A stretch of DNA of 64,000 bases from Sediminicola sp. YIK13. Lineage in GTDB: Bacteria; Bacteroidota; Bacteroidia; Flavobacteriales; Flavobacteriaceae. Shown in pieces: positions 1-64,000 of this stretch (position 1 is the first letter of the stretch; each line of letters begins with the position of its first letter). The stretch is taken from NCBI RefSeq assembly GCF_001430825.1, contig NZ_CP010535.1, positions 2,398,501 to 2,462,500 of the forward strand, in the 5' to 3' direction. Made by a program: the position numbers and the translations under genes. Under the pieces are notes generated by a model. The model searched no databases. It saw nothing but the letters and a program-made list of their open reading frames with translations, and was not told where the DNA came from.

Positions 1-558
1 ACTTTGTTTCTTTAGTCTAATCCCTTGGCCTGAAATAATCTCTTTATTGGGTATAAAATCTCCTGCAGGTACATGTTCAGTTAATACAACATATTTAAAT
101 TTAGTCAACTTACCCACTATACGTTGTACTTCTGCATTAGATAAATGTTGTAGTACCTGTCGTACTAAGGCACAATCTCCGGTTGGCAAATCATCCACCG
201 CAATATCCAAACAATGGAATTCCAGATTTTTTTCTTGATATTTCTCTTTATTATGCGCTATTAGGCCTGGTACTATATCTACCGCAACATACTTCTTAGT
301 ATGCCTTACCAATTCTTTTCCTACATTAAAATCTCCGCAGCCTAAGTCGCATACCACGAGTGGATTTTTAAAAGACGTCAAGAATGATGTTAGCACCTCT
401 ATATATGGGTTTACTATCTCGGGATGATGCGACCCTGCCCCCGAATAAAAGTTAGACTTGCCACCTCCCCAAAGATTCAACTCATAAACCTGTGCCATAG
501 CTTTTTTGGTGGGCCATGGTTTCTTTATTCCTTTGATCCCATGTTCTTTCTTGTCCAT
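1..558 (-). CDS. SAM-dependent methyltransferase, partial (3' end outside window)
   Basis: Reading the minus strand from an ATG at 556-558 gives 186 codons that stay open to the window edge. Residues 71-76 read DLGCGD, the glycine-rich motif I that binds S-adenosylmethionine in class I methyltransferases. Downstream the protein has a VAVDIVPG strand with the acidic residue expected to hold the ribose, and a LVRQVLQHLSNAE stretch like the post-motif region of Methyltransf_25/11 families. The substrate cannot be told. The C-terminus lies outside the window. It is probably a single gene, since about 200 bp separate it from the AraC gene. Confidence 0.8.
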   Translation of the reverse strand, partial: MDKKEHGIKGIKKPWPTKKAMAQVYELNLWGGGKSNFYSGAGSHHPEIVNPYIEVLTSFLTSFKNPLVVCDLGCGDFNVGKELVRHTKKYVAVDIVPGLIAHNKEKYQEKNLEFHCLDIAVDDLPTGDCALVRQVLQHLSNAEVQRIVGKLTKFKYVVLTEHVPAGDFIPNKEIISGQGIRLKKQS

Positions 559-771
559 GTACACTCTTTTAGTCTATGCTACCCATAAAATCATAGGTAC
601 GCCATAGAAACTGTAAAACAAACGTACAGATTATATCTTAAAATAAACGATTTGAATAACAAGCAGCCTATTGAAAAATGCCAAAGTGCCAAAGCCTAGG
701 GGTGCTATATCGTCGGACACCTGACCTCTATAGGACAGTTCTCGTAGAATTAAATTCGATATTGAATCTAA

Positions 772-1692
772 TTAGGTAGACGATATAGATTGCATAAATT
801 TTGTGGGGGTGATCAATTCATGCTTTTTAAATTGTCTATTGAAATAACTGGTATTGTTAAATCCAGATTTAAATGCTATTTCAGACAATCTGAAATCTCT
901 TCCTTCTTTGATCAATTTTTTGGAAAACTTAATTTTTTCAGAATTGATATAATCAATGGGCGATATCCCCAAGGTATTTTTAAACTTTTTATGAAAGTGG
1001 GAGGCACTCATGTGTGCTTTTTTAGCCAGAAGGTCTACCGTAATATCCTTATTGGTCAGATTTTCTTTTATAAATTTTATGACCATACCCATCCGAGTGT
1101 CATTAAATAATTGATTCGTATTGCTCAAAATAAGCGACTTTGCCTTGGTTTGTAATAATCTCACGATGAGTTCCTGAATCATTAGGTCCAATAATACATC
1201 CTTAGACTTATTATTATTTGTAAAGGTATAAGTCAAACGCTCTATTAATAAATTGACATCGGTGTTATTGATCAAATGGGAAGCCGAATTGTCTAATTCC
1301 CAGTGGTTATTTTCATTTTCAATGGCCACCTGGTGGTTGAATTTTTCTGCCACTTCCTCAATTTTAGAAGCGTCTATTCCCAATGCCAAGCATTGTGTTG
1401 GCGACGTTTCGGAAGCAATGGGAAAATCGATCACCATCTTTTGATTCGCGGGCATAACTACCGATTCCCCAGGGAAAAAACCAAAAGGATCCAAACCATT
1501 TAAATGCATCACTTTTTTTCCGGTGAGCATGCTGGCTATAATAGGAAAATCGAATTCTAGGGAAACTTGCTCTGCAAAGGCATGGGTTTCATAGACATTA
1601 AGTTCGGCATATGCGGCATTATAGGTCGTTTTATTCTCCACTAATGTGGTGAGCTTTCGGGTACTCTTGTGATGGTTCAATAACTGGCTCAT
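772..1692 (-). CDS. AraC-family regulator, YqhC-like, next to aldehyde dehydrogenase
   Basis: The protein has an N-terminal ligand domain of the AraC_N type (as in YqhC, which senses aldehydes) and a C-terminal double helix-turn-helix of about 100 residues containing ITVDLLAKKAHMSASHFHKKF and FKSGFNNTSYFNRQFKK. I use the ATG at 1690-1692 (MSQLLNHH). The reading frame stays open upstream to 1767, but that extension is hydrophobic and runs into the promoter region. The gene is divergent from the aldehyde dehydrogenase at 1862, with about 170 bp between them. The likely role, inferred from context, is aldehyde-responsive control of the dehydrogenase and DUF779 genes. Confidence 0.85.
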   Translation of the reverse strand: MSQLLNHHKSTRKLTTLVENKTTYNAAYAELNVYETHAFAEQVSLEFDFPIIASMLTGKKVMHLNGLDPFGFFPGESVVMPANQKMVIDFPIASETSPTQCLALGIDASKIEEVAEKFNHQVAIENENNHWELDNSASHLINNTDVNLLIERLTYTFTNNNKSKDVLLDLMIQELIVRLLQTKAKSLILSNTNQLFNDTRMGMVIKFIKENLTNKDITVDLLAKKAHMSASHFHKKFKNTLGISPIDYINSEKIKFSKKLIKEGRDFRLSEIAFKSGFNNTSYFNRQFKKHELITPTKFMQSISST

Positions 1693-1861
1693 AGTAAATA
1701 GTACGAAATAGTACGTTGAAAACGTCGCTATAATAGTTATGTTCAAAAATATAATAAATACGTTCAATAAAATTAGAATTTGATATTTTAACTTTATAAA
1801 TATTAAGTAATATGTAATTATTTAATGCAAATAATGTGTTGTTCACAATTAATATAAAGAT

Positions 1862-3361
1862 ATGTCTTATTCTAAACCTAAATTTAAAGAAAAATATTCC
1901 AACTTCATCAACGGCAAGTTTCAGCCTCCAGTTGGTGGGGAGTACTTTGAAAACACATCCCCGATAGACAATAGTTTAATTGCAAAATATCCGCGTTCCC
2001 AAAAAGAAGACGTTGAACTGGCCTTGGACGCCGCCAATGCAGCAAAAGAAGCCTGGGGGAACACCTCTGCAACGGAACGCTCCAACCTGTTATATAGGGT
2101 TGCCGATATAATAGAAGAGCATTTAGAGGAGTTTGCCCTAGTGGAAACCTGTGACAATGGAAAACCCATCCGCGAAACGCTTAATGCCGATATTCCCTTG
2201 GCCATAGACCATTGGCGTTATTTTGCTGCTTGTATTCGTTCAGAGGAAGGGTCGGCATCTGAGTTGGACGCCAACACCTTATCCATGAATATAAAAGAAC
2301 CTCTTGGAGTGGTAGCCCAGATCATCCCATGGAATTTCCCCCTTTTAATGCTTTCATGGAAATTACCTCCTGCCTTGGTCACCGGGAATTGCGTCGTCTT
2401 AAAACCCGCCGAACAGACACCATCTACGGCCACTCTTCTCATGGAAAAAATTGCCGACGTCTTTCCCCCGGGCGTTGTCAATATCATCCATGGCTTTGGC
2501 CCCGAGGCTGGTAAGCCTTTAGCTTCCAGTTCTCGTGTTGATAAGGTGGCCTTTACAGGTGAAACAACCACAGGACAACTCATAATGCAGTATGCCTCAA
2601 AAAATCTAAATCCCGTTACCATGGAGCTTGGCGGCAAATCCCCCAATGTGTTCTTCAATAGTGTGATGGATGAAGACGATGCGTTTTTAGACAAAGCTAT
2701 AGAAGGAGCCGTATTATTTGCTTTTAATCAAGGAGAGGTATGTACCTGCCCATCCAGATTGTTGGTTCAGGAAGATATTTACGACGCTTTCATGGAGCGG
2801 GTTGTTTCAAGAACCAATGCGATCATCCAAGGCGATCCTTATGACGTGAATACCATGCTCGGGGCCCAAGCTTCCAATGATCAATACGAAAAAATACAAT
2901 CGTATTTGAAAATAGGTAAAGAAGAAGGGGCAAAAGTTCTGGCCGGTGGAGATGCCAATAAACTTGATGGCAACTTAGCGGAAGGCTTTTATATAAAACC
3001 AACTATTTTGGAGGGACACAACAAGATGCGGGTTTTCCAAGAAGAGATCTTCGGACCAGTCGTATGTGTCACCAAATTTAAAGATGAAGCGGAAGCTATA
3101 GAAATAGCAAACGACACCCTTTATGGACTTGGCGCAGGGGTTTGGACAAGGGATGCCCATCAATTGTACCAAATACCCAGGGCAATTAAAGCTGGACGCG
3201 TTTGGGTAAATTGTTACCATGCCTATCCTGCACACGCACCTTTTGGGGGATACAAAAAATCAGGATTTGGACGAGAAAATCATGTAATGATGCTCAATTA
3301 CTACCGTCAAACCAAAAACATGCTCATTTCTTATGATAAGAATAAATTAGGATTCTTTTAA
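1862..3361 (+). CDS. NAD-dependent aldehyde dehydrogenase (ExaC/AldB type)
   Basis: This is a full-length 499-residue aldehyde dehydrogenase that oxidises an aldehyde to a carboxylate with NAD(P)+. It shows the cofactor motif FTGETTTGQ (about residue 231), the general-base glutamate in MELGGKSP (E255) and the nucleophile cysteine in [11 protein letters not shown] (C294). The [11 protein letters not shown] form together with a DUF779 neighbour is typical of the ExaC/acetaldehyde dehydrogenase II group. A strong hairpin follows at 3375-3407. The divergent AraC gene is the likely regulator. The exact substrate (acetaldehyde, propanal or a longer aldehyde) cannot be read from sequence. Confidence 0.93.
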
Positions 3362-3374
3362 TGTTCAATGCATA

Positions 3375-3407
3375 AAGAAAGGCTGATTAAAAAAATCAGC
3401 CTTTCTT
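3375..3407 (+). terminator. Hairpin terminator after aldehyde dehydrogenase
   Basis: A perfect 14-bp inverted repeat (AAGAAAGGCTGATT and its complement) with a five-A loop ends in TTCTTATT. It lies between the dehydrogenase and the DUF779 gene 13 bp further on, so it may only partly block transcription and set the ratio of the two products. Confidence 0.7.
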
Positions 3408-3420
3408 ATTAAATATACAA

Positions 3421-3774
3421 ATGGAGAGAATAGCGATTACAGATAACGCAGCAAAGATTGTGAACCAATTGAAGGAACAACATGGCCCACTTATTTTTCA
3501 TCAAAGTGGCGGTTGTTGTGATGGTTCGTCCCCTATGATATTTGAAGAGGGCGACATGTACCTAGATGAAAGCGACATCTTATTGGGCACCCTGGAAGGT
3601 GTAAATTTTTATATGAACCAAGATCAATTCGAATATTGGAAACATACACATTTAACCATTGACATTACCAAAGGACGTGGTTCCAGTTTTTCCCTCGAAA
3701 TTCCACTTGGACTGCGATTTATTATTCATTCCAGGCTTTTGACAGAGAAGGAAAATGAGGCCCTCAATTCATAA
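3421..3774 (+). CDS. DUF779 family protein (aldehyde dehydrogenase partner)
   Basis: A 117-residue protein with the family signature HQSGGCCDGSSPM near residue 27 and a C-terminal GRGSSFSLEIPLG stretch. DUF779 proteins are regularly encoded beside acetaldehyde/propanal dehydrogenases, as here. The biochemical role is not established; the paired cysteines suggest metal or thiol chemistry, which is inference. The gene starts 13 bp after the terminator hairpin. Confidence 0.85.
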   Translation: MERIAITDNAAKIVNQLKEQHGPLIFHQSGGCCDGSSPMIFEEGDMYLDESDILLGTLEGVNFYMNQDQFEYWKHTHLTIDITKGRGSSFSLEIPLGLRFIIHSRLLTEKENEALNS

Positions 3775-4254
3775 GATTATAGCAGCAATGGATCCGGTCT
3801 CAGTGGCTAGATACACCCCTCCTTTTCTAAAAAAAAGCCTTTTCCATTATGATCTTTGGAGCCAAACACAGTAGGAAGGAAGGTTTCCAAAAAAAAGGGT
3901 TTCAAAACTAGTTTTGGCCAACAAAAATCCCTCCATTATTGAAAATTTCCCAACAGTATAAGACTTTACAAAAACACGTAATTAACCAATATTTTTCCTC
4001 TTCAAAAAAGGCAAAAAAAAGACGCACAAGCACCCTATACCTGTGCTTCAATAACATGGAACACCTTCCTAAAGGTCAGTTCTGATCCAAGTTCTGTTCT
4101 TCACAATCACAATACTTTTTATTACAAGCATAAATAAAATGTTTAAGGTTAATTATATTGAAGGTTTACCCTAATTTTGGTCAGCCATGTTTCCATTCCA
4201 AAAGGAGCAATCAATCCCATGGAATTTAGGTACTAATTTTGTTGAGGATAAGAT
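3775..4254. other. 480-bp intergenic region without a recognised gene
   Basis: AT-rich, with several poly-A and poly-T runs. I see no convincing coding frame, tRNA or strong hairpin. The segment TAATTTTG near 4171 resembles a Bacteroidota -7 box for the gene at 4255, but a clear -33 box is missing. Confidence 0.5.
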
Positions 4255-5370
4255 ATGAAAAGAGCATTGGCCAGGTTTAGAAATAGTGCATTTCACCGTT
4301 TTACCAAGAAACATCAGAAATATGCCCCTTTACTGTTTTTCATTGCGGGGTTTATTTTTGACACCCTGACACTTGGCCGTATAGATCGCTTGTACGACCT
4401 TATTGTCCTGTGTCTGTACATGACCGCACTGACCGTAACCTTGTATCTCTATAATTTGGTTGACGACGGTAGATGGAAAGATACGCTCCTAGAACGATAT
4501 GAACTATACCTTCCCTTAGCCATACAGTTTTTCTTTGGGGGACTTTCCAGCGCCTATGTAATCTATTTCTCCAGAAGTGTTTCCTTGTCCAAGACCATTT
4601 CCTTTTTCATCATCTTGCTCATGTTATTTTTCGCCAATGAGTTGCTTAAAAAAAGGATTTCCAACAAGTACTTACAATTTAGCGTGTATTTTTTTATAAG
4701 CTTCACCTTTTTCAGCTTTATCATCCCTGTTTTCATAAGTGAAATGAACACTCTGATTTTTATTTTTTCGGGGTTCGTCAGTTTGGGATGCACCCTGGTC
4801 TTAATATTTTTAATTTATAGCCTAAGTCCCAGTACACGATCAGAAATAAGTATTGTTAAACTAGTTGGCATTATATTATCTGTCTATATGCTGATCAATG
4901 CATTTTACTTTTTAAAACTCATTCCCCCAGTACCTCTTGCCATGGATACAGGCATTGTTGCACATGATATAAAAATGGAAAACAATAAATATATCGTCAG
5001 TTATGAGACCGATGAATGGTATGTGTTTTGGAGAAGTCACAGGCTCAAGTTTATTCACCATCCTGATGAGAATGTGTATGTCTTCTCTTCCATATTTGCC
5101 CCAACAGCTTTGGAAAAATCAATAATGCATAGGTGGCAATGGTACAACGAGACCACAGGCGAATGGGAAATAATGGAGGACATTGGCTATGATATTAAAG
5201 GAGGAAGGGATGACGGATACCGTGGCTATACCTACAAGAACAATGTTAAATCTGGACTATGGAAAGTTGCAGTCATCACTGAAGAAGAACTGGTCTTGGG
5301 GGTAATCGATTTTGAGATTGTTATCAGTACATCCCTGAAGCCACACAGGGTGGTCCAGAAGAAATTTTGA
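4255..5370 (+). CDS. Multi-pass membrane protein with C-terminal DUF2914 domain
   Basis: The first 235 residues form about seven hydrophobic segments (for example LLFFIAGFIFDTLTLGRIDR and the stretch around residues 130-200). The remaining roughly 130 residues match the DUF2914 pattern: a HRWQWYN motif, then DDGYRGYTYKNNVKSGLWKV, then GVIDFEI. The DUF2914 part is predicted to lie outside the membrane as a beta-sandwich. The function is unknown. No operon partner is evident; the next gene starts 133 bp downstream. Confidence 0.8.
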   Translation: MKRALARFRNSAFHRFTKKHQKYAPLLFFIAGFIFDTLTLGRIDRLYDLIVLCLYMTALTVTLYLYNLVDDGRWKDTLLERYELYLPLAIQFFFGGLSSAYVIYFSRSVSLSKTISFFIILLMLFFANELLKKRISNKYLQFSVYFFISFTFFSFIIPVFISEMNTLIFIFSGFVSLGCTLVLIFLIYSLSPSTRSEISIVKLVGIILSVYMLINAFYFLKLIPPVPLAMDTGIVAHDIKMENNKYIVSYETDEWYVFWRSHRLKFIHHPDENVYVFSSIFAPTALEKSIMHRWQWYNETTGEWEIMEDIGYDIKGGRDDGYRGYTYKNNVKSGLWKVAVITEEELVLGVIDFEIVISTSLKPHRVVQKKF

Positions 5371-5503
5371 ACTAAGGGAAATATATTTCTTCTCTGCTCA
5401 TGGAGGAACCTAAAACCTATCAAACTCAATTCAGGTAACTAAAAATTAATTACTATTTTTAACCTCGTCTACCAGTTGGAAGATTTTAATTGACCCTTGA
5501 TCA

Positions 5504-6043
5504 ATGTCCAGATTGCAAGAGATTCGAGAAAGCTTAAACCTGACCCAGAAGGAGTTATTTGAAAAATCCGGTATCTCGGTGAGAACTATTCAGCGCATTG
5601 AGGCTGGGACAGAACCAAAAGGCCATACCCTTAAGGTTTTGGCTACCACCTTGGGCATTTCTGAAAATGATTTACTTAAAAAAAATGAAGGTACAGGGGA
5701 GTTGAACTACACCTTGTTGAAGCTCATTAACCTTTCTTCTTTGCTGGGCACTATTTTTCCCCCTGCAAATATTTTGCTCCCCTTATTGATCATGTTTGCT
5801 AAAAAGCAATTTAATCCCTTGGCCAAACAGATTGTATCTGTTCAAATATTAATGACCATACTATCTTTTATCATTTTTATGACGAGTGCATTCCTTAAAA
5901 ATTGGCTTGCCCTGGGGAATGAGTTCACCTTGATGGTTATGGTTCTATTGGTCCTTGCCAATATATTCGTTATTATCAGAAATACCGCGGCCATTGATAA
6001 GACCAAGCAATTATACTTTAGGCTGAACTTTAGTTTTATTTGA
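5504..6043 (+). CDS. XRE-type HTH protein with membrane-spanning C-terminus
   Basis: Residues 1-60 are a Cro/C1-type helix-turn-helix (LNLTQKELFEKSGISVRTIQRIE). Residues 70-175 hold three or four hydrophobic helices of the DUF4870-like kind. The whole architecture recurs in the cassette gene at 46719, which shares the motifs ISVRTIQRIE/INLRTIQRIE and LLP-rich helices. This suggests a membrane-tethered regulator. No target is visible. The next gene begins 90 bp downstream and may or may not be co-transcribed. Confidence 0.75.
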   Translation: MSRLQEIRESLNLTQKELFEKSGISVRTIQRIEAGTEPKGHTLKVLATTLGISENDLLKKNEGTGELNYTLLKLINLSSLLGTIFPPANILLPLLIMFAKKQFNPLAKQIVSVQILMTILSFIIFMTSAFLKNWLALGNEFTLMVMVLLVLANIFVIIRNTAAIDKTKQLYFRLNFSFI

Positions 6044-6132
6044 GACTGTCGCTCATTTGGCGGTATATTGGCGGGGCTGCTTTGATAAAAATTCCTGCGG
6101 ATTTCTAATTTTTGTCTTAAAATCTACATTTC

Positions 6133-7596
6133 ATGGCAGGGACGAAAATCTTAACCGCACTTATTCTCATATTTGGTACTTTCGGAGTTAAAGGACAAGT
6201 TGACAGGAATTCTCCTTTATTTATCGAACTAAAAAAGCAAGACAGTGATTTCTTTGAAAAAGGGTTTAACCAATGTGACCTGATCTATCTGGAAGCACAT
6301 ATAGCCAAAGATTTAAAATTTTATCACGATCAAGGCGGATTCCAGGATCGGAAGGTATTTTTCGAAAATATTAAGAAAAACATTTGTTCCAGTCCAGATA
6401 AGAAACCCATCAGAAAGGTAGATGAAACAAGTTTGGAACTGTTTCCTCTTTATAACAATGGCAAACTGTATGGCGTTATTCAAAAGGGCAGCCATCATTT
6501 CTATATTCGGGAAAACAGAAAAGTAGGTTTACCCACAAGTACAGCGAAATTCACCCACGTTTGGATCTTGGAACAAGGTGTTTGGAAACTAAGTGAAGCC
6601 TTGAGCTATGATCACCAAGACCCACAACCCGAAGATGGACAAGCCGGTGGGATGGAGCAATTACTGATAGACAATAAAGTACCTGCCTTGGGACTGGGTA
6701 TCATAGAAAATGGGAAGCTTACAAGAATTCAGGTGTATGGGACCTTGGACAAAAAAACGAAAGCCCCCTATAATACCATCTTTAAGGTAGCCTCCCTGAC
6801 CAAGCCTATCGTCGCCATGACCACCTTAAAACTTGTGGATAAGGGATTACTGGAATTAGATGAGCCTTTGTATCCCTATTGGGTAGATCCCGATGTTAAA
6901 GATGATCCCAGAACAAAAAAATTAACTCCTAGACTTATACTATCCCACCAAACCGGATTTCCGAACTGGAGATACCTCTCGGATAAAGACAACCTAACTT
7001 TTGAGTTCGATCCCGGTTCGCAGTATCAGTACTCAGGGGAAGGTTTTGAATATCTAAGGAGAGCTCTAGAAGTTAAGCTTGGCAAAAGTTTAGAAGAACT
7101 GACAAAAGAATTTCTCTTCGATCCAATCGGGATGACGGACACTAGGTTTTGGTGGGATCAATCCGTGGACGAAACTAGGTATGCCAGGAATTTTGATGAA
7201 AATGGCGAGCAGATTACCACAAACAAATATTACGAAGCCAATGCGGCTGCCAACCTCCTCACCACAGTGGAAGATTACGCTAAGTTCATAGCCTATACTA
7301 GTAATGGGGCTGGACTTTCAAATGAACTATTTCTTGAAATGCAAGAGCATCAGGTTATGGTTGGGGAAAATAATTATTTTGGTCTTGGATGGGAAATTCT
7401 CACCGGATTCAGCAACGATGAAACCTTACTGCTACATAGCGGTAAAGATCCCGGTGTAAGCACCCTTGCCGTATTTTTTCCAAAGTCGAAAAACGGATTT
7501 GTTGTTTTCCTGAACGGTGACAATAAAAATAAGGTGTTAGAAGAACTACTGACAAATCATCTTTATGGTGGAAGGGAATTGTGGAATAAAAGATAG
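6133..7596 (+). CDS. Secreted serine hydrolase: DUF4440-like domain fused to class C beta-lactamase-like domain
   Basis: A signal peptide (residues 1-21) is followed by an NTF2/DUF4440-like domain (about 30-162), then a beta-lactamase/AmpC-type hydrolase domain. The catalytic pair is S221 and K224 in SLTK. The tyrosine motif is YSG (in YQYSGEGFEYL), and the third motif is HSGKDPG near residue 438. Such proteins act as periplasmic esterases, D-aminopeptidases or amidases. True beta-lactamase activity is unlikely but cannot be excluded. The DUF4440 fusion is common in Bacteroidota. Confidence 0.88.
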   Translation: MAGTKILTALILIFGTFGVKGQVDRNSPLFIELKKQDSDFFEKGFNQCDLIYLEAHIAKDLKFYHDQGGFQDRKVFFENIKKNICSSPDKKPIRKVDETSLELFPLYNNGKLYGVIQKGSHHFYIRENRKVGLPTSTAKFTHVWILEQGVWKLSEALSYDHQDPQPEDGQAGGMEQLLIDNKVPALGLGIIENGKLTRIQVYGTLDKKTKAPYNTIFKVASLTKPIVAMTTLKLVDKGLLELDEPLYPYWVDPDVKDDPRTKKLTPRLILSHQTGFPNWRYLSDKDNLTFEFDPGSQYQYSGEGFEYLRRALEVKLGKSLEELTKEFLFDPIGMTDTRFWWDQSVDETRYARNFDENGEQITTNKYYEANAAANLLTTVEDYAKFIAYTSNGAGLSNELFLEMQEHQVMVGENNYFGLGWEILTGFSNDETLLLHSGKDPGVSTLAVFFPKSKNGFVVFLNGDNKNKVLEELLTNHLYGGRELWNKR

Positions 7597-7667
7597 TATA
7601 AGTATTTCGCGGGTTTCCACCCTCCCATCTGCCTAATACTAAAGTCCTCTTAAATGTTTTTCTATTT

Positions 7668-7683
7668 CTAAGCAATTGCTTAG
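7668..7683. promoter_or_regulatory. Palindromic operator of the TetR regulator
   Basis: CTAAGCAATTGCTTAG is a perfect 16-bp palindrome 24 bp upstream of the TetR start. Its right half overlaps TAGTTTTG, a good match to the Bacteroidota -7 box (TAnnTTTG), so binding would block transcription. A second copy with the same half-sites lies at 8289-8304. Confidence 0.75.
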
Positions 7684-7706
7684 TTTTGATATGTAGTTAA
7701 GAAGTC

Positions 7707-8270
7707 ATGGCCAGAAAAAAACAATATATAGAACAAGAGGTTTTAGAAAAGGCAATGTCCCTGTTCTGGCGAAATGGGTATGAAAACACATCCGTACGTA
7801 TGTTGGAAAAGGAAATGGGGATAAACCAATTCTCTATCTATGCAAGTTTTGGAAGTAAACAAGGTGTATTTCTAGAAAGTATCAATACCTACAAAAAAAA
7901 AATACACTGCATTACCGATAGATTGGAAAAATCTCAAAATGGGGTTGCGGGTATCAAACAATACTTTTATGACTTTCTGGAGTTTTCAGAAGAAAATAAC
8001 GTTTGTAAAGGATGCCTGATTACCAATACGGTAAATGAATTGGGTCAGAATGCAGATCCAATGCTAATGACTGAATTGACAAAATTTGCAAATGACATTA
8101 AACAGCTCTTTAAAAAGAACCTAAAACAGGATTCCAAAAAAGATATGGAAACCATAGAAAGTGAGTCCAACTATTTAATGACCGCTATCTTGGGCATATC
8201 CGTAGCTTCAAAAATTTTCAATAAAAAGCAGTTGGAGGACGCTATTGAAACAGCGTTCAAAAACCTGTGA
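7707..8270 (+). CDS. TetR/AcrR-family transcriptional regulator
   Basis: A 187-residue protein with an N-terminal TetR helix-turn-helix (residues 5-50, including LFWRNGYENTSVRMLEKEMGI and FSIYASFGSKQGVF) and an all-helical C-terminal ligand domain with the KGCLITNTVNELG pattern of the TetR_C_16/YezE-like group. The palindrome overlapping its own promoter and the repeat of that palindrome before the next gene indicate autoregulation and control of the downstream CMD/EthD/DsbA-like run. The inducer is unknown. Confidence 0.88.
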   Translation: MARKKQYIEQEVLEKAMSLFWRNGYENTSVRMLEKEMGINQFSIYASFGSKQGVFLESINTYKKKIHCITDRLEKSQNGVAGIKQYFYDFLEFSEENNVCKGCLITNTVNELGQNADPMLMTELTKFANDIKQLFKKNLKQDSKKDMETIESESNYLMTAILGISVASKIFNKKQLEDAIETAFKNL

Positions 8271-8288
8271 CATTTTTTTATCGTCATG

Positions 8289-8304
8289 CTAAGCAGTCGC
8301 TTAG
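8289..8304. promoter_or_regulatory. Second TetR operator, upstream of CMD-family gene
   Basis: CTAAGCAGTCGCTTAG has the same half-sites (CTAAGC / GCTTAG) and four-base spacer as the operator at 7668-7683, and lies 34 bp before the start of the CMD-family gene. Confidence 0.75.
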
Positions 8305-8337
8305 ATAAATATTTTACTAATTTAAATCTATAAGATT

Positions 8338-8886
8338 ATGAGTACACTAAAAGTTCACACCATCGAATCAGCACCCGAAAATAGCAAACCCCTATTGGAA
8401 AATTCCCTGAAATCGTTCGGAATGATTCCAAACCTCCACGGTGTTTTGGCAGAGTCTCCAGGTATTCTGGAAGCATATCAAATGTTACACGGTTTATTTG
8501 AAAATTCTTCTTTCAACAATGATGAATTAACCGTTGTATGGCAGACCATAAATGTTGAGCACGGATGCCATTATTGTGTCCCCGCCCATACGGGAATTGC
8601 GCATATGATGAAAGTAGATGGAGAAATCACGGATGCCTTGAGGAACCAGACTGCAATGCCAAACCAAAAATTACAAACTTTACATGAAACCACTTTATCC
8701 ATTGTTCGTAATCGTGGCAATGTAACCGATGCAGAATTAGAGACCTTTTATGCAGCAGGCTACAGCCAAAGACAACTTTTGGAAATTATATTGGGGCTAT
8801 CCCAAAAAGTACTTAGCAATTATGTAAACCACATTGCAGAAACACCTGTAGACAAAGCCTTTGAGAAATTCGCTTGGAAAAAATAA
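8338..8886 (+). CDS. Carboxymuconolactone decarboxylase-family (AhpD-like) protein
   Basis: A 182-residue all-helical protein with the redox motif HGCHYCVPAHTG (CxxC near residues 78-81), followed by a histidine as in AhpD-like peroxidase-linked proteins. The CxxC and helical pattern point to a thiol-based peroxidase or disulfide reductant rather than to aromatic ring metabolism. It is the first gene after the second TetR operator, so it is probably induced through that regulator. Confidence 0.87.
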   Translation: MSTLKVHTIESAPENSKPLLENSLKSFGMIPNLHGVLAESPGILEAYQMLHGLFENSSFNNDELTVVWQTINVEHGCHYCVPAHTGIAHMMKVDGEITDALRNQTAMPNQKLQTLHETTLSIVRNRGNVTDAELETFYAAGYSQRQLLEIILGLSQKVLSNYVNHIAETPVDKAFEKFAWKK

Positions 8887-8994
8887 TGATTTACAGGTCT
8901 CATTGAAGTTAAGAATAAACGCGTTTTGTACAGTACCCATGGAAAACGTAGTTTATATTAAATTATCTAGTTTAATTTTTTCAAAATTTATGAT

Positions 8995-9321
8995 ATGATA
9001 AAAGTATCCGTAATGTATCCGAATAGTCCAGGGGCAAAATTTGACACAGACTATTATAAAAGCACCCATCTGCCCATGATTGCGCAATCTTTGGGAGACG
9101 CCCTTAAAGGGTTGGAGTTCAATCTTGGATTGGGAGGAAAAACTCCTTCCGAATCTGCTCCTTACATCGCCATGGCACATTTGACATTTGATTCCCTGGA
9201 GTCTTTTCAGGCAACTTTCGGACCCAATGCAAAAAAGTTTGCTGCCGATGTACCCAACTACACCAATGTTAAAGGTGAAATTCAAATCAGTGAGATCGTA
9301 AAATACAGTTATGGTGTCTAA
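8995..9321 (+). CDS. EthD-family protein
   Basis: A 108-residue ferredoxin-like alpha/beta protein of the EthD group, with the family's DYYKSTHLPMI and LTFDSLESFQATFGP stretches. EthD proteins form dimeric alpha/beta barrels, often in gene runs for breakdown of ethers or quinone-like compounds; no activity can be assigned. It overlaps the next gene by 11 bp, so the two are translationally linked. Confidence 0.85.
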   Translation: MIKVSVMYPNSPGAKFDTDYYKSTHLPMIAQSLGDALKGLEFNLGLGGKTPSESAPYIAMAHLTFDSLESFQATFGPNAKKFAADVPNYTNVKGEIQISEIVKYSYGV

Positions 9322-9952
9322 AATAAAAATAGATGTCATTTCAGACGTTGTTTGCCCTTGGTGCACCATCGGCTACAAACGCTTAGAAAAGGCAATCCAC
9401 GAAATGGGGGTTCAAGACCGGATTGAGCTGGAATGGCAACCTTTTGAATTAAATCCAAATATGCCTCCGGAAGGCGAAAATGTGCAGGAACATATTGCAA
9501 ATAAATATGGGTCCTCACCAGAAGACTGGAAACGTTCAAAAGATCATATGGCCGAAGTTGGCGCCGAACTAGGTTTTACCTTTGATTATTTTGATGACAT
9601 GAAAATTGTCAATACCAGAGACGCTCATGTTTTATTGGATTTTGCCAAAGAACAAGGGAAGCAAACAGAACTCAAAATGCGATTGGTCTCAGCATATTTC
9701 AGTGAACGCAAGGACGTTTCAGATAGGGATATACTTTTACAAGAACTAAAAAGCGTCGGTTTAAATACGGACGGTGCCTTGGCAAGATTGGATAACGATG
9801 ATGCGCGTTATGAAGTCAAAACCAAAGAAGCCTATTGGCAAGGTGTTGGGGTCTCATCCGTACCTACCATGGTATTCAACAATAAAAGTGCTTTAACAGG
9901 AGCGCAACCAGTGGATGTTTACAAACAAGTATTAACAGCATTGCTTGCTTAA
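9311..9952 (+). CDS. DsbA-family oxidoreductase, FrnE-like
   Basis: A 213-residue thioredoxin-fold protein with the active-site motif VVCPWCTIG (CPWC near residue 15) and the cis-proline region GVSSVPTMVFN near residue 180. There is no signal peptide, so it should act in the cytoplasm, as FrnE-type proteins do. It follows the EthD gene with an 11-bp overlap and precedes a strong terminator. With the AhpD-like protein it makes a small thiol-redox module under the TetR regulator. Confidence 0.9.
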   Translation: MVSKIKIDVISDVVCPWCTIGYKRLEKAIHEMGVQDRIELEWQPFELNPNMPPEGENVQEHIANKYGSSPEDWKRSKDHMAEVGAELGFTFDYFDDMKIVNTRDAHVLLDFAKEQGKQTELKMRLVSAYFSERKDVSDRDILLQELKSVGLNTDGALARLDNDDARYEVKTKEAYWQGVGVSSVPTMVFNNKSALTGAQPVDVYKQVLTALLA

Positions 9953-9982
9953 ATATGGGCTTCCGAAAATAGTTCAACCAAT

Positions 9983-10022
9983 AAGGGTGACAATGGCCAA
10001 GAAGTCCATTGTCACCCTTTTT
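9983..10022 (+). terminator. Rho-independent terminator after DsbA-like gene
   Basis: A 14-bp perfect stem (AAGGGTGACAATGG and complement) with a nine-base loop and a run of T closes the TetR-controlled gene run. Confidence 0.85.
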
Positions 10023-10099
10023 ACATGCTTCGTGTAAGCCAAGAATTACCGTCATTCAATCATTCCCCATCCTTGACAACCAAAACTTAGTCCAATAAT

Positions 10100-10315
<216 letters not shown>

Positions 10316-10466
10316 TCAATCGGATAAATTGTTGACTCATACCGTCACGCGTTTCCAACAAATCTAGATAAATAAAATTTTACTAAAAATCCGGATCCAC
10401 ACTCGAAAATATAGATCAAAACGCAACCTTTTTTGTTTTTTTACACCTAAATAAAAATATTTCGCC

Positions 10467-10862
10467 ATGATTAAAAAATCATATTTTGCCATGATATCAT
10501 GTATTTGTCTATCCATGCTTTCATGCTCTATTACCCAAGACACTAATTCAGGGGAAGAGGAAGCCATAGAGCTCTCCAATATGCTTGCCCGCATAAATGA
10601 AATTGCCAATAGCGAAAAATGCGTAAATGCGGATGAATGGAGGTATACATCCTTTGGAAGCAAGCCCTGTGGAGGACCATATGGCTATATTGCCTACTCC
10701 AGTAAAATTGATACCATTGCTTTTCTAAAGCTTGTTGAAGAGCATAAATCAGCCCAAAAGAAATACAACGAGGAACAAGGAATAATGTCCGACTGTTCCG
10801 TTCCCGCCGAACCAAGGGGCATAACTTGTGAAAATGACAAAGCGGTATTGTTATATCCGTAG
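10467..10862 (+). CDS. Hypothetical lipoprotein with conserved cysteines
   Basis: A 131-residue protein with a lipoprotein signal (residues 1-20, lipobox LSCS). The mature part carries four further cysteines, in EKCVNADEWRYTSFGSKPCGG and the later MSDCSVPAEPRGITCEN, which probably form disulfides in the periplasm. I do not recognise the family with certainty. It stands alone between the lmo0937 gene and a strong terminator. Confidence 0.75.
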   Translation: MIKKSYFAMISCICLSMLSCSITQDTNSGEEEAIELSNMLARINEIANSEKCVNADEWRYTSFGSKPCGGPYGYIAYSSKIDTIAFLKLVEEHKSAQKKYNEEQGIMSDCSVPAEPRGITCENDKAVLLYP

Positions 10863-10885
10863 AAGATCAAGGGTACGATGCTTAG

Positions 10886-10927
10886 CTTGGGGGTGATTGT
10901 CTTTTGATAATCACCCCCAAGTTTTTT
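10886..10927 (+). terminator. Rho-independent terminator
   Basis: A stem CTTGGGGGTGATT paired with AATCACCCCCAAG and followed by TTTTTT closes the lipoprotein gene at 10467. Confidence 0.88.
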
Positions 10928-10999
10928 GTTACCTACACCGACCAAAGTGAAATTTCGGATAAAATTCACTAAATTGAAGAATGAAAAATTACAGTTATT

Positions 11000-11437
11000 A
11001 TGGATAAAGAAATCACCAAAGAATATAGCAACGGTGAACTTACCGTAGTATGGAAGCCAAAAGCCTGTATCCATTCAGAGGAATGTATACATGCTTTGCC
11101 CAATGTGTACAAACCTAAGGAGAAACCCTGGATTACCCCAGAGAACGCAACCACCCAAGAATTAAAAGATCAAATTGCCAAATGCCCATCAGGTGCTTTG
11201 AGCTATTATATGAATGATGAAGAAAAGAAGGTAATCGAGAAAGAAAATGACAACATGGAAACAAAAGTAGAAGTAAAAGAAAATGGACCGCTGTTGGTGC
11301 ATGGAACGCTAAAGGTGGAAGACAAAAATGGTAAGGAAGAAATAAAAAAAAGAATCACTGCTTTTTGTAGATGCGGTGCCTCCAACAACAAACCGTATTG
11401 CGACGGGACCCACAATGAAATAAGCTTTAAAGGATAA
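11000..11437 (+). CDS. YjdI-type 4Fe-4S domain fused to CDGSH iron-sulfur domain
   Basis: Residues 1-70 match the YjdI (Fer4_19) domain, with cysteines in KACIHSEECIHALP and AKCPSGAL. Residues 95-140 hold a CDGSH zinc-finger-like domain, FCRCGASNNKPYCDGTHNE, whose three cysteines and histidine bind a 2Fe-2S cluster. A charged linker joins them. The fusion brings two cluster types into one small cytosolic electron-transfer or redox-sensing protein. Which partner it serves is unknown. Confidence 0.9.
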   Translation: MDKEITKEYSNGELTVVWKPKACIHSEECIHALPNVYKPKEKPWITPENATTQELKDQIAKCPSGALSYYMNDEEKKVIEKENDNMETKVEVKENGPLLVHGTLKVEDKNGKEEIKKRITAFCRCGASNNKPYCDGTHNEISFKG

Positions 11438-11495
11438 TCTTTATAATAAAAAATAATTTTATTATAAATACAGCACCAAATCAGATTGACCCTGT

Positions 11496-12350
11496 ATGAA
11501 AAAAATACTTTTTCCGATACTCTTCTTATTCGTATTCACCACTACACTGTCGCAACACAAACCCGCATATACCATTTACAATAGCAAAGGAAAAAAAGTT
11601 TCCTATGCCAAAATGGTCAAGGAACTTACTTCAAAGGATATTATCCTTTTTGGGGAACTGCACAACAATGCCATTGTACATTGGTTGCAGTATGAAATTG
11701 CATCTGAATTGGCCAATTCAAAGCCCTTGGTCCTAGGGGCAGAAATGTTCGAAACTGATAATCAAGAGCCTTTGAACAATTATCTCAAGGGCGCCATAGA
11801 CCAAAAAGCATTTGACACCTTGGCTCGACTCTGGCCCAATTATAAAACCGATTACGCCCCCTTGGTGAATTTTGCAAAAGAACGCCAACTCCCTTTCATT
11901 GCCACCAATATACCCAGACGTTATGCCTCCATGGTCTATAAAAAAGGGTTCGAATTTTTGGATACCCTTACACTCCATGAAAAAGCTTGGATAGCACCTT
12001 TGCCCATCCCATTTGTCCCAGAATTGCCTGGATATCAAAATATCTTAAAAATGATGGGGGATCATGGCACACCACAGTTGGTCATGGCCCAAGCGATAAA
12101 GGATGCCACCATGGCCCACTTTATCCTAAAGAACTACAATTCCGGAACTAGGCTCCTCCATTTTAACGGGGCTTATCACTCTAACAACTATGAAGGTATA
12201 TTATGGTATTTGAAACAATCGGCACCCACATATCTCTATGCCTCCATATCCACCGTTTCCCAGGAATCAATTGACAAGCTATTGCCGGAACACAACGGAT
12301 TGGCTGATTTTATCATATGTGTGGATAGCCATATGACCAACACCTATTAA
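11496..12350 (+). CDS. ChaN-family protein
   Basis: A 284-residue protein with a signal peptide (residues 1-19) and the ChaN/DUF399 fold. It contains DIILFGELHNNAIVH (the GExH motif), ALGAEMFE-like LVLGAEMFETDNQEPL, and a late HFNGAYHSNNYEG histidine motif. ChaN-like proteins can bind haem, and the fold belongs to the EreA/TIKI superfamily of possible hydrolases. A distant relative sits in the cassette gene at 47490. Confidence 0.85.
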   Translation: MKKILFPILFLFVFTTTLSQHKPAYTIYNSKGKKVSYAKMVKELTSKDIILFGELHNNAIVHWLQYEIASELANSKPLVLGAEMFETDNQEPLNNYLKGAIDQKAFDTLARLWPNYKTDYAPLVNFAKERQLPFIATNIPRRYASMVYKKGFEFLDTLTLHEKAWIAPLPIPFVPELPGYQNILKMMGDHGTPQLVMAQAIKDATMAHFILKNYNSGTRLLHFNGAYHSNNYEGILWYLKQSAPTYLYASISTVSQESIDKLLPEHNGLADFIICVDSHMTNTY

Positions 12351-12408
12351 GAGAATATTCGACAGAATTTCAGTATCTTAATTCAAAATTTTATAATCTT
12401 CGTTGAAT

Positions 12409-12759
12409 ATGGAGAAAAAATGTCCCGAATGTGGGGAGAAAATCATAGGCCGGGTAGACAAGAAATTCTGTTCCGATTACTGTCGCAATGCTTTCAACAA
12501 TAGGTTGAACAAAGACAGTAAAAACCTCATCCGGAATATCAATAACCGACTGCGTAAAAATTACAGAGTATTAGAGAGCTTTAGCCTACAGGATGGCAAA
12601 ACCAAGACCAATAAATCTAAATTGCTTGACAAAGGATTCGATTTTGAATATTTTACCCATCTCTATACGACGCAAAAAGGAACAGTTTACTTTTTTGTGT
12701 ACGATTTAGGGTATTTACCGCTCGACAATGACTTTTATATGATTGTAAAAAGGGAATAA
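12409..12759 (+). CDS. Small zinc-ribbon protein, paralogue of the gene at 31272
   Basis: Residues 4-25 form a zinc ribbon (CPECGEKIIGRVDKKFCSDYC). The rest is basic, then ends in a WYL-less tail with FDFEYFTHLYTTQKGTVYFF. The gene at 31272-31676 inside the mobile element has the same order (CxxC, GRTDKKFC, then FDPNFFTHYWKNQKGEIY). I start at the ATG at 12409; a TTG two codons earlier is possible. The function is unknown; nucleic-acid binding is a guess from the ribbon. Confidence 0.75.
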   Translation: MEKKCPECGEKIIGRVDKKFCSDYCRNAFNNRLNKDSKNLIRNINNRLRKNYRVLESFSLQDGKTKTNKSKLLDKGFDFEYFTHLYTTQKGTVYFFVYDLGYLPLDNDFYMIVKRE

Positions 12760-12765
12760 AAAATA

Positions 12766-12783
12766 ATCCTCCGAAAGGAGGAT
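12766..12783. terminator. Hairpin between convergent genes
   Basis: ATCCTCC and GGAGGAT pair around a GAAA tetraloop, between the + gene ending at 12759 and the minus gene ending at 12848. It has no long T run, so its efficiency as a terminator is uncertain. Confidence 0.55.
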
Positions 12784-12847
12784 ATATCAATTTACCTAAG
12801 AAATCTATAGCGTATAACTAAGACACCATTTTTATATTTACAAGCTG

Positions 12848-13312
12848 CTATTTCCAGTTTTGACCCGATAATTTTAAGGCTGCAATAACAATATCTTTTC
12901 TACTGATTTGGCCTACTAGAATACCATTTTTCAATACAGGTAATCTACGACGGTTATTCTTGTGAAAAATTCCTGCGGCATCAAAGATACTGATATCATG
13001 AGGTATGGTCTCCACATTTTTGGTCATATATTTCTCTACATTCTTATCCAAAATAGGCATATTGAAATAGCGACTTTCAGAAATGGTCTTCATACAATCT
13101 GCCTCTGAAATAATACCTACCAAAAAGTTATTGTCATCCATTACCGGACCCCCAGAAATATTGTATTTAGTAAACAACTCCATTACTTCGAGAATGGATT
13201 GCTCCGGTTTGAAGGTTACCAGTTTTTTGGTCATATAATCCTCGACCATTATTGGGGTGGAATATTCTTTTTTTACGGTCTCCCGTGCGCCTTGAAAACT
13301 TTTGATTCCCAT
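12848..13312 (-). CDS. Two-CBS-domain protein
   Basis: A 154-residue protein made of a short N-terminal tail and two CBS domains (about 22-80 and 90-150), shown by MTKKLVTFKPEQSILEVMELF and MTKNVETIPHDISIFDAAGIF. Such pairs bind adenosine nucleotides and usually regulate another protein. No partner is encoded nearby in the same direction, so the target is unknown. Confidence 0.88.
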   Translation of the reverse strand: MGIKSFQGARETVKKEYSTPIMVEDYMTKKLVTFKPEQSILEVMELFTKYNISGGPVMDDNNFLVGIISEADCMKTISESRYFNMPILDKNVEKYMTKNVETIPHDISIFDAAGIFHKNNRRRLPVLKNGILVGQISRKDIVIAALKLSGQNWK

Positions 13313-13488
13313 ATGGTTGATTTTTAGGTTAATTTTAAATATAGAACTTTACGCCATATGATGCAATATTTTAACACATATAATAGATAAAATACATACT
13401 TTTAATCATTACTGTAAATATTTATCAATAGATTAAGAAATATTACTGCTTAGAAATATGCTCAAATTACCATATCGTGTTGTAAAGA

Positions 13489-15816
13489 ATGAAATTCCCA
13501 TGGGATTTTTATACATTTAGGGAACACTACGACCTAATGAAAAAATTTACCACTGGTATTACCCTTTTCTTATTGGGGCTTGCCACATATTGGAGTTTTA
13601 GCTCCTCCATGCCTTCCTATCAGCAAAGTGATACTATCCTGCTCAACAGTTTTTCTACTGACCGTGCTCTAACACATGTCAAAAAAATATCCCAAGCACC
13701 ACACTCGGTTGGGTTTCCTGCTCATGAAGAAGTGAGGGACTACATAGTCTCCGAACTTCAAGAAATGGGTCTTAAAACCTCACTACAAGAAGGGTACACC
13801 GCAGGAGACTGGGCCAATTTAAGCAAGGCCACCAATATCTTGGCCCGTATTCCCGGTTCGGAACAGGGCAAGGCACTTTTGTTACTGTCCCATTATGACA
13901 GCAACCCCCATTCTTCCCTTGGTGCCAGTGATGCCGGAAGTGGCGTAGCTACTATTTTGGAGGGAATAAGGGCTTTTCTTTCCGAAAACAAGATCCCAAA
14001 GAATGATATAATAATCCTGATTTCCGACGCCGAAGAGCTTGGACTGAACGGAGCAGATCTCTTTGTAAACAAACACCCATGGGCCGAGGAGGTTGGCCTA
14101 GTGCTGAACTTTGAGGCCCGTGGAAGTGGCGGCCCCAGTTATATGTTGATTGAAACCAATAGGGGCAACAGCAGACTAATTGAAGAGTTTACGGCTGCCG
14201 GTGCCGAATTTCCTGTAGCTAATTCCCTTGTCTACAGCATCTACAAAATGCTTCCCAACGATACCGATTTAACAGTTTTTAGAGAGGATCGCGATATAGA
14301 GGGGCTCAATTTTGCATTTATTGATGACCACTACGATTACCATACAATGCGGGATAATTATGAGCGATTGGACCGGAATACCTTGGCGCACCAGGGCAGT
14401 TATTTAATGCCACTATTAGTGCATTTTAGCAATGCCGATTTAGGCGACCTTAAAAGTTTGAATGATGATGTTTATTTTAACGTTCCCTTCTTTAAACTGG
14501 TCTCCTATCCCTTTGATTGGATTTGGCCCATGTTCGTTCTTTCCCTGATCTTGTTTATTTGCCTTTTGGTCTATGGTTTTAAAAAACAACGCCTTCACCT
14601 GAAAGAAATTTTCAAAGGGTTTTTGCCTATGGCAATTTCACTCCTGATTAACGGGGTGATCGGATTTTATAGTTGGACCCTTCTAAAATGGCTATATCCA
14701 CAATATCTTGATATGTTGCACGGGTTTACCTATAATGGCTATTACTATATTGCCGCATTTGTCTTTTTAAGTATAGCAATTTGCTTTTGGGCGTATCATA
14801 AATACCGAGATATAAGTATTTCCAATCTACTGGTAGCCCCTATCGTATTATGGCTCATCATTTGTGGAGCCGTGGCCCTCTATTTACCTGGCGCCAGTTT
14901 TTTCATCATCCCTACTTTTGCGCTATTGGCCTGTTTTTTGGTCTTAATCAACCAAAAAGATCCAAATCCTTATCTCTTAGTCTTTTTGGCTTTACCTGCC
15001 CTTTGGATCTATGCCCCTTTCATTAAAATGTTTCCAGTGGGATTAGGGCTCAAAATGATGGTAGCTTCAACAATTTTGACTTCCCTGACCTTCTATCTTT
15101 TACTTCCTATTTTTGGGTTTTATAAATCGAAAAGCAAACTGGCATTCTTGGGCCAGTTACTATTTGTGATCTTCATAATAGCAGCCCACTTCAATGCCGG
15201 TTTCACAAAAGATCGAGCTAAGCCCAGCAGTCTGCTCTATGTGCTTAATACGGACGACAATAGTGCGCAATGGGTGTCCTACGATCATGTCCTGATCGAT
15301 TGGAACAAACCCTACTTGGAGGGGTCCACCTTAAAAACGGAAAATTACCAAGTGATCAGCAGTAAATATAGCTCAGGCTTCACTCATAGTGCCAATGCCC
15401 CTTTAAAAGAAATAGCAGCTCCTAAAGTAGAGAAATCTCTTGACACCATTGTTGGCGATAACCGTTTGGTTAAACTTACTATAACCCCGCAGCGACCTGT
15501 GAACCGCTTAGAGGTTTTTACCAATACCGTTCCCCTAACCTCCGTTAAGGTCAATGAAATAGAACTTTCCCCTTATTACCTCAAGGATAGAAATGGGAGC
15601 AAATTGCTGACCCATTATATCAGCAACAATGACGCCACAACTTTGGAACTCCTGTTTCCAAAAGAGCAGGTTTTGGAACTTCAAGTTTACGAGGCTTCCA
15701 ATGATCTTCTAAGCCACCCTTTGTTCAGCGTTCCTGAAAGACCAGAAACGAGTATCCCAATGCCGTTTATACTCAACGATGCTATTTTAACAACTAAAAA
15801 ATTACGCTTTGAATAG
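13489..15816 (+). CDS. M28-family membrane metallopeptidase
   Basis: A 775-residue protein with one N-terminal membrane helix, an extracytoplasmic M28 zinc-peptidase domain (about 60-320) and about eight membrane helices (340-580) before a C-terminal beta-rich domain. Metal and catalytic motifs are LLSHYDSNPH, ASDAGSGVA and SDAEELGLNGAD. The layout resembles eukaryotic ER metallopeptidase 1/FXNA. The start could instead be the ATG at 13537 (MKKFTTGI), which places the first helix at the N-terminus. The next gene overlaps by 8 bp. Confidence 0.87.
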   Translation: MKFPWDFYTFREHYDLMKKFTTGITLFLLGLATYWSFSSSMPSYQQSDTILLNSFSTDRALTHVKKISQAPHSVGFPAHEEVRDYIVSELQEMGLKTSLQEGYTAGDWANLSKATNILARIPGSEQGKALLLLSHYDSNPHSSLGASDAGSGVATILEGIRAFLSENKIPKNDIIILISDAEELGLNGADLFVNKHPWAEEVGLVLNFEARGSGGPSYMLIETNRGNSRLIEEFTAAGAEFPVANSLVYSIYKMLPNDTDLTVFREDRDIEGLNFAFIDDHYDYHTMRDNYERLDRNTLAHQGSYLMPLLVHFSNADLGDLKSLNDDVYFNVPFFKLVSYPFDWIWPMFVLSLILFICLLVYGFKKQRLHLKEIFKGFLPMAISLLINGVIGFYSWTLLKWLYPQYLDMLHGFTYNGYYYIAAFVFLSIAICFWAYHKYRDISISNLLVAPIVLWLIICGAVALYLPGASFFIIPTFALLACFLVLINQKDPNPYLLVFLALPALWIYAPFIKMFPVGLGLKMMVASTILTSLTFYLLLPIFGFYKSKSKLAFLGQLLFVIFIIAAHFNAGFTKDRAKPSSLLYVLNTDDNSAQWVSYDHVLIDWNKPYLEGSTLKTENYQVISSKYSSGFTHSANAPLKEIAAPKVEKSLDTIVGDNRLVKLTITPQRPVNRLEVFTNTVPLTSVKVNEIELSPYYLKDRNGSKLLTHYISNNDATTLELLFPKEQVLELQVYEASNDLLSHPLFSVPERPETSIPMPFILNDAILTTKKLRFE

Positions 15817-16618
15817 TATTATAGGAATCATGGGATGTGGTTGGCTGGGCACTCCCCTGGCCCAACATTTGATAAAGGAAGGTTTTACCGTTCATGGAAG
15901 CACCACCTCCTCAGAAAAATTACAGGACCTAAAGTCTTTGGGAATTCTCCCCTTTAAAATTTCTCTTTCAGAAAATGGGATAGAGGGACCTATTGAAGCA
16001 TTTTTAAAGAACGTGAAGGTCCTGGTAATTAATGTTCCCCCAAACCTTAGAGGCTCCAACAAAGAAAATTATGAGGTGAAAATGAAACATTTACATGCCT
16101 CTTTAAAAGGCAGTAGTGTTGCTAGAATTATCTTTATTAGTAGCACTTCGGTGTACGGAGATATAGAAGGAGATGTTACAGAAACTTCGGTTCCTCATCC
16201 AGAAACGGAATCAGGGAAACAATTGTTGGCGGTGGAAGAGAAATTTAAAAATGACCCAGATCTGGAAACTACCATTATTCGTTTTGGCGGGCTTATAGGT
16301 CCCAAAAGGCATCCCGTTACGTACTTGTCCGGTAAAAAAGACCTATCTAACGGTAACCATCCAGTGAATCTCATACATCTGGAAGACTGCATCCACATTA
16401 TAGAAACCATAGTGAAAGAGGGGTATTGGGGCGAGATATTCAACGGGGTATATCCCCATCATCCCCCAAAACAAGAATACTATGTAAATGAAGCTCAAAA
16501 GAGAGGACTTCAAGCTCCTATTTATTCAGAACCCACGAACACCCAAGGGAAAAAGATAGTTCCCTTTAATTTGATGCACTACAAAAAATATCGTTTTCAA
16601 AAACCTATAGTTGGATGA
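15809..16618 (+). CDS. NAD-dependent epimerase-like protein, YeeZ type
   Basis: A 269-residue Rossmann protein with the dinucleotide motif GIMGCGWLGTPLA at the start and the SDR active-site stretch FISSTSVYGDIEGDV (SxxxY-like, with Y near 116). Similar proteins (YeeZ group of extended SDRs) have no firm substrate. It starts at a TTG overlapping the M28 gene by 8 bp; an ATG at 15830 is the alternative. The overlap implies co-expression with the peptidase. Confidence 0.8.
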   Translation: MNSIIGIMGCGWLGTPLAQHLIKEGFTVHGSTTSSEKLQDLKSLGILPFKISLSENGIEGPIEAFLKNVKVLVINVPPNLRGSNKENYEVKMKHLHASLKGSSVARIIFISSTSVYGDIEGDVTETSVPHPETESGKQLLAVEEKFKNDPDLETTIIRFGGLIGPKRHPVTYLSGKKDLSNGNHPVNLIHLEDCIHIIETIVKEGYWGEIFNGVYPHHPPKQEYYVNEAQKRGLQAPIYSEPTNTQGKKIVPFNLMHYKKYRFQKPIVG

Positions 16619-16732
16619 CCTGATAATTTGGCGCTGGGACCACTTTTTTACTGAACTACAAACCTTTAAGGATTTACTTAACAGAATACTAAAAATAATT
16701 TAATAGTTTTGGCGCACTTAATACCTGAGAAA

Positions 16733-17473
16733 ATGAAAAAATTAATAGTAGTGCTAATTTTCGCCTTTGGATTTTATGGCGGCGCACAGACCAAAAGTGA
16801 ACTTCAGAAGCATTATGAAGCATTCTATAATGAAATGAAATTACAGGGTGATGTTAGTGGTGTTATCAATGCCCTCACACATTTGAATGTAATGTCACCC
16901 ACCATTGAACGCAGGGATACCTTGGCGTATGTTTATGCCAATGACAACCAACACATACAGGCACTCAATACAATAGGCATTGATAAAAATGAAGCTGATT
17001 CTGATTTGGCCCTACAAGTAAAGGCAATATCACTAAAGGCCTTGAATCAACCAAAACGTGCTTTGGAACAATTTGAACTTTTGTTCAAAAGGTCCCCAGA
17101 TGCCTATTTGGCCTACGAACTTGCCGACCTAAAAATTCAGACTGGGGATGCCGCAGGTGCATCCGCTAATATCGAATATGGTATTGCCAATGCAACAGAT
17201 GAAATGAGCTATGCCTTTTATGAAAGACAGCAACCTTATGAGGTTTCCTTAAAAGCTGCCTTTCTACATTTGAAAGGGCTGATAGCTTACAACATAGATA
17301 AAACTAATATTGATGCCTCCCTTGCACTAATCGATGAAGCACTGACCCTTGCCCCAAACTTTAATTTGGCAAGCCTTAGCAAACAAGCTTTGGAATCAAG
17401 AAAGGAAAAAACAGAGGCTCCCCAAGAAGTACCTGAGGTAAAAAAAGACAAAACAAAGGCTAAAAAACAATAG
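16733..17473 (+). CDS. Secreted TPR-like protein
   Basis: The ATG at 16733 gives MKKLIVVLIFAFGFYGGAQ, a signal peptide. The mature part is helical with TPR-like repeats (LALQVKAISLKALNQPKRALEQFELLFKR, then ALALIDEALTLAPNF-like) and ends in a lysine-rich tail. It is probably a periplasmic scaffold; I cannot name the family. A TAGTTTTG box at 16704 resembles a -7 promoter element. Confidence 0.72.
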   Translation: MKKLIVVLIFAFGFYGGAQTKSELQKHYEAFYNEMKLQGDVSGVINALTHLNVMSPTIERRDTLAYVYANDNQHIQALNTIGIDKNEADSDLALQVKAISLKALNQPKRALEQFELLFKRSPDAYLAYELADLKIQTGDAAGASANIEYGIANATDEMSYAFYERQQPYEVSLKAAFLHLKGLIAYNIDKTNIDASLALIDEALTLAPNFNLASLSKQALESRKEKTEAPQEVPEVKKDKTKAKKQ

Positions 17474-17489
17474 TTTTAGCTTAGAGGAT

Positions 17490-17525
17490 AATAAAAAAGG
17501 GGGCCGTTTGGCCCCCTTTTTTATT
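17490..17525. terminator. Bidirectional terminator
   Basis: AAAAAAGGGGGCC and GGCCCCCTTTTTT pair around GTTT, between the convergent genes ending at 17473 (+) and 17536 (-). The flanking A and T runs make it work in both directions. Confidence 0.92.
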
Positions 17526-17535
17526 ATTGGATTTC

Positions 17536-18042
17536 CTAATTAGCCTTTAATTCTTGGGTAATGACACTGTCCTTCGCCTTTTTAAGGGACACTACTACAT
17601 CCACATTTTCATTGGGAATGGCGATCGACAGCACATAATGTGCAATTTTCCAACCATTATCGGTTTTTATGAGTACCCCAGAACCGCGACAGAGCTTCAT
17701 TTGAGTATCCAAAAGTTCATCGAACCATGCCATATCCATGGCCTTGTTAACATAAATATTACGCTGAAGCGCTGTAAAACTCCATGCCTTCCCCTTATCA
17801 AAATAAGGTTTGGAAAATTCCTTAAATTCAGAATTCTGCCAATTTTCCATAGCATCAGTTCCAATAAACACCCCATCATCTGTCATCTTTGAAAAATACG
17901 CCTCAAAATTTGCATCTGATGCAGCCTTGTGCCATTCATCTAAAACTGTAGTAATAGATTCCTTTTCTTCCTGCTCCTGTGCATATAACGTAACTGAAAG
18001 AAATGAAATCGTCAGTATGCCTAAAATCTTAATCATTTTCAT
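17536..18042 (-). CDS. Secreted DUF4440/SnoaL-like protein
   Basis: A 168-residue protein with a signal peptide (residues 1-21) and an NTF2-like DUF4440 domain. The pattern is LDEWHKAASDANFEAYFSKM, then GVFIGTD, then MAWFDELLD and GSGVLIKTDNGWKIAHYVLS. Such domains bind small ligands or act as uncharacterised enzymes. It overlaps the upstream lipoprotein gene by 14 bp, so the two are probably co-expressed. Confidence 0.85.
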   Translation of the reverse strand: MKMIKILGILTISFLSVTLYAQEQEEKESITTVLDEWHKAASDANFEAYFSKMTDDGVFIGTDAMENWQNSEFKEFSKPYFDKGKAWSFTALQRNIYVNKAMDMAWFDELLDTQMKLCRGSGVLIKTDNGWKIAHYVLSIAIPNENVDVVVSLKKAKDSVITQELKAN

Positions 18043-18544
18043 TTATAATTAATGTTGTGTCCAGACGACTATTGACAATCACCGTGAACTGGTTTCTAAA
18101 TGCATTGTATGCCTCAGCCAAAGCCGTTGTTGGTTCCTCGGTATCCACGCCATATTCCAAACTAAATTTTGTTTTAAGGATAGCAGTCTTTATCACCTTG
18201 AGCCTACTCTTTATTTGAGGAACATTAAACTCCTCAGGAAAGTCGGAGGTCTCCAATAATTTTTGTTTTTCAATCAAATCTTCTACAACCAAGGTCAACC
18301 CTTCCTTATCCTGCACTTTGTAAAGCGCCTCAAAACTGGTCTGCAAAGCATTGAATTCTACCCAATCCCTTAAGATCACCTTGGCCTCCGGATTGATCCC
18401 TGTTTTTTTTGGAAGATTATTTAAGTCGAACATCACCTCTTGTGCTTGTTCCTTATCCACTCCCGTATTGCCCTCTTTACATGATATTACAAGAAGGAAC
18501 ACAGCACCAAAAAAGAATATTTTTCCCATAAGGCTAATGTACAA
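18029..18544 (-). CDS. Hypothetical lipoprotein
   Basis: A 171-residue protein with a lipoprotein signal (lipobox LVISCKEG, cysteine near residue 22) and a helical mature domain of about 145 residues rich in charged residues. I do not recognise the family. It is the first gene of a two-gene run with the DUF4440 protein, overlapping it by 14 bp. Confidence 0.72.
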   Translation of the reverse strand: MYISLMGKIFFFGAVFLLVISCKEGNTGVDKEQAQEVMFDLNNLPKKTGINPEAKVILRDWVEFNALQTSFEALYKVQDKEGLTLVVEDLIEKQKLLETSDFPEEFNVPQIKSRLKVIKTAILKTKFSLEYGVDTEEPTTALAEAYNAFRNQFTVIVNSRLDTTLIINEND

Positions 18545-18593
18545 ATTTTAATAAAAGCTATCTTTGCCCACGAATTCATTTAACTACATTTTT

Positions 18594-19535
18594 ATGCCAA
18601 AATCCATTCTCATTTTAGGAGCATGCGGACAAATAGGAACAGAACTTACGTATACATTACGTGAAAGATATGGCAATGACCAAGTTATTGCCAGTGATAT
18701 AAGGGAGGGGGATAAAGATCTTATGGCTTCTGGTCCCTTTGAACTTTTGGACGCTACTAATTATGGGGCTTTGGAAGATGTGGTGATGCATTACGAAATA
18801 GACGAAGTATACTTGATGGCAGCCATGTTGAGTGCCACCGCTGAGAAATTTCCGATGCGTGCATGGAACTTGAATATGAATTCCCTTTTCAATGTACTCA
18901 ACCTTGCCAAAGACAATAAAATAAGTAAGATATTCTGGCCCTCCAGTATTGCTGTATTTGGACCCAATACCCCTAAGGAGAAAACCGCTCAAAATACCAT
19001 CATGGAACCTAGTACGGTTTACGGCATTAGCAAACAGACCGGCGAGCGCTGGTGTGAATATTATTTTAAAAAGTACGGAGTGGATGTCCGTAGTGTACGC
19101 TATCCCGGTTTAATAAGCCACAAAACCCTTCCAGGAGGTGGCACCACTGATTATGCTGTAGAAATATATCACAAGGCGCTATCGGATAAAGAATATACCA
19201 GTTTCCTAGGAGAAGACAGCAAGCTGCCTATGATGTTTATGGACGATGCCATTAGGGCCACTATCACTATTATGGAAAGTGCTCCTGAAAAAATTAAGGT
19301 ACGTTCCTCTTACAATCTTGCAGCCATGAGTTTTACACCAAAAGAAATGGCGGAAAACATCAAAAAGCACATTCCTGACTTTAAAATGTCCTACGCTCCG
19401 GATTCCAGACAGCAAATAGCCGATTCTTGGCCGAGCAGTATTGATGATTCTGTGGCCCAAAAAGATTGGGGATGGAAAGCTGAATTTGATTTGGAAAGGA
19501 CCACCCAAGAAATGTTGGACAACCTATCAAAATAA
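18594..19535 (+). CDS. NAD-dependent L-threonine 3-dehydrogenase, SDR type
   Basis: From the ATG at 18594 the 313-residue protein begins MPKSILILGACGQIGTEL, the cofactor-binding Rossmann motif. The active site is STVYGISKQTGERWCEYY (YxxxK). The segments RYPGLISHKTLPGGGTTDYAVE and FLGEDSKLPMMFMDDAIRA are characteristic of the short-chain threonine dehydrogenases described in flavobacteria and archaea. The enzyme oxidises threonine to 2-amino-3-ketobutyrate. An earlier TTG-type start is less likely. Confidence 0.92.
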   Translation: MPKSILILGACGQIGTELTYTLRERYGNDQVIASDIREGDKDLMASGPFELLDATNYGALEDVVMHYEIDEVYLMAAMLSATAEKFPMRAWNLNMNSLFNVLNLAKDNKISKIFWPSSIAVFGPNTPKEKTAQNTIMEPSTVYGISKQTGERWCEYYFKKYGVDVRSVRYPGLISHKTLPGGGTTDYAVEIYHKALSDKEYTSFLGEDSKLPMMFMDDAIRATITIMESAPEKIKVRSSYNLAAMSFTPKEMAENIKKHIPDFKMSYAPDSRQQIADSWPSSIDDSVAQKDWGWKAEFDLERTTQEMLDNLSK

Positions 19536-20912
19536 TCAGTTTCTAAACTTCAGCTTTTTTTCAATGGCCATGATCATGATATTGGCAATGTCCTTTCCAG
19601 TGGCATTTTCAATACCTTCCAGGCCAGGGGAAGAGTTGACCTCTAATAGCAAGGGCCCCTTATTGGATCTAATGATATCTACCCCAGCTACGGCCAGGTT
19701 CAGTACTTTGGAAGCTTTGAGTGCCAATTTTTTCTCCTCAGGGGTGATCTTGATGATAGATGCTTTCCCTCCTTGGTGAATATTTGCCCTAAACTCACCT
19801 TTTTCTGCCTGTCGCTGAATGGAGGCCACCACTTTACCATCCACTACGAAACAACGGATATCTTGTCCGTTTGCTTCCTTAATGAACTCCTGTACCAAAA
19901 TATTGGTCTGAACACTTTTAAAGGCGTTGATAACACTCTCCGCCGCTTTGTTGGTCTCGGCCAAAACCACTCCTTTTCCTTGGGTGCTTTCCAAAAGTTT
20001 AATGATCAATGGTGCCCCATTGACCATACGGATCAAATCCTTGGTATCCATAGGTGATTTGGCAAAACCCGTAATTGGAATATGGATATCGTTCTTAGAA
20101 AAGAGTTGTGATGCGAACAGTTTGTCCCTGGATTGGGTAATTGCTTCAGCACTGTTTTGACAATAGACTCCTAAGGTATCAAACTGCCTTATCAAGGCGC
20201 AGCCATAAAAAGTAACAGCTGGTTTTATTCTAGGGATGATGGCATCATAAGCTTTTAGGATATTTCCTCCACGGTATCTAATTTCAGGAGAGTTGGCGTC
20301 CAATTTCATATAGGAATGCTCCACATTCAAGAAAACAATTTCGTGCCCTCTCGCCTCTGCTGCTTCCATAATCCTCTTGTTACTGTATAGGTTGGGGTTA
20401 CTGGCCAGTAAGGCAATTCTAAGTCCAGATTTCTCCTTTACATAAGGAGCATATTTCACGGTGATCTCCTCATTGGAAATATCCCCCAGGCAGTACATTT
20501 CTGCTGGGTTTACCATATACCTGTCGTTGAGGGCCTCTCTTCCCAACAACATGCGGAACTCCATCGTATCCCTATTGGCTAATGTAAGTTCTATGTCAAA
20601 GGTTACATTGCCCATCGTAACTGGGGTCTTGATCACCAAACGTTCTTCTGCAATTCCCGAGGAGCTTTTTACGGTCCTTCGGTCTACGAGCCTTGCCTCA
20701 CAAAGCATGTTAAAACTACGGTTATCCTGTAAGGGATTGACCTCAAATTTTACCCACTCCTGTACCCCTTTGGTAAATACCTTGGCATTTGTCGCTTGGA
20801 TAGAAGAGGTTCTTGCTCCGGAATCTACCCTGGCCTTAATGGCCGGAATACCCATTTCTTTAAACACACACCACTCTTCACTTCCAATAATAGACAAATC
20901 TTTCAATTCCAT
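19536..20912 (-). CDS. rimK: Fusion of retropepsin-like ATP-dependent zinc protease (DUF785) and RimK ATP-grasp ligase
   Basis: Residues 1-140 form the RimB/DUF785 domain, with the aspartic motif ARVDSGARTSS. Residues 165-458 form a RimK-type ATP-grasp ligase containing IPRIKPAVTFYGCALIRQF, LLESTQGKGVVL and VDIIRSNKGPLLLEVNSSPG. RimK adds glutamates to ribosomal protein S6 or makes related peptide bonds. The fusion joins ligase and putative protease in one chain. The gene ends one base after the convergent threonine dehydrogenase gene. Confidence 0.88.
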   Translation of the reverse strand: MELKDLSIIGSEEWCVFKEMGIPAIKARVDSGARTSSIQATNAKVFTKGVQEWVKFEVNPLQDNRSFNMLCEARLVDRRTVKSSSGIAEERLVIKTPVTMGNVTFDIELTLANRDTMEFRMLLGREALNDRYMVNPAEMYCLGDISNEEITVKYAPYVKEKSGLRIALLASNPNLYSNKRIMEAAEARGHEIVFLNVEHSYMKLDANSPEIRYRGGNILKAYDAIIPRIKPAVTFYGCALIRQFDTLGVYCQNSAEAITQSRDKLFASQLFSKNDIHIPITGFAKSPMDTKDLIRMVNGAPLIIKLLESTQGKGVVLAETNKAAESVINAFKSVQTNILVQEFIKEANGQDIRCFVVDGKVVASIQRQAEKGEFRANIHQGGKASIIKITPEEKKLALKASKVLNLAVAGVDIIRSNKGPLLLEVNSSPGLEGIENATGKDIANIMIMAIEKKLKFRN

Positions 20913-20969
20913 AATTATTATAATTGTTGACCCTTTTTTTAAGAAAGGGCAATAGTAAGGTAAAAAATG

Positions 20970-21386
20970 TTACTCGGCAAACATTTCACTCTGGTCATTG
21001 AAAGTCTTAAACTCTAAGGAGTGCCCACTTGGATCCTGAATAAAAAATGAACGGTGTTCCCCGGTCTTATCCTTTAAAAAGGTGACCTCTGTGGTCAATT
21101 CATAATCTGGGGTATTCAATTTTTTGTACATGCGCTCCCAGGTATCTGAATCTACGATAACCCCGAAATGAAAAGAGGGCAATACTGTGTCCCCAAATTT
21201 ATAGGTCCTGAAAACGAAGTTAAATTCCCCAGATTTGGTAAAAGTAATCTGGTTTCCGAATAAATTCACATCTAGCCATCGGGTAGAATTTCTTCCGATC
21301 TCCGCCCCAATGACGTCCGCATAAAAAGCTCTGGTCTTTGAGATGCTATAACAAGGCAAAGACATATGAAAAGGTGCATGTTCCAT
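20970..21386 (-). CDS. VOC-family (glyoxalase/dioxygenase-like) protein
   Basis: A 138-residue protein with two beta-alpha-beta-beta-beta modules of the vicinal oxygen chelate fold. The candidate metal ligands are H3/H7 in EHAPFHMSLPC, H73 in PSFHFGVIVD and E in SLEFKTF. Its hallmark is FFIQDPSGHSLEFK near the C-terminus. The substrate is unknown. It stands alone, downstream (by transcription) of no obvious partner. Confidence 0.87.
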   Translation of the reverse strand: MEHAPFHMSLPCYSISKTRAFYADVIGAEIGRNSTRWLDVNLFGNQITFTKSGEFNFVFRTYKFGDTVLPSFHFGVIVDSDTWERMYKKLNTPDYELTTEVTFLKDKTGEHRSFFIQDPSGHSLEFKTFNDQSEMFAE

Positions 21387-21510
21387 GACTATTAATTTAA
21401 AATGAAATCCATTCTAAATTACAAATTCTAAACGATACCTTTTGTACATGAACAGCAATTTTTGGAAAGTACTTTTTTGACTGATAGACCTTAAGAATTT
21501 CAACCCTCCT

Positions 21511-22296
21511 TTACCCCAAACCAAGTACTCGAAATACGAACAAATCCAACACTTCCACTAAAATCAGTATGATGATGATCCATTCCAATCGGCTGCTCTC
21601 CCTATGCTCCATAATATCTTTGAAGAGTTCCAAATCTTCCTTAATAATCCCAATGCGCTCAGAAATATATCGATATCTATCTTTTAGATCAAAGGTCTGC
21701 TTGAGTTCCATATCCAAACGGTTAAGATCTTCATTTTCCCAGGTGCTGTCCGGGGAATCAAAGATGTAGAGATTTTCTGAAATTTCGTTCTTAATGTTCA
21801 GCACCTTCCCGATAAACCTTTTCAGGTGGTTACCCGAAATCTTCAATTTTCCGTTTCGCTCTAAAAGTTTGGTATGCACATTGGTCTCTTCCAACAACTG
21901 CTCTGTAATCTCCAAATACCGATCCAACGCAACCGATTGGGAGGTGTTCAACATGACCAAACGAATGGATTCGGAATCAAAATTTGGAAGAATAACTTTG
22001 TTGAAGGTCACTTTTTGCTGCCCAGGAATAACCTCTACTTGTATTTTTTCTGAAAGTTGATAAGGAACCCTATCCTTTGACAATGTACTTAATTGCTTTA
22101 AGATGGCTTGGATTTCCTTTTCCGAATGATTGAAAAAAGAGACCAGTCCATATTGGGAAATGTGGACAAATCGTTTGTCCCCATTTTTAAAGAATAGTTC
22201 AACACTGTCAGAGAACAGGATTTCCAAAGGCAAGAGATTTTTACTTTGCCTAATATTTATGGAAGCTGCTATTTGGAATGCGACAACTTCAAACAT
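21511..22296 (-). CDS. DUF155/RMD1-family membrane protein
   Basis: A 261-residue protein with the RMD1/YagE pattern: an N-terminal alpha/beta region (LEILFSDSVELFFKNGDKRFVHISQYG), a coiled-coil rich middle, and the C-terminal DIMEHRESSRLEWIIIILI segment that holds the single membrane helix. Eukaryotic relatives are mitochondrial membrane proteins; the bacterial role is unknown. It is the last gene of a minus-strand run that begins at arginine decarboxylase. Confidence 0.85.
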   Translation of the reverse strand: MFEVVAFQIAASINIRQSKNLLPLEILFSDSVELFFKNGDKRFVHISQYGLVSFFNHSEKEIQAILKQLSTLSKDRVPYQLSEKIQVEVIPGQQKVTFNKVILPNFDSESIRLVMLNTSQSVALDRYLEITEQLLEETNVHTKLLERNGKLKISGNHLKRFIGKVLNIKNEISENLYIFDSPDSTWENEDLNRLDMELKQTFDLKDRYRYISERIGIIKEDLELFKDIMEHRESSRLEWIIIILILVEVLDLFVFRVLGLG

Positions 22297-22301
22297 GGAT
22301 C

Positions 22302-22616
22302 TTAGTCCTCATCGTTATCCTCGTCCTCTTCCGCTATTTCGATGTCCGGAATAGCTTCTGGATCATTATCGTCAAAATCCTCATAATCATCTTCATCATA
22401 ATTGGCCATGGTCTTTTCAAGTTTCGCACTAATCTTCACCAAATACTTGGTATCATCAGTGGTTACTTCAACGGCCTCTATACGTTCACCCTGTGCATTT
22501 TTAAAGGAGATGATATTCTGATCGTCATACCCGTCAGGATATTTGTCAACCAACAACTTTAGGACTTCCGGGGTAAGCTTTTTAAAATCTACAATTACTC
22601 TCTTTAAATTGTCCAT
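22302..22616 (-). CDS. Small acidic protein
   Basis: A 104-residue protein whose first 70 residues form a mixed alpha/beta domain and whose tail (from about residue 75) is almost entirely aspartate and glutamate. It is tightly packed between the deoxyhypusine-synthase-like gene and the DUF155 gene (2 and 5 bp gaps), so it belongs to the same transcript. I do not know its function; similar acidic proteins are widespread in Flavobacteriia. Confidence 0.75.
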   Translation of the reverse strand: MDNLKRVIVDFKKLTPEVLKLLVDKYPDGYDDQNIISFKNAQGERIEAVEVTTDDTKYLVKISAKLEKTMANYDEDDYEDFDDNDPEAIPDIEIAEEDEDNDED

Positions 22617-22618
22617 AA

Positions 22619-23596
22619 TTACATGTCTAATAGGTAAGCAAAAATTAATGGGGCAACAATGGTTGCATCACTCTCTATTATAAACTTGGGGGTATTGATA
22701 TCTAGTTTTCCCCAAGTGATCTTTTCATTGGGCACAGCTCCAGAATAAGAACCATAACTGGTGGTAGAATCACTTATTTGACAGAAATAACTCCAAAATG
22801 GCGTATCTGTACGTTCCATATCCTGATAAAGCATAGGTACGACACAAATAGGGAAATCTCCTGCGATACCACCTCCAATTTGGAAAAATCCAATTCCGTC
22901 TTTAGAATTATCGGTATACCAATCGGCCAAAAAGGTCATATACTCAATCCCGGATTTCATTGTGGTAGCTTTCAAATCACCCTTTAACACATAGGAAGCA
23001 AAAATATTCCCCATGGTACTATCTTCCCATCCTGGGCAAACGATAGGTAGGTTTTTCTCTGCTGCTGCATACATCCAAGAATCTTTAAGGTCTATCTCGT
23101 AATACTCCTCCAAAACACCCGAAAGCAACATCTTGTACATATATTCATGCGGAAGATAACGCTCACCCGCCTCATCTGCTTCTTTCCAAATCTTATAGAT
23201 ATGCTCCTGTAAACGTCTAAACGCCTCATGTTCAGGGATACAGGTATCCGTTACCCTGTTCAATCCTTTTTCCAATAGATCCCATTCTTCCTGGGGGGTC
23301 AAATCTCGGTAATTGGGTATTCTTTTATAGTGGGAATGCGCCACCAAGTTCATAATATCCTCTTCTAGGTTGGCACCTGTACAGGAGATGATCTGCACCT
23401 TATCCTGACGGATCATTTCTGCAAAAATCTTTCCCAGCTCAGCGGTACTCATAGCCCCCGCCAAGGAAACCAACATTTTGGCCCCATTGTTCAATTGGTC
23501 CTCATACCCCTTTGCGGCATCTACCAATGCTGCAGAGTTAAAGTGTAAATAATATTTTTCAATAAAATTGGAGATTGCTCCCTTAGTCTTCGTCAT
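22619..23596 (-). CDS. Deoxyhypusine synthase-family protein
   Basis: I place the start at the ATG at 23594-23596 (MTKTKGAISNFIEK). The 325-residue protein shows NAD-binding stretches (SLAGAMSTAELGK, SCTGANLEEDI), FQIGGGIAGDFPI and ITWGKLD, which keeps the lysine that forms the covalent intermediate in the eukaryotic enzyme. Bacteria lack eIF5A, so bacterial members may make homospermidine or another aminobutyl transfer product. It overlaps the agmatinase gene by 14 bp, in line with a polyamine role. Confidence 0.88.
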   Translation of the reverse strand: MTKTKGAISNFIEKYYLHFNSAALVDAAKGYEDQLNNGAKMLVSLAGAMSTAELGKIFAEMIRQDKVQIISCTGANLEEDIMNLVAHSHYKRIPNYRDLTPQEEWDLLEKGLNRVTDTCIPEHEAFRRLQEHIYKIWKEADEAGERYLPHEYMYKMLLSGVLEEYYEIDLKDSWMYAAAEKNLPIVCPGWEDSTMGNIFASYVLKGDLKATTMKSGIEYMTFLADWYTDNSKDGIGFFQIGGGIAGDFPICVVPMLYQDMERTDTPFWSYFCQISDSTTSYGSYSGAVPNEKITWGKLDINTPKFIIESDATIVAPLIFAYLLDM

Positions 23597-24527
23597 CTTC
23601 GAATCTTGAATTATTAGTAATTCCGGCTTTGGCGTCCACATCGTAGGTGTTGTCATAAGCATCCTCGATAGCTTCTTCCATAAATTTATAGCTTAACATT
23701 TTGTAGTAAAGTTTTGCTGCCACAAAATCAGAAGATTTATCCACCTTATTTGGACAAAGCTCCATAATATCAAAACCTACTACATTCTTTTCGGCAAAAA
23801 CCTGTTTTAAAAACTCCAAGGTTTCATACCATAACAATCCTCCAGGTTCCGGTGTTCCCGTGGAGGGCATAATGGAAGGATCTAAAGCATCCAAATCGAA
23901 CGTAATAAATACGTTATCGGTCATTTGGGAAATTACCTTGTCCATCCAATATTCATCATTCACAATATCATGGGCAAAGAAGGTCTTTTCTTCATCCATA
24001 AACGTCTTTTCTATAATATCCATACTACGGATGCCTACCTGTAATAGGTTGGTAGTCTGACTTGCCTCGTGCACCGCACAGGCATGGTTGTATTTTGTGC
24101 CCTCATAGGACTCCCTAAGGTCCGCATGTGCATCTATTTGTAAAACGGTAAGATTGTCAAAACACTCATTAAAGGCACGGATAGAACCAATGGAGATGGA
24201 ATGCTCCCCTCCAAAAAGGGTCACAAACTTATTGCGTTTTATATATTCTTTGGTGTTTCTATGTACCGCATTCACCACCGCTTCGGCAGAACTGTTTTCG
24301 GTAATGGTAGGAGCCAGAAATATTCCTTGCTGATAAACCTCGGTCCCCGTTTCTATATCATACAACTCCATATTGGCGGAAGCATCCAAAAATGCCTCGG
24401 GCCCTTTATCAGCTCCCTTGCCCCAAGTACTTGTTCCATCATAAGGTACAGGTATCAAAACTACCTTTGCCTTTTCCAATTGTGCAAACTCATCTGGAAT
24501 GCCAGCATAATTGTTATTCGCGCTCAT
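23583..24527 (-). CDS. speB: Agmatinase / ureohydrolase (SpeB-like)
   Basis: A 314-residue member of the arginase family with the binuclear manganese motifs GGEHSISIG, DAHADLRESYEG and FDLDALDPS. Following an arginine decarboxylase gene with a 14-bp overlap, it most likely hydrolyses agmatine to putrescine and urea. It is the middle gene of the cluster arginine decarboxylase - agmatinase - deoxyhypusine synthase-like. Confidence 0.92.
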   Translation of the reverse strand: MSANNNYAGIPDEFAQLEKAKVVLIPVPYDGTSTWGKGADKGPEAFLDASANMELYDIETGTEVYQQGIFLAPTITENSSAEAVVNAVHRNTKEYIKRNKFVTLFGGEHSISIGSIRAFNECFDNLTVLQIDAHADLRESYEGTKYNHACAVHEASQTTNLLQVGIRSMDIIEKTFMDEEKTFFAHDIVNDEYWMDKVISQMTDNVFITFDLDALDPSIMPSTGTPEPGGLLWYETLEFLKQVFAEKNVVGFDIMELCPNKVDKSSDFVAAKLYYKMLSYKFMEEAIEDAYDNTYDVDAKAGITNNSRFEDDED

Positions 24528-25914
24528 ATCCTAAAATTTTAAGCAAATCCTCTGCTTTTTGTTGTTCACTAAATAAGGTTGTAGAAAGGTTTCCTTTTTC
24601 GTCCCTGTCTATTAATACATGTTTTGGATGTGGAATTAAACAGTGTTGGAGACCGCCGTATCCACCGATACTCTCTTGGTACGCACCCGTATTGAAAAAA
24701 CCGATGTACAAGGGCTTTTCCCTTCTGTATTTGGGCAAATAAATGGCATTCATGTTCTGCTCACTGTTGTAATAATCATCACTATCGCAAGTGAGTCCGC
24801 CCAGCAGCACACGTTCGTATTCGTCCTCCCAACGGTTAACTGGTAACATGATAAATCGCTTACTAATGGCCCAAGTGTCTGGTAAGGTTGTAATAAAAGA
24901 AGAATCGATCATATTCCATTTCTCACGATCGTTCTGTTGCTTTTGATACAATACCTCATAAATAGCTCCACCACTTTCACCAACGGTAAAACTTCCAAAT
25001 TCAGTGAAAATATGGGGCACGGGCACTTCCGCTTCCTGACAGGTGATGTTGATCTGGTTTACGATCTCATCGATCATATATTCATAATCATAATCAAACG
25101 CCAAAGAATTTTTGATTGGAAATCCTCCCCCTATATTTAAGCTGTCCAATGATGGACAGATTTTCTTTAGTCGCACATATACCTTCAAACATTTGACAAG
25201 TTCGTTCCAATAATAGGCGTTATCGCGAATCCCTGTATTGATAAAGAAATGCAGCATTTTAAGCTCCACCCTGTCGTTGTTCTTGATCTGATCCTCGAAA
25301 AAAGGAACAATATTCTTATAACCTATGCCCAATCGGGACGTATAAAACTCAAATTTCGGCTCCTCTTCGGAAGCGATACGGATACCTACCTTGAAATCTC
25401 CTTTTATCTCATCTGATAGCAAGTCTATTTCTTCATAATTGTCTATAATGGGAATACAGTTCTGATGCCCTTCATTGATCAGCCTACCGATATTGGTTAT
25501 GTACTGATCCCTTTTAAAGCCATTGCAGATCACAAAGGTATCATCCTTGATCTTACCCGTTCTCTTCAATTTCTCCACAATATTGATATCAAAAGCCGAA
25601 GACGTTTCTATATGGATATCGTTCTTTAGCGCCTCGTTCAGTACAGGCTCAAAATGGGAACTTTTAGTACAGTAGCAGTAATGGTACTTTCCTTTATAAT
25701 CGTTCTTTTTGATGGCCGCCTCAAACCATTTATTCGCCCTATTGATATTATCCGATATCTTGGGCAGATATGTAAATTTTAGGGGACTCCCATATTTTTC
25801 AACCAGTTCCAATAGGGGAATTCCATGAAATTGAAGGCTCTCTCCATCCAGGTTAAATTCCTCTTGAGGGAAGTAATAACTTTGGTGGATAAGATCAATA
25901 TATTTAATATTCAT
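24514..25914 (-). CDS. speA: Arginine decarboxylase, PLP fold-type III
   Basis: A 466-residue PLP enzyme of the Orn/DAP/Arg decarboxylase 2 fold. The PLP lysine is in YCYCTKSSHFEP, and a glycine-rich phosphate site is in LNIGGGFPI. The C-terminal GFFNTGAYQESIGGYGG contains the cysteine-region equivalent of the family. It is the first gene of the polyamine run and produces agmatine for the next enzyme. Length is shorter than the approximately 630-residue E. coli SpeA, as is usual for the Bacteroidota form. Confidence 0.9.
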   Translation of the reverse strand: MNIKYIDLIHQSYYFPQEEFNLDGESLQFHGIPLLELVEKYGSPLKFTYLPKISDNINRANKWFEAAIKKNDYKGKYHYCYCTKSSHFEPVLNEALKNDIHIETSSAFDINIVEKLKRTGKIKDDTFVICNGFKRDQYITNIGRLINEGHQNCIPIIDNYEEIDLLSDEIKGDFKVGIRIASEEEPKFEFYTSRLGIGYKNIVPFFEDQIKNNDRVELKMLHFFINTGIRDNAYYWNELVKCLKVYVRLKKICPSLDSLNIGGGFPIKNSLAFDYDYEYMIDEIVNQINITCQEAEVPVPHIFTEFGSFTVGESGGAIYEVLYQKQQNDREKWNMIDSSFITTLPDTWAISKRFIMLPVNRWEDEYERVLLGGLTCDSDDYYNSEQNMNAIYLPKYRREKPLYIGFFNTGAYQESIGGYGGLQHCLIPHPKHVLIDRDEKGNLSTTLFSEQQKAEDLLKILGYERE

Positions 25915-26345
25915 TAAAATAGTTTTTTTATAAACTTAAAAAAAAATGAAGTGTTATTGTAAAAAGATGGATTCTTATTTTTTAATTTTATTTCCAAATG
26001 GAAATTTCCCATCAAAACTTGATGGAATAGAGATAGTTGGAACAACCCAGAACTATCGAGGACATAGCGGAAGTCACACTTAAAATTCGGCTGCTTATTT
26101 GATGGGCAATCATTGGAATAATCTTCCTAATTTCCAATGGTCCGAATACATAAAAACGTTTCATAACATGAAGCAAAATGCTATGACAAATGAAAACAAA
26201 AAAAATGAAAAAACAAGGGATTTAAAAAAAATTACCCGAATTGTGAAAATACACGACAAAAGGGCTTGTTCATTGTTAAATTAAACTTTTAACATGTTGA
26301 CTATCAAATTATTATATTAAAATCTAACTTATCAAAATCTTTCTA
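25915..26345. other. 431-bp intergenic region between divergent genes
   Basis: AT-rich and without a supported gene. It contains an inverted repeat near 26113-26143 (CATTGGAA and TTCCAATG with a 15-base loop) and long A runs. Promoters for the minus-strand arginine decarboxylase and the + gene at 26346 must lie here. Confidence 0.5.
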
Positions 26346-27071
26346 ATGAAACACAAAAAAATAAGAGCTTATTCTGTGTTTGTAATATTCTTTGCTACAC
26401 TAAACATGGTGAGCGCACAAATACCTTCAAATGCCTATACATTTGAATCAAAAAATGAAGACATCACCACCTCCCATCTATTTTTATTTGATAAGAATTA
26501 CTTGGTACACACAATTTATTCAGAGAATCCCCCAAACTTTAAAAAAACGGTCGGTGGCTTTTATGAAGTAAAAGATAATCATATCATTTTGAATCTGGAA
26601 TTCAATTCTAATTACAAGAATGACAGTATCAATACCATTACCATTCCTTATACCTATAAAAACAATCAACTTTATCTGGAATTTGATGGGAGTAATAACA
26701 AAATGAAGGCCGACTCATATAATCCACAAGAATTGGACGGGAAATGGCTGATGGCCGGAAGGGTCAATGAAGAAGGTGAAAGCAGAAGGGATACCACACG
26801 CCCCCGTAAGACCATGAAATTTCTCCTTAACGGACATTTTCAGTGGATTGCGTTCAATACGGAAACAATGGAATTCTTTGGGTCTGGAGGTGGTGCATTT
26901 AGTTCTGAAAACGGAACTTATAGCGAGCACATCCAGTTTTTTTCAAGAGATAATTCAAGGGCAGGTGCCACCTTGTTATTTAGCTATGACCTAAAAGATG
27001 GCGACTGGCATCATAAGGGAAAAAGCAGCAAAGGTGATGCTTTGCATGAAATTTGGTCCCCAAGAAAATAA
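26346..27071 (+). CDS. Secreted lipocalin-like hypothetical protein
   Basis: A 241-residue protein with a signal peptide (residues 1-24). The rest is beta-rich with the ELDGKWLMAGRVNEEG segment typical of lipocalin-like or DUF-type sensor domains that report change in stress. I do not recognise a defined family. It lies alone, convergent with the molybdenum-cofactor run. Confidence 0.68.
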   Translation: MKHKKIRAYSVFVIFFATLNMVSAQIPSNAYTFESKNEDITTSHLFLFDKNYLVHTIYSENPPNFKKTVGGFYEVKDNHIILNLEFNSNYKNDSINTITIPYTYKNNQLYLEFDGSNNKMKADSYNPQELDGKWLMAGRVNEEGESRRDTTRPRKTMKFLLNGHFQWIAFNTETMEFFGSGGGAFSSENGTYSEHIQFFSRDNSRAGATLLFSYDLKDGDWHHKGKSSKGDALHEIWSPRK

Positions 27072-27074
27072 CGT

Positions 27075-27983
27075 TTAATGCCTCCAGCCCTTTAGCACCT
27101 TAAAGCTATGCAGTACATGAGGGAAAATGGCATCCATGGATTCCTTGGCTCCATTGGTAGATCCGGGCAATGCCAAAACCAAGGTTGCCCCTATCGTTCC
27201 AGCAACACTTCTGGACAGCATGGCATAGGGCATTCTATCCTGCCCATAGCTCCTTATGGCTTCCTCAATTCCAGGAATACGCCTATCCAACAATGGAATC
27301 AATGCTTCCGGGGTAATATCCCTTTCTGAAAGTCCGGTTCCCCCACAATAAATTATCACGTCTATCTCTTCTGCGACAAATTCCTTTGCCTTCAGTTGAA
27401 TTTCTTCCTTTTCGTCTGGAATGATCATATAATTGGAGACCGAATAATTCAAAGCTTTCAGCTTGTCAACAATGGCCTTTCCTGCCTTGTCCTCCTTCTT
27501 CGCTTCGGCAATGGTATCCGAGCAAACAACTACCGCAAAGGTCAGAGGCTCTTTGAAATTATCCTTGTAGTCCGACTTACCGCCTTTTTTTTCGAGTAAT
27601 TTGATATGATGGATTTCCACCCCTTTATCTATGGGTTTTAGCATATCATACATGTTCAGCGCAACAATGCTTGCGCCGTGCATGGCCTCTACCTCTACTC
27701 CTGTTTTATAAATGGTCTTTACAGTCACCAAAACGGTAATTTCCATTCCGTTGATCTCATAATCGATACCTGTAAATTCAATAGGCATGGGATGGCAATC
27801 CGGCAGAAGGTCAGACGTTTTTTTTACCCCCAAAAGACCTGCAGCCTTACTAGCGGAGAATACATCTCCTTTAGGCACCCTATTTTCCTTTATCGCTTTT
27901 ATAGTATCTTCTGAACTTACTTTAACTACAGCTTGTGCTGTTGCTATTCGGAGGGTAAGGTTTTTGTGTGTAATATCTACCAT
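27075..27983 (-). CDS. moaCB: Bifunctional molybdenum cofactor protein MoaC/MoaB
   Basis: Residues 1-148 match MoaC, which makes cyclic pyranopterin monophosphate (KTSDLLPDCHPMPI, GVEVEAMHGASIVALNMYDM with the conserved KPIDK). Residues 152-302 match MoaB/MogA, the molybdopterin adenylyltransferase fold (CGGTGLSERDITPEA, LALPGSTNGAKESM). The fusion is common in Bacteroidota. It is followed upstream by MoaE with a 2-bp gap. Confidence 0.93.
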   Translation of the reverse strand: MVDITHKNLTLRIATAQAVVKVSSEDTIKAIKENRVPKGDVFSASKAAGLLGVKKTSDLLPDCHPMPIEFTGIDYEINGMEITVLVTVKTIYKTGVEVEAMHGASIVALNMYDMLKPIDKGVEIHHIKLLEKKGGKSDYKDNFKEPLTFAVVVCSDTIAEAKKEDKAGKAIVDKLKALNYSVSNYMIIPDEKEEIQLKAKEFVAEEIDVIIYCGGTGLSERDITPEALIPLLDRRIPGIEEAIRSYGQDRMPYAMLSRSVAGTIGATLVLALPGSTNGAKESMDAIFPHVLHSFKVLKGWRH

Positions 27984-27985
27984 AT

Positions 27986-28429
27986 CTAACTATTCACTTT
28001 CCATTGGTAACTCTCATCTTCAAAAAGCTCTTTCCCAAAAATAGGCACCTGTACTTTTATTTCTTCCACTATATGTTGCAATGCTTCAAAAACTTCTTTT
28101 CTGTGGGGAGAGGAAACAAAAACAAACAGACATAATTCCCCAGCCTTTACTGTCCCTAAACTGTGATAAATATGCATGCAGTTAAGGTTGAACTTTTCAA
28201 AAGCAGCCTCCCTAATCTCGTGAAATTTCTTGTTTGCCATTTCTTCATAGGCTGTGTATTCAATCGCGGCCACCGTTTTCCCTTCAATAACATCAGCCCT
28301 GACTTGTCCCAAAAAAATATCATGGGCACCAATGGTAGTTTTAGATTGGTGCTTGGCTATGGATTCCCCAATAAACTGGGGGGAAATTGCTCCAGAGACG
28401 AATACGTTTTTTACTTTTTTCTTTTCCAT
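27986..28429 (-). CDS. moaE: Molybdopterin synthase catalytic subunit MoaE
   Basis: A 147-residue MoaE with the family stretches GAHDIFLGQVRADV, AIEYTAYEEMA, IYHSLGTVKAGE and the C-terminal VPIFGKELFEDESYQWK that holds the active lysine region. MoaE with MoaD transfers two sulfurs to make molybdopterin; no moaD is visible in this window. Confidence 0.93.
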   Translation of the reverse strand: MEKKKVKNVFVSGAISPQFIGESIAKHQSKTTIGAHDIFLGQVRADVIEGKTVAAIEYTAYEEMANKKFHEIREAAFEKFNLNCMHIYHSLGTVKAGELCLFVFVSSPHRKEVFEALQHIVEEIKVQVPIFGKELFEDESYQWKVNS

Positions 28430-28500
28430 TATATTCTTTCTATTGATTCAAAAAAGTTCTTAAAGATACTTAGAATCCACTGTTTAACCTCGTCATAGTT

Positions 28501-29679
28501 TTAATTAGGAAGTACCAATACCTCAACCCCACTACCCTGATGGATTTCAGATACCGATTCTGGCACATACACCAAGGCGTTGGCAAGGGAATAGGTGTGC
28601 AACATTGCCGAACTTTGTCCTTCCAGAATTTCCACCTCCCCATTTTCCAGAATCCTAGCTTTTAGCAACAAGGCCCTGTTATAGGTATTGGCAACTGAAG
28701 TGGACACCATTAGCTTTCTTCGCTCCAATCCTTTCCCCAATTGACCCATTATTTTTTGAAGGGCAGGGTATACATAAAGATAAAAACAAGTCAGCGCCGC
28801 TGCCGGATTCCCTGGCAAGGCAAAGACAATTTTATTTCCCCGTTTTCCAAAAAACAGGGGTTTCCCTGGTTTTTGCCTCACCTTATAAAACAAAGGTTCT
28901 ACCTCCAATGCTTTTAAGGCTTTATATACATAGTCATGATCTCCTACAGAAATGCCCCCATTCACAAGAACCACATCGTTTTCTTGAAAGGCTTTTGAAA
29001 GCACCTCACAAGTAGCCATAAAATTATCCGCTACCCGATACGTGTTACATCCATCTATTCCATACCCTTCAACGGCTGCCAAAAGCATTTTGGAATTGCC
29101 CTCATAAATTTGACCGGGTTTCAACGTTTCGCCTCCTTCCGCCAACTCGTTACCAGTGATTACGATCCCAACTCTAGGCTTATCAAAAACATTAACCTCC
29201 ATAATTCCCATTCCTGCCAAAAATCCAATGGCCGGTGGGGTAAGCTCGGTTCCTTTTCGCAAAGCCAGATCACCCTTGGTTATTTGCTCGCCACGTGGCC
29301 TTATATTGCTTCCAGCAACAGCATCCTCCATAAGCGTAATACTATCTGCAAGCCTTATCACTTTTTCTTGCATAACAACTGCTTTGGCTGTCTCAGGTAC
29401 CATGGCCCCTGTAAAAATCCTCACAGCCTCACCCGCTTTTAGTAGAACCTCTTTTCCGTCCCCGGCTGCTACTTCTCCAATGATGGCATATTTCTTTACG
29501 GGATGGATGTTGATCGCATAACCATCCATGGCCGATTGGTCAAAAGGAGGCAGATCTATAGGAGCATGCACATCTTGTGCTGTGACCATACCCCTGGCCT
29601 TGGACAAGGGAAGGGTAACGCTTTGAAGAGTAGTCGTGTTTTTGGCAATTATCTGAAGTGCTTCTTCAACCGAGACCAT
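28501..29679 (-). CDS. moeA: Molybdopterin molybdenumtransferase MoeA
   Basis: A 392-residue MoeA with the expected order: an N-terminal VEEALQIIA, LPPFDQSAMDGYAI, IFTGAMVP, the MPT-binding VLVNGGISVGDHDYV and GNPAAALTCFYLYVYP. It inserts molybdate into adenylylated molybdopterin. Its start overlaps the end of the siroheme gene by 31 bp. Gene order MoeA-MoaE-MoaCB suggests a single operon. Confidence 0.93.
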   Translation of the reverse strand: MVSVEEALQIIAKNTTTLQSVTLPLSKARGMVTAQDVHAPIDLPPFDQSAMDGYAINIHPVKKYAIIGEVAAGDGKEVLLKAGEAVRIFTGAMVPETAKAVVMQEKVIRLADSITLMEDAVAGSNIRPRGEQITKGDLALRKGTELTPPAIGFLAGMGIMEVNVFDKPRVGIVITGNELAEGGETLKPGQIYEGNSKMLLAAVEGYGIDGCNTYRVADNFMATCEVLSKAFQENDVVLVNGGISVGDHDYVYKALKALEVEPLFYKVRQKPGKPLFFGKRGNKIVFALPGNPAAALTCFYLYVYPALQKIMGQLGKGLERRKLMVSTSVANTYNRALLLKARILENGEVEILEGQSSAMLHTYSLANALVYVPESVSEIHQGSGVEVLVLPN

Positions 29680-30287
29680 ATAGTTTCATTTTTAATGGGC
29701 TCATTATCACCCTTTTTACTGACAAGCCCTTTGGTAAATTCATTTAAGGTTTCTACTTTTTCCTCAAAATCGCCTTTAATAGTCTTCCGATATTCATTTA
29801 GGTTCTGAACCAGATCGTCTATATTTTCAGGGATAACATCTTCAAAGAATTGACGCAACCTTTTGGCCGTTGTAGGGGATTTTCCATTGGTGGATATTGC
29901 CACCTTTACATTTCCTTTAGTTACAATGCCACCCATATAAAAATCACAGAAAGGCGGATTATCGGCCACATTCACTAGAATGGTTCGCGCCCTACAATCA
30001 TGGTACACTTGTTCATTAACCTCCACTTTATCTGTGGTAGCAACTACCATGTGTCTGCCTTCCAAATATTTTTCATGGTAGGCATCGTAGGTGATTTTCA
30101 CATTGTGCTTCTTCGCCAAAGCCAAGGTGTCCTCCAAAAATTCAAGGGAGACCATTTCCACCTGTGCATTTGGACTTGATTTCAACAAAAAAGTCAGTTT
30201 TTCCAATCCCACATTGCCCCCTCCCACAATGAGTACATTCAATTGTGATACTTTTAGAAAAACAGGGTATAACTCATTTCGTTCCAT
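29649..30287 (-). CDS. Precorrin-2 dehydrogenase / ferrochelatase (siroheme synthase N-terminal domain)
   Basis: A 212-residue protein with the Rossmann motif VLIVGGGNVGLEK at residues 14-26 and the CysG-N pattern VNVADNPPFCDFY and GKSPTTAKRLRQFFED. It corresponds to the SirC/Met8-like half of CysG, which makes siroheme from precorrin-2; the methyltransferase half is absent. Clustering with Moco genes suggests shared use in nitrite/nitrate or sulfite metabolism. Confidence 0.88.
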   Translation of the reverse strand: MERNELYPVFLKVSQLNVLIVGGGNVGLEKLTFLLKSSPNAQVEMVSLEFLEDTLALAKKHNVKITYDAYHEKYLEGRHMVVATTDKVEVNEQVYHDCRARTILVNVADNPPFCDFYMGGIVTKGNVKVAISTNGKSPTTAKRLRQFFEDVIPENIDDLVQNLNEYRKTIKGDFEEKVETLNEFTKGLVSKKGDNEPIKNETIWSRLKKHFR

Positions 30288-30382
30288 AATGGCTTTCTTA
30301 AAACATCTTGAAATTCTGATTATACAGCATGCGGGTAGTTTAATTATAACCGAATAACAAACAGGTTACAAAGATAACAGAA

Positions 30383-31006
30383 TTAGTTGTTAAGAGCCTT
30401 TTGAATCAGCTCGAATGACGACTTGGAAAAAGGTATCTTTAATGCCATATAATGCCCTTTGGCCGACATCTTATTCCATGTTTTTTGTATGATATCTATA
30501 AGCTTCTCTTCAGGATGTTTTTCCATAAACGCCTCAAAATAATATTCTAGGAACACCAAACAAATGACATCTTCCAAGGTCTGGGTCTCTTCGTTTTTTT
30601 TGAGTTGTTTCTTTTGTAACAGAAAGCCAACCTTATCGATTGTTTTTTGATCATACCCTGCCTCCCTTAAAATACCACTTGCTTTTTCGGCATGGAATTT
30701 TTTTAGGTCTTGCCTCCATTTTAAATACCCGACCCTATTCATCTCATAAGATTCCCTGGGAATTTCCCACCTACAAATGTGCTGGCAGCGGGCCGTAAGT
30801 TTTAAAGGTTCGGAAGCATATGGGGCATATTCCCTGAGCTTCTCTGTCATGCGAATGGCATACAAAACTTCTTTGGCATAAGTCTTGCCAAGAAATATTT
30901 CCCTATTTGGATCCTGCTCGTTGGCCTGGTCAAAAAGTTGAAAAGCTCTCTCTAATTTTGATGATTCCTCCATGTTCCACAGATTTTGGCTATAGGTTCT
31001 TGGCAA
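30383..31006 (-). CDS. DUF4202 family protein
   Basis: A 207-residue protein with KLERAFQLFDQANEQDPN near the start, RCQHICRWEIPRESYEM in the middle and a CLVFLEYYFEAFMEKHPEEK near the C-terminus, which match the DUF4202 family often found beside siroheme and Moco genes. Its biochemical function is not known. It lies next to the tRNA-gene integration site, the last chromosomal gene before the mobile element. Confidence 0.85.
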   Translation of the reverse strand: MPRTYSQNLWNMEESSKLERAFQLFDQANEQDPNREIFLGKTYAKEVLYAIRMTEKLREYAPYASEPLKLTARCQHICRWEIPRESYEMNRVGYLKWRQDLKKFHAEKASGILREAGYDQKTIDKVGFLLQKKQLKKNEETQTLEDVICLVFLEYYFEAFMEKHPEEKLIDIIQKTWNKMSAKGHYMALKIPFSKSSFELIQKALNN

Positions 31007-31018
31007 AAATTGATTTAT

Positions 31019-31061
31019 AAAAAAACCCTAATAAATCTAATGATTTAAAAGGGTTTTTTGT
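31019..31061 (-). terminator. Displaced terminator of tRNA-Arg
   Basis: On the minus strand AAAAAACCCTTTTAAATC is followed by a loop and GATTTATTAGGGTTTTTT, giving a terminator hairpin immediately after the 3' end fragment of tRNA-Arg at 31062. The intact tRNA now lies 26 kb away, so this was its terminator before the element inserted. Confidence 0.75.
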
Positions 31062-31085
31062 TGTAGCCTCACCAAGAATCGAACT
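31062..31085 (-). repeat. attL: left 24-bp copy of the tRNA-Arg 3' end
   Basis: The 24 bases are identical to 57247-57270, which covers the 3' end (T arm and acceptor) of the intact tRNA-Arg. They mark the left edge of the integrated element; sequence diverges directly on both sides. Confidence 0.93.
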
Positions 31086-31135
31086 ATATTCGCTTAAACC
31101 CTATTTTTAAAGGCTTGCGAATAATTGCTGATTAT

Positions 31136-31156
31136 AATGTTGACGATTTGTGAACT
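31136..31156. repeat. Left arm-type repeat near attL
   Basis: The segment around ATGTTGACGATTTGTGAACT matches 57124-57144 with one T/C difference, in the same orientation, inside both element ends. It is a candidate arm-type binding site for the integrase at 55744. Confidence 0.65.
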
Positions 31157-31271
31157 TTTTTGGTGATTATTATCCCGTCATACCAAATGTATATAATTAA
31201 AATTATATGGATATATTTCAAAAGATAAATTCAAAATAATTTTAAGTTATCGAGATCCTATCTGTTCCGTT

Positions 31272-31676
31272 CTAATGTTTATTTGTAGGATTAAAATTTT
31301 TGGCCATATAATCTTGCCAAGTTACCAATACATATTTTTCCTTTCCGTTCTCAGTTTTTTTTAAAAATCCATATTCGTACGTAAATAGATATATTTCTCC
31401 TTTCTGATTTTTCCAATAGTGGGTAAAAAAATTGGGGTCAAATCCCAATTCCAATAATACATTACTTCTAATTGTTACCTTTCCCCCTTTGTTATACTCC
31501 TTTAAAATCTTCCTGTTCATTTTAAGCTGATTGTCTACCTTATTATAAAAGCGATCCGGATTCTGCTTTTCCTTATGGTATTGGTAAGCACTTTTGCATT
31601 GGGGATCACAAAACTTCTTGTCTGTCCTGCCTGTTAATGCCTTTTTACAATGCAAACAATCATCATATAACCTCAT
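31272..31676 (-). CDS. Small zinc-ribbon protein in the mobile element
   Basis: A 134-residue basic protein whose N-terminus is a zinc ribbon (CLHCKKALTGRTDKKFCDPQC). The remainder repeats the pattern of the chromosomal gene at 12409: a basic linker and FFTHYWKNQKGEIYLFTYEYGF. It is divergent from the recombinase with about 90 bp between them, so it might control that promoter, which is inference. Function unknown. Confidence 0.75.
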   Translation of the reverse strand: MRLYDDCLHCKKALTGRTDKKFCDPQCKSAYQYHKEKQNPDRFYNKVDNQLKMNRKILKEYNKGGKVTIRSNVLLELGFDPNFFTHYWKNQKGEIYLFTYEYGFLKKTENGKEKYVLVTWQDYMAKNFNPTNKH

Positions 31677-31764
31677 AATTACCTTTTAATCATATTTTAT
31701 ACGTATCCTATTCGTATAAGGTACGATTAAATTAATTACATCCATTAGATTGCAAAAAAAAGAC

Positions 31765-32895
31765 ATGGAACGAGGTAGAAGTGTTACATTAAAACATCTT
31801 TTGATTAAAGAGAAAAGATATATAGGTCTCCAATTCAATACGGATAAAGTTATCCATGCCCTAGTGAAACAGCTGCCGGATGTAAAATGGAGCAATAGTT
31901 TCAACATGGCCTATATTCCAAACACCAAAGAAAATCTAAATGAAATATTTGAGATCTTCAATAGAACTGTCTGGGTTAATTGCAACTACTTTTTTGATAA
32001 AAGCAATGTAAAAGAAACCAATGAACCTTTAGATATTACCTGGTTCAGAAAAAGGCAATTGCCTTCTACCTATCGAGTTTGTCCGAACAGCTATTTAGAT
32101 AAACTAGAATTAAAAAAATATGCAAACAATACGGTAAAGTCATATATATCTTCATTCGAGACATTTATTAATTATTACAATAACAAAGAGTTGGTTGCTA
32201 TAAATGAAGGTGACGTAAGAACGTATATTTTAAAATTGGTTCAAGAGGACAAATCCAATTCTTACATTAATTCTGCAATCAACAGTATCAAATTTTACTA
32301 CGAATCCGTTCTTGGTATGCCCAATAGATTTTATGAGATAGAAAGGCCTAGAAAAGAGAAAAAATTACCAAAGGTACTTTCCAAAGATGATGTTCTCAAT
32401 ATTATTGAACATACGAACAACTTAAAACATAAATGTATTGTTAGCCTTCTGTATTCTTCAGGAATACGGAGAAACGAATTGGTAAATTTAAAAATAACAG
32501 ATATAGACAGTAAAAGAATGTTGATACGAGTTGAAGCGGCGAAAGGCAATAAGGATCGCTATACATTACTTTCCCATTCATTGTTAAAAGATTTACGTGA
32601 ATATTACAAACAATGGAAACCGGAAAAATATATCATAGAAGGTATGTACGGAAGACAATATACTGGTCAAAGCATCGGGAAAATAGTGCTTAATGCCGCA
32701 GCAAAGGCAGGTATAAAAACGCCTGTGACACCCCATATGCTTCGTCATAGTTTTGCCACGCACTTGTTAGAAGCAGGGGTGGACTTAAGACAAATTCAGG
32801 TCTTATTGGGACATAGCTCTAGCAAGACTACCGAAATATATACGCATGTAGCTACCACTACCTTTAAAGAAATAAAGAATCCTTTAGATTTTTAA
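31765..32895 (+). CDS. Xer-like tyrosine recombinase of the cassette array (IntI-like position, no IntI insertion)
   Basis: From the ATG at 31765 the protein has 376 residues (a TTG at 31750 is an alternative). A roughly 95-residue N-terminal extension precedes a SAM-like core-binding domain (about 100-190) and a catalytic domain with R235 (SSGIRRNEL), K260 (AAKGNKDR), H324/R327 (HMLRHSFATH), H350 (LLGHSSS) and Y359 (EIYTH). Only about 63 residues separate K260 from H324, as in XerC/XerD, so the extra motif that defines integron integrases is missing. It lies directly before the attI-like region, in the same direction as the cassettes. It most likely inserts and excises them. Confidence 0.85.
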   Translation: MERGRSVTLKHLLIKEKRYIGLQFNTDKVIHALVKQLPDVKWSNSFNMAYIPNTKENLNEIFEIFNRTVWVNCNYFFDKSNVKETNEPLDITWFRKRQLPSTYRVCPNSYLDKLELKKYANNTVKSYISSFETFINYYNNKELVAINEGDVRTYILKLVQEDKSNSYINSAINSIKFYYESVLGMPNRFYEIERPRKEKKLPKVLSKDDVLNIIEHTNNLKHKCIVSLLYSSGIRRNELVNLKITDIDSKRMLIRVEAAKGNKDRYTLLSHSLLKDLREYYKQWKPEKYIIEGMYGRQYTGQSIGKIVLNAAAKAGIKTPVTPHMLRHSFATHLLEAGVDLRQIQVLLGHSSSKTTEIYTHVATTTFKEIKNPLDF

Positions 32896-32906
32896 AAAAT
32901 ATAAAA

Positions 32907-32934
32907 GATATATATAACATATGTTCTATATATC
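32907..32934. promoter_or_regulatory. attI-region palindrome 1 (imperfect)
   Basis: A 28-bp palindrome centred on AACATATGTT with one mismatched pair, starting 12 bp after the recombinase stop codon. It shares its centre with the next palindrome 39 bp downstream. It is a candidate recombinase or regulator binding site. Confidence 0.6.
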
Positions 32935-32946
32935 CTATATTGTGGT

Positions 32947-32972
32947 GTATAATGAACATATGTTCATTATAC
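32947..32972. promoter_or_regulatory. attI-region palindrome 2 (perfect 26 bp)
   Basis: GTATAATGAACAT is followed by its exact reverse complement. The palindrome ends five bases before the first cassette core GTTACCAT at 32977. Position and symmetry suit an attI recombinase site, although an operator is possible. Confidence 0.65.
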
Positions 32973-32976
32973 AATT

Positions 32977-32990
32977 GTTACCATACATAC
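32977..32990 (+). other. attI-like core joined to cassette 1
   Basis: GTTACCATACATAC begins the first cassette. It is the reverse complement of the sequence GTACGTATGGTAAC that ends the same cassette at 33481-33494 except for one base, so this is the attI x attC junction. No earlier attC-like site precedes it. Confidence 0.8.
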
Positions 32991-32996
32991 TATCAA

Positions 32997-33476
32997 ATGC
33001 CTCGAATTGAATTACGGACGTATATTAAAGCTGACAAGAATATAGTGTTCGACCTGTCTAGGAGTATCGACTTACACAAAATATCGACTGAACATACAAA
33101 TGAAGAGGCCATTGATGGCGTGACCGAAGGCTTAATTGGATTAAATCAAACCGTTACATGGAGGGCCAAGCATTTTGGAATTTATCAAACCCTTACCTCC
33201 AAAGTGACCGAATTTTCTCGACCAAAGTTGTTTACAGATGAAATGGTGAAAGGAGCTTTTAAAAACTTTAAGCACGTGCACCAATTTAACGATCTTGAGA
33301 ACGGTACTGAATTGATAGACGTATTTGAATATCAATCTCCGCTTGGGTTTTTAGGCAGTTTAGCTGACAAGCTATTCTTAAAACAATATATGACCGACCT
33401 TTTATTAAAAAGAAATGAAACCATAAAGGAATTCGCTGAATCTGAAAAATGGAGAGAAGTGTTACCTAAAAATTAA
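32997..33476 (+). CDS. Cassette 1: SRPBCC-family ligand-binding protein
   Basis: I start at the ATG at 32997, just after the attI-like core; the longer open frame runs back through the palindromes. The 159-residue protein has the START/SRPBCC helix-grip pattern: IELRTYIKADKNIVFDLSRS, MVKGAFKNFKHVHQF and YQSPLGFLGSLADKLFLKQY. Such proteins bind hydrophobic ligands and are often annotated as cell-division inhibitor-like. It is cytosolic and the first gene after the integration site. Confidence 0.82.
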   Translation: MPRIELRTYIKADKNIVFDLSRSIDLHKISTEHTNEEAIDGVTEGLIGLNQTVTWRAKHFGIYQTLTSKVTEFSRPKLFTDEMVKGAFKNFKHVHQFNDLENGTELIDVFEYQSPLGFLGSLADKLFLKQYMTDLLLKRNETIKEFAESEKWREVLPKN

Positions 33477-33484
33477 AAAAGTAC

Positions 33485-33628
33485 GTATGGTAACAAGGGC
33501 TATAATCCATTGTTTAGCATATTTACTACAATTCAAAACTTTTCGTACTTTAGTCCGGCATGATCCCAAGCTCGATTTGATTAACATCAAATCTCAACAA
33601 CGGAATCATAGCCTAAACGTTGGCACAC
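33485..33628 (+). repeat. attC1 (family A, core 130 bp)
   Basis: Left box GTATGGTAAC pairs with the start of cassette 1 (32977), and the right GTTGGCACAC starts cassette 2. Inner arms are GGCTATAATCCATTG and CAACGGAATCATAGCC. An internal GATTTGAT/ATCAAATC hairpin is present. Nearly identical copies are attC4, 6, 12 and 15. Confidence 0.9.
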
Positions 33629-33637
33629 ATTTGAAAA

Positions 33638-34252
33638 ATGGAAATCTATCTAATCTTATTCTTACTTCTGATTGGACTAATTATCGGACTGATTATTTGG
33701 ATAGTCCGACTGTTCAGTGTGTACAGAAAAGGGAAGAAAAAATCTTTTGCCATTCAAGTTTCCATTTTGACTGTATTGCTGATTCTTTTGACTTGGGAAC
33801 TTCAAATATTTCCGCTATCAAAAAATTTCTACATACAGGACAGAACAACCAAATTAACAGGTAAAAAATTCTGGAGTTGGGAAGAATTCGATTATGAAGA
33901 AATTAGTGTCCGTGGAGAAGGTTACACATTGGACATATATAAGTTTAGTGAAGAGACAGCTGAATATTTTAAGAATCCTGACAAGGAATTTTTTGAGAAC
34001 TTTCCGACAAAAGAACTAGCTGACATAAGGTGGACAAGAACCCCAGTTAAAGAAAGCGAACAAGAAATTTTGGAATTCGCGACACCAACTTATGGTGGAT
34101 GGAAAGGCGCAATAATTAACCGACAAGATTTTATAAGACAAATTGCAAATCACCCAGGGTCCTTTTATTCATATGATGACGGTGAAAGTACGAATTTCTA
34201 TTTAATTGTACCTGACAAAAGACTAGTGGTTTTGATTAACCATAATATGTAA
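33638..34252 (+). CDS. Cassette 2: membrane protein of unknown family
   Basis: A 204-residue protein with two N-terminal membrane helices (about 3-25 and 36-55: ILFLLLIGLIIGLIIWIV and ILTVLLILLTWELQIF) and a soluble domain of about 150 residues. That part contains TPTYGGWKGAIINRQDFIRQ. No family recognised. The leader between the cassette start and the ATG is only about 18 bases, so the promoter lies in or before the upstream attC. Confidence 0.72.
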   Translation: MEIYLILFLLLIGLIIGLIIWIVRLFSVYRKGKKKSFAIQVSILTVLLILLTWELQIFPLSKNFYIQDRTTKLTGKKFWSWEEFDYEEISVRGEGYTLDIYKFSEETAEYFKNPDKEFFENFPTKELADIRWTRTPVKESEQEILEFATPTYGGWKGAIINRQDFIRQIANHPGSFYSYDDGESTNFYLIVPDKRLVVLINHNM

Positions 34253-34267
34253 TGAAAAAATAAAAAC

Positions 34268-34470
34268 GTGTGCCAACAATAGCTATAAGTAATGCGGAAT
34301 TTGGTGTTTAATTTTAAAGTAAGCGTATATTTACTATGTCCGCAAAATCTTTTCGATTTTGCTCTGTCGAAAAAATATAAATCAAAACAAAAAGCTTTTG
34401 CTACGTGCGAAGACGGAAACAAAAACGTTTCCTTGCCTCCGCACTACTCATAGCTGAAGCGTTGTAGCTA
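34268..34470 (+). repeat. attC2 (family C, core 189 bp)
   Basis: Left box GTGTGCCAAC complements the start of cassette 2 (GTTGGCACAC); right GTTGTAGCTA starts cassette 3. Inner arms are AGCTATAAGTAATGCGG and CCGCACTACTCATAGCT. An internal GCAAAATC/GATTTTGC hairpin lies in the loop. Confidence 0.9.
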
Positions 34471-34472
34471 AT

Positions 34473-34874
34473 TTGATCAAAATGATTAAAACATTGATAA
34501 GTCGACTCCTCCTTTCAGAAAAAAAACGAATGGAAATTATGAACGACCTTAAAAGCAATCCAAATTTCCGATCTAAGGATGAAATCGACAAAAATGGACC
34601 GAACTCTAATAGTGTATCCGATTTTAAATTGGATAAGGGAGAAGTTCAAACCATTTTCACACCAGAATTAGGAAATCAAAAAGGTCTGACCTTATCAAAA
34701 TGGTTTTATAAATCTGGAGATATTGTTAAATCCGGAGATATTATTTGTGTCATTGAAAACGAGGATATAACCATGGAGTTTGAAAGTGTATTTAATGGAC
34801 GAATTATATCTACCTGTAGATTGAATGAAAAGCTGACTAGCTCAACTGAATTATTTAAAATTGAAGGAATATAA
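34473..34874 (+). CDS. Cassette 3: lipoyl/biotinyl-like domain protein without the modifiable lysine
   Basis: A 133-residue protein with a hydrophilic N-terminal half and a C-terminal biotinyl/lipoyl-like beta barrel (about 55-130: LSKWFYKSGDIVKSGDIIC, IENEDITMEFES, NGRIISTCRLNEKLTSS). At the tip the family normally has ETDKA with a modified lysine; here it reads ENEDITME, with aspartate instead. The fold therefore should not carry lipoate or biotin. The 36-residue start (MIKMIKTLISRLLL) may be partly hydrophobic. Confidence 0.78.
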   Translation: MIKMIKTLISRLLLSEKKRMEIMNDLKSNPNFRSKDEIDKNGPNSNSVSDFKLDKGEVQTIFTPELGNQKGLTLSKWFYKSGDIVKSGDIICVIENEDITMEFESVFNGRIISTCRLNEKLTSSTELFKIEGI

Positions 34875-34878
34875 AAAC

Positions 34879-35015
34879 TAGCTACAACAATGGCTATAAT
34901 TCATTGTGGCATCATGCAAAAAACAAAAATATTAACCACCAAACGGCCTGATTTCATAAGTGGGAAAGTCTACGACGTTCCCCACAACGAAATCATAGCC
35001 TAGGCGTTACCACAT
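34879..35015 (+). repeat. attC3 (family B, core 123 bp)
   Basis: Left box TAGCTACAAC complements cassette 3's start (GTTGTAGCTA); right GTTACCACAT starts cassette 4. Inner arms are GGCTATAATTCATTGTGG and CCACAACGAAATCATAGCC. Copies: attC8, 9, 10. Confidence 0.9.
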
Positions 35016-35020
35016 ATTTA

Positions 35021-35557
35021 ATGACGCATCATAAATCATTAATCCCTTTATTTTTCTTCACCATTTGTCTTGCCTGTAATACAAACGGAGAAAAGGAATC
35101 TATTGACTACGGAACTGCTAAAATAAGTAATGCCCGACAAGAGATAAATGCTCGAGAACATCATAATTTCACATGTGAAAAAAGAACGGAGGAAAATCCA
35201 TTTGGAAATTTCACCGAATTGGAGTTGGACGAAAATGAACTGCGCTTTACAAATATTGAAAGTAGCCTATTTGAAGGAAGGACAATCAACTTTAAAATAA
35301 ATAAAATGTTGAATATTTCTGAGGTAAGCTATAACGAATGGATTGACGTAATCCATAATGATAGAACTGAAAAATATAAGGTGGTGGAAAGTGGAATCAA
35401 TTTGAATATCGACCCTTTTAAAACAGAGGGACAGGAATTGGTTGCAGATTATTATTTAAAAGTAAAGCACACTACTGATTTTAAATGGTCATGGAATAAA
35501 GATGTAAATTATTTTATTGTAACCGGCAGGTTTAAATGTAATAAAAACATGTGGTAA
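35021..35557 (+). CDS. Cassette 4: hypothetical lipoprotein
   Basis: A 178-residue protein with a lipoprotein signal (lipobox LACN, cysteine near residue 19). The mature part is hydrophilic, with a LDENELRFTNIE strand region, and ends in a FIVTGRFKCNKNMW tail. No recognised family. The stop codon is inside the attC4 left box, so the coding frame ends in the recombination site. Confidence 0.75.
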   Translation: MTHHKSLIPLFFFTICLACNTNGEKESIDYGTAKISNARQEINAREHHNFTCEKRTEENPFGNFTELELDENELRFTNIESSLFEGRTINFKINKMLNISEVSYNEWIDVIHNDRTEKYKVVESGINLNIDPFKTEGQELVADYYLKVKHTTDFKWSWNKDVNYFIVTGRFKCNKNMW

Positions 35558-35691
35558 CAAGGGCTATAATCCATTGTTTAGCATATTTACTACAATTCAA
35601 AACTTTTCGTACTTTAGACCGGCATGATCCCAGCTCGATTTGATTAACATCAAATCTCAACAACGGAATCATAGCCTAAACGTTAGCTGCA
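35549..35691 (+). repeat. attC4 (family A, core 129 bp)
   Basis: Left box ATGTGGTAAC complements cassette 4's start (GTTACCACAT); right GTTAGCTGC starts cassette 5. The cassette 4 stop codon TAA is part of the left box. Confidence 0.9.
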
Positions 35692-35709
35692 AGTTAAAAA
35701 AAGACGAAA

Positions 35710-36507
35710 ATGGGACGACATAAAATGACCTCTGGTATTTGTCACTTATGTGGTCTAAATTCAATGTTGTCTTTTGAACATGTTCCTCCAAGAAGCACCT
35801 TCAATAAAAACACAAAATATTCATCAATAGCTTTTGAGGATTATGTAAAAACCGAAAACCCATTAAAAAATACTCCTAAAGGAAAAACAAAACAGGGTGG
35901 AATTGGATATAACTCTTTTTGTAAGTATTGTAACAACTTCTTGGGTTCGGAATATGTCCCAGCATATCAAAGATGGGTAACTGGTGGATTTCAAATATTG
36001 CAAAATAAAGAATTTGAATTACATACATATTTAATCAAGGAAATAGAACCGCAAAAAATATTAAAGCAAATTGTCTCTATGTTTTTGGCAATTAATGGAG
36101 AATGGTATTTAAAATCATATCCCGAATTATCAGATTTTGTCGCCTCAAAAGATTCAAAAGAATTACCTGCCCGTTTCAAAGTTTTTTGCTATTTAACACG
36201 GGCTGAAAACATCAGATATATGCATCATGTGGTACATGGCAACTTTGCAACAGGTACTTCAATAAATTGTACTGAAATAGCCTATCCTCCATACGGATAT
36301 GTTTTGACAATGGATTCTGGAAATGAAATCCAGTATCTAAATAATATAACTGAATTCAAAAATCTTAATAAAAAGATGGACTTGAATATTAATATGTTTC
36401 AATTGTCTACATATATGCCCTTTCCTCTAGATTATCGTACAAAAGAACAAGTTGAAAAGGGAATTGAAGATGCAATACAAACTAGTCGAAAAAATGAAAA
36501 AAACTAA
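35710..36507 (+). CDS. Cassette 5: HNH/zinc-finger endonuclease-like protein
   Basis: A 265-residue protein starting with CHLCG at residue 11, then a FEHVPPRS motif, then FCKYCNN near residue 76. Two CxxC pairs around a histidine/proline motif are the pattern of HNH-type zinc-binding nuclease domains, but the catalytic histidine pair is not clear. The rest is not recognised. The start could be the ATG six codons downstream (MTSGIC). This is one of the few cassettes with a possible DNA-acting product. Confidence 0.65.
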   Translation: MGRHKMTSGICHLCGLNSMLSFEHVPPRSTFNKNTKYSSIAFEDYVKTENPLKNTPKGKTKQGGIGYNSFCKYCNNFLGSEYVPAYQRWVTGGFQILQNKEFELHTYLIKEIEPQKILKQIVSMFLAINGEWYLKSYPELSDFVASKDSKELPARFKVFCYLTRAENIRYMHHVVHGNFATGTSINCTEIAYPPYGYVLTMDSGNEIQYLNNITEFKNLNKKMDLNINMFQLSTYMPFPLDYRTKEQVEKGIEDAIQTSRKNEKN

Positions 36508-36516
36508 TAAAAACCA

Positions 36517-36721
36517 GCAGCTAACAATACCTATAGCAAATAGGGCAAAAAGAGCTAAATTTAATGGCTTGGGTTTATTTACTAAGTCCGCCAAATCTTT
36601 CGGATTTGGCTTTTAAAATGAAAAAGATAAAAACAAAACAAAAAGCTTTGGCTAAGAGCCCAGGCGGAAACGAAAAGTTTCCTTGCCTGCCCTACTTGCC
36701 ATAGCCGGAACGTTGTGCTCA
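36517..36721 (+). repeat. attC5 (family D variant, core 192 bp)
   Basis: Left box GCAGCTAAC complements cassette 5's start (GTTAGCTGC); right GTTGTGCTCA starts cassette 6. Inner arms are CCTATAGCAAATAGGGC and GCCCTACTTGCCATAGC. A GCCAAATC/GATTTGGC hairpin lies in the loop. Confidence 0.88.
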
Positions 36722-36730
36722 ATTTCTATA

Positions 36731-37276
36731 ATGCAGAATATCGAGAATTTAATAAGTAAAATCATACCTCCTGACTCTCGTGAGGAACGGGAAGGATTTA
36801 CCAATGACGAGATAATTTCAGCATTGACTTCGGAGGAACATAAGGCCGTTGAAATAAGACTTATCCAAATGCTGGATAAAAAAGCCGACCTTCTTATTGG
36901 ACAAACATTGGTCAAAATGGAATCAGTAAATTCCCTTTCTACTTTACTAAAACGACTTGAACTAAAGAATTCCCCATTTGAAAGAATCATTTGGGCTGGA
37001 TTAATCAACAACTTAAAAATGGGCGATCCTGAAATGGAAAAAATCGCTTTTGAGGAATTTGAAAAATTGGAATTCATCTACGCTATCCAAGGTGGAATTT
37101 TTCTTGATTTAATAAAATTTGACAGTCCGAGAATTAACTGTCGAATTGAACTGTTTGTAAACCACAAGTATGACCTGGTAGCACACCACGCAAAAATGGT
37201 ACTGAATCATAATGGTTACGCCGATGCATTTAATGAGAAGGCTGTACACAATAGATGGTGGGAATTGTGGAAATAA
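36731..37276 (+). CDS. Cassette 6: HEAT-like helical protein of unknown family
   Basis: A 181-residue all-helical protein from the ATG at 36731; the frame is open further back into attC5, so the annotated start matters. It contains MLDKKADLLIGQTLVKMESV and LVAHHAKMVLNHNGYADAFNEK, which look like HEAT repeats, as in some immunity proteins. I cannot assign a function. The last residues (HNRWWELWK) leave 14 bases before attC6. Confidence 0.65.
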   Translation: MQNIENLISKIIPPDSREEREGFTNDEIISALTSEEHKAVEIRLIQMLDKKADLLIGQTLVKMESVNSLSTLLKRLELKNSPFERIIWAGLINNLKMGDPEMEKIAFEEFEKLEFIYAIQGGIFLDLIKFDSPRINCRIELFVNHKYDLVAHHAKMVLNHNGYADAFNEKAVHNRWWELWK

Positions 37277-37280
37277 AAAC

Positions 37281-37424
37281 TGAGCACAACAAGGGCTATA
37301 ATCCATTGTTTAGCATATTTACTACAATTCAAAAGTTTTCGTACTTTAGACCGGCATGATCCCAAGCTCGATTTGATTGACATCAAATCTCAACAACGGA
37401 ATCATAGCCGAACCGTTGTACACA
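37281..37424 (+). repeat. attC6 (family A, core 130 bp)
   Basis: Left box TGAGCACAAC complements cassette 6's start (GTTGTGCTCA); right GTTGTACACA starts cassette 7. Confidence 0.9.
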
Positions 37425-37434
37425 AGTTGTCAAA

Positions 37435-37932
37435 ATGCGAATAACCGAATTCCTTTTAACATTATTAATATCCCAAATATGTTTTGGACAAGCTAGAATT
37501 GTTGGAGTTTATAACGACCGATTTTCGGAAAGTATTGAACTAAAAGCAGACTCAACATTTACTCACAATTACAAATTTGACCTCGCATCAAGTTGGACTA
37601 CTGGGAAGTGGAAATTTAAGAATGGCAAAATATCACTTCAAACCAAGCTGATAATGGACACTCTTGTACTTGGGGAAAGTGGACAAAAAAAGTTGAAAGA
37701 TTCTTTAGTTTTATCTCCAGACAAAGTTTCTAATCGAGTTGGGTTTAGTGATTATGCAATATCTTCAATATCTGGTGGTGGACAAAATAGAGTAAAACCT
37801 CCTAGTCAACTATATTGGAAAAAAAAGAGACTATATCGAATTAACGAAGATGGGACTTTGGATTTGAGAAAGCTAAAAGGGTTTTGGACCGACAAAAAGT
37901 ATAAAACATATTTTAGAAAAGAAACCGAATAA
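37435..37932 (+). CDS. Cassette 7: secreted lipocalin-like protein
   Basis: A 165-residue protein with a signal peptide (residues 1-19, ending CFGQA). The mature part is beta-rich with YNDRFSESIELKADSTF and WTTGKWKFKNGKISLQT, the pattern of small lipocalin-like or DUF-type periplasmic domains in Bacteroidota. The function is unknown. The leader between cassette start and ATG is about 20 bases. Confidence 0.7.
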   Translation: MRITEFLLTLLISQICFGQARIVGVYNDRFSESIELKADSTFTHNYKFDLASSWTTGKWKFKNGKISLQTKLIMDTLVLGESGQKKLKDSLVLSPDKVSNRVGFSDYAISSISGGGQNRVKPPSQLYWKKKRLYRINEDGTLDLRKLKGFWTDKKYKTYFRKETE

Positions 37933-37937
37933 AAACC

Positions 37938-38141
37938 TGTGTACAACAATGGCTATAATTAATGTGGGGTTTGGGTTTTAAAGTCAAGGTCTGTGTATAT
38001 TTATAAGGTCGCAAAATCTTTGGGATTTTGCTTTGGACAAGAAAAATTAAAACAAAACGAAAAGATTTGGCTACGAGCTGTGGCGGTTTAGGAATTGTAA
38101 ATCACCGCCCCACACTAATCATAGCCGAGACGTTGTACAAC
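37938..38141 (+). repeat. attC7 (family D, core 190 bp)
   Basis: Left box TGTGTACAAC complements cassette 7's start (GTTGTACACA); right GTTGTACAAC starts cassette 8. Inner arms are GGCTATAATTAATGTGGGG and CCCCACACTAATCATAGCC. Confidence 0.9.
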
Positions 38142-38162
38142 ATTTAACTAAACAAGACGAAA

Positions 38163-38645
38163 GTGAATATCTACAGAAGTAAAAGCTCCTTTTTTGTTAA
38201 AATAATTACCGTGATTGCAATGATTTTACTGTCATTTGTTGCTCTGACTCTGTTAATTACTAACAAAGATTACGGACTGATTGGAGGAACAGTTTTGAGT
38301 TTGTTGACAATTGGAACCATACTTTACTTCTTTGCGAACTCTCTGAACAGAGTAATCCTGGAAAAAGATAAGGTCATTTTAAAAAAGACTTTTGGACAAA
38401 TTACTATTCCGTTTTCGGAAATAAAAGAAATTAAAAAACTGGAATATTCTAATCTATCAATGACTTACGGAAGTAGAGGGGTTTTTGGGTTTATTGGAAA
38501 TACAATGGACGATTCGATTAGCTTTGTTAAGGACAGAAAACAAATGTTTCAAATTATAACTGACAATAAAAAATATGTCTTGAGTTCTGAAAACTCAACT
38601 GAATTAATAAATGAAATAAAAAACGTTGTACAACAAGGGCTATAA
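38163..38645 (+). CDS. Cassette 8: PH-domain-like membrane protein
   Basis: A 160-residue protein starting at GTG (38163). It has two N-terminal membrane helices (about 13-33 and 38-60), then a bPH-like domain (VILEKDKVILKKTFGQITI, FSEIKEIKKLEYSN, SFVKDRKQMFQIIT). Its last codons read through the attC8 left box (NVVQQGL), ending in a TAA formed by the attC. The stop codon is therefore part of the recombination site. Confidence 0.72.
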   Translation: MNIYRSKSSFFVKIITVIAMILLSFVALTLLITNKDYGLIGGTVLSLLTIGTILYFFANSLNRVILEKDKVILKKTFGQITIPFSEIKEIKKLEYSNLSMTYGSRGVFGFIGNTMDDSISFVKDRKQMFQIITDNKKYVLSSENSTELINEIKNVVQQGL

Positions 38646-38761
38646 TTCATTGTGGCAGTATGCAAAAAACAATAATAGAAACCATCAAACGGCCTGATTT
38701 CATAAGTGGAGAAGTCTACGACGTTCCCCACAACGAAATCATAGCCTAGGCGTTGGCAACA
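38625..38761 (+). repeat. attC8 (family B, core 123 bp)
   Basis: Left box GTTGTACAAC is self-complementary and equals the start of cassette 8; right GTTGGCAACA starts cassette 9. Confidence 0.9.
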
Positions 38762-38789
38762 ATTGGATAATGAAATATAATAATTAAGA

Positions 38790-39038
38790 ATGACCTGTAA
38801 CAAATGTGGCTCGAATAAGATCATTAAAGGAGCGCGAGTTGTAGATTATGGACATGGGAATGTCAAAAAAAATCTATCAGTTTATATTCAAAAAACAGAC
38901 AATGTATTTTTTAATAAGTTTGAGCAGGGTGAGTTAATCGCTCAAATTTGTTGCTCTTGCGGCGATGTAGAATTTACAATAAGTAATGTGGATGGCCTTT
39001 GGGAGGCGTATACCAAATCCAAAAAAACGGAAAATTAA
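38790..39038 (+). CDS. Cassette 9: small zinc-ribbon protein
   Basis: An 82-residue protein with an N-terminal CNKCGSNKII pair and a second CCSCG pair near residue 53, which would form one zinc ribbon. The rest is short and hydrophilic. Function unknown. It is the smallest protein-coding cassette with a recognisable motif. Confidence 0.72.
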   Translation: MTCNKCGSNKIIKGARVVDYGHGNVKKNLSVYIQKTDNVFFNKFEQGELIAQICCSCGDVEFTISNVDGLWEAYTKSKKTEN

Positions 39039-39047
39039 ATAATAAAC

Positions 39048-39184
39048 TGTTGCCAACAGGGGCTATAATTCATTGTGGCATCATGCAAAAAACAATAACA
39101 TTAACCACCAAACGGCCTGATTTCATAAGTGGAGAAGTCTTCGACGTTCACCACAACGAAATCATAGCCTAGGCGTTACCACAC
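39048..39184 (+). repeat. attC9 (family B, core 123 bp)
   Basis: Left box TGTTGCCAAC complements cassette 9's start (GTTGGCAACA); right GTTACCACAC starts cassette 10. Inner stem arms as in attC3. Confidence 0.9.
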
Positions 39185-39204
39185 ATTTAAGTAAAACATG
39201 AAAA

Positions 39205-39849
39205 TTGGAGAAAGAGAAATCATATAAAGATTATTTAGATAAAACATTTCTTGAGGAACTGAATTATAAAATTTGGTCTACTAAAGGCAGTAGATTTAAT
39301 GCAAATAAGAGACTTTTGAAAGTAGCTGACTTGTCAAATTTATGTTTAAGTATGTTGTCTGTATATTTAATAGCAGTTGGGCTATTATCTGTTTATAATA
39401 TATATTCCACTGATGCGATTGATGAAAACTTAATTGCTTATTCCATTACTTGTCTTTCCATAATATTATTGGTATTTGGGCAAATAGAGAATGCAAAAGA
39501 TTTCAGTACAAAAGCAAAACAATTTCATACATGTGGACTTGAATTATCAAAAATATATAATGATTTAAGAATTTTTAAAACTCTGAATGAAAAGCCTAAA
39601 TTGAGTGATAAAAAAGAATTTGCTGAAACATTGTCCGACAAATATGAACGGATTTTAGAGAGACACGAAAATCACCAACCAATTGACCATAATATGTTTA
39701 GAGCATCTAAAGCAGATTATCACGAATTAAGTAAAATAGGTGTTTTTAAAATAAAAACTGACTATTATATTAAAACAAGATTAATTTATCATGTTCTAAT
39801 TATATTACCGCCCATAATTATAATTGGACTCTTAATTAAAACTAACTAA
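39205..39849 (+). CDS. Cassette 10, gene 1: SLATT-domain membrane protein
   Basis: A 214-residue protein from a TTG at 39205. Two membrane helices lie at about 47-67 and 76-95 (ending in FGQIENAKDFSTKAKQFHTC), followed by a cytosolic helical part and a last C-terminal helix. This is the SLATT_5-like arrangement; SLATT proteins are predicted pore-forming effectors linked to nucleotide-signalling defence systems. A second small gene follows after 5 bases, so the two form a unit. Phage defence is inference. Confidence 0.75.
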   Translation: MEKEKSYKDYLDKTFLEELNYKIWSTKGSRFNANKRLLKVADLSNLCLSMLSVYLIAVGLLSVYNIYSTDAIDENLIAYSITCLSIILLVFGQIENAKDFSTKAKQFHTCGLELSKIYNDLRIFKTLNEKPKLSDKKEFAETLSDKYERILERHENHQPIDHNMFRASKADYHELSKIGVFKIKTDYYIKTRLIYHVLIILPPIIIIGLLIKTN

Positions 39850-39854
39850 TAAAT

Positions 39855-40196
39855 ATGACTGTTAAAGATTTTGAAGTAAAATCCAAGGCAATAAGAAAAG
39901 AAATTTTTGATGAGAGTCTCTTAAAACAACCGAGTATATACTCGTTAGAAAGAGTAGGAAATCAACTTTTAGAAATTGTAAAAACAATTATATCGGATAA
40001 TACCGAACTTGTTCCCGCTCTTGAATCATTAAAAATGGATTTAAATATTTATTTAACTGATTTAGTAGGAGAACTTCAACACGATTATAACAAAAACAAT
40101 AAAAGATATAAAGCAAAATGGTCGAATGAATACACAAAAATTAGTGGATTTATTTCACGACTAAAAGAGTATATATCGGAAAAAGAAACGAATTAA
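39855..40196 (+). CDS. Cassette 10, gene 2: small helical partner of SLATT protein
   Basis: A 113-residue hydrophilic, largely helical protein starting 5 bases after the SLATT gene stop. No family recognised. The tight spacing in a cassette, where nearly all others carry one gene, suggests the two proteins act together, perhaps as regulator or immunity partner. Confidence 0.65.
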   Translation: MTVKDFEVKSKAIRKEIFDESLLKQPSIYSLERVGNQLLEIVKTIISDNTELVPALESLKMDLNIYLTDLVGELQHDYNKNNKRYKAKWSNEYTKISGFISRLKEYISEKETN

Positions 40197-40200
40197 AAAC

Positions 40201-40337
40201 GTGTGGTAACAACGGCTATAATTCATTGTGGCAGTATGCAAAAAACAATAATAGAAACCATCAACCGGCCTGATTTCATAAGTGGAAAAGTCTACGACGT
40301 TTCCCACAACGAAATCATAGCCTAGGCGTTACCTGCA
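40201..40337 (+). repeat. attC10 (family B, core 123 bp)
   Basis: Left box GTGTGGTAAC complements cassette 10's start (GTTACCACAC); right GTTACCTGCA starts cassette 11. Confidence 0.9.
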
Positions 40338-40384
40338 AGCTGAAAAAAGACATGTAACAAAAATCAAAATAAGACATCTTTCTT

Positions 40385-41935
40385 ATGGACACTAACTCAA
40401 AAACCGTTCGATTAATAATATTCATTACAGGTTTATTACTATCAACAATATCTTACGGACAGACATCCTTAAAAGAAATCGGACTTAAAGCTGGAAAACA
40501 TAAAGTGGGATTTAAACACTATACAGTTAGTGACAGCACAAGAACCTATCGAATTCATAATGAGTTTAACAACCAACTCATCAAGAGACCTATTCCAATA
40601 AGCATTTGGTATCCTGCGAAAATAGAGAATAGTAATTCTGAGCAATTAACAGTCTTAAACTATTTAGAGATTTTAAAAGAAGAGGAAGAATGGAAAAATT
40701 TACCGAATAACTTTCTGTTGGACTGGTTTCCGTATTTATGGAACACGCCAGAAAATAAAGCTCATCTTTCTGAAAAGACAAATGCTTTTTCTAATCCAAC
40801 ACTTTTAGACGGAAAATTTCCGGTGGTAGTTTATGCCCCAAGTTATCAAGCCTCGTCAATTGAAAACTTTGGGTTATTCGAGTATTTAGCCAGTAATGGT
40901 TTTGTAGTTATATCAAGTCCTTCAAGAGGAACAGATACGCGTTGGTTAGAAGGTGGAACTACAAGAGATATGGAAACACAATCGAGAGATGTTGAATTTC
41001 TTCTAAAAGAAATTAGCACCTATGAGAATATTGATTTGGAAAAAGTCGCATTAATGGGATTTAGTTTTGGTGGGTTGTCAAACGCTATAACTGTTATGAA
41101 AAACAAGACTATAAAAGCAATTGTTAGTTTGGATGGAACCGAAAGGTACAATTATCCTGTTTTGGAAAAATCACCCTATTTCAATTTAGATAAGTTTTCC
41201 ATTCCTTATATCCATTTCGCTCAAAAAGAGATTCCGAAAGAAGTTCTAACCACGGAGAAAATTCCTGAAGAGTTGAACTACAAATTTCAATTATACGACT
41301 CTTTGGAATACAGCAACATTAACAGATATAGATTTCACGATCTAACCCATTCTTATTTTAGTTCTTTCGGTGTCTTATTCGCTAACAGAGATAAAAGGCA
41401 AGATAAAAGTGATGATAAGATTATGGCTTCCTACAATTTGCTTTGTCAACATACTTTGCAGTTCTTAAATGCGACACTAAAAAATGAGAAAAACGCGATT
41501 GCTTTCATTGAAAATAAGCCTGTTGCAAACGGATTTTCCGATAGTTTGATTTCTAAACAAACGAAAAAAGCTATCGAAAAAGAGTTTACATATAAAGATT
41601 TCAATGATTTAGCATTCAAACAAGACTATCAAGATTTAATTCCACTATATGAGAAAACAATGGTCAATCATCCAAATCTTGAACTTCAAGAAGGAATGTT
41701 AAACACTTTAGGACTGCGATTATCGTTTAATTCTGAGAAGAAAGGGCAAGGATATAATGTCCTTTTATTAGCATTACATCTAAATCCAAAATCGGCAAAT
41801 TTATATGATAGTTTAGCCGAAGCATATTTTTATAATGAGGACTACCAAAATGCAATTTTGAATTACAAAAAGTCTTTGGAATTAAACCATGAAAATCAAA
41901 ACGCAATTGACCGATTAAAACAACTAAAAGAATAA
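40385..41935 (+). CDS. Cassette 11: secreted alpha/beta hydrolase with TPR tail
   Basis: A 516-residue protein with a signal peptide or anchor (residues 1-25), then an alpha/beta hydrolase domain (about 60-380) with nucleophile motif GFSFGG near residue 226 and the histidine-region FHDLTHSYF. The tail (430-515) holds TPR repeats (SLAEAYFYNEDYQNAILNYKKS). It is like dienelactone-hydrolase-type enzymes fused to TPRs in Bacteroidota. The substrate is unknown. It is one of the two largest cassettes. Confidence 0.82.
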   Translation: MDTNSKTVRLIIFITGLLLSTISYGQTSLKEIGLKAGKHKVGFKHYTVSDSTRTYRIHNEFNNQLIKRPIPISIWYPAKIENSNSEQLTVLNYLEILKEEEEWKNLPNNFLLDWFPYLWNTPENKAHLSEKTNAFSNPTLLDGKFPVVVYAPSYQASSIENFGLFEYLASNGFVVISSPSRGTDTRWLEGGTTRDMETQSRDVEFLLKEISTYENIDLEKVALMGFSFGGLSNAITVMKNKTIKAIVSLDGTERYNYPVLEKSPYFNLDKFSIPYIHFAQKEIPKEVLTTEKIPEELNYKFQLYDSLEYSNINRYRFHDLTHSYFSSFGVLFANRDKRQDKSDDKIMASYNLLCQHTLQFLNATLKNEKNAIAFIENKPVANGFSDSLISKQTKKAIEKEFTYKDFNDLAFKQDYQDLIPLYEKTMVNHPNLELQEGMLNTLGLRLSFNSEKKGQGYNVLLLALHLNPKSANLYDSLAEAYFYNEDYQNAILNYKKSLELNHENQNAIDRLKQLKE

Positions 41936-41940
41936 AGCCA

Positions 41941-42076
41941 GCAGGTAACAATGTATATAAAAAATAGGCGAAATAGCACTAAATTCAAGGGTTGTAGCTC
42001 GTATCAAAGTTTGTGCTTAACTAAAAGTTTGGTGCTTCGAAATCGCCTACTTTTCATATACTAACCGTTACCCACA
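41941..42076 (+). repeat. attC11 (family E, core 123 bp)
   Basis: Left box GCAGGTAAC complements cassette 11's start (GTTACCTGC); right GTTACCCACA starts cassette 12. Inner arms are GTATATAAAAAATAGGCG and CGCCTACTTTTCATATAC; unlike the other families, this one is found once. Confidence 0.88.
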
Positions 42077-42078
42077 AT

Positions 42079-42348
42079 ATGATGAAATTTACTGTTTTAA
42101 AAGGCTTTAGCCTTCTATTCATTTTGGGATGTTTACTCTTCACAATGGTTAAATGGTCAACATTGTCATATGAGGAAGGTTGGGGTGTAGTTGGAATGAT
42201 CGGTCTGATTTCTTTGGGTTTGGCTGGACTTATACTTGATTTCGTTTTGACAAAACTTATTAAAAACAAGTGGTTATTGAATTTGATTGAATTACTAGTG
42301 TTGTTCTTTTTTTCAATAGAATTATGGATTTCAATTAAATCGACTTAA
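42079..42348 (+). CDS. Cassette 12: three-helix membrane protein
   Basis: An 89-residue, almost wholly hydrophobic protein with three membrane helices (about 8-24, 37-57, 64-84). No family recognised. Only 12 bases lie between the cassette start and its ATG. Confidence 0.68.
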   Translation: MMKFTVLKGFSLLFILGCLLFTMVKWSTLSYEEGWGVVGMIGLISLGLAGLILDFVLTKLIKNKWLLNLIELLVLFFFSIELWISIKST

Positions 42349-42353
42349 AATAC

Positions 42354-42497
42354 TGTGGGTAACAATGCCTATAATCCATTGTTTAGCATATTTACTACAA
42401 TTCAAAAGTTTTCGTACTTTAGACCGGCATGATTCCAAGCTCGATTTGATTAACATCAAATCTCAACAACGGAATCATAGCCTAAACGTTGTAAGTA
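42354..42497 (+). repeat. attC12 (family A, core 130 bp)
   Basis: Left box TGTGGGTAAC complements cassette 12's start (GTTACCCACA); right GTTGTAAGTA starts cassette 13. Confidence 0.9.
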
Positions 42498-42513
42498 ATT
42501 TAAAAATATACCT

Positions 42514-42789
42514 CTGAGAATATTAAAAAACATATTACTGTTCCAAAAAAAGATATTTTTTATCTCGTATATTATTTCAATTGTCATTGGAATATTACTT
42601 GGCGGCAAACTTTCTACTATTGGATTTTGTTTCATTTTAATTGCTCCAATAATTCAATATTATGTCTATGAAATAAAATATAAAAACGAATATTACTACT
42701 ACTTTAATTTAGGATTAGGTAATCTTGAACTATGGGCTTCTACCTTCATAATAGCTTTAATTAATCTGTTGATATTATCTGTAATATGA
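42514..42789 (+). CDS. Cassette 13, gene 1: small membrane protein with non-ATG start
   Basis: A frame of 91 codons opens after a TAA at 42496 and starts at CTG (42514) or an ATA just before. It encodes two or three hydrophobic helices (IFFISYIISIVIGILLGG, FCFILIAPIIQYYVY, STFIIALINLLILSVI) and the segment KNEYYYYFNLGLGNLELW. The stop TGA overlaps the ATG of the ABC gene (ATGA), a sign of coupled translation. It is the likely permease partner, although very short. Confidence 0.68.
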   Translation: MRILKNILLFQKKIFFISYIISIVIGILLGGKLSTIGFCFILIAPIIQYYVYEIKYKNEYYYYFNLGLGNLELWASTFIIALINLLILSVI

Positions 42790-43466
42790 ATGGACTACAT
42801 ATCGACAGTTTAACCAAAAAATACAATAATAAAGTAATACTAAGTGATATATTCCTCTCGTGCGAAAAAGGCAAGATTACGGGTTTAATTGGCAGAAATG
42901 GTTCTGGAAAATCTACTCTTTTAAAAATAGTATTTGGGACTGAAAAGGCTGAATCCAAATTTGTACGAATAGGCGAAAAAATAATTAAAAATATTTCAGA
43001 TGGTAGAAATCTAATTAACTATTTGCCACAAGACAATTTCTTACCAAATAATGTAAAAATAAGCACATTAATAAAGCTATTTCTTTCAAAAGAAAATTCG
43101 GATATTCTATTTAAGAACGAGCATGTAATTCCATTGTTAAACAAACAAAATCAAGACTTATCTGGCGGAGAAAAAAGAATAGTGGAAATATTACTAATCA
43201 TTCATTCTGATTCAAAGTACATTTTACTTGATGAACCTTTCAACGGAGTAAGCCCCATTGTCCGGGATTATATCATTGAATACATTAAGAAAATGAAGTT
43301 GAATAAAGGATATATTATTACGGACCACGATTATAAAAATGTAATCAATTTAGCGGATAATATTTTGTATTTGCAAAATGGGTATTTAAAAGAAATCAAA
43401 GACAAAAGCGAATTAGTTGAGTTAGGCTATCTAACAAAAACTACTTACAACAACACCTATAAGTAA
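42786..43466 (+). CDS. Cassette 13, gene 2: ABC-transporter ATP-binding protein
   Basis: A 226-residue ATPase with Walker A GRNGSGKST (about 36-44), signature LSGGEKR (about 124), Walker B YILLDEP and a switch histidine in ITDHDY. It starts at an ATG that overlaps the preceding stop codon. The frame runs through the attC13 left box and ends in a TAA within the attC. It has the gene order of a small-membrane-protein/ATPase pair, perhaps for export or bacteriocin immunity. Confidence 0.88.
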   Translation: MNGLHIDSLTKKYNNKVILSDIFLSCEKGKITGLIGRNGSGKSTLLKIVFGTEKAESKFVRIGEKIIKNISDGRNLINYLPQDNFLPNNVKISTLIKLFLSKENSDILFKNEHVIPLLNKQNQDLSGGEKRIVEILLIIHSDSKYILLDEPFNGVSPIVRDYIIEYIKKMKLNKGYIITDHDYKNVINLADNILYLQNGYLKEIKDKSELVELGYLTKTTYNNTYK

Positions 43467-43645
43467 TACGGAGTTAGGTGTTTATTCAAAACTAAGTGTA
43501 TATTTAAAGTGTCCGCAAAATCTGCAGGATTTTGCTTTGACGAAAAAAAAATTAAAATAAAACATAAAGCTTTTGCTACGCGCGTAGACGGAATCGAAAA
43601 TGATTCCTTGCCTCCGCACTACTCATAGCTGCACCGTTAGCAACA
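43443..43645 (+). repeat. attC13 (family C, core 189 bp)
   Basis: Left box TACTTACAAC complements cassette 13's start (GTTGTAAGTA); right GTTAGCAACA starts cassette 14. Inner arms are CCTATAAGTAATACGG and CCGCACTACTCATAGC. Confidence 0.9.
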
Positions 43646-43662
43646 ATTATAAAACCGACATT

Positions 43663-44769
43663 ATGGTAAAAATTAGTGATAAGATGATATTAAATGCAAA
43701 GAACTTAATTTTAGTTCTTCTGACAATTCAAATCACTTCGTGCACAGGACAAGTGAAAGAAAAATCTGTTACTAAAATAAAAGAAAATGAAGTAAACACC
43801 CAACCACTCATTTTGAATCAAAGCACGACATTTCCTCAAATTCACACCAACTTACATGGAATGGTTAGAGAGTTTGTAAGGACAATGCATCAAGACAAAA
43901 AAGAGAATTATTGGTTTGGAACAAATGGTGATGGGATTATACGCTATGATGGACAAATACTTGAAAAAATCACTATTGCAGGAATCAACCCACGTTTTAG
44001 GGTTTTAGAGATTGTAGAAGACAAAGCAGGTAATTTATGGTTTGGAACATCCGAAGGACTCATAAAATATGATGGTAAAGAGTATACAACATTTTCAAAA
44101 AAAGAAGGATTGCAGAATGAAGAAATTTGGGGTTTAACAATTGATAAAAGCGGACTTATTTGGGTTGGTTCGACAGGAGGTGTTAATCAATTTGACGGAG
44201 AGAAGTTTATACCTTTTTCGTTGCCAAATTCAATAGCCGAAAATGCAAAACCTATGCTATCTGACAAATTGGTTTTTAAAATCATAGAAGACAAAAATGG
44301 AAATATGTGGTTTGCTACTGATGGAAATGGAATATTCAAATATAACAACGGGAAGTTTACTCATTTAACAACCAAAAACGGACTTGTCGATAATAATACA
44401 GCTGATATTTTAGAAGACAGTCAAGGAAATATTTGGATTGGAACTTTTTATGGTGGTGTGAGCAAGTTTGATGGTAAAACGTACACGAACTTCACTAAGG
44501 ATGGAATTATTGCAGGTGAAGAAACTTACAATTTTTATGAAGACAGCCAAGGGAATATTTGGTTTACGGCTGAAGGTTATGGTGTTTACCGATATGATGG
44601 CAATAATTTCAAACAATTCACAACCGAAGATGGCTTAACATCTAATGTCACACAAAGTATTCTCGAGGACAAAAAAAGACAAGTTTGGTTTGGAAGCTGG
44701 CAAGGACTATGCATTTTTGATGGACAAAAAATCATGAATGCCAAGGACAAAGAACCTTGGACGAACTAA
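43663..44769 (+). CDS. Cassette 14: lipoprotein with Reg_prop beta-propeller repeats
   Basis: From the ATG at 43663 the 368-residue protein has a lipoprotein signal ending ITSCTG. It then carries at least seven repeats of the two-component-regulator propeller type, for example GNLWFGTSEGLIKYDG, GNIWIGTFYGGVSKFDG and GNIWFTAEGYGVYRYDG. This is the sensor half of hybrid two-component systems without the kinase. The frame is open further upstream through attC13, but that part is not conserved coding. Role: perhaps ligand binding at the cell surface. Confidence 0.8.
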   Translation: MVKISDKMILNAKNLILVLLTIQITSCTGQVKEKSVTKIKENEVNTQPLILNQSTTFPQIHTNLHGMVREFVRTMHQDKKENYWFGTNGDGIIRYDGQILEKITIAGINPRFRVLEIVEDKAGNLWFGTSEGLIKYDGKEYTTFSKKEGLQNEEIWGLTIDKSGLIWVGSTGGVNQFDGEKFIPFSLPNSIAENAKPMLSDKLVFKIIEDKNGNMWFATDGNGIFKYNNGKFTHLTTKNGLVDNNTADILEDSQGNIWIGTFYGGVSKFDGKTYTNFTKDGIIAGEETYNFYEDSQGNIWFTAEGYGVYRYDGNNFKQFTTEDGLTSNVTQSILEDKKRQVWFGSWQGLCIFDGQKIMNAKDKEPWTN

Positions 44770-44776
44770 AAATAAC

Positions 44777-44915
44777 TGTTGCTAACAGCGTGTATAATTA
44801 ATTGCTTTGGCTAGTGCTTCTCACGAAAATTCCTTCGGAATTTCCTCTGGCAAGTATTTGTTTACTACATTAGTTGCGAACCACGCAACTAACCATACAC
44901 CAAACGTTAGCGCCA
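44777..44915 (+). repeat. attC14 (family F, core 125 bp)
   Basis: Left box TGTTGCTAAC complements cassette 14's start (GTTAGCAACA); right GTTAGCGCCA starts cassette 15. The inner stem is GTGTATAATTAATTGC with GCAACTAACCATACAC. Confidence 0.88.
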
Positions 44916-45265
44916 ATGGTGCAATAAAAAACAAAGCAGTACGGAGTGTAACGCTGAATAAAAGAGTAAACCACGGCTCGGGCAAAGCTGATCCTTTTTA
45001 AATTGCCTTACCAATCTGTACGCAAGCAGAACGCACTCACGCCCTAGTTTGACCCTAAAAAGGCAATTTATAAAAGGTTTAAGTGCGTTAAGTTGTTATA
45101 ACGCCTTCACTATGGCCCGGGCAACACCAAAGGCGCTAACAAGGCCTATAATCCATTGTTTAGCGTATTTACTACAAATCAAAAGTTTTCGTACATTAGA
45201 CCGGCATGATCCCAAGCTCGATTTGATTGACATCAAATCTCAACAACGGAATCATAGCCTAAACG
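44907..45265 (+). other. Cassette 15: no evident gene (about 230 bp before attC15)
   Basis: The insert of about 230 bp has no credible protein-coding frame; the open frames across it start or end in the flanking attC sites. It contains several inverted repeats, including AAATTGCC/GGCAATTT and GAACGCACT/AGTGCGTT. The cassette ends are GTTAGCGCC and GGCGCTAAC, an exact pair. It may encode a structured RNA or be a decayed cassette. Confidence 0.7.
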
Positions 45266-45274
45266 TTGGCAAAC
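45132..45274 (+). repeat. attC15 (family A, core 130 bp)
   Basis: Left box GGCGCTAAC complements cassette 15's start (GTTAGCGCC); right GTTGGCAAAC starts cassette 16. Confidence 0.9.
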
Positions 45275-45290
45275 ATTTAGAACTTTTAAA

Positions 45291-45701
45291 TTGAAATCAA
45301 AAATCCTAACATTTATTTTAACCAAAGGACTTGTTATCGGCGGACTATTTATGCTCATAATTACTGTTATCATATTGAATAATGGAATTGTTAAAAAGAG
45401 AATAACCGAGGAGAATAATGTTGTTTCAGCTAAAGTGCTTGAAACGCCAATGGACTGTGATAATCTCGGACGGAGAGGCGGATATTATAAATTACAATAT
45501 AATGGGCAAGTATTCGTAAAAAAGGGCAATAGACTAATTTGCAAAACAATTTACGGGAAAAAGGAGGTAAACGTGCTAACGAATGCGCAGATGGACAAAC
45601 TAATTTTTCTAAATGAATATGAAGAATCGAATGACTTCTTGTACGGGATTTTATTGGGACTTTTTGGGCTAGTTATTACCTATAAGGGATGGAAAAAATA
45701 A
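45291..45701 (+). CDS. Cassette 16: two-helix membrane protein
   Basis: A 136-residue protein from a TTG at 45291. Hydrophobic helices flank a soluble loop: one near residues 8-30 (FILTKGLVIGGLFMLIITVI) and one at 115-132 (FLYGILLGLFGLVITYKGW). The loop has two cysteines and a YKLQYNGQVF strand, like DUF3592-type proteins, although not firmly assigned. Confidence 0.65.
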   Translation: MKSKILTFILTKGLVIGGLFMLIITVIILNNGIVKKRITEENNVVSAKVLETPMDCDNLGRRGGYYKLQYNGQVFVKKGNRLICKTIYGKKEVNVLTNAQMDKLIFLNEYEESNDFLYGILLGLFGLVITYKGWKK

Positions 45702-45707
45702 AAACGA

Positions 45708-45907
45708 TTTGCCAACAAAACCTATACGTAATGCGGACGTTATAGCTAAACCGAAAGGTCTGTGTATATTTATAAAGTCGCTAAATCTTATGGATTTAGC
45801 TTTAGAATAAAAAAATAAATCAAAACAATAAGCTTTAGCTTCGTGCTCAGACGGAAACGAAAAGTTTCCTTGCCTCCGCACTACGCATAGCTAAACCGTT
45901 GTCATTA
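45708..45907 (+). repeat. attC16 (family C variant, core 187 bp)
   Basis: Left box TTTGCCAAC complements cassette 16's start (GTTGGCAAA); right GTTGTCATTA starts cassette 17. Inner arms are CCTATACGTAATGCGG and CCGCACTACGCATAGC; the C of TATACG pairs with the G of ACGCATAG, a compensatory change relative to attC2. Confidence 0.88.
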
Positions 45908-45920
45908 ATTTTAAAGGAAT

Positions 45921-46391
45921 ATGAAATTCAAATATTTGCTGCTATATACCACAATGGCAGCAATCTTCCTGTTAGCCTCTTGTAAAGAGAAAAAAAATGA
46001 TGAGAAATCGAATGATCAAGTTGAATTAAAACGCGAATTCTCTAACAAGAATATGGTACCTCTTATTGAAAATTGTGAATCAGACCCTACTCTATCATGT
46101 TTACAAAATACAATAAGTGACATAATACTTGAAGAAGCTAAAAAAAGAAAAGTGTCTTTGATAAATGATACCCTTCAGGTTGAAATTCTAGTTAAATATG
46201 ATGGTTCAACATCAATATTAAAAAATAAAACGAGTAATCCATTACTTGAGAAAATCAGTTATGACGCCCTTAGTTCGCTTCCCGAAATAGAGCCCGCATA
46301 CACCGATTTTCAAAATAGTTATGTGAATATGTCCTTTTCTTGGTTTATTATAATTCAAAACGATGTATTGACAAATAGGATAAAAGAATAA
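45921..46391 (+). CDS. Cassette 17: hypothetical lipoprotein
   Basis: A 156-residue protein with a lipoprotein signal (lipobox LASC, cysteine near residue 21). The mature domain carries CESDPTLSCLQN and a C-terminal DFQNSYVNMSFSWFIIIQN, which may resemble the TonB C-terminal-like fold. That is uncertain. The start is 23 bases after the cassette junction. Confidence 0.7.
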   Translation: MKFKYLLLYTTMAAIFLLASCKEKKNDEKSNDQVELKREFSNKNMVPLIENCESDPTLSCLQNTISDIILEEAKKRKVSLINDTLQVEILVKYDGSTSILKNKTSNPLLEKISYDALSSLPEIEPAYTDFQNSYVNMSFSWFIIIQNDVLTNRIKE

Positions 46392-46396
46392 AAAAC

Positions 46397-46599
46397 TAAT
46401 GACAACAATACCTATAAGTAATGCGGGGTTTGGTGTTTAATCTAAAGTAAGCGTATATTTACTATGTCCGCAAAATCTTTTGGATTTTGCTCTGGCAACA
46501 AAAATATAAACCAAAACAAAAAGCTTTTGCTACGTGCGAAGACGGAAACGAAAAGGTTTCCTTGCCTCCGCACTACTCATAGCTGAAGCGTTGGCACCA
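46397..46599 (+). repeat. attC17 (family C, core 189 bp)
   Basis: Left box TAATGACAAC complements cassette 17's start (GTTGTCATTA); right GTTGGCACCA starts cassette 18. Confidence 0.9.
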
Positions 46600-46718
46600 A
46601 TTAAAAAAACAACAAATCTAACAGATTGACAAGAGTGCCGTAAAAATGTCGCAAACAAACCGATATCAAAACCATTGATTCATATGCAGTTTTGTAAAAA
46701 CAAAAAACAGAATTAATT

Positions 46719-47282
46719 ATGAACGAAATCGGAAATAAAATTCGAGAAATAAGAAAGAAAAAAGGACTTTCTCAAGAGGAATTAGCAGAATCCGCAAAAA
46801 TCAATTTAAGAACAATACAGCGAATCGAAAACAACGAAAGTGAGCCTCGAGGAAAAACACTTAATTTAATATGTGAAGTACTCGATATAAATGCCGAAGA
46901 TATTTTAGATTACGGAAAACAAACTGACAAAAGTTATTTGATCATTTTTCATCTTTCTGTTATATCTTTTTTAGCGATTCCTGTCGGAAATATAATTCTT
47001 CCTTTGATTTTGTGGATGAATAAAAAAGATCGAGTAATTGGACTTAAAAAAGTAGGAGCTAACCTATTGAATTTTCAAATCATTTGGTCAATTATAGCGT
47101 TTCTATCTATTACCGGATTTGCTTTATTAAAAATATTGAACTTTAAATATTATCCAATTCTATTTTACCTATTCATTGGACTTTACGCTATGAATGTAAT
47201 ATTACCGATAATTTTTGCTATTAAAACTAATAAAGGAAAAACAGAAAATTTATATCCTAACATAATAAAACTGATAAAATAA
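46719..47282 (+). CDS. Cassette 18: XRE-type HTH membrane protein
   Basis: A 187-residue protein with an N-terminal XRE helix-turn-helix (residues 5-58: LSQEELAESAKINLRTIQRIE) and a C-terminal membrane part of three or four helices (from about 72). It has the same layout as the chromosomal gene at 5504, showing that the cassette and its host carry versions of one family. Its leader is about 125 bases, the longest among the cassettes, with no further gene in it. Confidence 0.78.
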   Translation: MNEIGNKIREIRKKKGLSQEELAESAKINLRTIQRIENNESEPRGKTLNLICEVLDINAEDILDYGKQTDKSYLIIFHLSVISFLAIPVGNIILPLILWMNKKDRVIGLKKVGANLLNFQIIWSIIAFLSITGFALLKILNFKYYPILFYLFIGLYAMNVILPIIFAIKTNKGKTENLYPNIIKLIK

Positions 47283-47283
47283 C

Positions 47284-47486
47284 TGGTGCCAACAATACCT
47301 ATAAGTAATGCGGGGTTTGGTGTTTAATTCAATGGTTTGCGTATATTTACTATGTCCGCAAAATCTTTTGGATTTTGCTCTGGCGAAAAAATATAAATCA
47401 AAACAAAAAGCTTTTGCTACGTGCGAAGACGGAAACAAAAAGGTTTCCTTGCCTCCGCACTACTCATAGCTGAAGCGTTGGCAGTC
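47284..47486 (+). repeat. attC18 (family C, core 189 bp)
   Basis: Left box TGGTGCCAAC complements cassette 18's start (GTTGGCACCA); right GTTGGCAGTC starts cassette 19. Confidence 0.9.
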
Positions 47487-47489
47487 ATA

Positions 47490-49073
47490 ATGAAAAAACT
47501 AACAATCATAACAATTTTTTTTGCCTTGCTGGGATGTTCACCAAAAATAAATGAACATTTTGAGCAAAATAGATATATCCAAAATTTCAATATTCATGTA
47601 ATAAATGACTCATTACAACTGTATTTTAAAACACCAGCAGACATAACTTATATAACGGACAGAAAAAAATTAAAGAAAGTTATTCGTAATGCAAAATTTA
47701 ATCTAGTAGATAGTGTTTTAGTTTATGGGAAAACTGATGATCCAGCGTATGAATATTTTGTTACTATTTCTAAAAAAAATACCCATAATTACCCAAAAGA
47801 ACTTGTTGTTTTAGATACATTAATCAATAATCAAACGATACGGTTTATAGGAAATTCATTATCTCATAACTCAAAAGTAGCCTTAGAATTTGATTTGAAA
47901 AGTATGTTTAAAAGTATAGAATTAGACTCTTCATATCGAAAACAAATCAATACGGTATATGACGTTGTACAAAAATATTACACTTCCAATAAATTTTATG
48001 CTGCACTAAATGAGATTAGCCAGTTTCCAACCTATGACCAACAAGAGGAATGGTCGAAACTGCAAATGGAACTAACTTTTTCCTCATTTCTCGGAAAAAA
48101 CGAATTCTATGAAGATTACATAAGAAAACTTGAATCGAAACATAAACCGAACGATACAATATCCGAAATAATAAGAGCAAAATCCGTATATAATTCAAAT
48201 GTCATAGCAACGATTATTAAAGAAGCAAAAAATCATAAAATTTTAATGATAAATGAAAACCATTTCTTTCCTAACCACAGAATATTGGTATCCAATTTGT
48301 TGCCAAAACTAAAAGAAATAGGATATAATTATTTAGCATTAGAAGCACTAAACACAAATCAAGACAGTCTATTAAATCTACCAAATACCTATCCCACACT
48401 TGAAACAGGTTTTTACACAAGTGAACAAAACTTTGCCAACCTAATTAGAAAAGCGAAAGAACTTGGATTTGAATTTATAGCATATGAAAGCTCAGAGGAC
48501 CATAAAAATAGGGAAATTGGTCAAGCGGAAAATTTATATAACAAAACCTTTAAAGTTAACCCTAACTCCAAAGTTGTGGTCCTAGCGGGTATTGACCATA
48601 TACTTGAAAAACCGGAAAGTAGTGGGAAAGAATGGATGGCGACCTTTTTCAAGAATAAATATAATATTGACCCACTTACAATAAGTCAAACTCACTTGAA
48701 TCCATATAGAAATCAAATTAATTCAGATTATGGAATAATTAAAAGCAACTTTTTCGAAAATGAAAGATTATCGTCTGTAGATTATTTGGTTCTAAATAAC
48801 AATCCGAACAATCAAATAGAAAACCACACAAAATATCCATATAGAAACAATACAAAAAATGATGTACAAGTAGCGTTGTTTTATGGCAATGAAATCGAAT
48901 ACCAATATGACTATCTTAATAAGGTTCCATATTTTACAACCATATTGAAATCAGGAAAGAAAACTGAACTACCTATAGATGAGAAACAAGAAATATATTT
49001 ATACACATTTGACAAGAACGGAACAAGCATGGAAAAACAAATAATTACGCCTGCCAACAATGCCTATAATTAA
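47490..49073 (+). CDS. Cassette 19: lipoprotein with ChaN/EreA-like domain
   Basis: From the ATG at 47490 the 527-residue protein has a lipoprotein signal (lipobox LLGCS). The middle (about 255-385) resembles the ChaN/EreA superfamily: KILMINENHFFPNHRILVSN (ENH motif), NYLALEAL, FIAYESSEDHKNRE and VVVLAGIDHIL. The N-terminal 230 residues are unassigned. A chromosomal ChaN-type gene is at 11496. Its stop codon lies within attC19. Confidence 0.78.
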   Translation: MKKLTIITIFFALLGCSPKINEHFEQNRYIQNFNIHVINDSLQLYFKTPADITYITDRKKLKKVIRNAKFNLVDSVLVYGKTDDPAYEYFVTISKKNTHNYPKELVVLDTLINNQTIRFIGNSLSHNSKVALEFDLKSMFKSIELDSSYRKQINTVYDVVQKYYTSNKFYAALNEISQFPTYDQQEEWSKLQMELTFSSFLGKNEFYEDYIRKLESKHKPNDTISEIIRAKSVYNSNVIATIIKEAKNHKILMINENHFFPNHRILVSNLLPKLKEIGYNYLALEALNTNQDSLLNLPNTYPTLETGFYTSEQNFANLIRKAKELGFEFIAYESSEDHKNREIGQAENLYNKTFKVNPNSKVVVLAGIDHILEKPESSGKEWMATFFKNKYNIDPLTISQTHLNPYRNQINSDYGIIKSNFFENERLSSVDYLVLNNNPNNQIENHTKYPYRNNTKNDVQVALFYGNEIEYQYDYLNKVPYFTTILKSGKKTELPIDEKQEIYLYTFDKNGTSMEKQIITPANNAYN

Positions 49074-49250
49074 TGCGGCCTTGTTTCAAATATGCAAGGT
49101 CTATTTATATTTATGATGTCGCTAAATCTTTTGGATTTAGCTTTGGATAAAACAATAAACAAATCAAAACCAAAGGCTTTAGCTTAGCGCTTAGCTGGAA
49201 ATCCGTTTGATTTCCGCCCCGCACTAATCATAGCCTAGGCGTTGCCACAC
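49051..49250 (+). repeat. attC19 (family D, core 188 bp)
   Basis: Left box CTGCCAAC complements cassette 19's start (GTTGGCAG); right GTTGCCACAC starts cassette 20. Cassette 19's coding frame ends inside it at 49073. Confidence 0.88.
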
Positions 49251-49257
49251 ATTTAAA

Positions 49258-49860
49258 ATGAAAAACCTCAAAGAGCCATTAATATTATTTGGAATTGCAT
49301 ATATTATTTATGGAATCGTAATGAATATTAGAATGTTCACAGAACAAATGTGGCCAACTTTCTTGTTCTTCATTTCGATAGTTATTGGAATAATTCTTTT
49401 GCTATTAAACCGACCGACCAAAAAATTAAAACATTACAAAATTTGGCAAATAGTTATCGGCTTGATTCCCGTAACATTTTTCTTCATTTATATGCAAATT
49501 GTTAATGCTAATAACGAATTCGACATAAAAACCGAAAACTCCATCGAAAGTAAAACGTCATATTTTAGACAAGGAATTTGGATTAACGAAAAGGATTCTC
49601 TTGTTGGAATTGAAATAAAAGGCGGAAATTGGATAATGTTTTATAAAGGACAAGAAATAGACCCAACGGATATTTATGAATTTACTATAACTAACGAATT
49701 ACCTAAATATACTAATACGAAATTAAAGGCTGGAAAGTTCTTAATATTAACAAACAAATCAGACACTCTGAATTATGAAATACTTGGATACAATAAAGAA
49801 TTTTTAAATCTAAAGTATTTTCCGAAAGGCAATATTTTGACATACAGAAAAGAAAAATAA
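49258..49860 (+). CDS. Cassette 20: membrane protein of unknown family
   Basis: A 200-residue protein with three N-terminal membrane helices (about 8-24, 33-49, 61-80) and a C-terminal soluble domain with beta pattern (KGGNWIMFYKGQEIDPTD, LKAGKFLILTNKSD). No family recognised. It starts 17 bases after the cassette junction. Confidence 0.7.
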   Translation: MKNLKEPLILFGIAYIIYGIVMNIRMFTEQMWPTFLFFISIVIGIILLLLNRPTKKLKHYKIWQIVIGLIPVTFFFIYMQIVNANNEFDIKTENSIESKTSYFRQGIWINEKDSLVGIEIKGGNWIMFYKGQEIDPTDIYEFTITNELPKYTNTKLKAGKFLILTNKSDTLNYEILGYNKEFLNLKYFPKGNILTYRKEK

Positions 49861-49864
49861 AAAC

Positions 49865-50002
49865 GTGTGGCAACACTGTGCATAAGCCATGGCTTGTCCT
49901 CGTACACTTGGAAAATCCTGCGGATTTTCCTCTGGCAAGTATCGGTCTGGAATGTTCCGTAACGAACCCATGCCACAGCTCATACACCAAGCGTTACCTA
50001 CT
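49865..50002 (+). repeat. attC20 (family F, core 124 bp)
   Basis: Left box GTGTGGCAAC complements cassette 20's start (GTTGCCACAC); right GTTACCTACT starts cassette 21. It shares the loop GATTTTCCTCTGGCAAGTAT with attC14, with few differences. Confidence 0.85.
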
Positions 50003-50005
50003 ATA

Positions 50006-50578
50006 TTGAAAAAAGCGTTAGTCATATTAATTATTTTCGTCTGCTCTTGTAAAAGTGCACAAGAGAATATTGCATTTGACCAAAAATTGGACTTGTGTTA
50101 CAGAGCGAAAGCGGAACAAAGGAATAGATTCATGGCTGTCCCAGCGGACAGTCTTTTCATTTATGGAAATTTTTTGTCGGGAATTGAAAACGGACTTTTG
50201 CTCAGTCGGACTTTAAACAAAATTGATAAGAAATCGTATAAAGAACTGTTTTCTAAAATTAAAACTGAAGATGCCAAAAAAACTATCGTCCAGGACTTAA
50301 AAATTGGAAGCGAACAGGAGAAAAGGACCATTGATACAATCTATCTGGACTTGGGATGTTTTTCTGCTTTAGTACAACTGGAAAAACTGGTGGACGAAAA
50401 CGACTTTCGATATAAGATGAATAAAATTGGGGAGAAATTACTTATGGACACCTATAATTACGAATTGATTGACCAACTTATAGATGTGATTCCGGATAAG
50501 GAATTTCAAAAAATTGAGTATCGTAGAATGTTGCTTCGACTAATTTATAATCATTTAACAACGGAGAAAATACAGTAG
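50006..50578 (+). CDS. Cassette 21: hypothetical lipoprotein
   Basis: From a TTG at 50006 (MKKALVILIIFVCSCKSAQ) the protein has a lipoprotein signal with lipobox VCSC and a 170-residue helical mature part (LDLCYRAKAEQRNRF, KRTIDTIYLDLGCFSALV). No family recognised. The longer open frame upstream lies in attC20. It is the last cassette before the array ends. Confidence 0.72.
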   Translation: MKKALVILIIFVCSCKSAQENIAFDQKLDLCYRAKAEQRNRFMAVPADSLFIYGNFLSGIENGLLLSRTLNKIDKKSYKELFSKIKTEDAKKTIVQDLKIGSEQEKRTIDTIYLDLGCFSALVQLEKLVDENDFRYKMNKIGEKLLMDTYNYELIDQLIDVIPDKEFQKIEYRRMLLRLIYNHLTTEKIQ

Positions 50579-50710
50579 GTAACAATACCTATAATCCATT
50601 GCTGCATTTTAACTAAAAATGAAAAACACTAACTTTAAAACGGCCCGATTCCAGACGTACAATTTCCGTTGGAAATTATCCGCAACGGAATCATAGCCGA
50701 ACCATTATAA
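50574..50710 (+). repeat. attC21: terminal site with degenerate right end
   Basis: The left box AGTAGGTAAC complements cassette 21's start (GTTACCTACT), and the inner arms ACCTATAATCCATTGC and CGCAACGGAATCATAGC follow the family pattern. At the right end, where all others have GTT, the sequence is CATTATAA. The array ends here. Confidence 0.82.
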
Positions 50711-50901
50711 AACAAGTTTTTTATACGATAATTTAGGAAGTAACCTGTTCTATCAAGTTACTATCCTTTGTAGCAGGCTCTTTTGGGCTTGCTTTCTTTT
50801 TTTTGCTGTTTAGGGTAGTAAGAGTTCGTTTCTTTTTTCCAAGGTTACTTTGAATCAAACAATTCCCTAAATCTTACCATAACTTGCCTGCGCATGGATC
50901 C

Positions 50902-50953
50902 TGTGGAATTTTTGTAGCGTTCCGGAAGATAAGTGTCAAGCAAAAATTCCATA
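50902..50953. other. Inverted repeat, possible oriT or regulatory hairpin
   Basis: TGTGGAATTTTTG and CAAAAATTCCATA form 13-bp arms (one mismatch) with a 26-base loop, between the cassette array and the mobilization genes. It may be an oriT stem or a regulatory structure; no nic consensus is recognised. Confidence 0.35.
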
Positions 50954-50962
50954 GGGCGCACA

Positions 50963-51436
50963 CTACTTTTGATTTGGAACGCTATCTTTTTCCTTTACCC
51001 ATTTTTGGTAGGATTTGTAGTGTTGTGGATATTGGTCAAAATATTCTCTCATGTCTGAGATTACTTCTTGCTCACCTTTATTGAATACACGTTCCCGAAC
51101 ATCATCTATTTGTGAAACTTTAAACGTAAGATAACCTATAATGACCAAAGAAACGAACCAAATCCAATAGTGAATCCACAACTGTATCTTTGGAACCAAT
51201 CTTGCTTTTGAAATCTGACTCCTTATTTCCTCAACAGATTGCTGAAGCTTGGAAATTTTGACTTTCTCGTAGTTTAGATGTTCTCTAAGCAATCTTTCAA
51301 ATTCGGTGGTATCGGGCATTACTTTGATATTGTCCGTATTTTGGGTCAACCGTTCCAGTCTACCGATGGATTGGTTAAAACCGTCCAACTCGTCGTTTAG
51401 AAGTTCCATTACCTCGTCCAATTTTTTATATCCCAT
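50963..51436 (-). CDS. Coiled-coil membrane protein of the mobilization module
   Basis: A 157-residue protein with a long coiled coil (about 5-90), one membrane helix (ILWIHYWIWFVSLVIIGYLTF-like, 105-130) and a C-terminal hydrophilic tail. It is the last gene after the relaxase (12-bp gap) on the same strand. Its position suggests a mobilization accessory role. It is not a recognised family to me. Confidence 0.65.
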   Translation of the reverse strand: MGYKKLDEVMELLNDELDGFNQSIGRLERLTQNTDNIKVMPDTTEFERLLREHLNYEKVKISKLQQSVEEIRSQISKARLVPKIQLWIHYWIWFVSLVIIGYLTFKVSQIDDVRERVFNKGEQEVISDMREYFDQYPQHYKSYQKWVKEKDSVPNQK

Positions 51437-51448
51437 AGCTTACTGTTT

Positions 51449-52318
51449 TTAATAACCTATTCCGGTTTCGATGGCCCTTTTGATCGTTTTTTTGATGATG
51501 TTCTTGGCGATGCTTGTGGCCAAATTGGTGCTCATTTCCACAGTTTTCCCTAGTAGCTGGACCGATTTGCCGACCTCTTTTGGTTTTGCAATCCCTTTGT
51601 TCTTGGAAAGTTGTGCCATGATCCTTCCTCCGGACATGGAGCGGTCTACCTCACTGGCCTTGAAGTTATGGCCTTCATATTGGAACCTGAATCCCTGTAA
51701 CCTGTTCGCTTTATTAATGGTCGGGATGACTTGCACTTTTCTTTCTTTCATGATCTGGATATAACTGTCCAATGTTTTTGGCCTTTCGCTTTCCATTACT
51801 CTTTGATGGATGTCCTTTATTTCTAGCCGGACCTTTATGGTATCCAGTTCCTTTTCCCGTTGTACTTCCTTGACCGTGGTCAGTCCCATTTCCTTGGCAA
51901 CATTTTCGGCTGCAAGCTGGCTTCGTTTCCCGATAAAACTATCGTTGTAGGCCTTTCCATCGAAACCGATCCGGTTCACGTATAAATGGACATGGGTATG
52001 TGCCTTGTCCCTATGGACAAAGGCGATGGCCTGCCGTTCCTTCAGCTGCATTTGCTTGACGAACCTTTGTGTCAGTTCCCCTAATTGTTCCTTGGAAAGG
52101 TTTCTGCCGTCTTCCTGTGTCGGACTGAGTATAAAGCTAAGGGTATTCTTTTGGCAGCGGATATTCTCTTCTTGTATCAACCTGAACTCCTCGGTGATCT
52201 CTTGGGGACTGTTGCCAGCCAAATGTTGGCTGAATACGATTTCCGCATCCTTCTCCTGGTTCCAACCGTAATCGATACTTGTACCCGTATGCGCTATGGA
52301 CGTTCCCTTGCCTATCAT
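51449..52318 (-). CDS. Relaxase (MobA/VirD2-like) of the mobilizable element
   Basis: A 289-residue relaxase. The metal-binding motif III is HTHVHLYVNR (near residue 108), with a conserved SFILSPTQED upstream. A tyrosine in GTSIDYGWN near residue 18 is a candidate nicking residue. Such proteins nick oriT to start transfer. It overlaps MobC by one base (TAATG), in agreement with coupled translation. The protein ends without the usual C-terminal helicase. Confidence 0.9.
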   Translation of the reverse strand: MIGKGTSIAHTGTSIDYGWNQEKDAEIVFSQHLAGNSPQEITEEFRLIQEENIRCQKNTLSFILSPTQEDGRNLSKEQLGELTQRFVKQMQLKERQAIAFVHRDKAHTHVHLYVNRIGFDGKAYNDSFIGKRSQLAAENVAKEMGLTTVKEVQREKELDTIKVRLEIKDIHQRVMESERPKTLDSYIQIMKERKVQVIPTINKANRLQGFRFQYEGHNFKASEVDRSMSGGRIMAQLSKNKGIAKPKEVGKSVQLLGKTVEMSTNLATSIAKNIIKKTIKRAIETGIGY

Positions 52319-52620
52319 TACTTTGTTCTTTTGAAATTATAAAGGTGTGTCCGTATTTCCTCCGCCAATTGCTCAACCTCGCTGGCCAGTCTTGGATTGT
52401 GCTTCTTGAACATATTGCCGATCCGGGTAAAGTTGCTCTTGTACTTCACCAGCATTTTATAATGGGCCAATTGTTCCTCGGTCAACCGCTCGATGACGGT
52501 ATTGCCGAAAGCGGAGCTGCGGCAATATTCGGAGAGGGAAAGTCCTGCCCGTTCCGCCCTTTTCCGGAGCAGTTTTTTCTCGTAGATGGAGCAACGGAAT
52601 TTGATGTACGTACGTTTCAT
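52318..52620 (-). CDS. MobC-like relaxosome protein
   Basis: A 100-residue basic protein with the MobC pattern (YIKFRCSIYEKKLLRKRAERAGLS, then LSEYCRSSAFGN) that helps the relaxase at oriT. It overlaps the primase gene by 4 bp (ATGA) and the relaxase gene by 1 bp, so all three are translated together. Confidence 0.87.
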   Translation of the reverse strand: MKRTYIKFRCSIYEKKLLRKRAERAGLSLSEYCRSSAFGNTVIERLTEEQLAHYKMLVKYKSNFTRIGNMFKKHNPRLASEVEQLAEEIRTHLYNFKRTK

Positions 52621-53573
52621 TTCTTTTTTACTTTGCGACCATCGGGAGCAGAGCGAGTTTGTTTTTGTGGCAACAAAGACACATCTCGCGCTTCCTGACC
52701 AAGTCCCTTTCTAGCATTTCCAATCAACCATTCGTTGACGTCCTTAAACCCCTGGTATAGACTTGATCTGTCCAGGCAGTTATTGGAATGTTTTATCAAT
52801 TTTCGGGTAGTTACCTTACCGGTTGAATCATTGTCCAAATACAGGTCGATTTGGTTATACCTTTCAATAACGTCCATTGCTTTCTTTACAAATGCCGCAG
52901 AGTTCAACACCAGAAAATCATATTCCAAATTTGATTCTTCGGTACCCTCCAAAATCGACAACAGGTCGAACATCCCTTCGGTAACGATCAGTTTTCCGTT
53001 TCCGTTTTTGATATGGGTGATGTCCTTCGGTGAGCTACAGTTCTTATAATATTTGTTACGAAGTTCCCATCCCCCGGAATCGTTTTTAAAACCGATGGCG
53101 AAGTAGTTCTTATTCTTAAAACTATAATGGACCTCACTAATGTATTTCTTCACGGTTGTGGTTGAAATAGATCTGGAACTTAAATAACCTCGCAAAGCAT
53201 AATGGGTAAGTTCCTTGACTTCTTTTACAAAGATTTTATCCTGTTGTTCCACTTTAAAACCGGACTGCTGTTGAAATAAAAAAGAGTTCTTATCCTCTCC
53301 GATTATTCGTAAAGCTTCTTTTACGGTGCATTGTCTCATTTTACAGACCAGGTCTATTACATTACCGCCGGTTCCTTCCCCATGGTCGTACCATCTATTG
53401 AGTGTCTTGGACACCTTGAAAGAGGCTTGGGCCTCTGAGCGGAAAGGGCTCAGGAACCAAGCTTCTTTATCGTTCGTTTTGGTCGGAAAGTGCCCTAGTT
53501 TTGCCAGCGCTTTTTCGATGGGAAAAGCTCGGGCTCTTTCACACGATAATCCTGTTGTTCTTTTTTCTTTCAT
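52617..53573 (-). CDS. Toprim primase-like protein with CHC2-like N-terminus
   Basis: A 318-residue protein with an N-terminal CHC2-like region (SPFRSEAQASFKVSKTLNRW, then DHGEGTGGNVIDLV) and a C-terminal toprim domain (LIVTEGMFDLLS, IDLYLDNDSTG). It probably makes primers for the mobile element's replication. It is the first gene of the primase-MobC-relaxase run, and lies just before the iteron region. Confidence 0.87.
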   Translation of the reverse strand: MKEKRTTGLSCERARAFPIEKALAKLGHFPTKTNDKEAWFLSPFRSEAQASFKVSKTLNRWYDHGEGTGGNVIDLVCKMRQCTVKEALRIIGEDKNSFLFQQQSGFKVEQQDKIFVKEVKELTHYALRGYLSSRSISTTTVKKYISEVHYSFKNKNYFAIGFKNDSGGWELRNKYYKNCSSPKDITHIKNGNGKLIVTEGMFDLLSILEGTEESNLEYDFLVLNSAAFVKKAMDVIERYNQIDLYLDNDSTGKVTTRKLIKHSNNCLDRSSLYQGFKDVNEWLIGNARKGLGQEARDVSLLPQKQTRSAPDGRKVKKK

Positions 53574-53780
53574 AAGCCAAATGCTTTTAGCTGTTTTTTT
53601 GATGATATGATGACAACACCCTCTAAGGCCCCTACAGTGTTAGGTTTCCCATGTCATCGTTTTGTCATCACATCATCGTTCTTCGTTTTTTCCAAGTGTT
53701 TTCCGTCATCATTATTTTTTTTGATGACAGAATGATGACAGTTTGATGACAGCCTAGGCCCCGTAAACATTGGTCCCGCC
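53574..53780. repeat. Iterons TGATGACAG (candidate origin)
   Basis: Three direct TGATGACAG copies begin at 53722, 53733 and 53744, spaced 11 bp, one helical turn. Inverted or partial copies (TGTCATC, GTCATC, GATGATATGATGACA) occur at 53601-53615, 53651-53678 and 53786-53801. They lie between the helicase and primase genes and are likely an origin or operator of this module. Confidence 0.7.
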
Positions 53781-54986
53781 CTATTCCGTCATCGTATCAT
53801 CAAAATTTTTGTCCAAAAAGTCTTTTGCCACCGTAAAGTACCTTCCCTTGGCATCGGTCAGGTTTATATCCCCATCGCTCCAAATAGTCACTTTTTGGTA
53901 TTTGTTGGAGTTGTCCTGGTTGACAAGTTTCCAATCGTTCTTCAGCAATTTCCGTAACTGTGTCAGGTCGGTCTTGACGCGGGTCTTGTTCAACAGGTGC
54001 AGCGCATCGATGGGACAGAGATGTATTTCCTCCAGTTCGAACTTTTCCATGACACTGAACAGGATACTTGCAAGTTCCTTCTCCACCCGGTTCCTATTGT
54101 TCTGCACCAACCTTTTTAACGCTGCTGTTCTAATCTGTTTTGGGGTGAACCACATTCTAGTGCTGTGCTCGCTCGATAGCTGCCGCTGTTGCATGAAATG
54201 CAGAAAAGCCGGTATCTCCGATTTCAGGTGATACAGGAAATCGGTCTCCTCCTTTTTAAGCACCGGTATTTTCAGTACCCAAAAACGGGTCTCGTTCCCG
54301 TCGATCTTGATAAAATTGTCCTCGTTGTTGCTGCACAGGATGAACTTGCCAAAGAACTCCACTTCCCGTTTGTCCTTTCCCTTGGCCTCCAACTTGTTGA
54401 TATTGGTCGTGCTCAGGTACTTGATGCGTTCGGTCAGTTCCTCTTTGTTGAACAGAACCTCATCTATACAGATGAGCAGCTTGTTCGCCCAGTCCGCATT
54501 GAACTGGCTGCTGAAGCTGTCATTGGTCAGATAGGTCATGTTGTTGTCGAAGATGGCCTTCAGCCATTTCAAAAAGGTGCTCTTGCCCGTGGAACGTTCC
54601 TTGGAGACCAAGCATAGAATTGGCAGTACCTGGACCGGTTTCGTATATAACAGTTGAAGGTAGTCCAATCCCAGTTCATAGTGCTGGCCGAAAATGTGTT
54701 CAAGGAAACTTAATGACGTACTACAATCCCCTTCTTTGGGGATTGCGGGCAATGGGGAATAGGTATTATAAAACCCTTTGTACTCCTGTTTAAAATCGAC
54801 GTGGCTGGGGATACAGGTGAAGCCATCATACTTGGGAACCTTGCTCAGGTAATCCTTTCCATGGTCCTGGCGGATGGTCTCGATGTTCCAATGGACCAAG
54901 ATCTCGTTGAAATGGCCTGCGATGGTCGGTGCCTGCACCAGTTTATAGTACGAAGTCCCAACCCGTAAGTAAGGTACTTTTTTCAT
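53781..54986 (-). CDS. VapE/DUF5906-type primase-associated helicase
   Basis: A 401-residue P-loop protein with Walker A RSTGKSTFLKW near residue 128, a Walker-B-like LLICIDEVLF and the arginine motif HSTRMWFT. The fold is the D5/VapE-type helicase used by mobile elements for self-replication after excision. It stands before the toprim primase, separated by the iteron region. Confidence 0.85.
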   Translation of the reverse strand: MKKVPYLRVGTSYYKLVQAPTIAGHFNEILVHWNIETIRQDHGKDYLSKVPKYDGFTCIPSHVDFKQEYKGFYNTYSPLPAIPKEGDCSTSLSFLEHIFGQHYELGLDYLQLLYTKPVQVLPILCLVSKERSTGKSTFLKWLKAIFDNNMTYLTNDSFSSQFNADWANKLLICIDEVLFNKEELTERIKYLSTTNINKLEAKGKDKREVEFFGKFILCSNNEDNFIKIDGNETRFWVLKIPVLKKEETDFLYHLKSEIPAFLHFMQQRQLSSEHSTRMWFTPKQIRTAALKRLVQNNRNRVEKELASILFSVMEKFELEEIHLCPIDALHLLNKTRVKTDLTQLRKLLKNDWKLVNQDNSNKYQKVTIWSDGDINLTDAKGRYFTVAKDFLDKNFDDTMTE

Positions 54987-55058
54987 AGTATAGGGTTTTG
55001 AACACCTAGGGGATTCCCAAGGCGTAATGAAATTTGAAAAGTTTGGAAATGCGATCGC

Positions 55059-55328
55059 CTAACGAACAGGCTTCGCTATCGTTTCGATTTCCTCTATGGG
55101 TTCTCGTTCGTTCTGGAGCAGCCAACCCTCAATTTTCTTCCTTTCGAAAAAAATAAGTTTTCCGTTGGGCTTGGAGTGCGGAACGGTCCCCGCAGCGGTA
55201 AGTTTGTACAGGTAGCTTCTGGATATCCCTGTATAATCGCAGGTCTCCTCAAAGGTCAGTACCTCTTTCTTCGCCATCAAAAGTTTTTCCAAACGGTCCA
55301 GCAGTTCGAGTATTAAAATAGTGTCCAT
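55059..55328 (-). CDS. HTH (MerR/excisionase-like) DNA-binding protein
   Basis: From the ATG at 55328 the 89-residue protein has a helix-turn-helix of the excisionase type: LTFEETCDYTGISRSYLYKLTAAGTV, PHSKPNGKLIFFERKKIEGW. Such proteins direct excision. The gene lies between the integrase and the helicase genes, where excisionases usually sit. The longer open frame starts further upstream. Confidence 0.82.
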   Translation of the reverse strand: MDTILILELLDRLEKLLMAKKEVLTFEETCDYTGISRSYLYKLTAAGTVPHSKPNGKLIFFERKKIEGWLLQNEREPIEEIETIAKPVR

Positions 55329-55382
55329 TTTATTTCTTTTTAAGGATGTGAAATGAACAAAAGCGCTTTTGTTTTCTTTCAA

Positions 55383-55743
55383 TATTGCTATTGGATAAAT
55401 GTATGAAAATAGGCGAACAGCCCTATGGAGCGATGTAAGGAGTTATCCACAAATAATTGATATACAGTATATTGCGTCAATATGGAAGAAATAAAATAAT
55501 ATTTGGAAGGCGCAAATTTTATTTGGTCCCGTATGATACCGAACGGCACCATTTTAAATCTTAGTGATGTTTGTGAATTAGAATGTAATTATGGGTTATC
55601 AACAATTGAAATCTATCTACCGCTAAATTCAGGGCCACAAAAAGGTCTTTTTTAATTCGGTTTCTCCAAAAGTTCTCCAAACCCAATCATTCAAGTTTCA
55701 ATCAAAATTAATATTTTCATTTTGACTTAATTGAACAGGTGAC
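55383..55743. other. 361-bp intergenic region before the integrase gene end
   Basis: AT-rich, with no supported gene. It contains TTATCCACA at 55443-55451, a perfect DnaA-box sequence, and a second near copy around 55599. It may hold a promoter or replication-control region. Confidence 0.45.
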
Positions 55744-57012
55744 CTAATGAATTCTCTTGGTATTATCAGTATTATATGACGCTGTATTTATTTCAAGTTT
55801 TTCACGAAGTATTGTCATATCCTCACATACCTTTTGCTCAATTACTTTGGCATAAATTTGTGTGGTTGTTAGCTTTCTGTGCCCTAACATTTTAGAAATA
55901 GTTTCTATTGGTACTCCGTTAGTCATTGTAACCGTTGTTGCAAAAGTATGTCTAGCCATATGAAAGGTGAGGTTTTTTTTAATGCCAGCTGCTATTGCAA
56001 TTTCCTTCAAATAGGCATTCACTTTTTGATTTGATATTCTAGGGAACAATGTCCCATAAATCTTACACCTTTCGTCTTCTCTGAAATTCTCGATGATTTT
56101 AAAAGCTTTGGATAACAAGGGTACTTTCACAGGGTTCCTAGTTTTTTGCCTTTTTGTTACAATCCACCACCTTTTATCCAGACCCATAATTACACTCTGT
56201 TCCTTGAGTTGCATCATATCTATATAGCTAATACCTGTAAAACAGCTGAATACAAATAGGTCCTTTACGGTTCTTAATCTCAAAGAGCTCAATGATACCT
56301 CCTCTAAAAGTTCCAATTCTTTGCCTGTTAGATGACCGCGGTGTGTGGGAATTAGTTTTTGTTTGAATTTACGAAAGGGGTCTTGTCCGATCCATTCAAT
56401 ATCAAAAGCTAAAGTCACCATTCTCCTCAAACGCTGTATATGTTTCATTACTGCGTTATTCCCAATCTGTTTCTGATAATGCCTTGGTTTATGGCCTCTT
56501 AAAAAATTTTCAAAACCCAGGATAAATTTGTAATCAAGAAGAGATAATTCTATGTCATCGAGCTTATATTCCTCTTTTAAATAGAGTAGGATGTATTTTT
56601 GACTAATTAAATATAGCCTTGAAGTATTTCTATGTAATTTGTGAAACATTTTATCATTATGGTAGGTAATGATATCAGTAAGGGTAAATTCCTTTGTCTT
56701 ATCGTCGCCTAAAAATTTAGATTTAATAGTTTGTGTAGTAATGCGCTTATCAGCTGCCCTTAATTCCTGATAGCACTGAAATAACTTTGAATGTACTTCA
56801 TTAAGGTATAGGTTTATACCCTTAGTATTTGTACCTGAACCTTTCGCTCGCTGCTTTTCAGGACACCAAAGCTTTGTGTCGATTCTTCTTTTGAGGCTAA
56901 TGTTGAGCTTTTTGCCGTCTATAGTTATTCTGGCATAAAGAGGAGCTTGATTGTTCTTAATTCTTTTGGCGTATAACCAAAATAAAATTGAAAATGTGGA
57001 AGTAGTGCGCAT
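55744..57012 (-). CDS. Tyrosine integrase of the mobile element (IntDOT-like)
   Basis: A 422-residue integrase with an arm-binding domain (RITIDGKKLNISLKRRIDTK), a SAM-like core-binding domain and a C-terminal catalytic domain. Its HMARHTFATT (HxxR), MLGHRKLTTTQIYAK (H and Y) are clear; the first arginine motif reads TGISYIDMMQLKE, with serine instead of arginine, as in IntDOT-type integrases of Bacteroidota. It is adjacent to attR and must recombine the 24-bp core. Confidence 0.92.
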   Translation of the reverse strand: MRTTSTFSILFWLYAKRIKNNQAPLYARITIDGKKLNISLKRRIDTKLWCPEKQRAKGSGTNTKGINLYLNEVHSKLFQCYQELRAADKRITTQTIKSKFLGDDKTKEFTLTDIITYHNDKMFHKLHRNTSRLYLISQKYILLYLKEEYKLDDIELSLLDYKFILGFENFLRGHKPRHYQKQIGNNAVMKHIQRLRRMVTLAFDIEWIGQDPFRKFKQKLIPTHRGHLTGKELELLEEVSLSSLRLRTVKDLFVFSCFTGISYIDMMQLKEQSVIMGLDKRWWIVTKRQKTRNPVKVPLLSKAFKIIENFREDERCKIYGTLFPRISNQKVNAYLKEIAIAAGIKKNLTFHMARHTFATTVTMTNGVPIETISKMLGHRKLTTTQIYAKVIEQKVCEDMTILREKLEINTASYNTDNTKRIH

Positions 57013-57123
57013 AACAAACGTCTTTAAATTAAACTTAATTAAGGACGAAAGTCAAATCACCTACAAATCGTTTATTAACAGACTTAAAATAAACAATTAC
57101 AAAATACGAAAACATTTGAATAA

Positions 57124-57144
57124 AATGTTGACGATCTGTGAACT
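57124..57144. repeat. Right arm-type repeat near attR
   Basis: Matches 31136-31156 with one base changed; it lies 103 bp inside the right core, in the same orientation. Candidate arm-type integrase site. Confidence 0.65.
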
Positions 57145-57246
57145 CTAATATATGCTTTTAATTGAAATCAATTAAAAGTAAAAAAAATATAAAATACTGA
57201 TAATCAATATGTTTTGTACTATATTGAATCAATCTGTATCTTAAAA

Positions 57247-57270
57247 TGTAGCCTCACCAAGAATCGAACT
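57247..57270 (-). repeat. attR: right 24-bp core, 3' end of intact tRNA-Arg
   Basis: Identical to 31062-31085. It overlaps the tRNA gene's 3' end, so the tRNA stayed intact after insertion. Confidence 0.93.
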
Positions 57271-57320
57271 TGGATCTAAAGTTTAGGAAACTCTTATTCT
57301 ATCCGTTGAACTATGAGGCT
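57249..57320 (-). tRNA. tRNA-Arg(CCU)
   Basis: The minus strand folds into a complete 72-base cloverleaf. The acceptor AGCCTCA pairs with TGAGGCT, the anticodon stem AGAGT pairs with ACTTT around loop TTCCTAA (anticodon CCT, reading AGG), and the T arm CCAAG TTCGATT CTTGG is standard. CCA is not encoded. Its 3' end is the mobile element's integration site. Confidence 0.95.
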
Positions 57321-57339
57321 GCTTTTCAGAGCTGCAAAT

Positions 57340-57624
57340 TTAGGAATACTTTTCGATAAGTTTTTGACTTATCTCCGGATATTTTACCAAATTCTTGCAG
57401 TACTCCCTACTCTTCATTCGCTTTATGTGCATTTCTAATTTACCCGCCAACATTTAAGTAGGCACCTCCAGGGTGAAAAAATATTCCCAGGGAATACCCG
57501 ATTTACTGTTCCCATTATTAAGTTCTGGGGTGTTGTGAAACGTTAATCTTTGCTCAAGATCATAAGTCTTGCCGGTATAAAAGGCATTAGTTTTGGTTGA
57601 TTTTATGATGTATACATAGGGCAT
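57340..57624 (-). pseudogene. GIY-YIG endonuclease pseudogene
   Basis: The minus strand starts MPYVYIIKSTKTNAFYTGKT (GIY-YIG motif region) and matches the intact gene at 57729 over its full length, but has an in-frame TAA after LEVPT, near residue 57. It is the diverged, broken copy in a tandem duplication of 389 bp offset. Confidence 0.85.
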
Positions 57625-57663
57625 GTATCCTCTATAATTATTGAAAAAATGAAACGGGGAGGA

Positions 57664-57709
57664 AACTCTTCCCGATAGCTATCGGGACTATCCGTTGAAC
57701 TATGAGGCT
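57664..57709 (-). pseudogene. tRNA-Arg 5' half fragment (duplicated)
   Basis: The 5' half of the tRNA from about the anticodon stem (AACTC) is repeated here, starting with the same TCCGTTGAACTATGAGGCT. It carries a CCCGATAGCTATCGGG palindrome inserted in the anticodon stem and no 3' half. Confidence 0.8.
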
Positions 57710-57728
57710 GCTTTTCAGAGCTGCAAAT

Positions 57729-58013
57729 TTAGGAATACTTTTCGATAAGTTTTTGACTTATCTCCGGATATTTTACCAAATCCGAGCAGTATTGCTCACT
57801 ATATACTTCCTTAAGGTGCTTTTCCAATTTCCCTGCTAAGAAATAACTTTTTACTTCCATGGTAAAATAATACTCCCAAGGGATGCCAGATTTGCTAGAC
57901 CCTTCATTAAGCTCTACTGTATTGTGGTACATTAAGCGCTGTTCCAAATCAAATGTTTTACCAATATAAAAACTATCGTCTTTTATCGATTTAATTATGT
58001 ATACAAAAGGCAT
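57729..58013 (-). CDS. GIY-YIG nuclease-family protein
   Basis: A 94-residue protein with the GIY-YIG motif as YIIKSIKDDSFYIGKT, followed by RLMYHNT and KLEKHLKE, which match the small stand-alone YhbQ/UPF0213-like nuclease family. It is an intact copy of the pseudogene 389 bp upstream on the plus coordinate. The cellular substrate is unknown. Confidence 0.87.
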   Translation of the reverse strand: MPFVYIIKSIKDDSFYIGKTFDLEQRLMYHNTVELNEGSSKSGIPWEYYFTMEVKSYFLAGKLEKHLKEVYSEQYCSDLVKYPEISQKLIEKYS

Positions 58014-58150
58014 AATTTAATCTAATTCGTTCAGACATATGATTTGTTATAAATTCCCTTTTTCTATAGCCCTTGAACTAATCCTTAGAGCCATATGATA
58101 ATTTTTAAAATTCCGCGAATTTAGCAATCTTTTACATTCTTTTGTAAAAA

Positions 58151-58705
58151 TTATATCCATACCGTTTTGTCAGAGATTGGGCCAGGAACCCGATCGTCTA
58201 TAGGAACATCAAAATTTCCCAAATAAAAGAATCCCAAACACTTTTCCCCCAATTCCAAATCAAAAAATTCATCCATATATTTTATCAATCCAGGGGAGCT
58301 CCAATACGATCCAATTCCCATATCCGTTGCTGTTAGCCACATATTCTGAACTGCCATGGCAACAGCTGCCACCTCCTCCCATTCAGGAATACTTTCATTG
58401 GGATCTCGCTGCATGCAGACCGCAATTATGGCTCCCGCTTTTTTTGGATTTTCCTTAAGCTTATTATATTTAAAAGCAGAAAATTTTGCGTCCGTCTGCT
58501 TGTATTTGTCCGCTAGAAAAGCACCCAATTTTCCTTGAGATTCTCCATGTAACACTTTAAACCGCCATGGCTCTGTTTTTTTATGGGTAGGGGCCCAATT
58601 GGCCGCCTCCAACAACTGATTGATCTGTTCTTTGGTAATGGGTTCGTTATTGTATTGAACAGGCATTACGGAACGTCTATTTCTTATGATCTCGTTTAGG
58701 TCCAT
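58151..58705 (-). CDS. Nitroreductase-family protein
   Basis: A 184-residue flavoprotein of the nitroreductase fold (MDLNEIIRNRRSVMPVQYNNEPITKEQIN, AANWAPTHKKTEPWRFKV, EWEEVAAVAMAVQNMWLTAT, SYWSSPGLI). It is FMN-dependent. The GIGSYWSSPG motif belongs to the YdjA-like group. The next gene is divergent. Confidence 0.88.
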   Translation of the reverse strand: MDLNEIIRNRRSVMPVQYNNEPITKEQINQLLEAANWAPTHKKTEPWRFKVLHGESQGKLGAFLADKYKQTDAKFSAFKYNKLKENPKKAGAIIAVCMQRDPNESIPEWEEVAAVAMAVQNMWLTATDMGIGSYWSSPGLIKYMDEFFDLELGEKCLGFFYLGNFDVPIDDRVPGPISDKTVWI

Positions 58706-58888
58706 CTACTTCTTTTCCTTAAAGTTAACTTTTACAATCTGTAGGCAAAGCTATAAAGAAAGGAGGGATCAAGAGGGTCCTCAAAATCAAAAAATAAGTT
58801 AAATATCAATTTTGAACTACCAAAGCTTATGCTAAAATTATAACTTGCATAGAGCCCTTTTCAACAGCACCCTTAATTAAGATCCTAA

Positions 58889-61186
58889 ATGAAAAATTCC
58901 CATAATAGAAATATTTCCACCCAAGGTTCAACCGAATTTACGGGCATAAGATTATCGGAACCTGCTTCCTATGCTGCCGGTATAAAGGCTGTTAAAGTGA
59001 CCCTTGAACATACATTCAAGGAAATGGGGATTTATAGGGCATTGAGCACATTGTCCCATATGAACCAAAAAGAAGGGTTTGATTGTCCCGGTTGTGCCTG
59101 GCCAGATCCAGAAAAGCCTTCCAAATTAGGGGAATATTGTGAGAACGGGGCCAAAGCTTTATCCGAGGAAGCCACAACAAAAAGGGTGGACAAATCTTTC
59201 TTCGAAGCTCATTCTGTGGAAGAGCTCTCCCTATGGTCCGATTACCATATTGGCAAAAGTGGGCGCCTTACCGAACCCATGGTTCTTAAACCTGGCAGCG
59301 TGCATTATGAACCGATTTCTTGGGGTGAATCCTTTGAACTTATAGCAAAATATTTACAGGATTTGGATTCTCCTGATGAAGCTATTTTTTATACTTCGGG
59401 AAGATCCAGTAACGAGGCCGCTTTTTTATATGGCCTTTTTTCACGCGCTTACGGCACCAACAATATGCCAGATTGTTCCAATATGTGCCATGAATCCAGT
59501 GGAGTGGCCCTTGGGGAAACCTTGGGAATAGGAAAAGGTTCTGTTAAACTAGAAGATTTTTATGAAGCCGAGGTGGTGATGGTCATAGGGCAAAATCCGG
59601 GGACAAACCACCCACGCATGCTCTCTGCACTAGAGAAATGTAAGGTAAACGGCGGGAAGGTGATAACCATAAATCCCCTCGAAGAAGCTGGTTTGAAACG
59701 CTTTAAAAATCCACAAGAAATAAAAGGTGTTTTGGGCTCTGGAGAAACCATTACAGATATCCATTTGCAGGTGAAGATCAATCAGGATGTCCCTTTGTTG
59801 AAATTGATCATTAAAAAATTGGCTGCGCTGGATAAGGGAAGTGAAAACGTTTTTGATCACGAATTTATAAATACCTATACCGAGGGATATGAAGCCCTAT
59901 TGCAAGATTTGAATAACTATTCAGGATCAGATCTTTTAGAACAATCCGGGGTTTTGGAAAGCGCCATTGATGAGGCTGTAGCTCTTTTGGCCGAAAAGAA
60001 GAAAATTATCATCTGTTGGGCCATGGGTCTTACCCAACACAAAAATGGCGTGGAGAACATCAAGGAATGCGTTAATCTCTTACTCTTAAAAGGGAGTTTG
60101 GGAAAACCTGGTGCAGGCACCTGTCCGGTTAGGGGACATAGTAATGTACAGGGTGACCGCTCTGTTGGTATTATGCATTTTGTATCAGAAGAGCTCAACC
60201 AGGCCATCGAAAGAACATTTGGTTTCAAAGCCCCGACCAAGGAAGGATTTGATACGGTTCGCGCCGTAAAAGCCATGCACGATGGCAAGGCAAAGGTCTT
60301 TATTGGTCTTGGAGGAAATTTCGCTTCGGCAGTATCCGATACCGAGTATACAGCAGAAGCGTTGCAAAACTGTGATCTTACAGTAAATATTAGTACCAAA
60401 CTAAACCGCACCCATTTGGTTACTGGGAAAACAGCTTTATTGCTACCAACCTTGGGTAGGTCCGATATGGATTTAAAAGACGGCAACCCCAGGTTCTTTA
60501 CCGTTGAGAACAGCATGGGAAAGGTACACCGCTCCAAAGGCGTACTGCCCCCGGCATCTGATAACCTGAAGAGCGAACCTGAGATCGTGGGTGGTATAGC
60601 CAATGCCTATTTTAATGGCAACCACCCTGTAGATTGGAAAAATCTAAGTGCGGATTACGAGTTGCTTCGTGAAAAAATGGGTGCGGTCCTGACAGGGTTT
60701 AAAAATGTGAACGATAAATCTAAAGGAGGTGGGTTTTATTTGCCCAATAATGTCAGGGAATTAGACTTTAGCAAACTCCCAAACCAGAAAGCACAATTCA
60801 GCATTTGTGGCCTTCCTGAGCATAAACTATCCCCAGGTGAATTTATATTGATGACCATTAGATCCCATGACCAATTCAATACCACTATCTATGGCCTTAA
60901 TGATAGATATAGGGGTGTTCATAACGAAAGACGGGTGGTTTTTATGAATCCAAGGGACATGGAAAAATTAAAATTAAATAAACTGGATGTGGTAAACCTC
61001 ATCAGTACCTATGATCAAAAGGAACGCAAAGCCCTCAAATTTCTTGTAATACCCTACGACATTCCAGAAGGCAACCTTGCCTCCTACTACCCTGAGACCA
61101 ATGTTTTGGTGCCATATAACCATTATGCTGATAAGAGTTATACCCCCATTAGCAAATCGGTTGTAGTCACTATAGAAAAGACCTGA
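58889..61186 (+). CDS. FdhF/YdeP-family molybdopterin oxidoreductase
   Basis: A 765-residue molybdopterin oxidoreductase of the YdeP/formate-dehydrogenase-like group. It has the segment GFDCPGCAWPDPEK with two cysteines near residue 71, then DCSNMCHESSGVALG, and Moco motifs VIGQNPGTNHPRM, TCPVRGHSNVQGDRS and RSHDQFNTTIYGLNDRYRGV. The 4Fe-4S ligand set of true formate dehydrogenases is not complete. Its cofactor is probably made by the cluster at 27-30 kb on the other side of the inserted element. Confidence 0.9.
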   Translation: MKNSHNRNISTQGSTEFTGIRLSEPASYAAGIKAVKVTLEHTFKEMGIYRALSTLSHMNQKEGFDCPGCAWPDPEKPSKLGEYCENGAKALSEEATTKRVDKSFFEAHSVEELSLWSDYHIGKSGRLTEPMVLKPGSVHYEPISWGESFELIAKYLQDLDSPDEAIFYTSGRSSNEAAFLYGLFSRAYGTNNMPDCSNMCHESSGVALGETLGIGKGSVKLEDFYEAEVVMVIGQNPGTNHPRMLSALEKCKVNGGKVITINPLEEAGLKRFKNPQEIKGVLGSGETITDIHLQVKINQDVPLLKLIIKKLAALDKGSENVFDHEFINTYTEGYEALLQDLNNYSGSDLLEQSGVLESAIDEAVALLAEKKKIIICWAMGLTQHKNGVENIKECVNLLLLKGSLGKPGAGTCPVRGHSNVQGDRSVGIMHFVSEELNQAIERTFGFKAPTKEGFDTVRAVKAMHDGKAKVFIGLGGNFASAVSDTEYTAEALQNCDLTVNISTKLNRTHLVTGKTALLLPTLGRSDMDLKDGNPRFFTVENSMGKVHRSKGVLPPASDNLKSEPEIVGGIANAYFNGNHPVDWKNLSADYELLREKMGAVLTGFKNVNDKSKGGGFYLPNNVRELDFSKLPNQKAQFSICGLPEHKLSPGEFILMTIRSHDQFNTTIYGLNDRYRGVHNERRVVFMNPRDMEKLKLNKLDVVNLISTYDQKERKALKFLVIPYDIPEGNLASYYPETNVLVPYNHYADKSYTPISKSVVVTIEKT

Positions 61187-61215
61187 TTACTTCTACTTTT
61201 GGTCAGCACTGTCTC

Positions 61216-62109
61216 TTATGTGGTTGAGGGTACTTGTCTCGATTTATACCAAACATTGAGGACTAAACCACCCACAATCAGAAAAATTCCCAATAGGCTC
61301 CACAGTCCATATATTTCATCGAACCAAAAGAATCCTATTACCCCCGTAAATAAGACCTCCATGTATTTGAAGGGAGCAACAAGATTGGTCTTGGCTCCTT
61401 GAAAGGCTTTTGTCATGTACAACTGTCCAAAAAATCCGAAGACCCCTAAGGAAAGTAAAAAGAGCCATTCAAATCCTTGGGGCGTTACCCAATATGGAAT
61501 GGCTAAGACACCTCCCACTAAAGTGGCAATCAACATAAAATAATTTACGACGACCACAGGATGATCACCTTGTCCAATCTTACTGATGATGATAAAAACC
61601 AGACCACTGGCAATTGCTGCTCCCATAGCCAAAGAGAGTCCAACAAAACTGACCTGCCCGTCAAAACCCTTAAGGACGATAACCCCTATGAAAGACATCA
61701 AAAAGAATATCCATTGCCAGCCCTTGATACGCTCCTTCAATAGAACAACAGCGAAAATGGCAGCAAAAATCGGTGCAATATAGCGTATGGAAACTGAGGT
61801 GCCCACAGGCAAATATTTTATGGACATAAAAAAAAGAGTCATGGACGTTACCCCGGCCAACCCACGCAACACCAATAGTTTCCTTTGATTTCCCCAAAAA
61901 GGAATTCGCTGTTGCCAGAGGAAACCCATCGTAAAAAAAAGAGAGCCCAAGGACCTAAAAAAAACCAATTCATAGGCATTGAAATGGACCAAATATTTTA
62001 CAAATACATTCATAAGTGTAAAACCCAAGGTGCTCAGGAGCATAAAAAATATGGCCCTACCCACATCAGTCTTTCCCCATACCACAATTGTTTCCCTCCT
62101 ACTTGCCAA
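61216..62109 (-). CDS. EamA/DMT-family transporter
   Basis: A 297-residue membrane protein with about ten helices, arranged as two EamA repeats (for example MSIKYLPVGTSVSIRYIAPIF and FQGAKTNLVAPFKYMEVLFTG). Such proteins export amino acids, metabolites or drugs; the substrate is unknown. It is convergent with the YdeP-like gene. Confidence 0.88.
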   Translation of the reverse strand: MASRRETIVVWGKTDVGRAIFFMLLSTLGFTLMNVFVKYLVHFNAYELVFFRSLGSLFFTMGFLWQQRIPFWGNQRKLLVLRGLAGVTSMTLFFMSIKYLPVGTSVSIRYIAPIFAAIFAVVLLKERIKGWQWIFFLMSFIGVIVLKGFDGQVSFVGLSLAMGAAIASGLVFIIISKIGQGDHPVVVVNYFMLIATLVGGVLAIPYWVTPQGFEWLFLLSLGVFGFFGQLYMTKAFQGAKTNLVAPFKYMEVLFTGVIGFFWFDEIYGLWSLLGIFLIVGGLVLNVWYKSRQVPSTT

Positions 62110-62392
62110 ATATCAATGCTTTGAAAAGGCAAAGTTCGAACAATGGATGCAATTAATGGTGTTATTGGTCAAATTTCTAGACCCTTTTCCCATTGCCCTA
62201 ATAAATGACAACCAATTTTTAGGGATATCATTCCAGTATGATACTTTCTTCTCCAAATTTAGAAACAACTACCTTAAAATTGGTGGGAAACTGTAACCCC
62301 CTAAAAGAGGTTTTAAAAATTGATCCTTTATCTGAATTAAATTTTAAGTAAATTACGCTAGCTTATCATTGTTTAAAGTCAAATATCGATTT

Positions 62393-64000
62393 ATGAAAAA
62401 AATTTTACACCTAAGCACACTTATATTCTTGTGTTGCGGCTTCCTAGTAAATGCCCAAAAGAAACGTAGTACTTCGGAGAAAACAAATACAGAAGAGATT
62501 TCTTTGGAAGGAATGAAATTACGGAATGTAGGTCCGGCATTCCTGTCCGGAAGGATAGCGGATATTGCCGTTCATCCCAACGATCAAAATGTCTGGTACG
62601 TGGCCGTTGGCTCCGGAGGCGTTTGGAAAACTGAAAATTCCGGAACCACCTGGACCCCTTTATTCGATAAAGAAGCTTCATATTCAACGGGTTGTATTAC
62701 GATAGACCCAAATAACCCTTCTACCATATGGGTGGGCACAGGGGAAAATGTCGGCGGTCGTCATGTAGGCTACGGTGACGGTGTTTACAGAAGTAATGAT
62801 GGAGGGAACAGTTGGGAAAACATGGGCCTTAAGGCTTCCCAGCATATTTCAGAAATTATCGTGCATCCTTCCGATCCTAATATTGTTTGGGTAGCGGCAC
62901 AGGGCCCCCTTTGGAACAAAGGAGGAGAACGAGGTCTTTACAAAACTACAGACGGGGGTAAAACCTGGAATCATGTACTCAAAGGAAACGAATGGACAGG
63001 GGTAACGGATATACAGTTGGACCCTAGAAATCCAGATAGAATTTACGCGGCAACATGGCAAAGACATAGGACCGTTGCTGCCTTAATGGGCGGTGGACCA
63101 GATTCTGGACTTCACCGGTCCGAAGATGGGGGAGAGACCTGGGAAAAACTGAGCAGTGGTCTTCCCAAATCTAATATGGGTAAAATAGGGATTGCCATTT
63201 CGCCCCAACAGCCCGATGTTCTGTATGCGGCCATAGAATTGGACAGAACCAAAGGTGCCGTTTACAAATCTGAAGACCGTGGAGCTTCGTGGAATAAAAT
63301 GTCGAATACCGTTTCTGGGGGAACTGGTCCACACTACTATCAGGAATTATATGCGAGTCCACATGAATTTGACCGTCTGTATTTGATGAACGTTCGTATC
63401 CTGACCTCTGGCGATGGAGGAAAGACCTTTGTTCAGCTACAGGAAGAAGACAAACATTCAGATAACCACTCCCTGGCCTTCAGGGCCGATGACCCTGACT
63501 ATCTATTGGTAGGAACTGATGCTGGTATCTACGAAAGTTTCGACAATGCCAAAACATGGCGGTATATCAAAAATTTACCCTTGACCCAATTCTACAAGGT
63601 AGCGGTCAATGACCAAAAGCCATTTTACCATATTTTTGGCGGGACCCAAGACAACGGGTCTGCCGGAGGACCTTCCAGAACAGATGAGGAGGAAGGAATC
63701 CACAACGGACATTGGTACAAGACCTTGGGAGCAGACGGACACCAGTCTGCCACCGACCCAGAATTCAATAACATCATCTATGCAGAGACGCAACAAGGTG
63801 GCTTGCACCGAATTGACCTAAACTCCGGCGAAGAAGTCTTTATTCAACCACAGGCGAGAGCTGGAGAGGGTTTTGAACGCTTTAATTGGGATGCACCTAT
63901 ATTGGTAAGTCCGCATAAGGCATCAAGACTATATTTTGCCTCACACAGAGTATGGAAATCAGAGAATAGAGGGAATAGCTGGACACCCATCTCTGGTGAC
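62393..64000 (+). CDS. Sortilin-like (VPS10) BNR/WD40-repeat protein, cut at window end
   Basis: The ATG at 62393 opens a frame of 536 codons that runs off the window. It has a signal peptide (residues 1-22), then repeated Asp-box motifs (SGGVWKTENSGTTW, GVYRSNDGGNSWE, GLYKTTDGGKTW, GLHRSEDGGETW, AVYKSEDRGASW). This is the VPS10/sortilin-like beta-propeller seen in secreted Bacteroidota proteins of the glycosyl-hydrolase/exo-alpha-sialidase type. Enzyme activity is unproven. Confidence 0.88.
   Translation, partial: MKKILHLSTLIFLCCGFLVNAQKKRSTSEKTNTEEISLEGMKLRNVGPAFLSGRIADIAVHPNDQNVWYVAVGSGGVWKTENSGTTWTPLFDKEASYSTGCITIDPNNPSTIWVGTGENVGGRHVGYGDGVYRSNDGGNSWENMGLKASQHISEIIVHPSDPNIVWVAAQGPLWNKGGERGLYKTTDGGKTWNHVLKGNEWTGVTDIQLDPRNPDRIYAATWQRHRTVAALMGGGPDSGLHRSEDGGETWEKLSSGLPKSNMGKIGIAISPQQPDVLYAAIELDRTKGAVYKSEDRGASWNKMSNTVSGGTGPHYYQELYASPHEFDRLYLMNVRILTSGDGGKTFVQLQEEDKHSDNHSLAFRADDPDYLLVGTDAGIYESFDNAKTWRYIKNLPLTQFYKVAVNDQKPFYHIFGGTQDNGSAGGPSRTDEEEGIHNGHWYKTLGADGHQSATDPEFNNIIYAETQQGGLHRIDLNSGEEVFIQPQARAGEGFERFNWDAPILVSPHKASRLYFASHRVWKSENRGNSWTPISGD

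What the first reader, a model, noticed from the sequence alone, without database searches (positions are those of the whole stretch)
31765..50710. An integron-like cassette array of 21 units in a Bacteroidota mobile element
A tyrosine recombinase is followed at once by an attI-like region and 21 head-to-tail cassettes, all with genes on the + strand and each ending in an attC-like site. The cassettes differ in content, yet the sites share a fixed architecture: outer boxes ending AAC and starting GTT, short unpaired spacers, inner complementary arms and an apical region. Integrons are mostly known from Proteobacteria and a few other phyla; this one has a non-canonical recombinase and very long sites. 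It looks like a separate or divergent cassette-shuffling system. This is the main candidate for an undescribed system.
Basis: partly seen in the sequence, partly recalled or inferred. Interest (0 to 1): 0.96.

Follow-up and report, generated by a model that had tools for sequence, protein, structure and literature searches.

The report
Integron-like gene-cassette array in Bacteroidota
A Bacteroidota chromosome carries a row of 21 gene cassettes that move as exact units, behind a recombinase that likely captures and reshuffles them as folded single-stranded DNA; sites of the same kind occur in most genera tested of its family, and the same kind of system likely builds the toxin-immunity gene arrays of gut Bacteroides.

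Summary
In detail: 21 attC-like sites and 21 cassettes follow a tyrosine recombinase (31765-32895) and end at 50706. Each cassette's first bases after GTT pair with its own last bases before AAC, not with its neighbour's, so each unit closes on itself. The units move: elsewhere in the same chromosome window cassettes 8 and 9 recur with a copy of cassette 15 inserted between them, exact at GTT. Top-strand A.C mismatches at fixed places (G.T wobbles on the bottom strand) indicate that the bottom strand folds, as in integrons. By the defining test the recombinase is not an integron integrase: the IntI insertion is absent (58-59 against 100 residues) and its family is a clade apart. That clade also holds recombinases of rAID-type immunity arrays of gut Bacteroidales, whose genes obey the same rule. 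Sites occur in 139 of 149 genomes (one per genus) of the host family. Inferred: that this recombinase is the enzyme, that circles are the intermediate, that the folded bottom strand is the substrate. Verdict: real; works like an integron; not a member by the IntI definition; a widespread divergent variant.

The parts
31765..32895 (+). Tyrosine recombinase, 376 aa: N-terminal extension (about residues 1-105), SAM-like domain, catalytic domain
   Evidence: Pfam PF00589, PF13495, PF02899; no IntI insertion; tree
32947..32979 (+). attI-like point: perfect 26-nt palindrome (32947-32972), AATT, GTT (32977-32979)
   Evidence: read; homology between relatives ends here or shortly after
32980..33621 (+). 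Cassette 1 (159 aa; weak polyketide-cyclase match), site 33492-33621
33622..34463 (+). Cassette 2 (204 aa, no Pfam), site 34275-34463
34464..35008 (+). Cassette 3 (133 aa, biotin/lipoyl domain), site 34886-35008
35009..35684 (+). Cassette 4 (178 aa, no Pfam), site 35556-35684
35685..36714 (+). Cassette 5 (265 aa; DUF577 below cut-off), site 36523-36714
36715..37417 (+). Cassette 6 (181 aa, no Pfam), site 37288-37417
37418..38134 (+). Cassette 7 (165 aa, no Pfam), site 37945-38134
38135..38754 (+). Cassette 8 (160 aa, bacterial PH domain), site 38632-38754; copy in the third array of the chromosome
38755..39177 (+). Cassette 9 (82 aa), site 39055-39177; copy in the third array
39178..40330 (+). 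Cassette 10 (214 aa SLATT_5 and 113 aa), site 40208-40330
40331..42069 (+). Cassette 11 (516 aa, alpha/beta-hydrolase and TPR matches), site 41947-42069
42070..42490 (+). Cassette 12 (89 aa, no Pfam), site 42361-42490
42491..43638 (+). Cassette 13 (226 aa ABC ATPase), site 43449-43638
43639..44908 (+). Cassette 14 (368 aa, two-component regulator propeller), site 44784-44908
44909..45267 (+). Cassette 15 (no + strand ORF of 40 aa or more), site 45138-45267; copies in both other arrays of the chromosome
45268..45900 (+). Cassette 16 (136 aa, no Pfam), site 45714-45900
45901..46592 (+). Cassette 17 (156 aa, no Pfam), site 46404-46592
46593..47479 (+). Cassette 18 (187 aa, HTH and DUF4870), site 47291-47479
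47480..49243 (+). Cassette 19 (527 aa, no Pfam), site 49056-49243
49244..49995 (+). Cassette 20 (200 aa, no Pfam), site 49872-49995
49996..50706 (+). Cassette 21 (190 aa, not scanned with Pfam), terminal site 50581-50706 ending ATT; the head after it does not pair with the tail before that site

Best explanation
The window holds an array of 21 gene cassettes that move as exact units bounded by GTT, and the tyrosine recombinase next to it likely inserts free circular cassettes at the attI-like palindrome behind its own gene, and likely excises them again, by recombining the folded bottom strand of each cassette's attC-like site. Shown by sequence: exact cassette boundaries, movement of single cassettes, strand-polar sites, and a recombinase clade found at the head of such arrays in several Bacteroidota groups. 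Inferred: that this recombinase is the enzyme, that the intermediate is a circle, that the substrate is a single-stranded hairpin, and that the strand is told by fixed G.T wobbles. It works like an integron, with an integrase family that lacks the IntI insertion and has an N-terminal extension of about 105 residues.
For: Cassette rule: in 21 of 21 the own tail is the best or tied partner of the head; with sites found by structure alone, 156 of 169 consecutive cassettes in 9 arrays pair at 6 or 7 of 7 and 248 of 276 in 31 regions that include those nine. Movement: in the third array of the chromosome cassette 15 stands exactly between cassettes 8 and 9, which adjoin in the window (first 100 nt of cassette 9 match 99 after 15, 35 after 8); both neighbours differ in 7 of 7 shared pairs between arrays and 25 of 29 within arrays (pairs within one repeated cassette are not independent). 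A first cassette of 1059 nt is 97.6% identical behind two different family integrases, ends within 3 nt of the predicted borders (L072/L077). Entry point: similarity of integrase regions stops at the predicted attI GTT, 0-4 nt past it in many pairs and up to 35 nt in others. Strand polarity: first outer-arm mismatch A.C 109, G.T 0, other 23 of 132, and 122, 0, 31 of 153 in a partly overlapping set; inner arms read without gaps A.C 137 against G.T 10; A.C at stem positions 6-8 and again at 10-13 in 105 of 132 sites, G.T at the same places in 0 and 3. Covariation score 0.269 against 0.052 shuffled. Link to the enzyme: arrays start just behind family integrases in window, second own array, 12 of 21 related loci and 12 of 14 Bacteroidales loci.
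Against: No experiment; no circle or junction read was seen. The third array (2.835-2.852 Mb) has no close family integrase beside it (the nearest match is 29% identical, 5.7 kb away), so the enzyme can act in trans and need not be the window's. Of 20 regions taken next to phylum-wide relatives, 10 gave a chain of 3 or more above all shuffles; L071, L072, L073, L074, L080, L082 and L085 did not exceed shuffles, nor did plasmid loci L031, L035, L036, L037, and in L070, L079 and L083 the chain lies far from the integrase; the detector is biased to the site lengths known here. In the second own array only 10 of 14 cassettes fit. Folding energies favour the bottom strand only slightly (4 of 4 sites, 0.3-0.9 kcal/mol). 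Sites descend from each other, so wobble counts are not independent. NCBIfam model NF040815, named XerA-type recombinase/integron integrase, scores over its cut-off (231 against 220), so by that label the protein is Xer-like.
Confidence: 0.85

Rival explanations
1. It is an ordinary integron: the integrase is a drifted member of the IntI family that lost its additional domain.
For: Same layout and same strand polarity; IntI4 (2a3v) is second in the PDB sequence search and first by Foldseek on a poor model; PMC8138268 (passages) says the catalytic insertion is not fully conserved in its integron-like subgroup.
Against: KGxKxR to HxLRH is 58-59 residues in 49 of 50 family members measured (63 in one) and 100 in 25 of 25 IntI measured; family and IntI are separate clades, support 99/88 and 100/99; TIGR02249 scores 207, cut-off 265; heads fit GTTRRRY in 11 of 153.
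Confidence: 0.1
2. The repeats are dispersed hairpin elements that spread between genes, and array changes come from homologous recombination between repeats.
For: Sites of one class are alike (pairs of 130-nt sites about 68-90% identical), so unequal crossing-over is possible and may cause some tandem copies.
Against: It does not explain why each head pairs with its own tail. In the inserted copy of cassette 15 the left junction keeps the site of cassette 8 to its GTT (118 of 123) and the right junction is cassette 15's own site, so the exchange lies in the last few bases.
Confidence: 0.05
3. The array is a real cassette array but another recombinase, host XerC/D or the second family integrase, does the work; the window's integrase is idle.
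For: The third array lacks a close family integrase yet shares near-identical cassettes with the others. A second, 55% identical family integrase exists.
Against: Integrase, palindrome and GTT are kept together in many relatives with different cassettes behind them; the window's gene is intact.
Confidence: 0.2

Closest known systems
Integrons (IntI, attI, attC), above all large chromosomal ones
   Same: Integrase gene, insertion point beside it, head-to-tail cassettes, AAC...GTT boxes, unpaired spacers, inner arms, variable apical part, bottom-strand polarity, large chromosomal arrays (51 sites over 54 kb in G424).
   Different: No IntI insertion and a long N-terminal extension; separate clade; outer box is GTT, seven bases, A (A at position 8 in 153 of 153) and rarely GTTRRRY; main strand marks are G.T wobbles, with a register shift of one base in 29 of 132 sites; attI is a palindrome by eye in many of 21 regions; integrase and array run the same way.
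rAID (recombinase-associated acquired interbacterial defence) of gut Bacteroidales, PMC12247911
   Same: Recombinases of L033, L034, L064 fall in the same clade; co-oriented short genes; conserved intergenic motifs, which are sites that obey the same head/tail rule.
   Different: Sites 42-50 nt ending mostly in ATT; genes are mostly immunity genes where annotated; the papers I could read describe no cassette mechanism. The reference recombinase BF9343_RS08045 was not compared.
Integron-like subgroup of tyrosine recombinases, Smyshlyaev 2021, PMC8138268 (passages)
   Same: Simple Xer-like recombinases serving cassette arrays; insertion not fully conserved there.
   Different: That paper gives no sites or arrays for members without the insertion in the passages I saw; whether this family is in the subgroup was not tested.

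Membership tests
Integron (IntI-based) | Integrase with the IntI-specific additional domain | tested here: not met
   58-59 residues where 25 of 25 IntI have 100; named as defining or used for selection in PMC9668308 and PMC2426708 (passages)
Integron (IntI-based) | Integrase inside the IntI clade | tested here: not met
   only Bacteroidota-phylum IntI were in the tree
Integron (IntI-based) | attC outer boxes RYYYAAC and GTTRRRY (consensus recalled) | tested here: not met
   AAC and GTT kept; RRRY in 11 of 153 heads
Integron (IntI-based) | attC as imperfect hairpin with inner arms and spacers | tested here: met
Integron (IntI-based) | Bottom-strand polarity of the site | tested here: met
   sequence asymmetry only; activity untested
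Integron (IntI-based) | Extrahelical bases in the inner arm as strand mark | tested here: inconclusive
   register unchanged in 103 of 132 sites, shifted by one in 29; an extra base by eye in many short Bacteroidales sites
Integron (IntI-based) | Insertion point next to the integrase gene | tested here: met
Integron (IntI-based) | Cassettes move singly | tested here: met
Integron (IntI-based) | Circular cassette intermediates | not testable with these tools
   no reads
Integron (IntI-based) | Common promoter Pc | not tested
   only motifs inside sites were counted
rAID | Recombinase of the rAID type | tested here: inconclusive
   same wider clade as L033, L034, L064 but 37-38% identical to the first two
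rAID | Co-oriented short genes for orphan immunity proteins | tested here: not met
   co-oriented yes; no immunity family in 20 window ORFs scanned with Pfam
rAID | Conserved intergenic motifs | tested here: met
Xer (chromosome dimer resolution) | Recombinase acting at dif | not tested
   dif not sought; the two Xer-like proteins L003 and L004 fall outside the family, but NF040815 matches above cut-off

The most novel reading that the evidence does not exclude
Bacteroidota have their own kind of integron: an integrase family without the IntI domain that reads strand by fixed G.T wobbles in a folded single strand, near-universal in Flavobacteriaceae, with arrays of tens of cassettes; the rAID immunity arrays of gut Bacteroides are its Bacteroidales branch, so gut bacteria collect toxin-immunity genes by cassette capture. 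The N-terminal extension, whose model is weakly nearest to the damage-recognition domain of XPB, does the hairpin recognition that the IntI domain does elsewhere.
Probability: 0.6. Interest if true: 0.95.

Novelty: new variant of a known kind. Interest (0 to 1): 0.88.

Why it matters
A survey of complete genomes names one complete integron in Bacteroidetes proper, Salinibacter ruber (IntegronFinder 2.0, PMC9024848, passages), yet sites of this kind were found in 139 of 149 genera of the host family, while canonical IntI was found in 1 of 198 genomes of the class. If right, a large gene-capture system has been passed over by tools built on IntI and classical attC. It also puts in testable form how rAID clusters gain genes, which a 2025 preprint calls an area of active research (PMC12247911, section 14 read). 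And it offers a natural comparison for how tyrosine recombinases come to use folded single strands.

Tried and rejected
Chains by head/tail pairing without stems were too noisy in A+T-rich loci, and the reverse complement is no control because RTT...AAC is its own reverse complement; replaced by detectors that use site structure. Hairpin-only permutation tests on Bacteroidales arrays failed at first because sites were missed (L033 18 of 28, mean 14.5; L034 7 of 14, mean 8.0; L033 9 of 18, not significant; L034 33 of 36, reached by 54 of 20000 permutations); the chain test with decoy site lengths is the one used. The gapped stem alignment (314 A/C, 2 G/T, 26 C/A, 4 T/G in 134 sites; bottom strand better in 127, top in 1) scores A.C above G.T for the bottom strand, so its pair counts lean that way; I rely on the ungapped counts.

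tet(X3) as a cassette: a truncated relative lies directly upstream of tet(X3) in L030, but by eye head and tail around it do not match; not claimed.

Literature: searches listed no paper that by title or abstract describes cassette arrays in Flavobacteriaceae or calls rAID an integron; most hits were seen as listings only. Ross 2019 (first rAID paper, recalled) is not held and may have noted a likeness. Only open-licence papers were searched.
Full report
What is there. A 376-aa tyrosine recombinase (31765-32895) is followed after 51 nt by a perfect 26-nt palindrome (32947-32972), AATT and GTT (32977-32979), then by 21 cassettes to 50706. All sites are on the + strand. In the window a site reads AAC, 3 nt, inner arm, apical part, inner arm, 5 nt, GTT (the last ends ATT). 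Lengths are 123-130 or 187-192 nt. The array has 33% G+C, the flanks 39-41%. Rfam finds only a tRNA in the window.

The cassette rule. After each GTT the first 5-7 bases are the reverse complement of the bases just before the AAC of the same cassette's own site, in 21 of 21: 142 of 168 positions over eight columns, against a permuted mean of 60.3 and a maximum of 95 in 100000. Measured instead within each site as it lies in the array (tail against the next cassette's head) it is 60 of 168. So the arms match only when a unit is closed on itself. To avoid circularity I then found sites by structure alone: 156 of 169 consecutive cassettes in nine arrays pair at 6 or 7 of 7, and 248 of 276 in 31 regions that include those nine. 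The same detector finds no site in 983 kb of shuffled sequence and 180 in 328 kb of the nine regions.

Movement. The chromosome (3.57 Mb, one contig) holds three arrays: the window's; one behind a second, 55% identical integrase at C1:62380-63489, running on the minus strand past the contig's first base; and one at 2.835-2.852 Mb. The covariance model gives 13, 27 and 16 hits there (56 in all at E<=1e-3; only 150 candidates were scored). Window cassettes 8 and 9 adjoin. In the third array their copies (95.7% and 98.7%) are separated by a 359-nt copy of window cassette 15 (94%), with junctions exact at GTT: the first 100 nt of cassette 9 match 99 of 100 after cassette 15 and 35 of 100 after cassette 8. 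The second and third arrays share stretches of 1286 and 826 nt at 99.5 and 99.9%. Over the 31 regions 36 shared pairs were found: both neighbours differ in 7 of 7 pairs between arrays (six of them within this chromosome) and in 25 of 29 within arrays; many of the latter come from one repeated cassette of G424, and in a few pairs an indel blurs an edge. A first cassette of 1059 nt is shared at 97.6% by L072 and L077, ends within 3 nt of the predicted borders, although their integrases are far apart on the tree (L045 and L053). Between relatives, similarity runs through the integrase and stops at the predicted attI GTT, 0-4 nt past it in many pairs and up to 35 nt in others, e.g. 96.6% over 1620 nt between L012 and L014, whose first cassettes differ.

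Which strand folds. Pairing in the outer arm stops at an A.C mismatch (top strand) in 109 of 132 cassettes, at another mismatch in 23, and never at G.T; in a partly overlapping set of 153 of 169 cassettes (those with a run of 5 or more) the counts are 122, 31 and 0. A.C on the top strand is G.T on the bottom strand. Inner arms read without gaps give A.C 137 and G.T 10. In 132 of 134 sites (2 dropped for weak arms) A.C stands at stem positions 6-8 and again at 10-13 in 105; G.T at the same places in 0 and 3. In a 51-site alignment the two columns are A.C in 50 and 49 rows, while other stem columns covary (score 0.269, shuffled mean 0.052). The inference is that the bottom strand is the folded substrate, as in integrons (PMC2727003, abstract and passages), here marked by wobbles. 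Folding energies separate the strands only slightly.

Spread. Integrase relatives at E<=1e-50: 110 of 392 genomes of the phylum, 104 of 149 in the host family. Model R1 sites at E<=1e-4: 139 of 149 of the same family sample, one genome per genus, with 23 candidates scored per genome. Of the 10 genomes without sites 9 also lack an integrase hit. In 12 genomes that carry canonical IntI, 10 have no R1 hit and 2 have one or two. Among the 21 loci, 12 show chained cassettes behind the integrase; several others end within a few hundred bases of it. Among 20 regions next to phylum-wide relatives 10 gave chains of 3 or more above all shuffles and 7 did not exceed shuffles. The largest array read has 51 sites over 54 kb (G424), 49 of 50 cassettes fitting the rule.

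Gut relatives. Plasmid-borne relatives at 36-38% identity head arrays in Bacteroides ovatus, Parabacteroides distasonis and Phocaeicola massiliensis; in the two that are annotated the genes include SUKH (SMI1/KNR4), Imm26, Tdi1 and PoNi-type immunity proteins. This fits rAID as described in PMC12247911: tyrosine recombinase, co-oriented short genes, conserved intergenic motifs; that text uses the word integron 0 times. With site length set to 39-49 nt, 14 loci give chains of 3 to 11 consecutive cassettes with a run of 6 or more, against at most 3 for eight decoy lengths and at most 3 for shuffles; L136 (chain 3) is the weakest, and in L133 and L134 the chain does not start at the integrase. 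Of 79 cassettes compared, five pairs shared between loci at 91-99.8% have different neighbours on both sides, with identity 0.93-1.00 just inside (0.70 at one end of one) and 0.20-0.45 outside; 4 further pairs keep both neighbours and 2 keep one. So genes of rAID-type arrays travel as cassettes.

How it would work (inferred). A circle carries one whole site; as single strand its bottom strand folds, and the outer arm (GTT plus about 7 bp, then a G.T) is closed only in the circle. The integrase joins it at GTT to the duplex attI, so a new cassette comes to lie first. Excision reverses this between two sites. Shown are exact boundaries, movement and strand asymmetry only.

Is it an integron? It works like one. 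By the published test, the IntI additional domain (PMC9668308, PMC2426708, passages), it is not a member. PMC8138268 (passages) notes that the insertion is not fully conserved in its integron-like subgroup, so part of this family may already sit there unnamed. I rate it a new variant of a known kind. Literature limits: ten searches of open-licence papers; Ross 2019 could not be read.

Noticed in passing
L030 (Acinetobacter indicus plasmid NZ_CP041297.1, 17376-28071): A truncated relative of this integrase (matches residues 146-376, 51%) lies directly upstream of tet(X3), and the same match is listed for other Acinetobacter plasmids; by eye tet(X3) is followed by something like the left half of a site, but head and tail do not match.
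   Followed up: partly
G000:C1 9-62 kb and 3.559-3.569 Mb (minus strand); G000:C1:2835265-2851505 (plus strand): Two more arrays of the same kind in the window's chromosome, one behind a second family integrase, one without a close one beside it.
   Followed up: yes
39178-40330: Cassette 10 pairs an SLATT_5 protein (PADLOC: reverse-transcriptase-associated SLATT, DRT) with a 113-aa ORF without PADLOC match: possibly a defence cassette.
   Followed up: no
34326, 37996, 43499, 45765, 46454, 47342, 49106: TATATTTA at a similar place in 7 of the 8 long sites, + strand only; could be promoter-like and face the next gene, or shared descent.
   Followed up: partly
50966-57320: Right flank: DUF6730, MobA-type relaxase, Toprim and DUF5906 genes, another tyrosine integrase (55744-57012, -) and tRNA-Arg (57248-57320, -): looks like the end of a mobilizable element.
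   Followed up: no
G336:C6:49040-49164, G336:C46:2068-2190, G048:C42:9377-9498: Isolated sites of this kind in genomes outside the class that also hold canonical IntI.
   Followed up: no
L031 and L037 (Chryseobacterium plasmids): The regions behind the integrase hold IS110 and group II intron genes (L031) or an IS91 gene (L037); L031 has a repeated element that mimics a site.
   Followed up: no
L135 1167-4292: Tandem duplicate of one cassette in a Bacteroidales array, a natural case of raised gene dosage.
   Followed up: no
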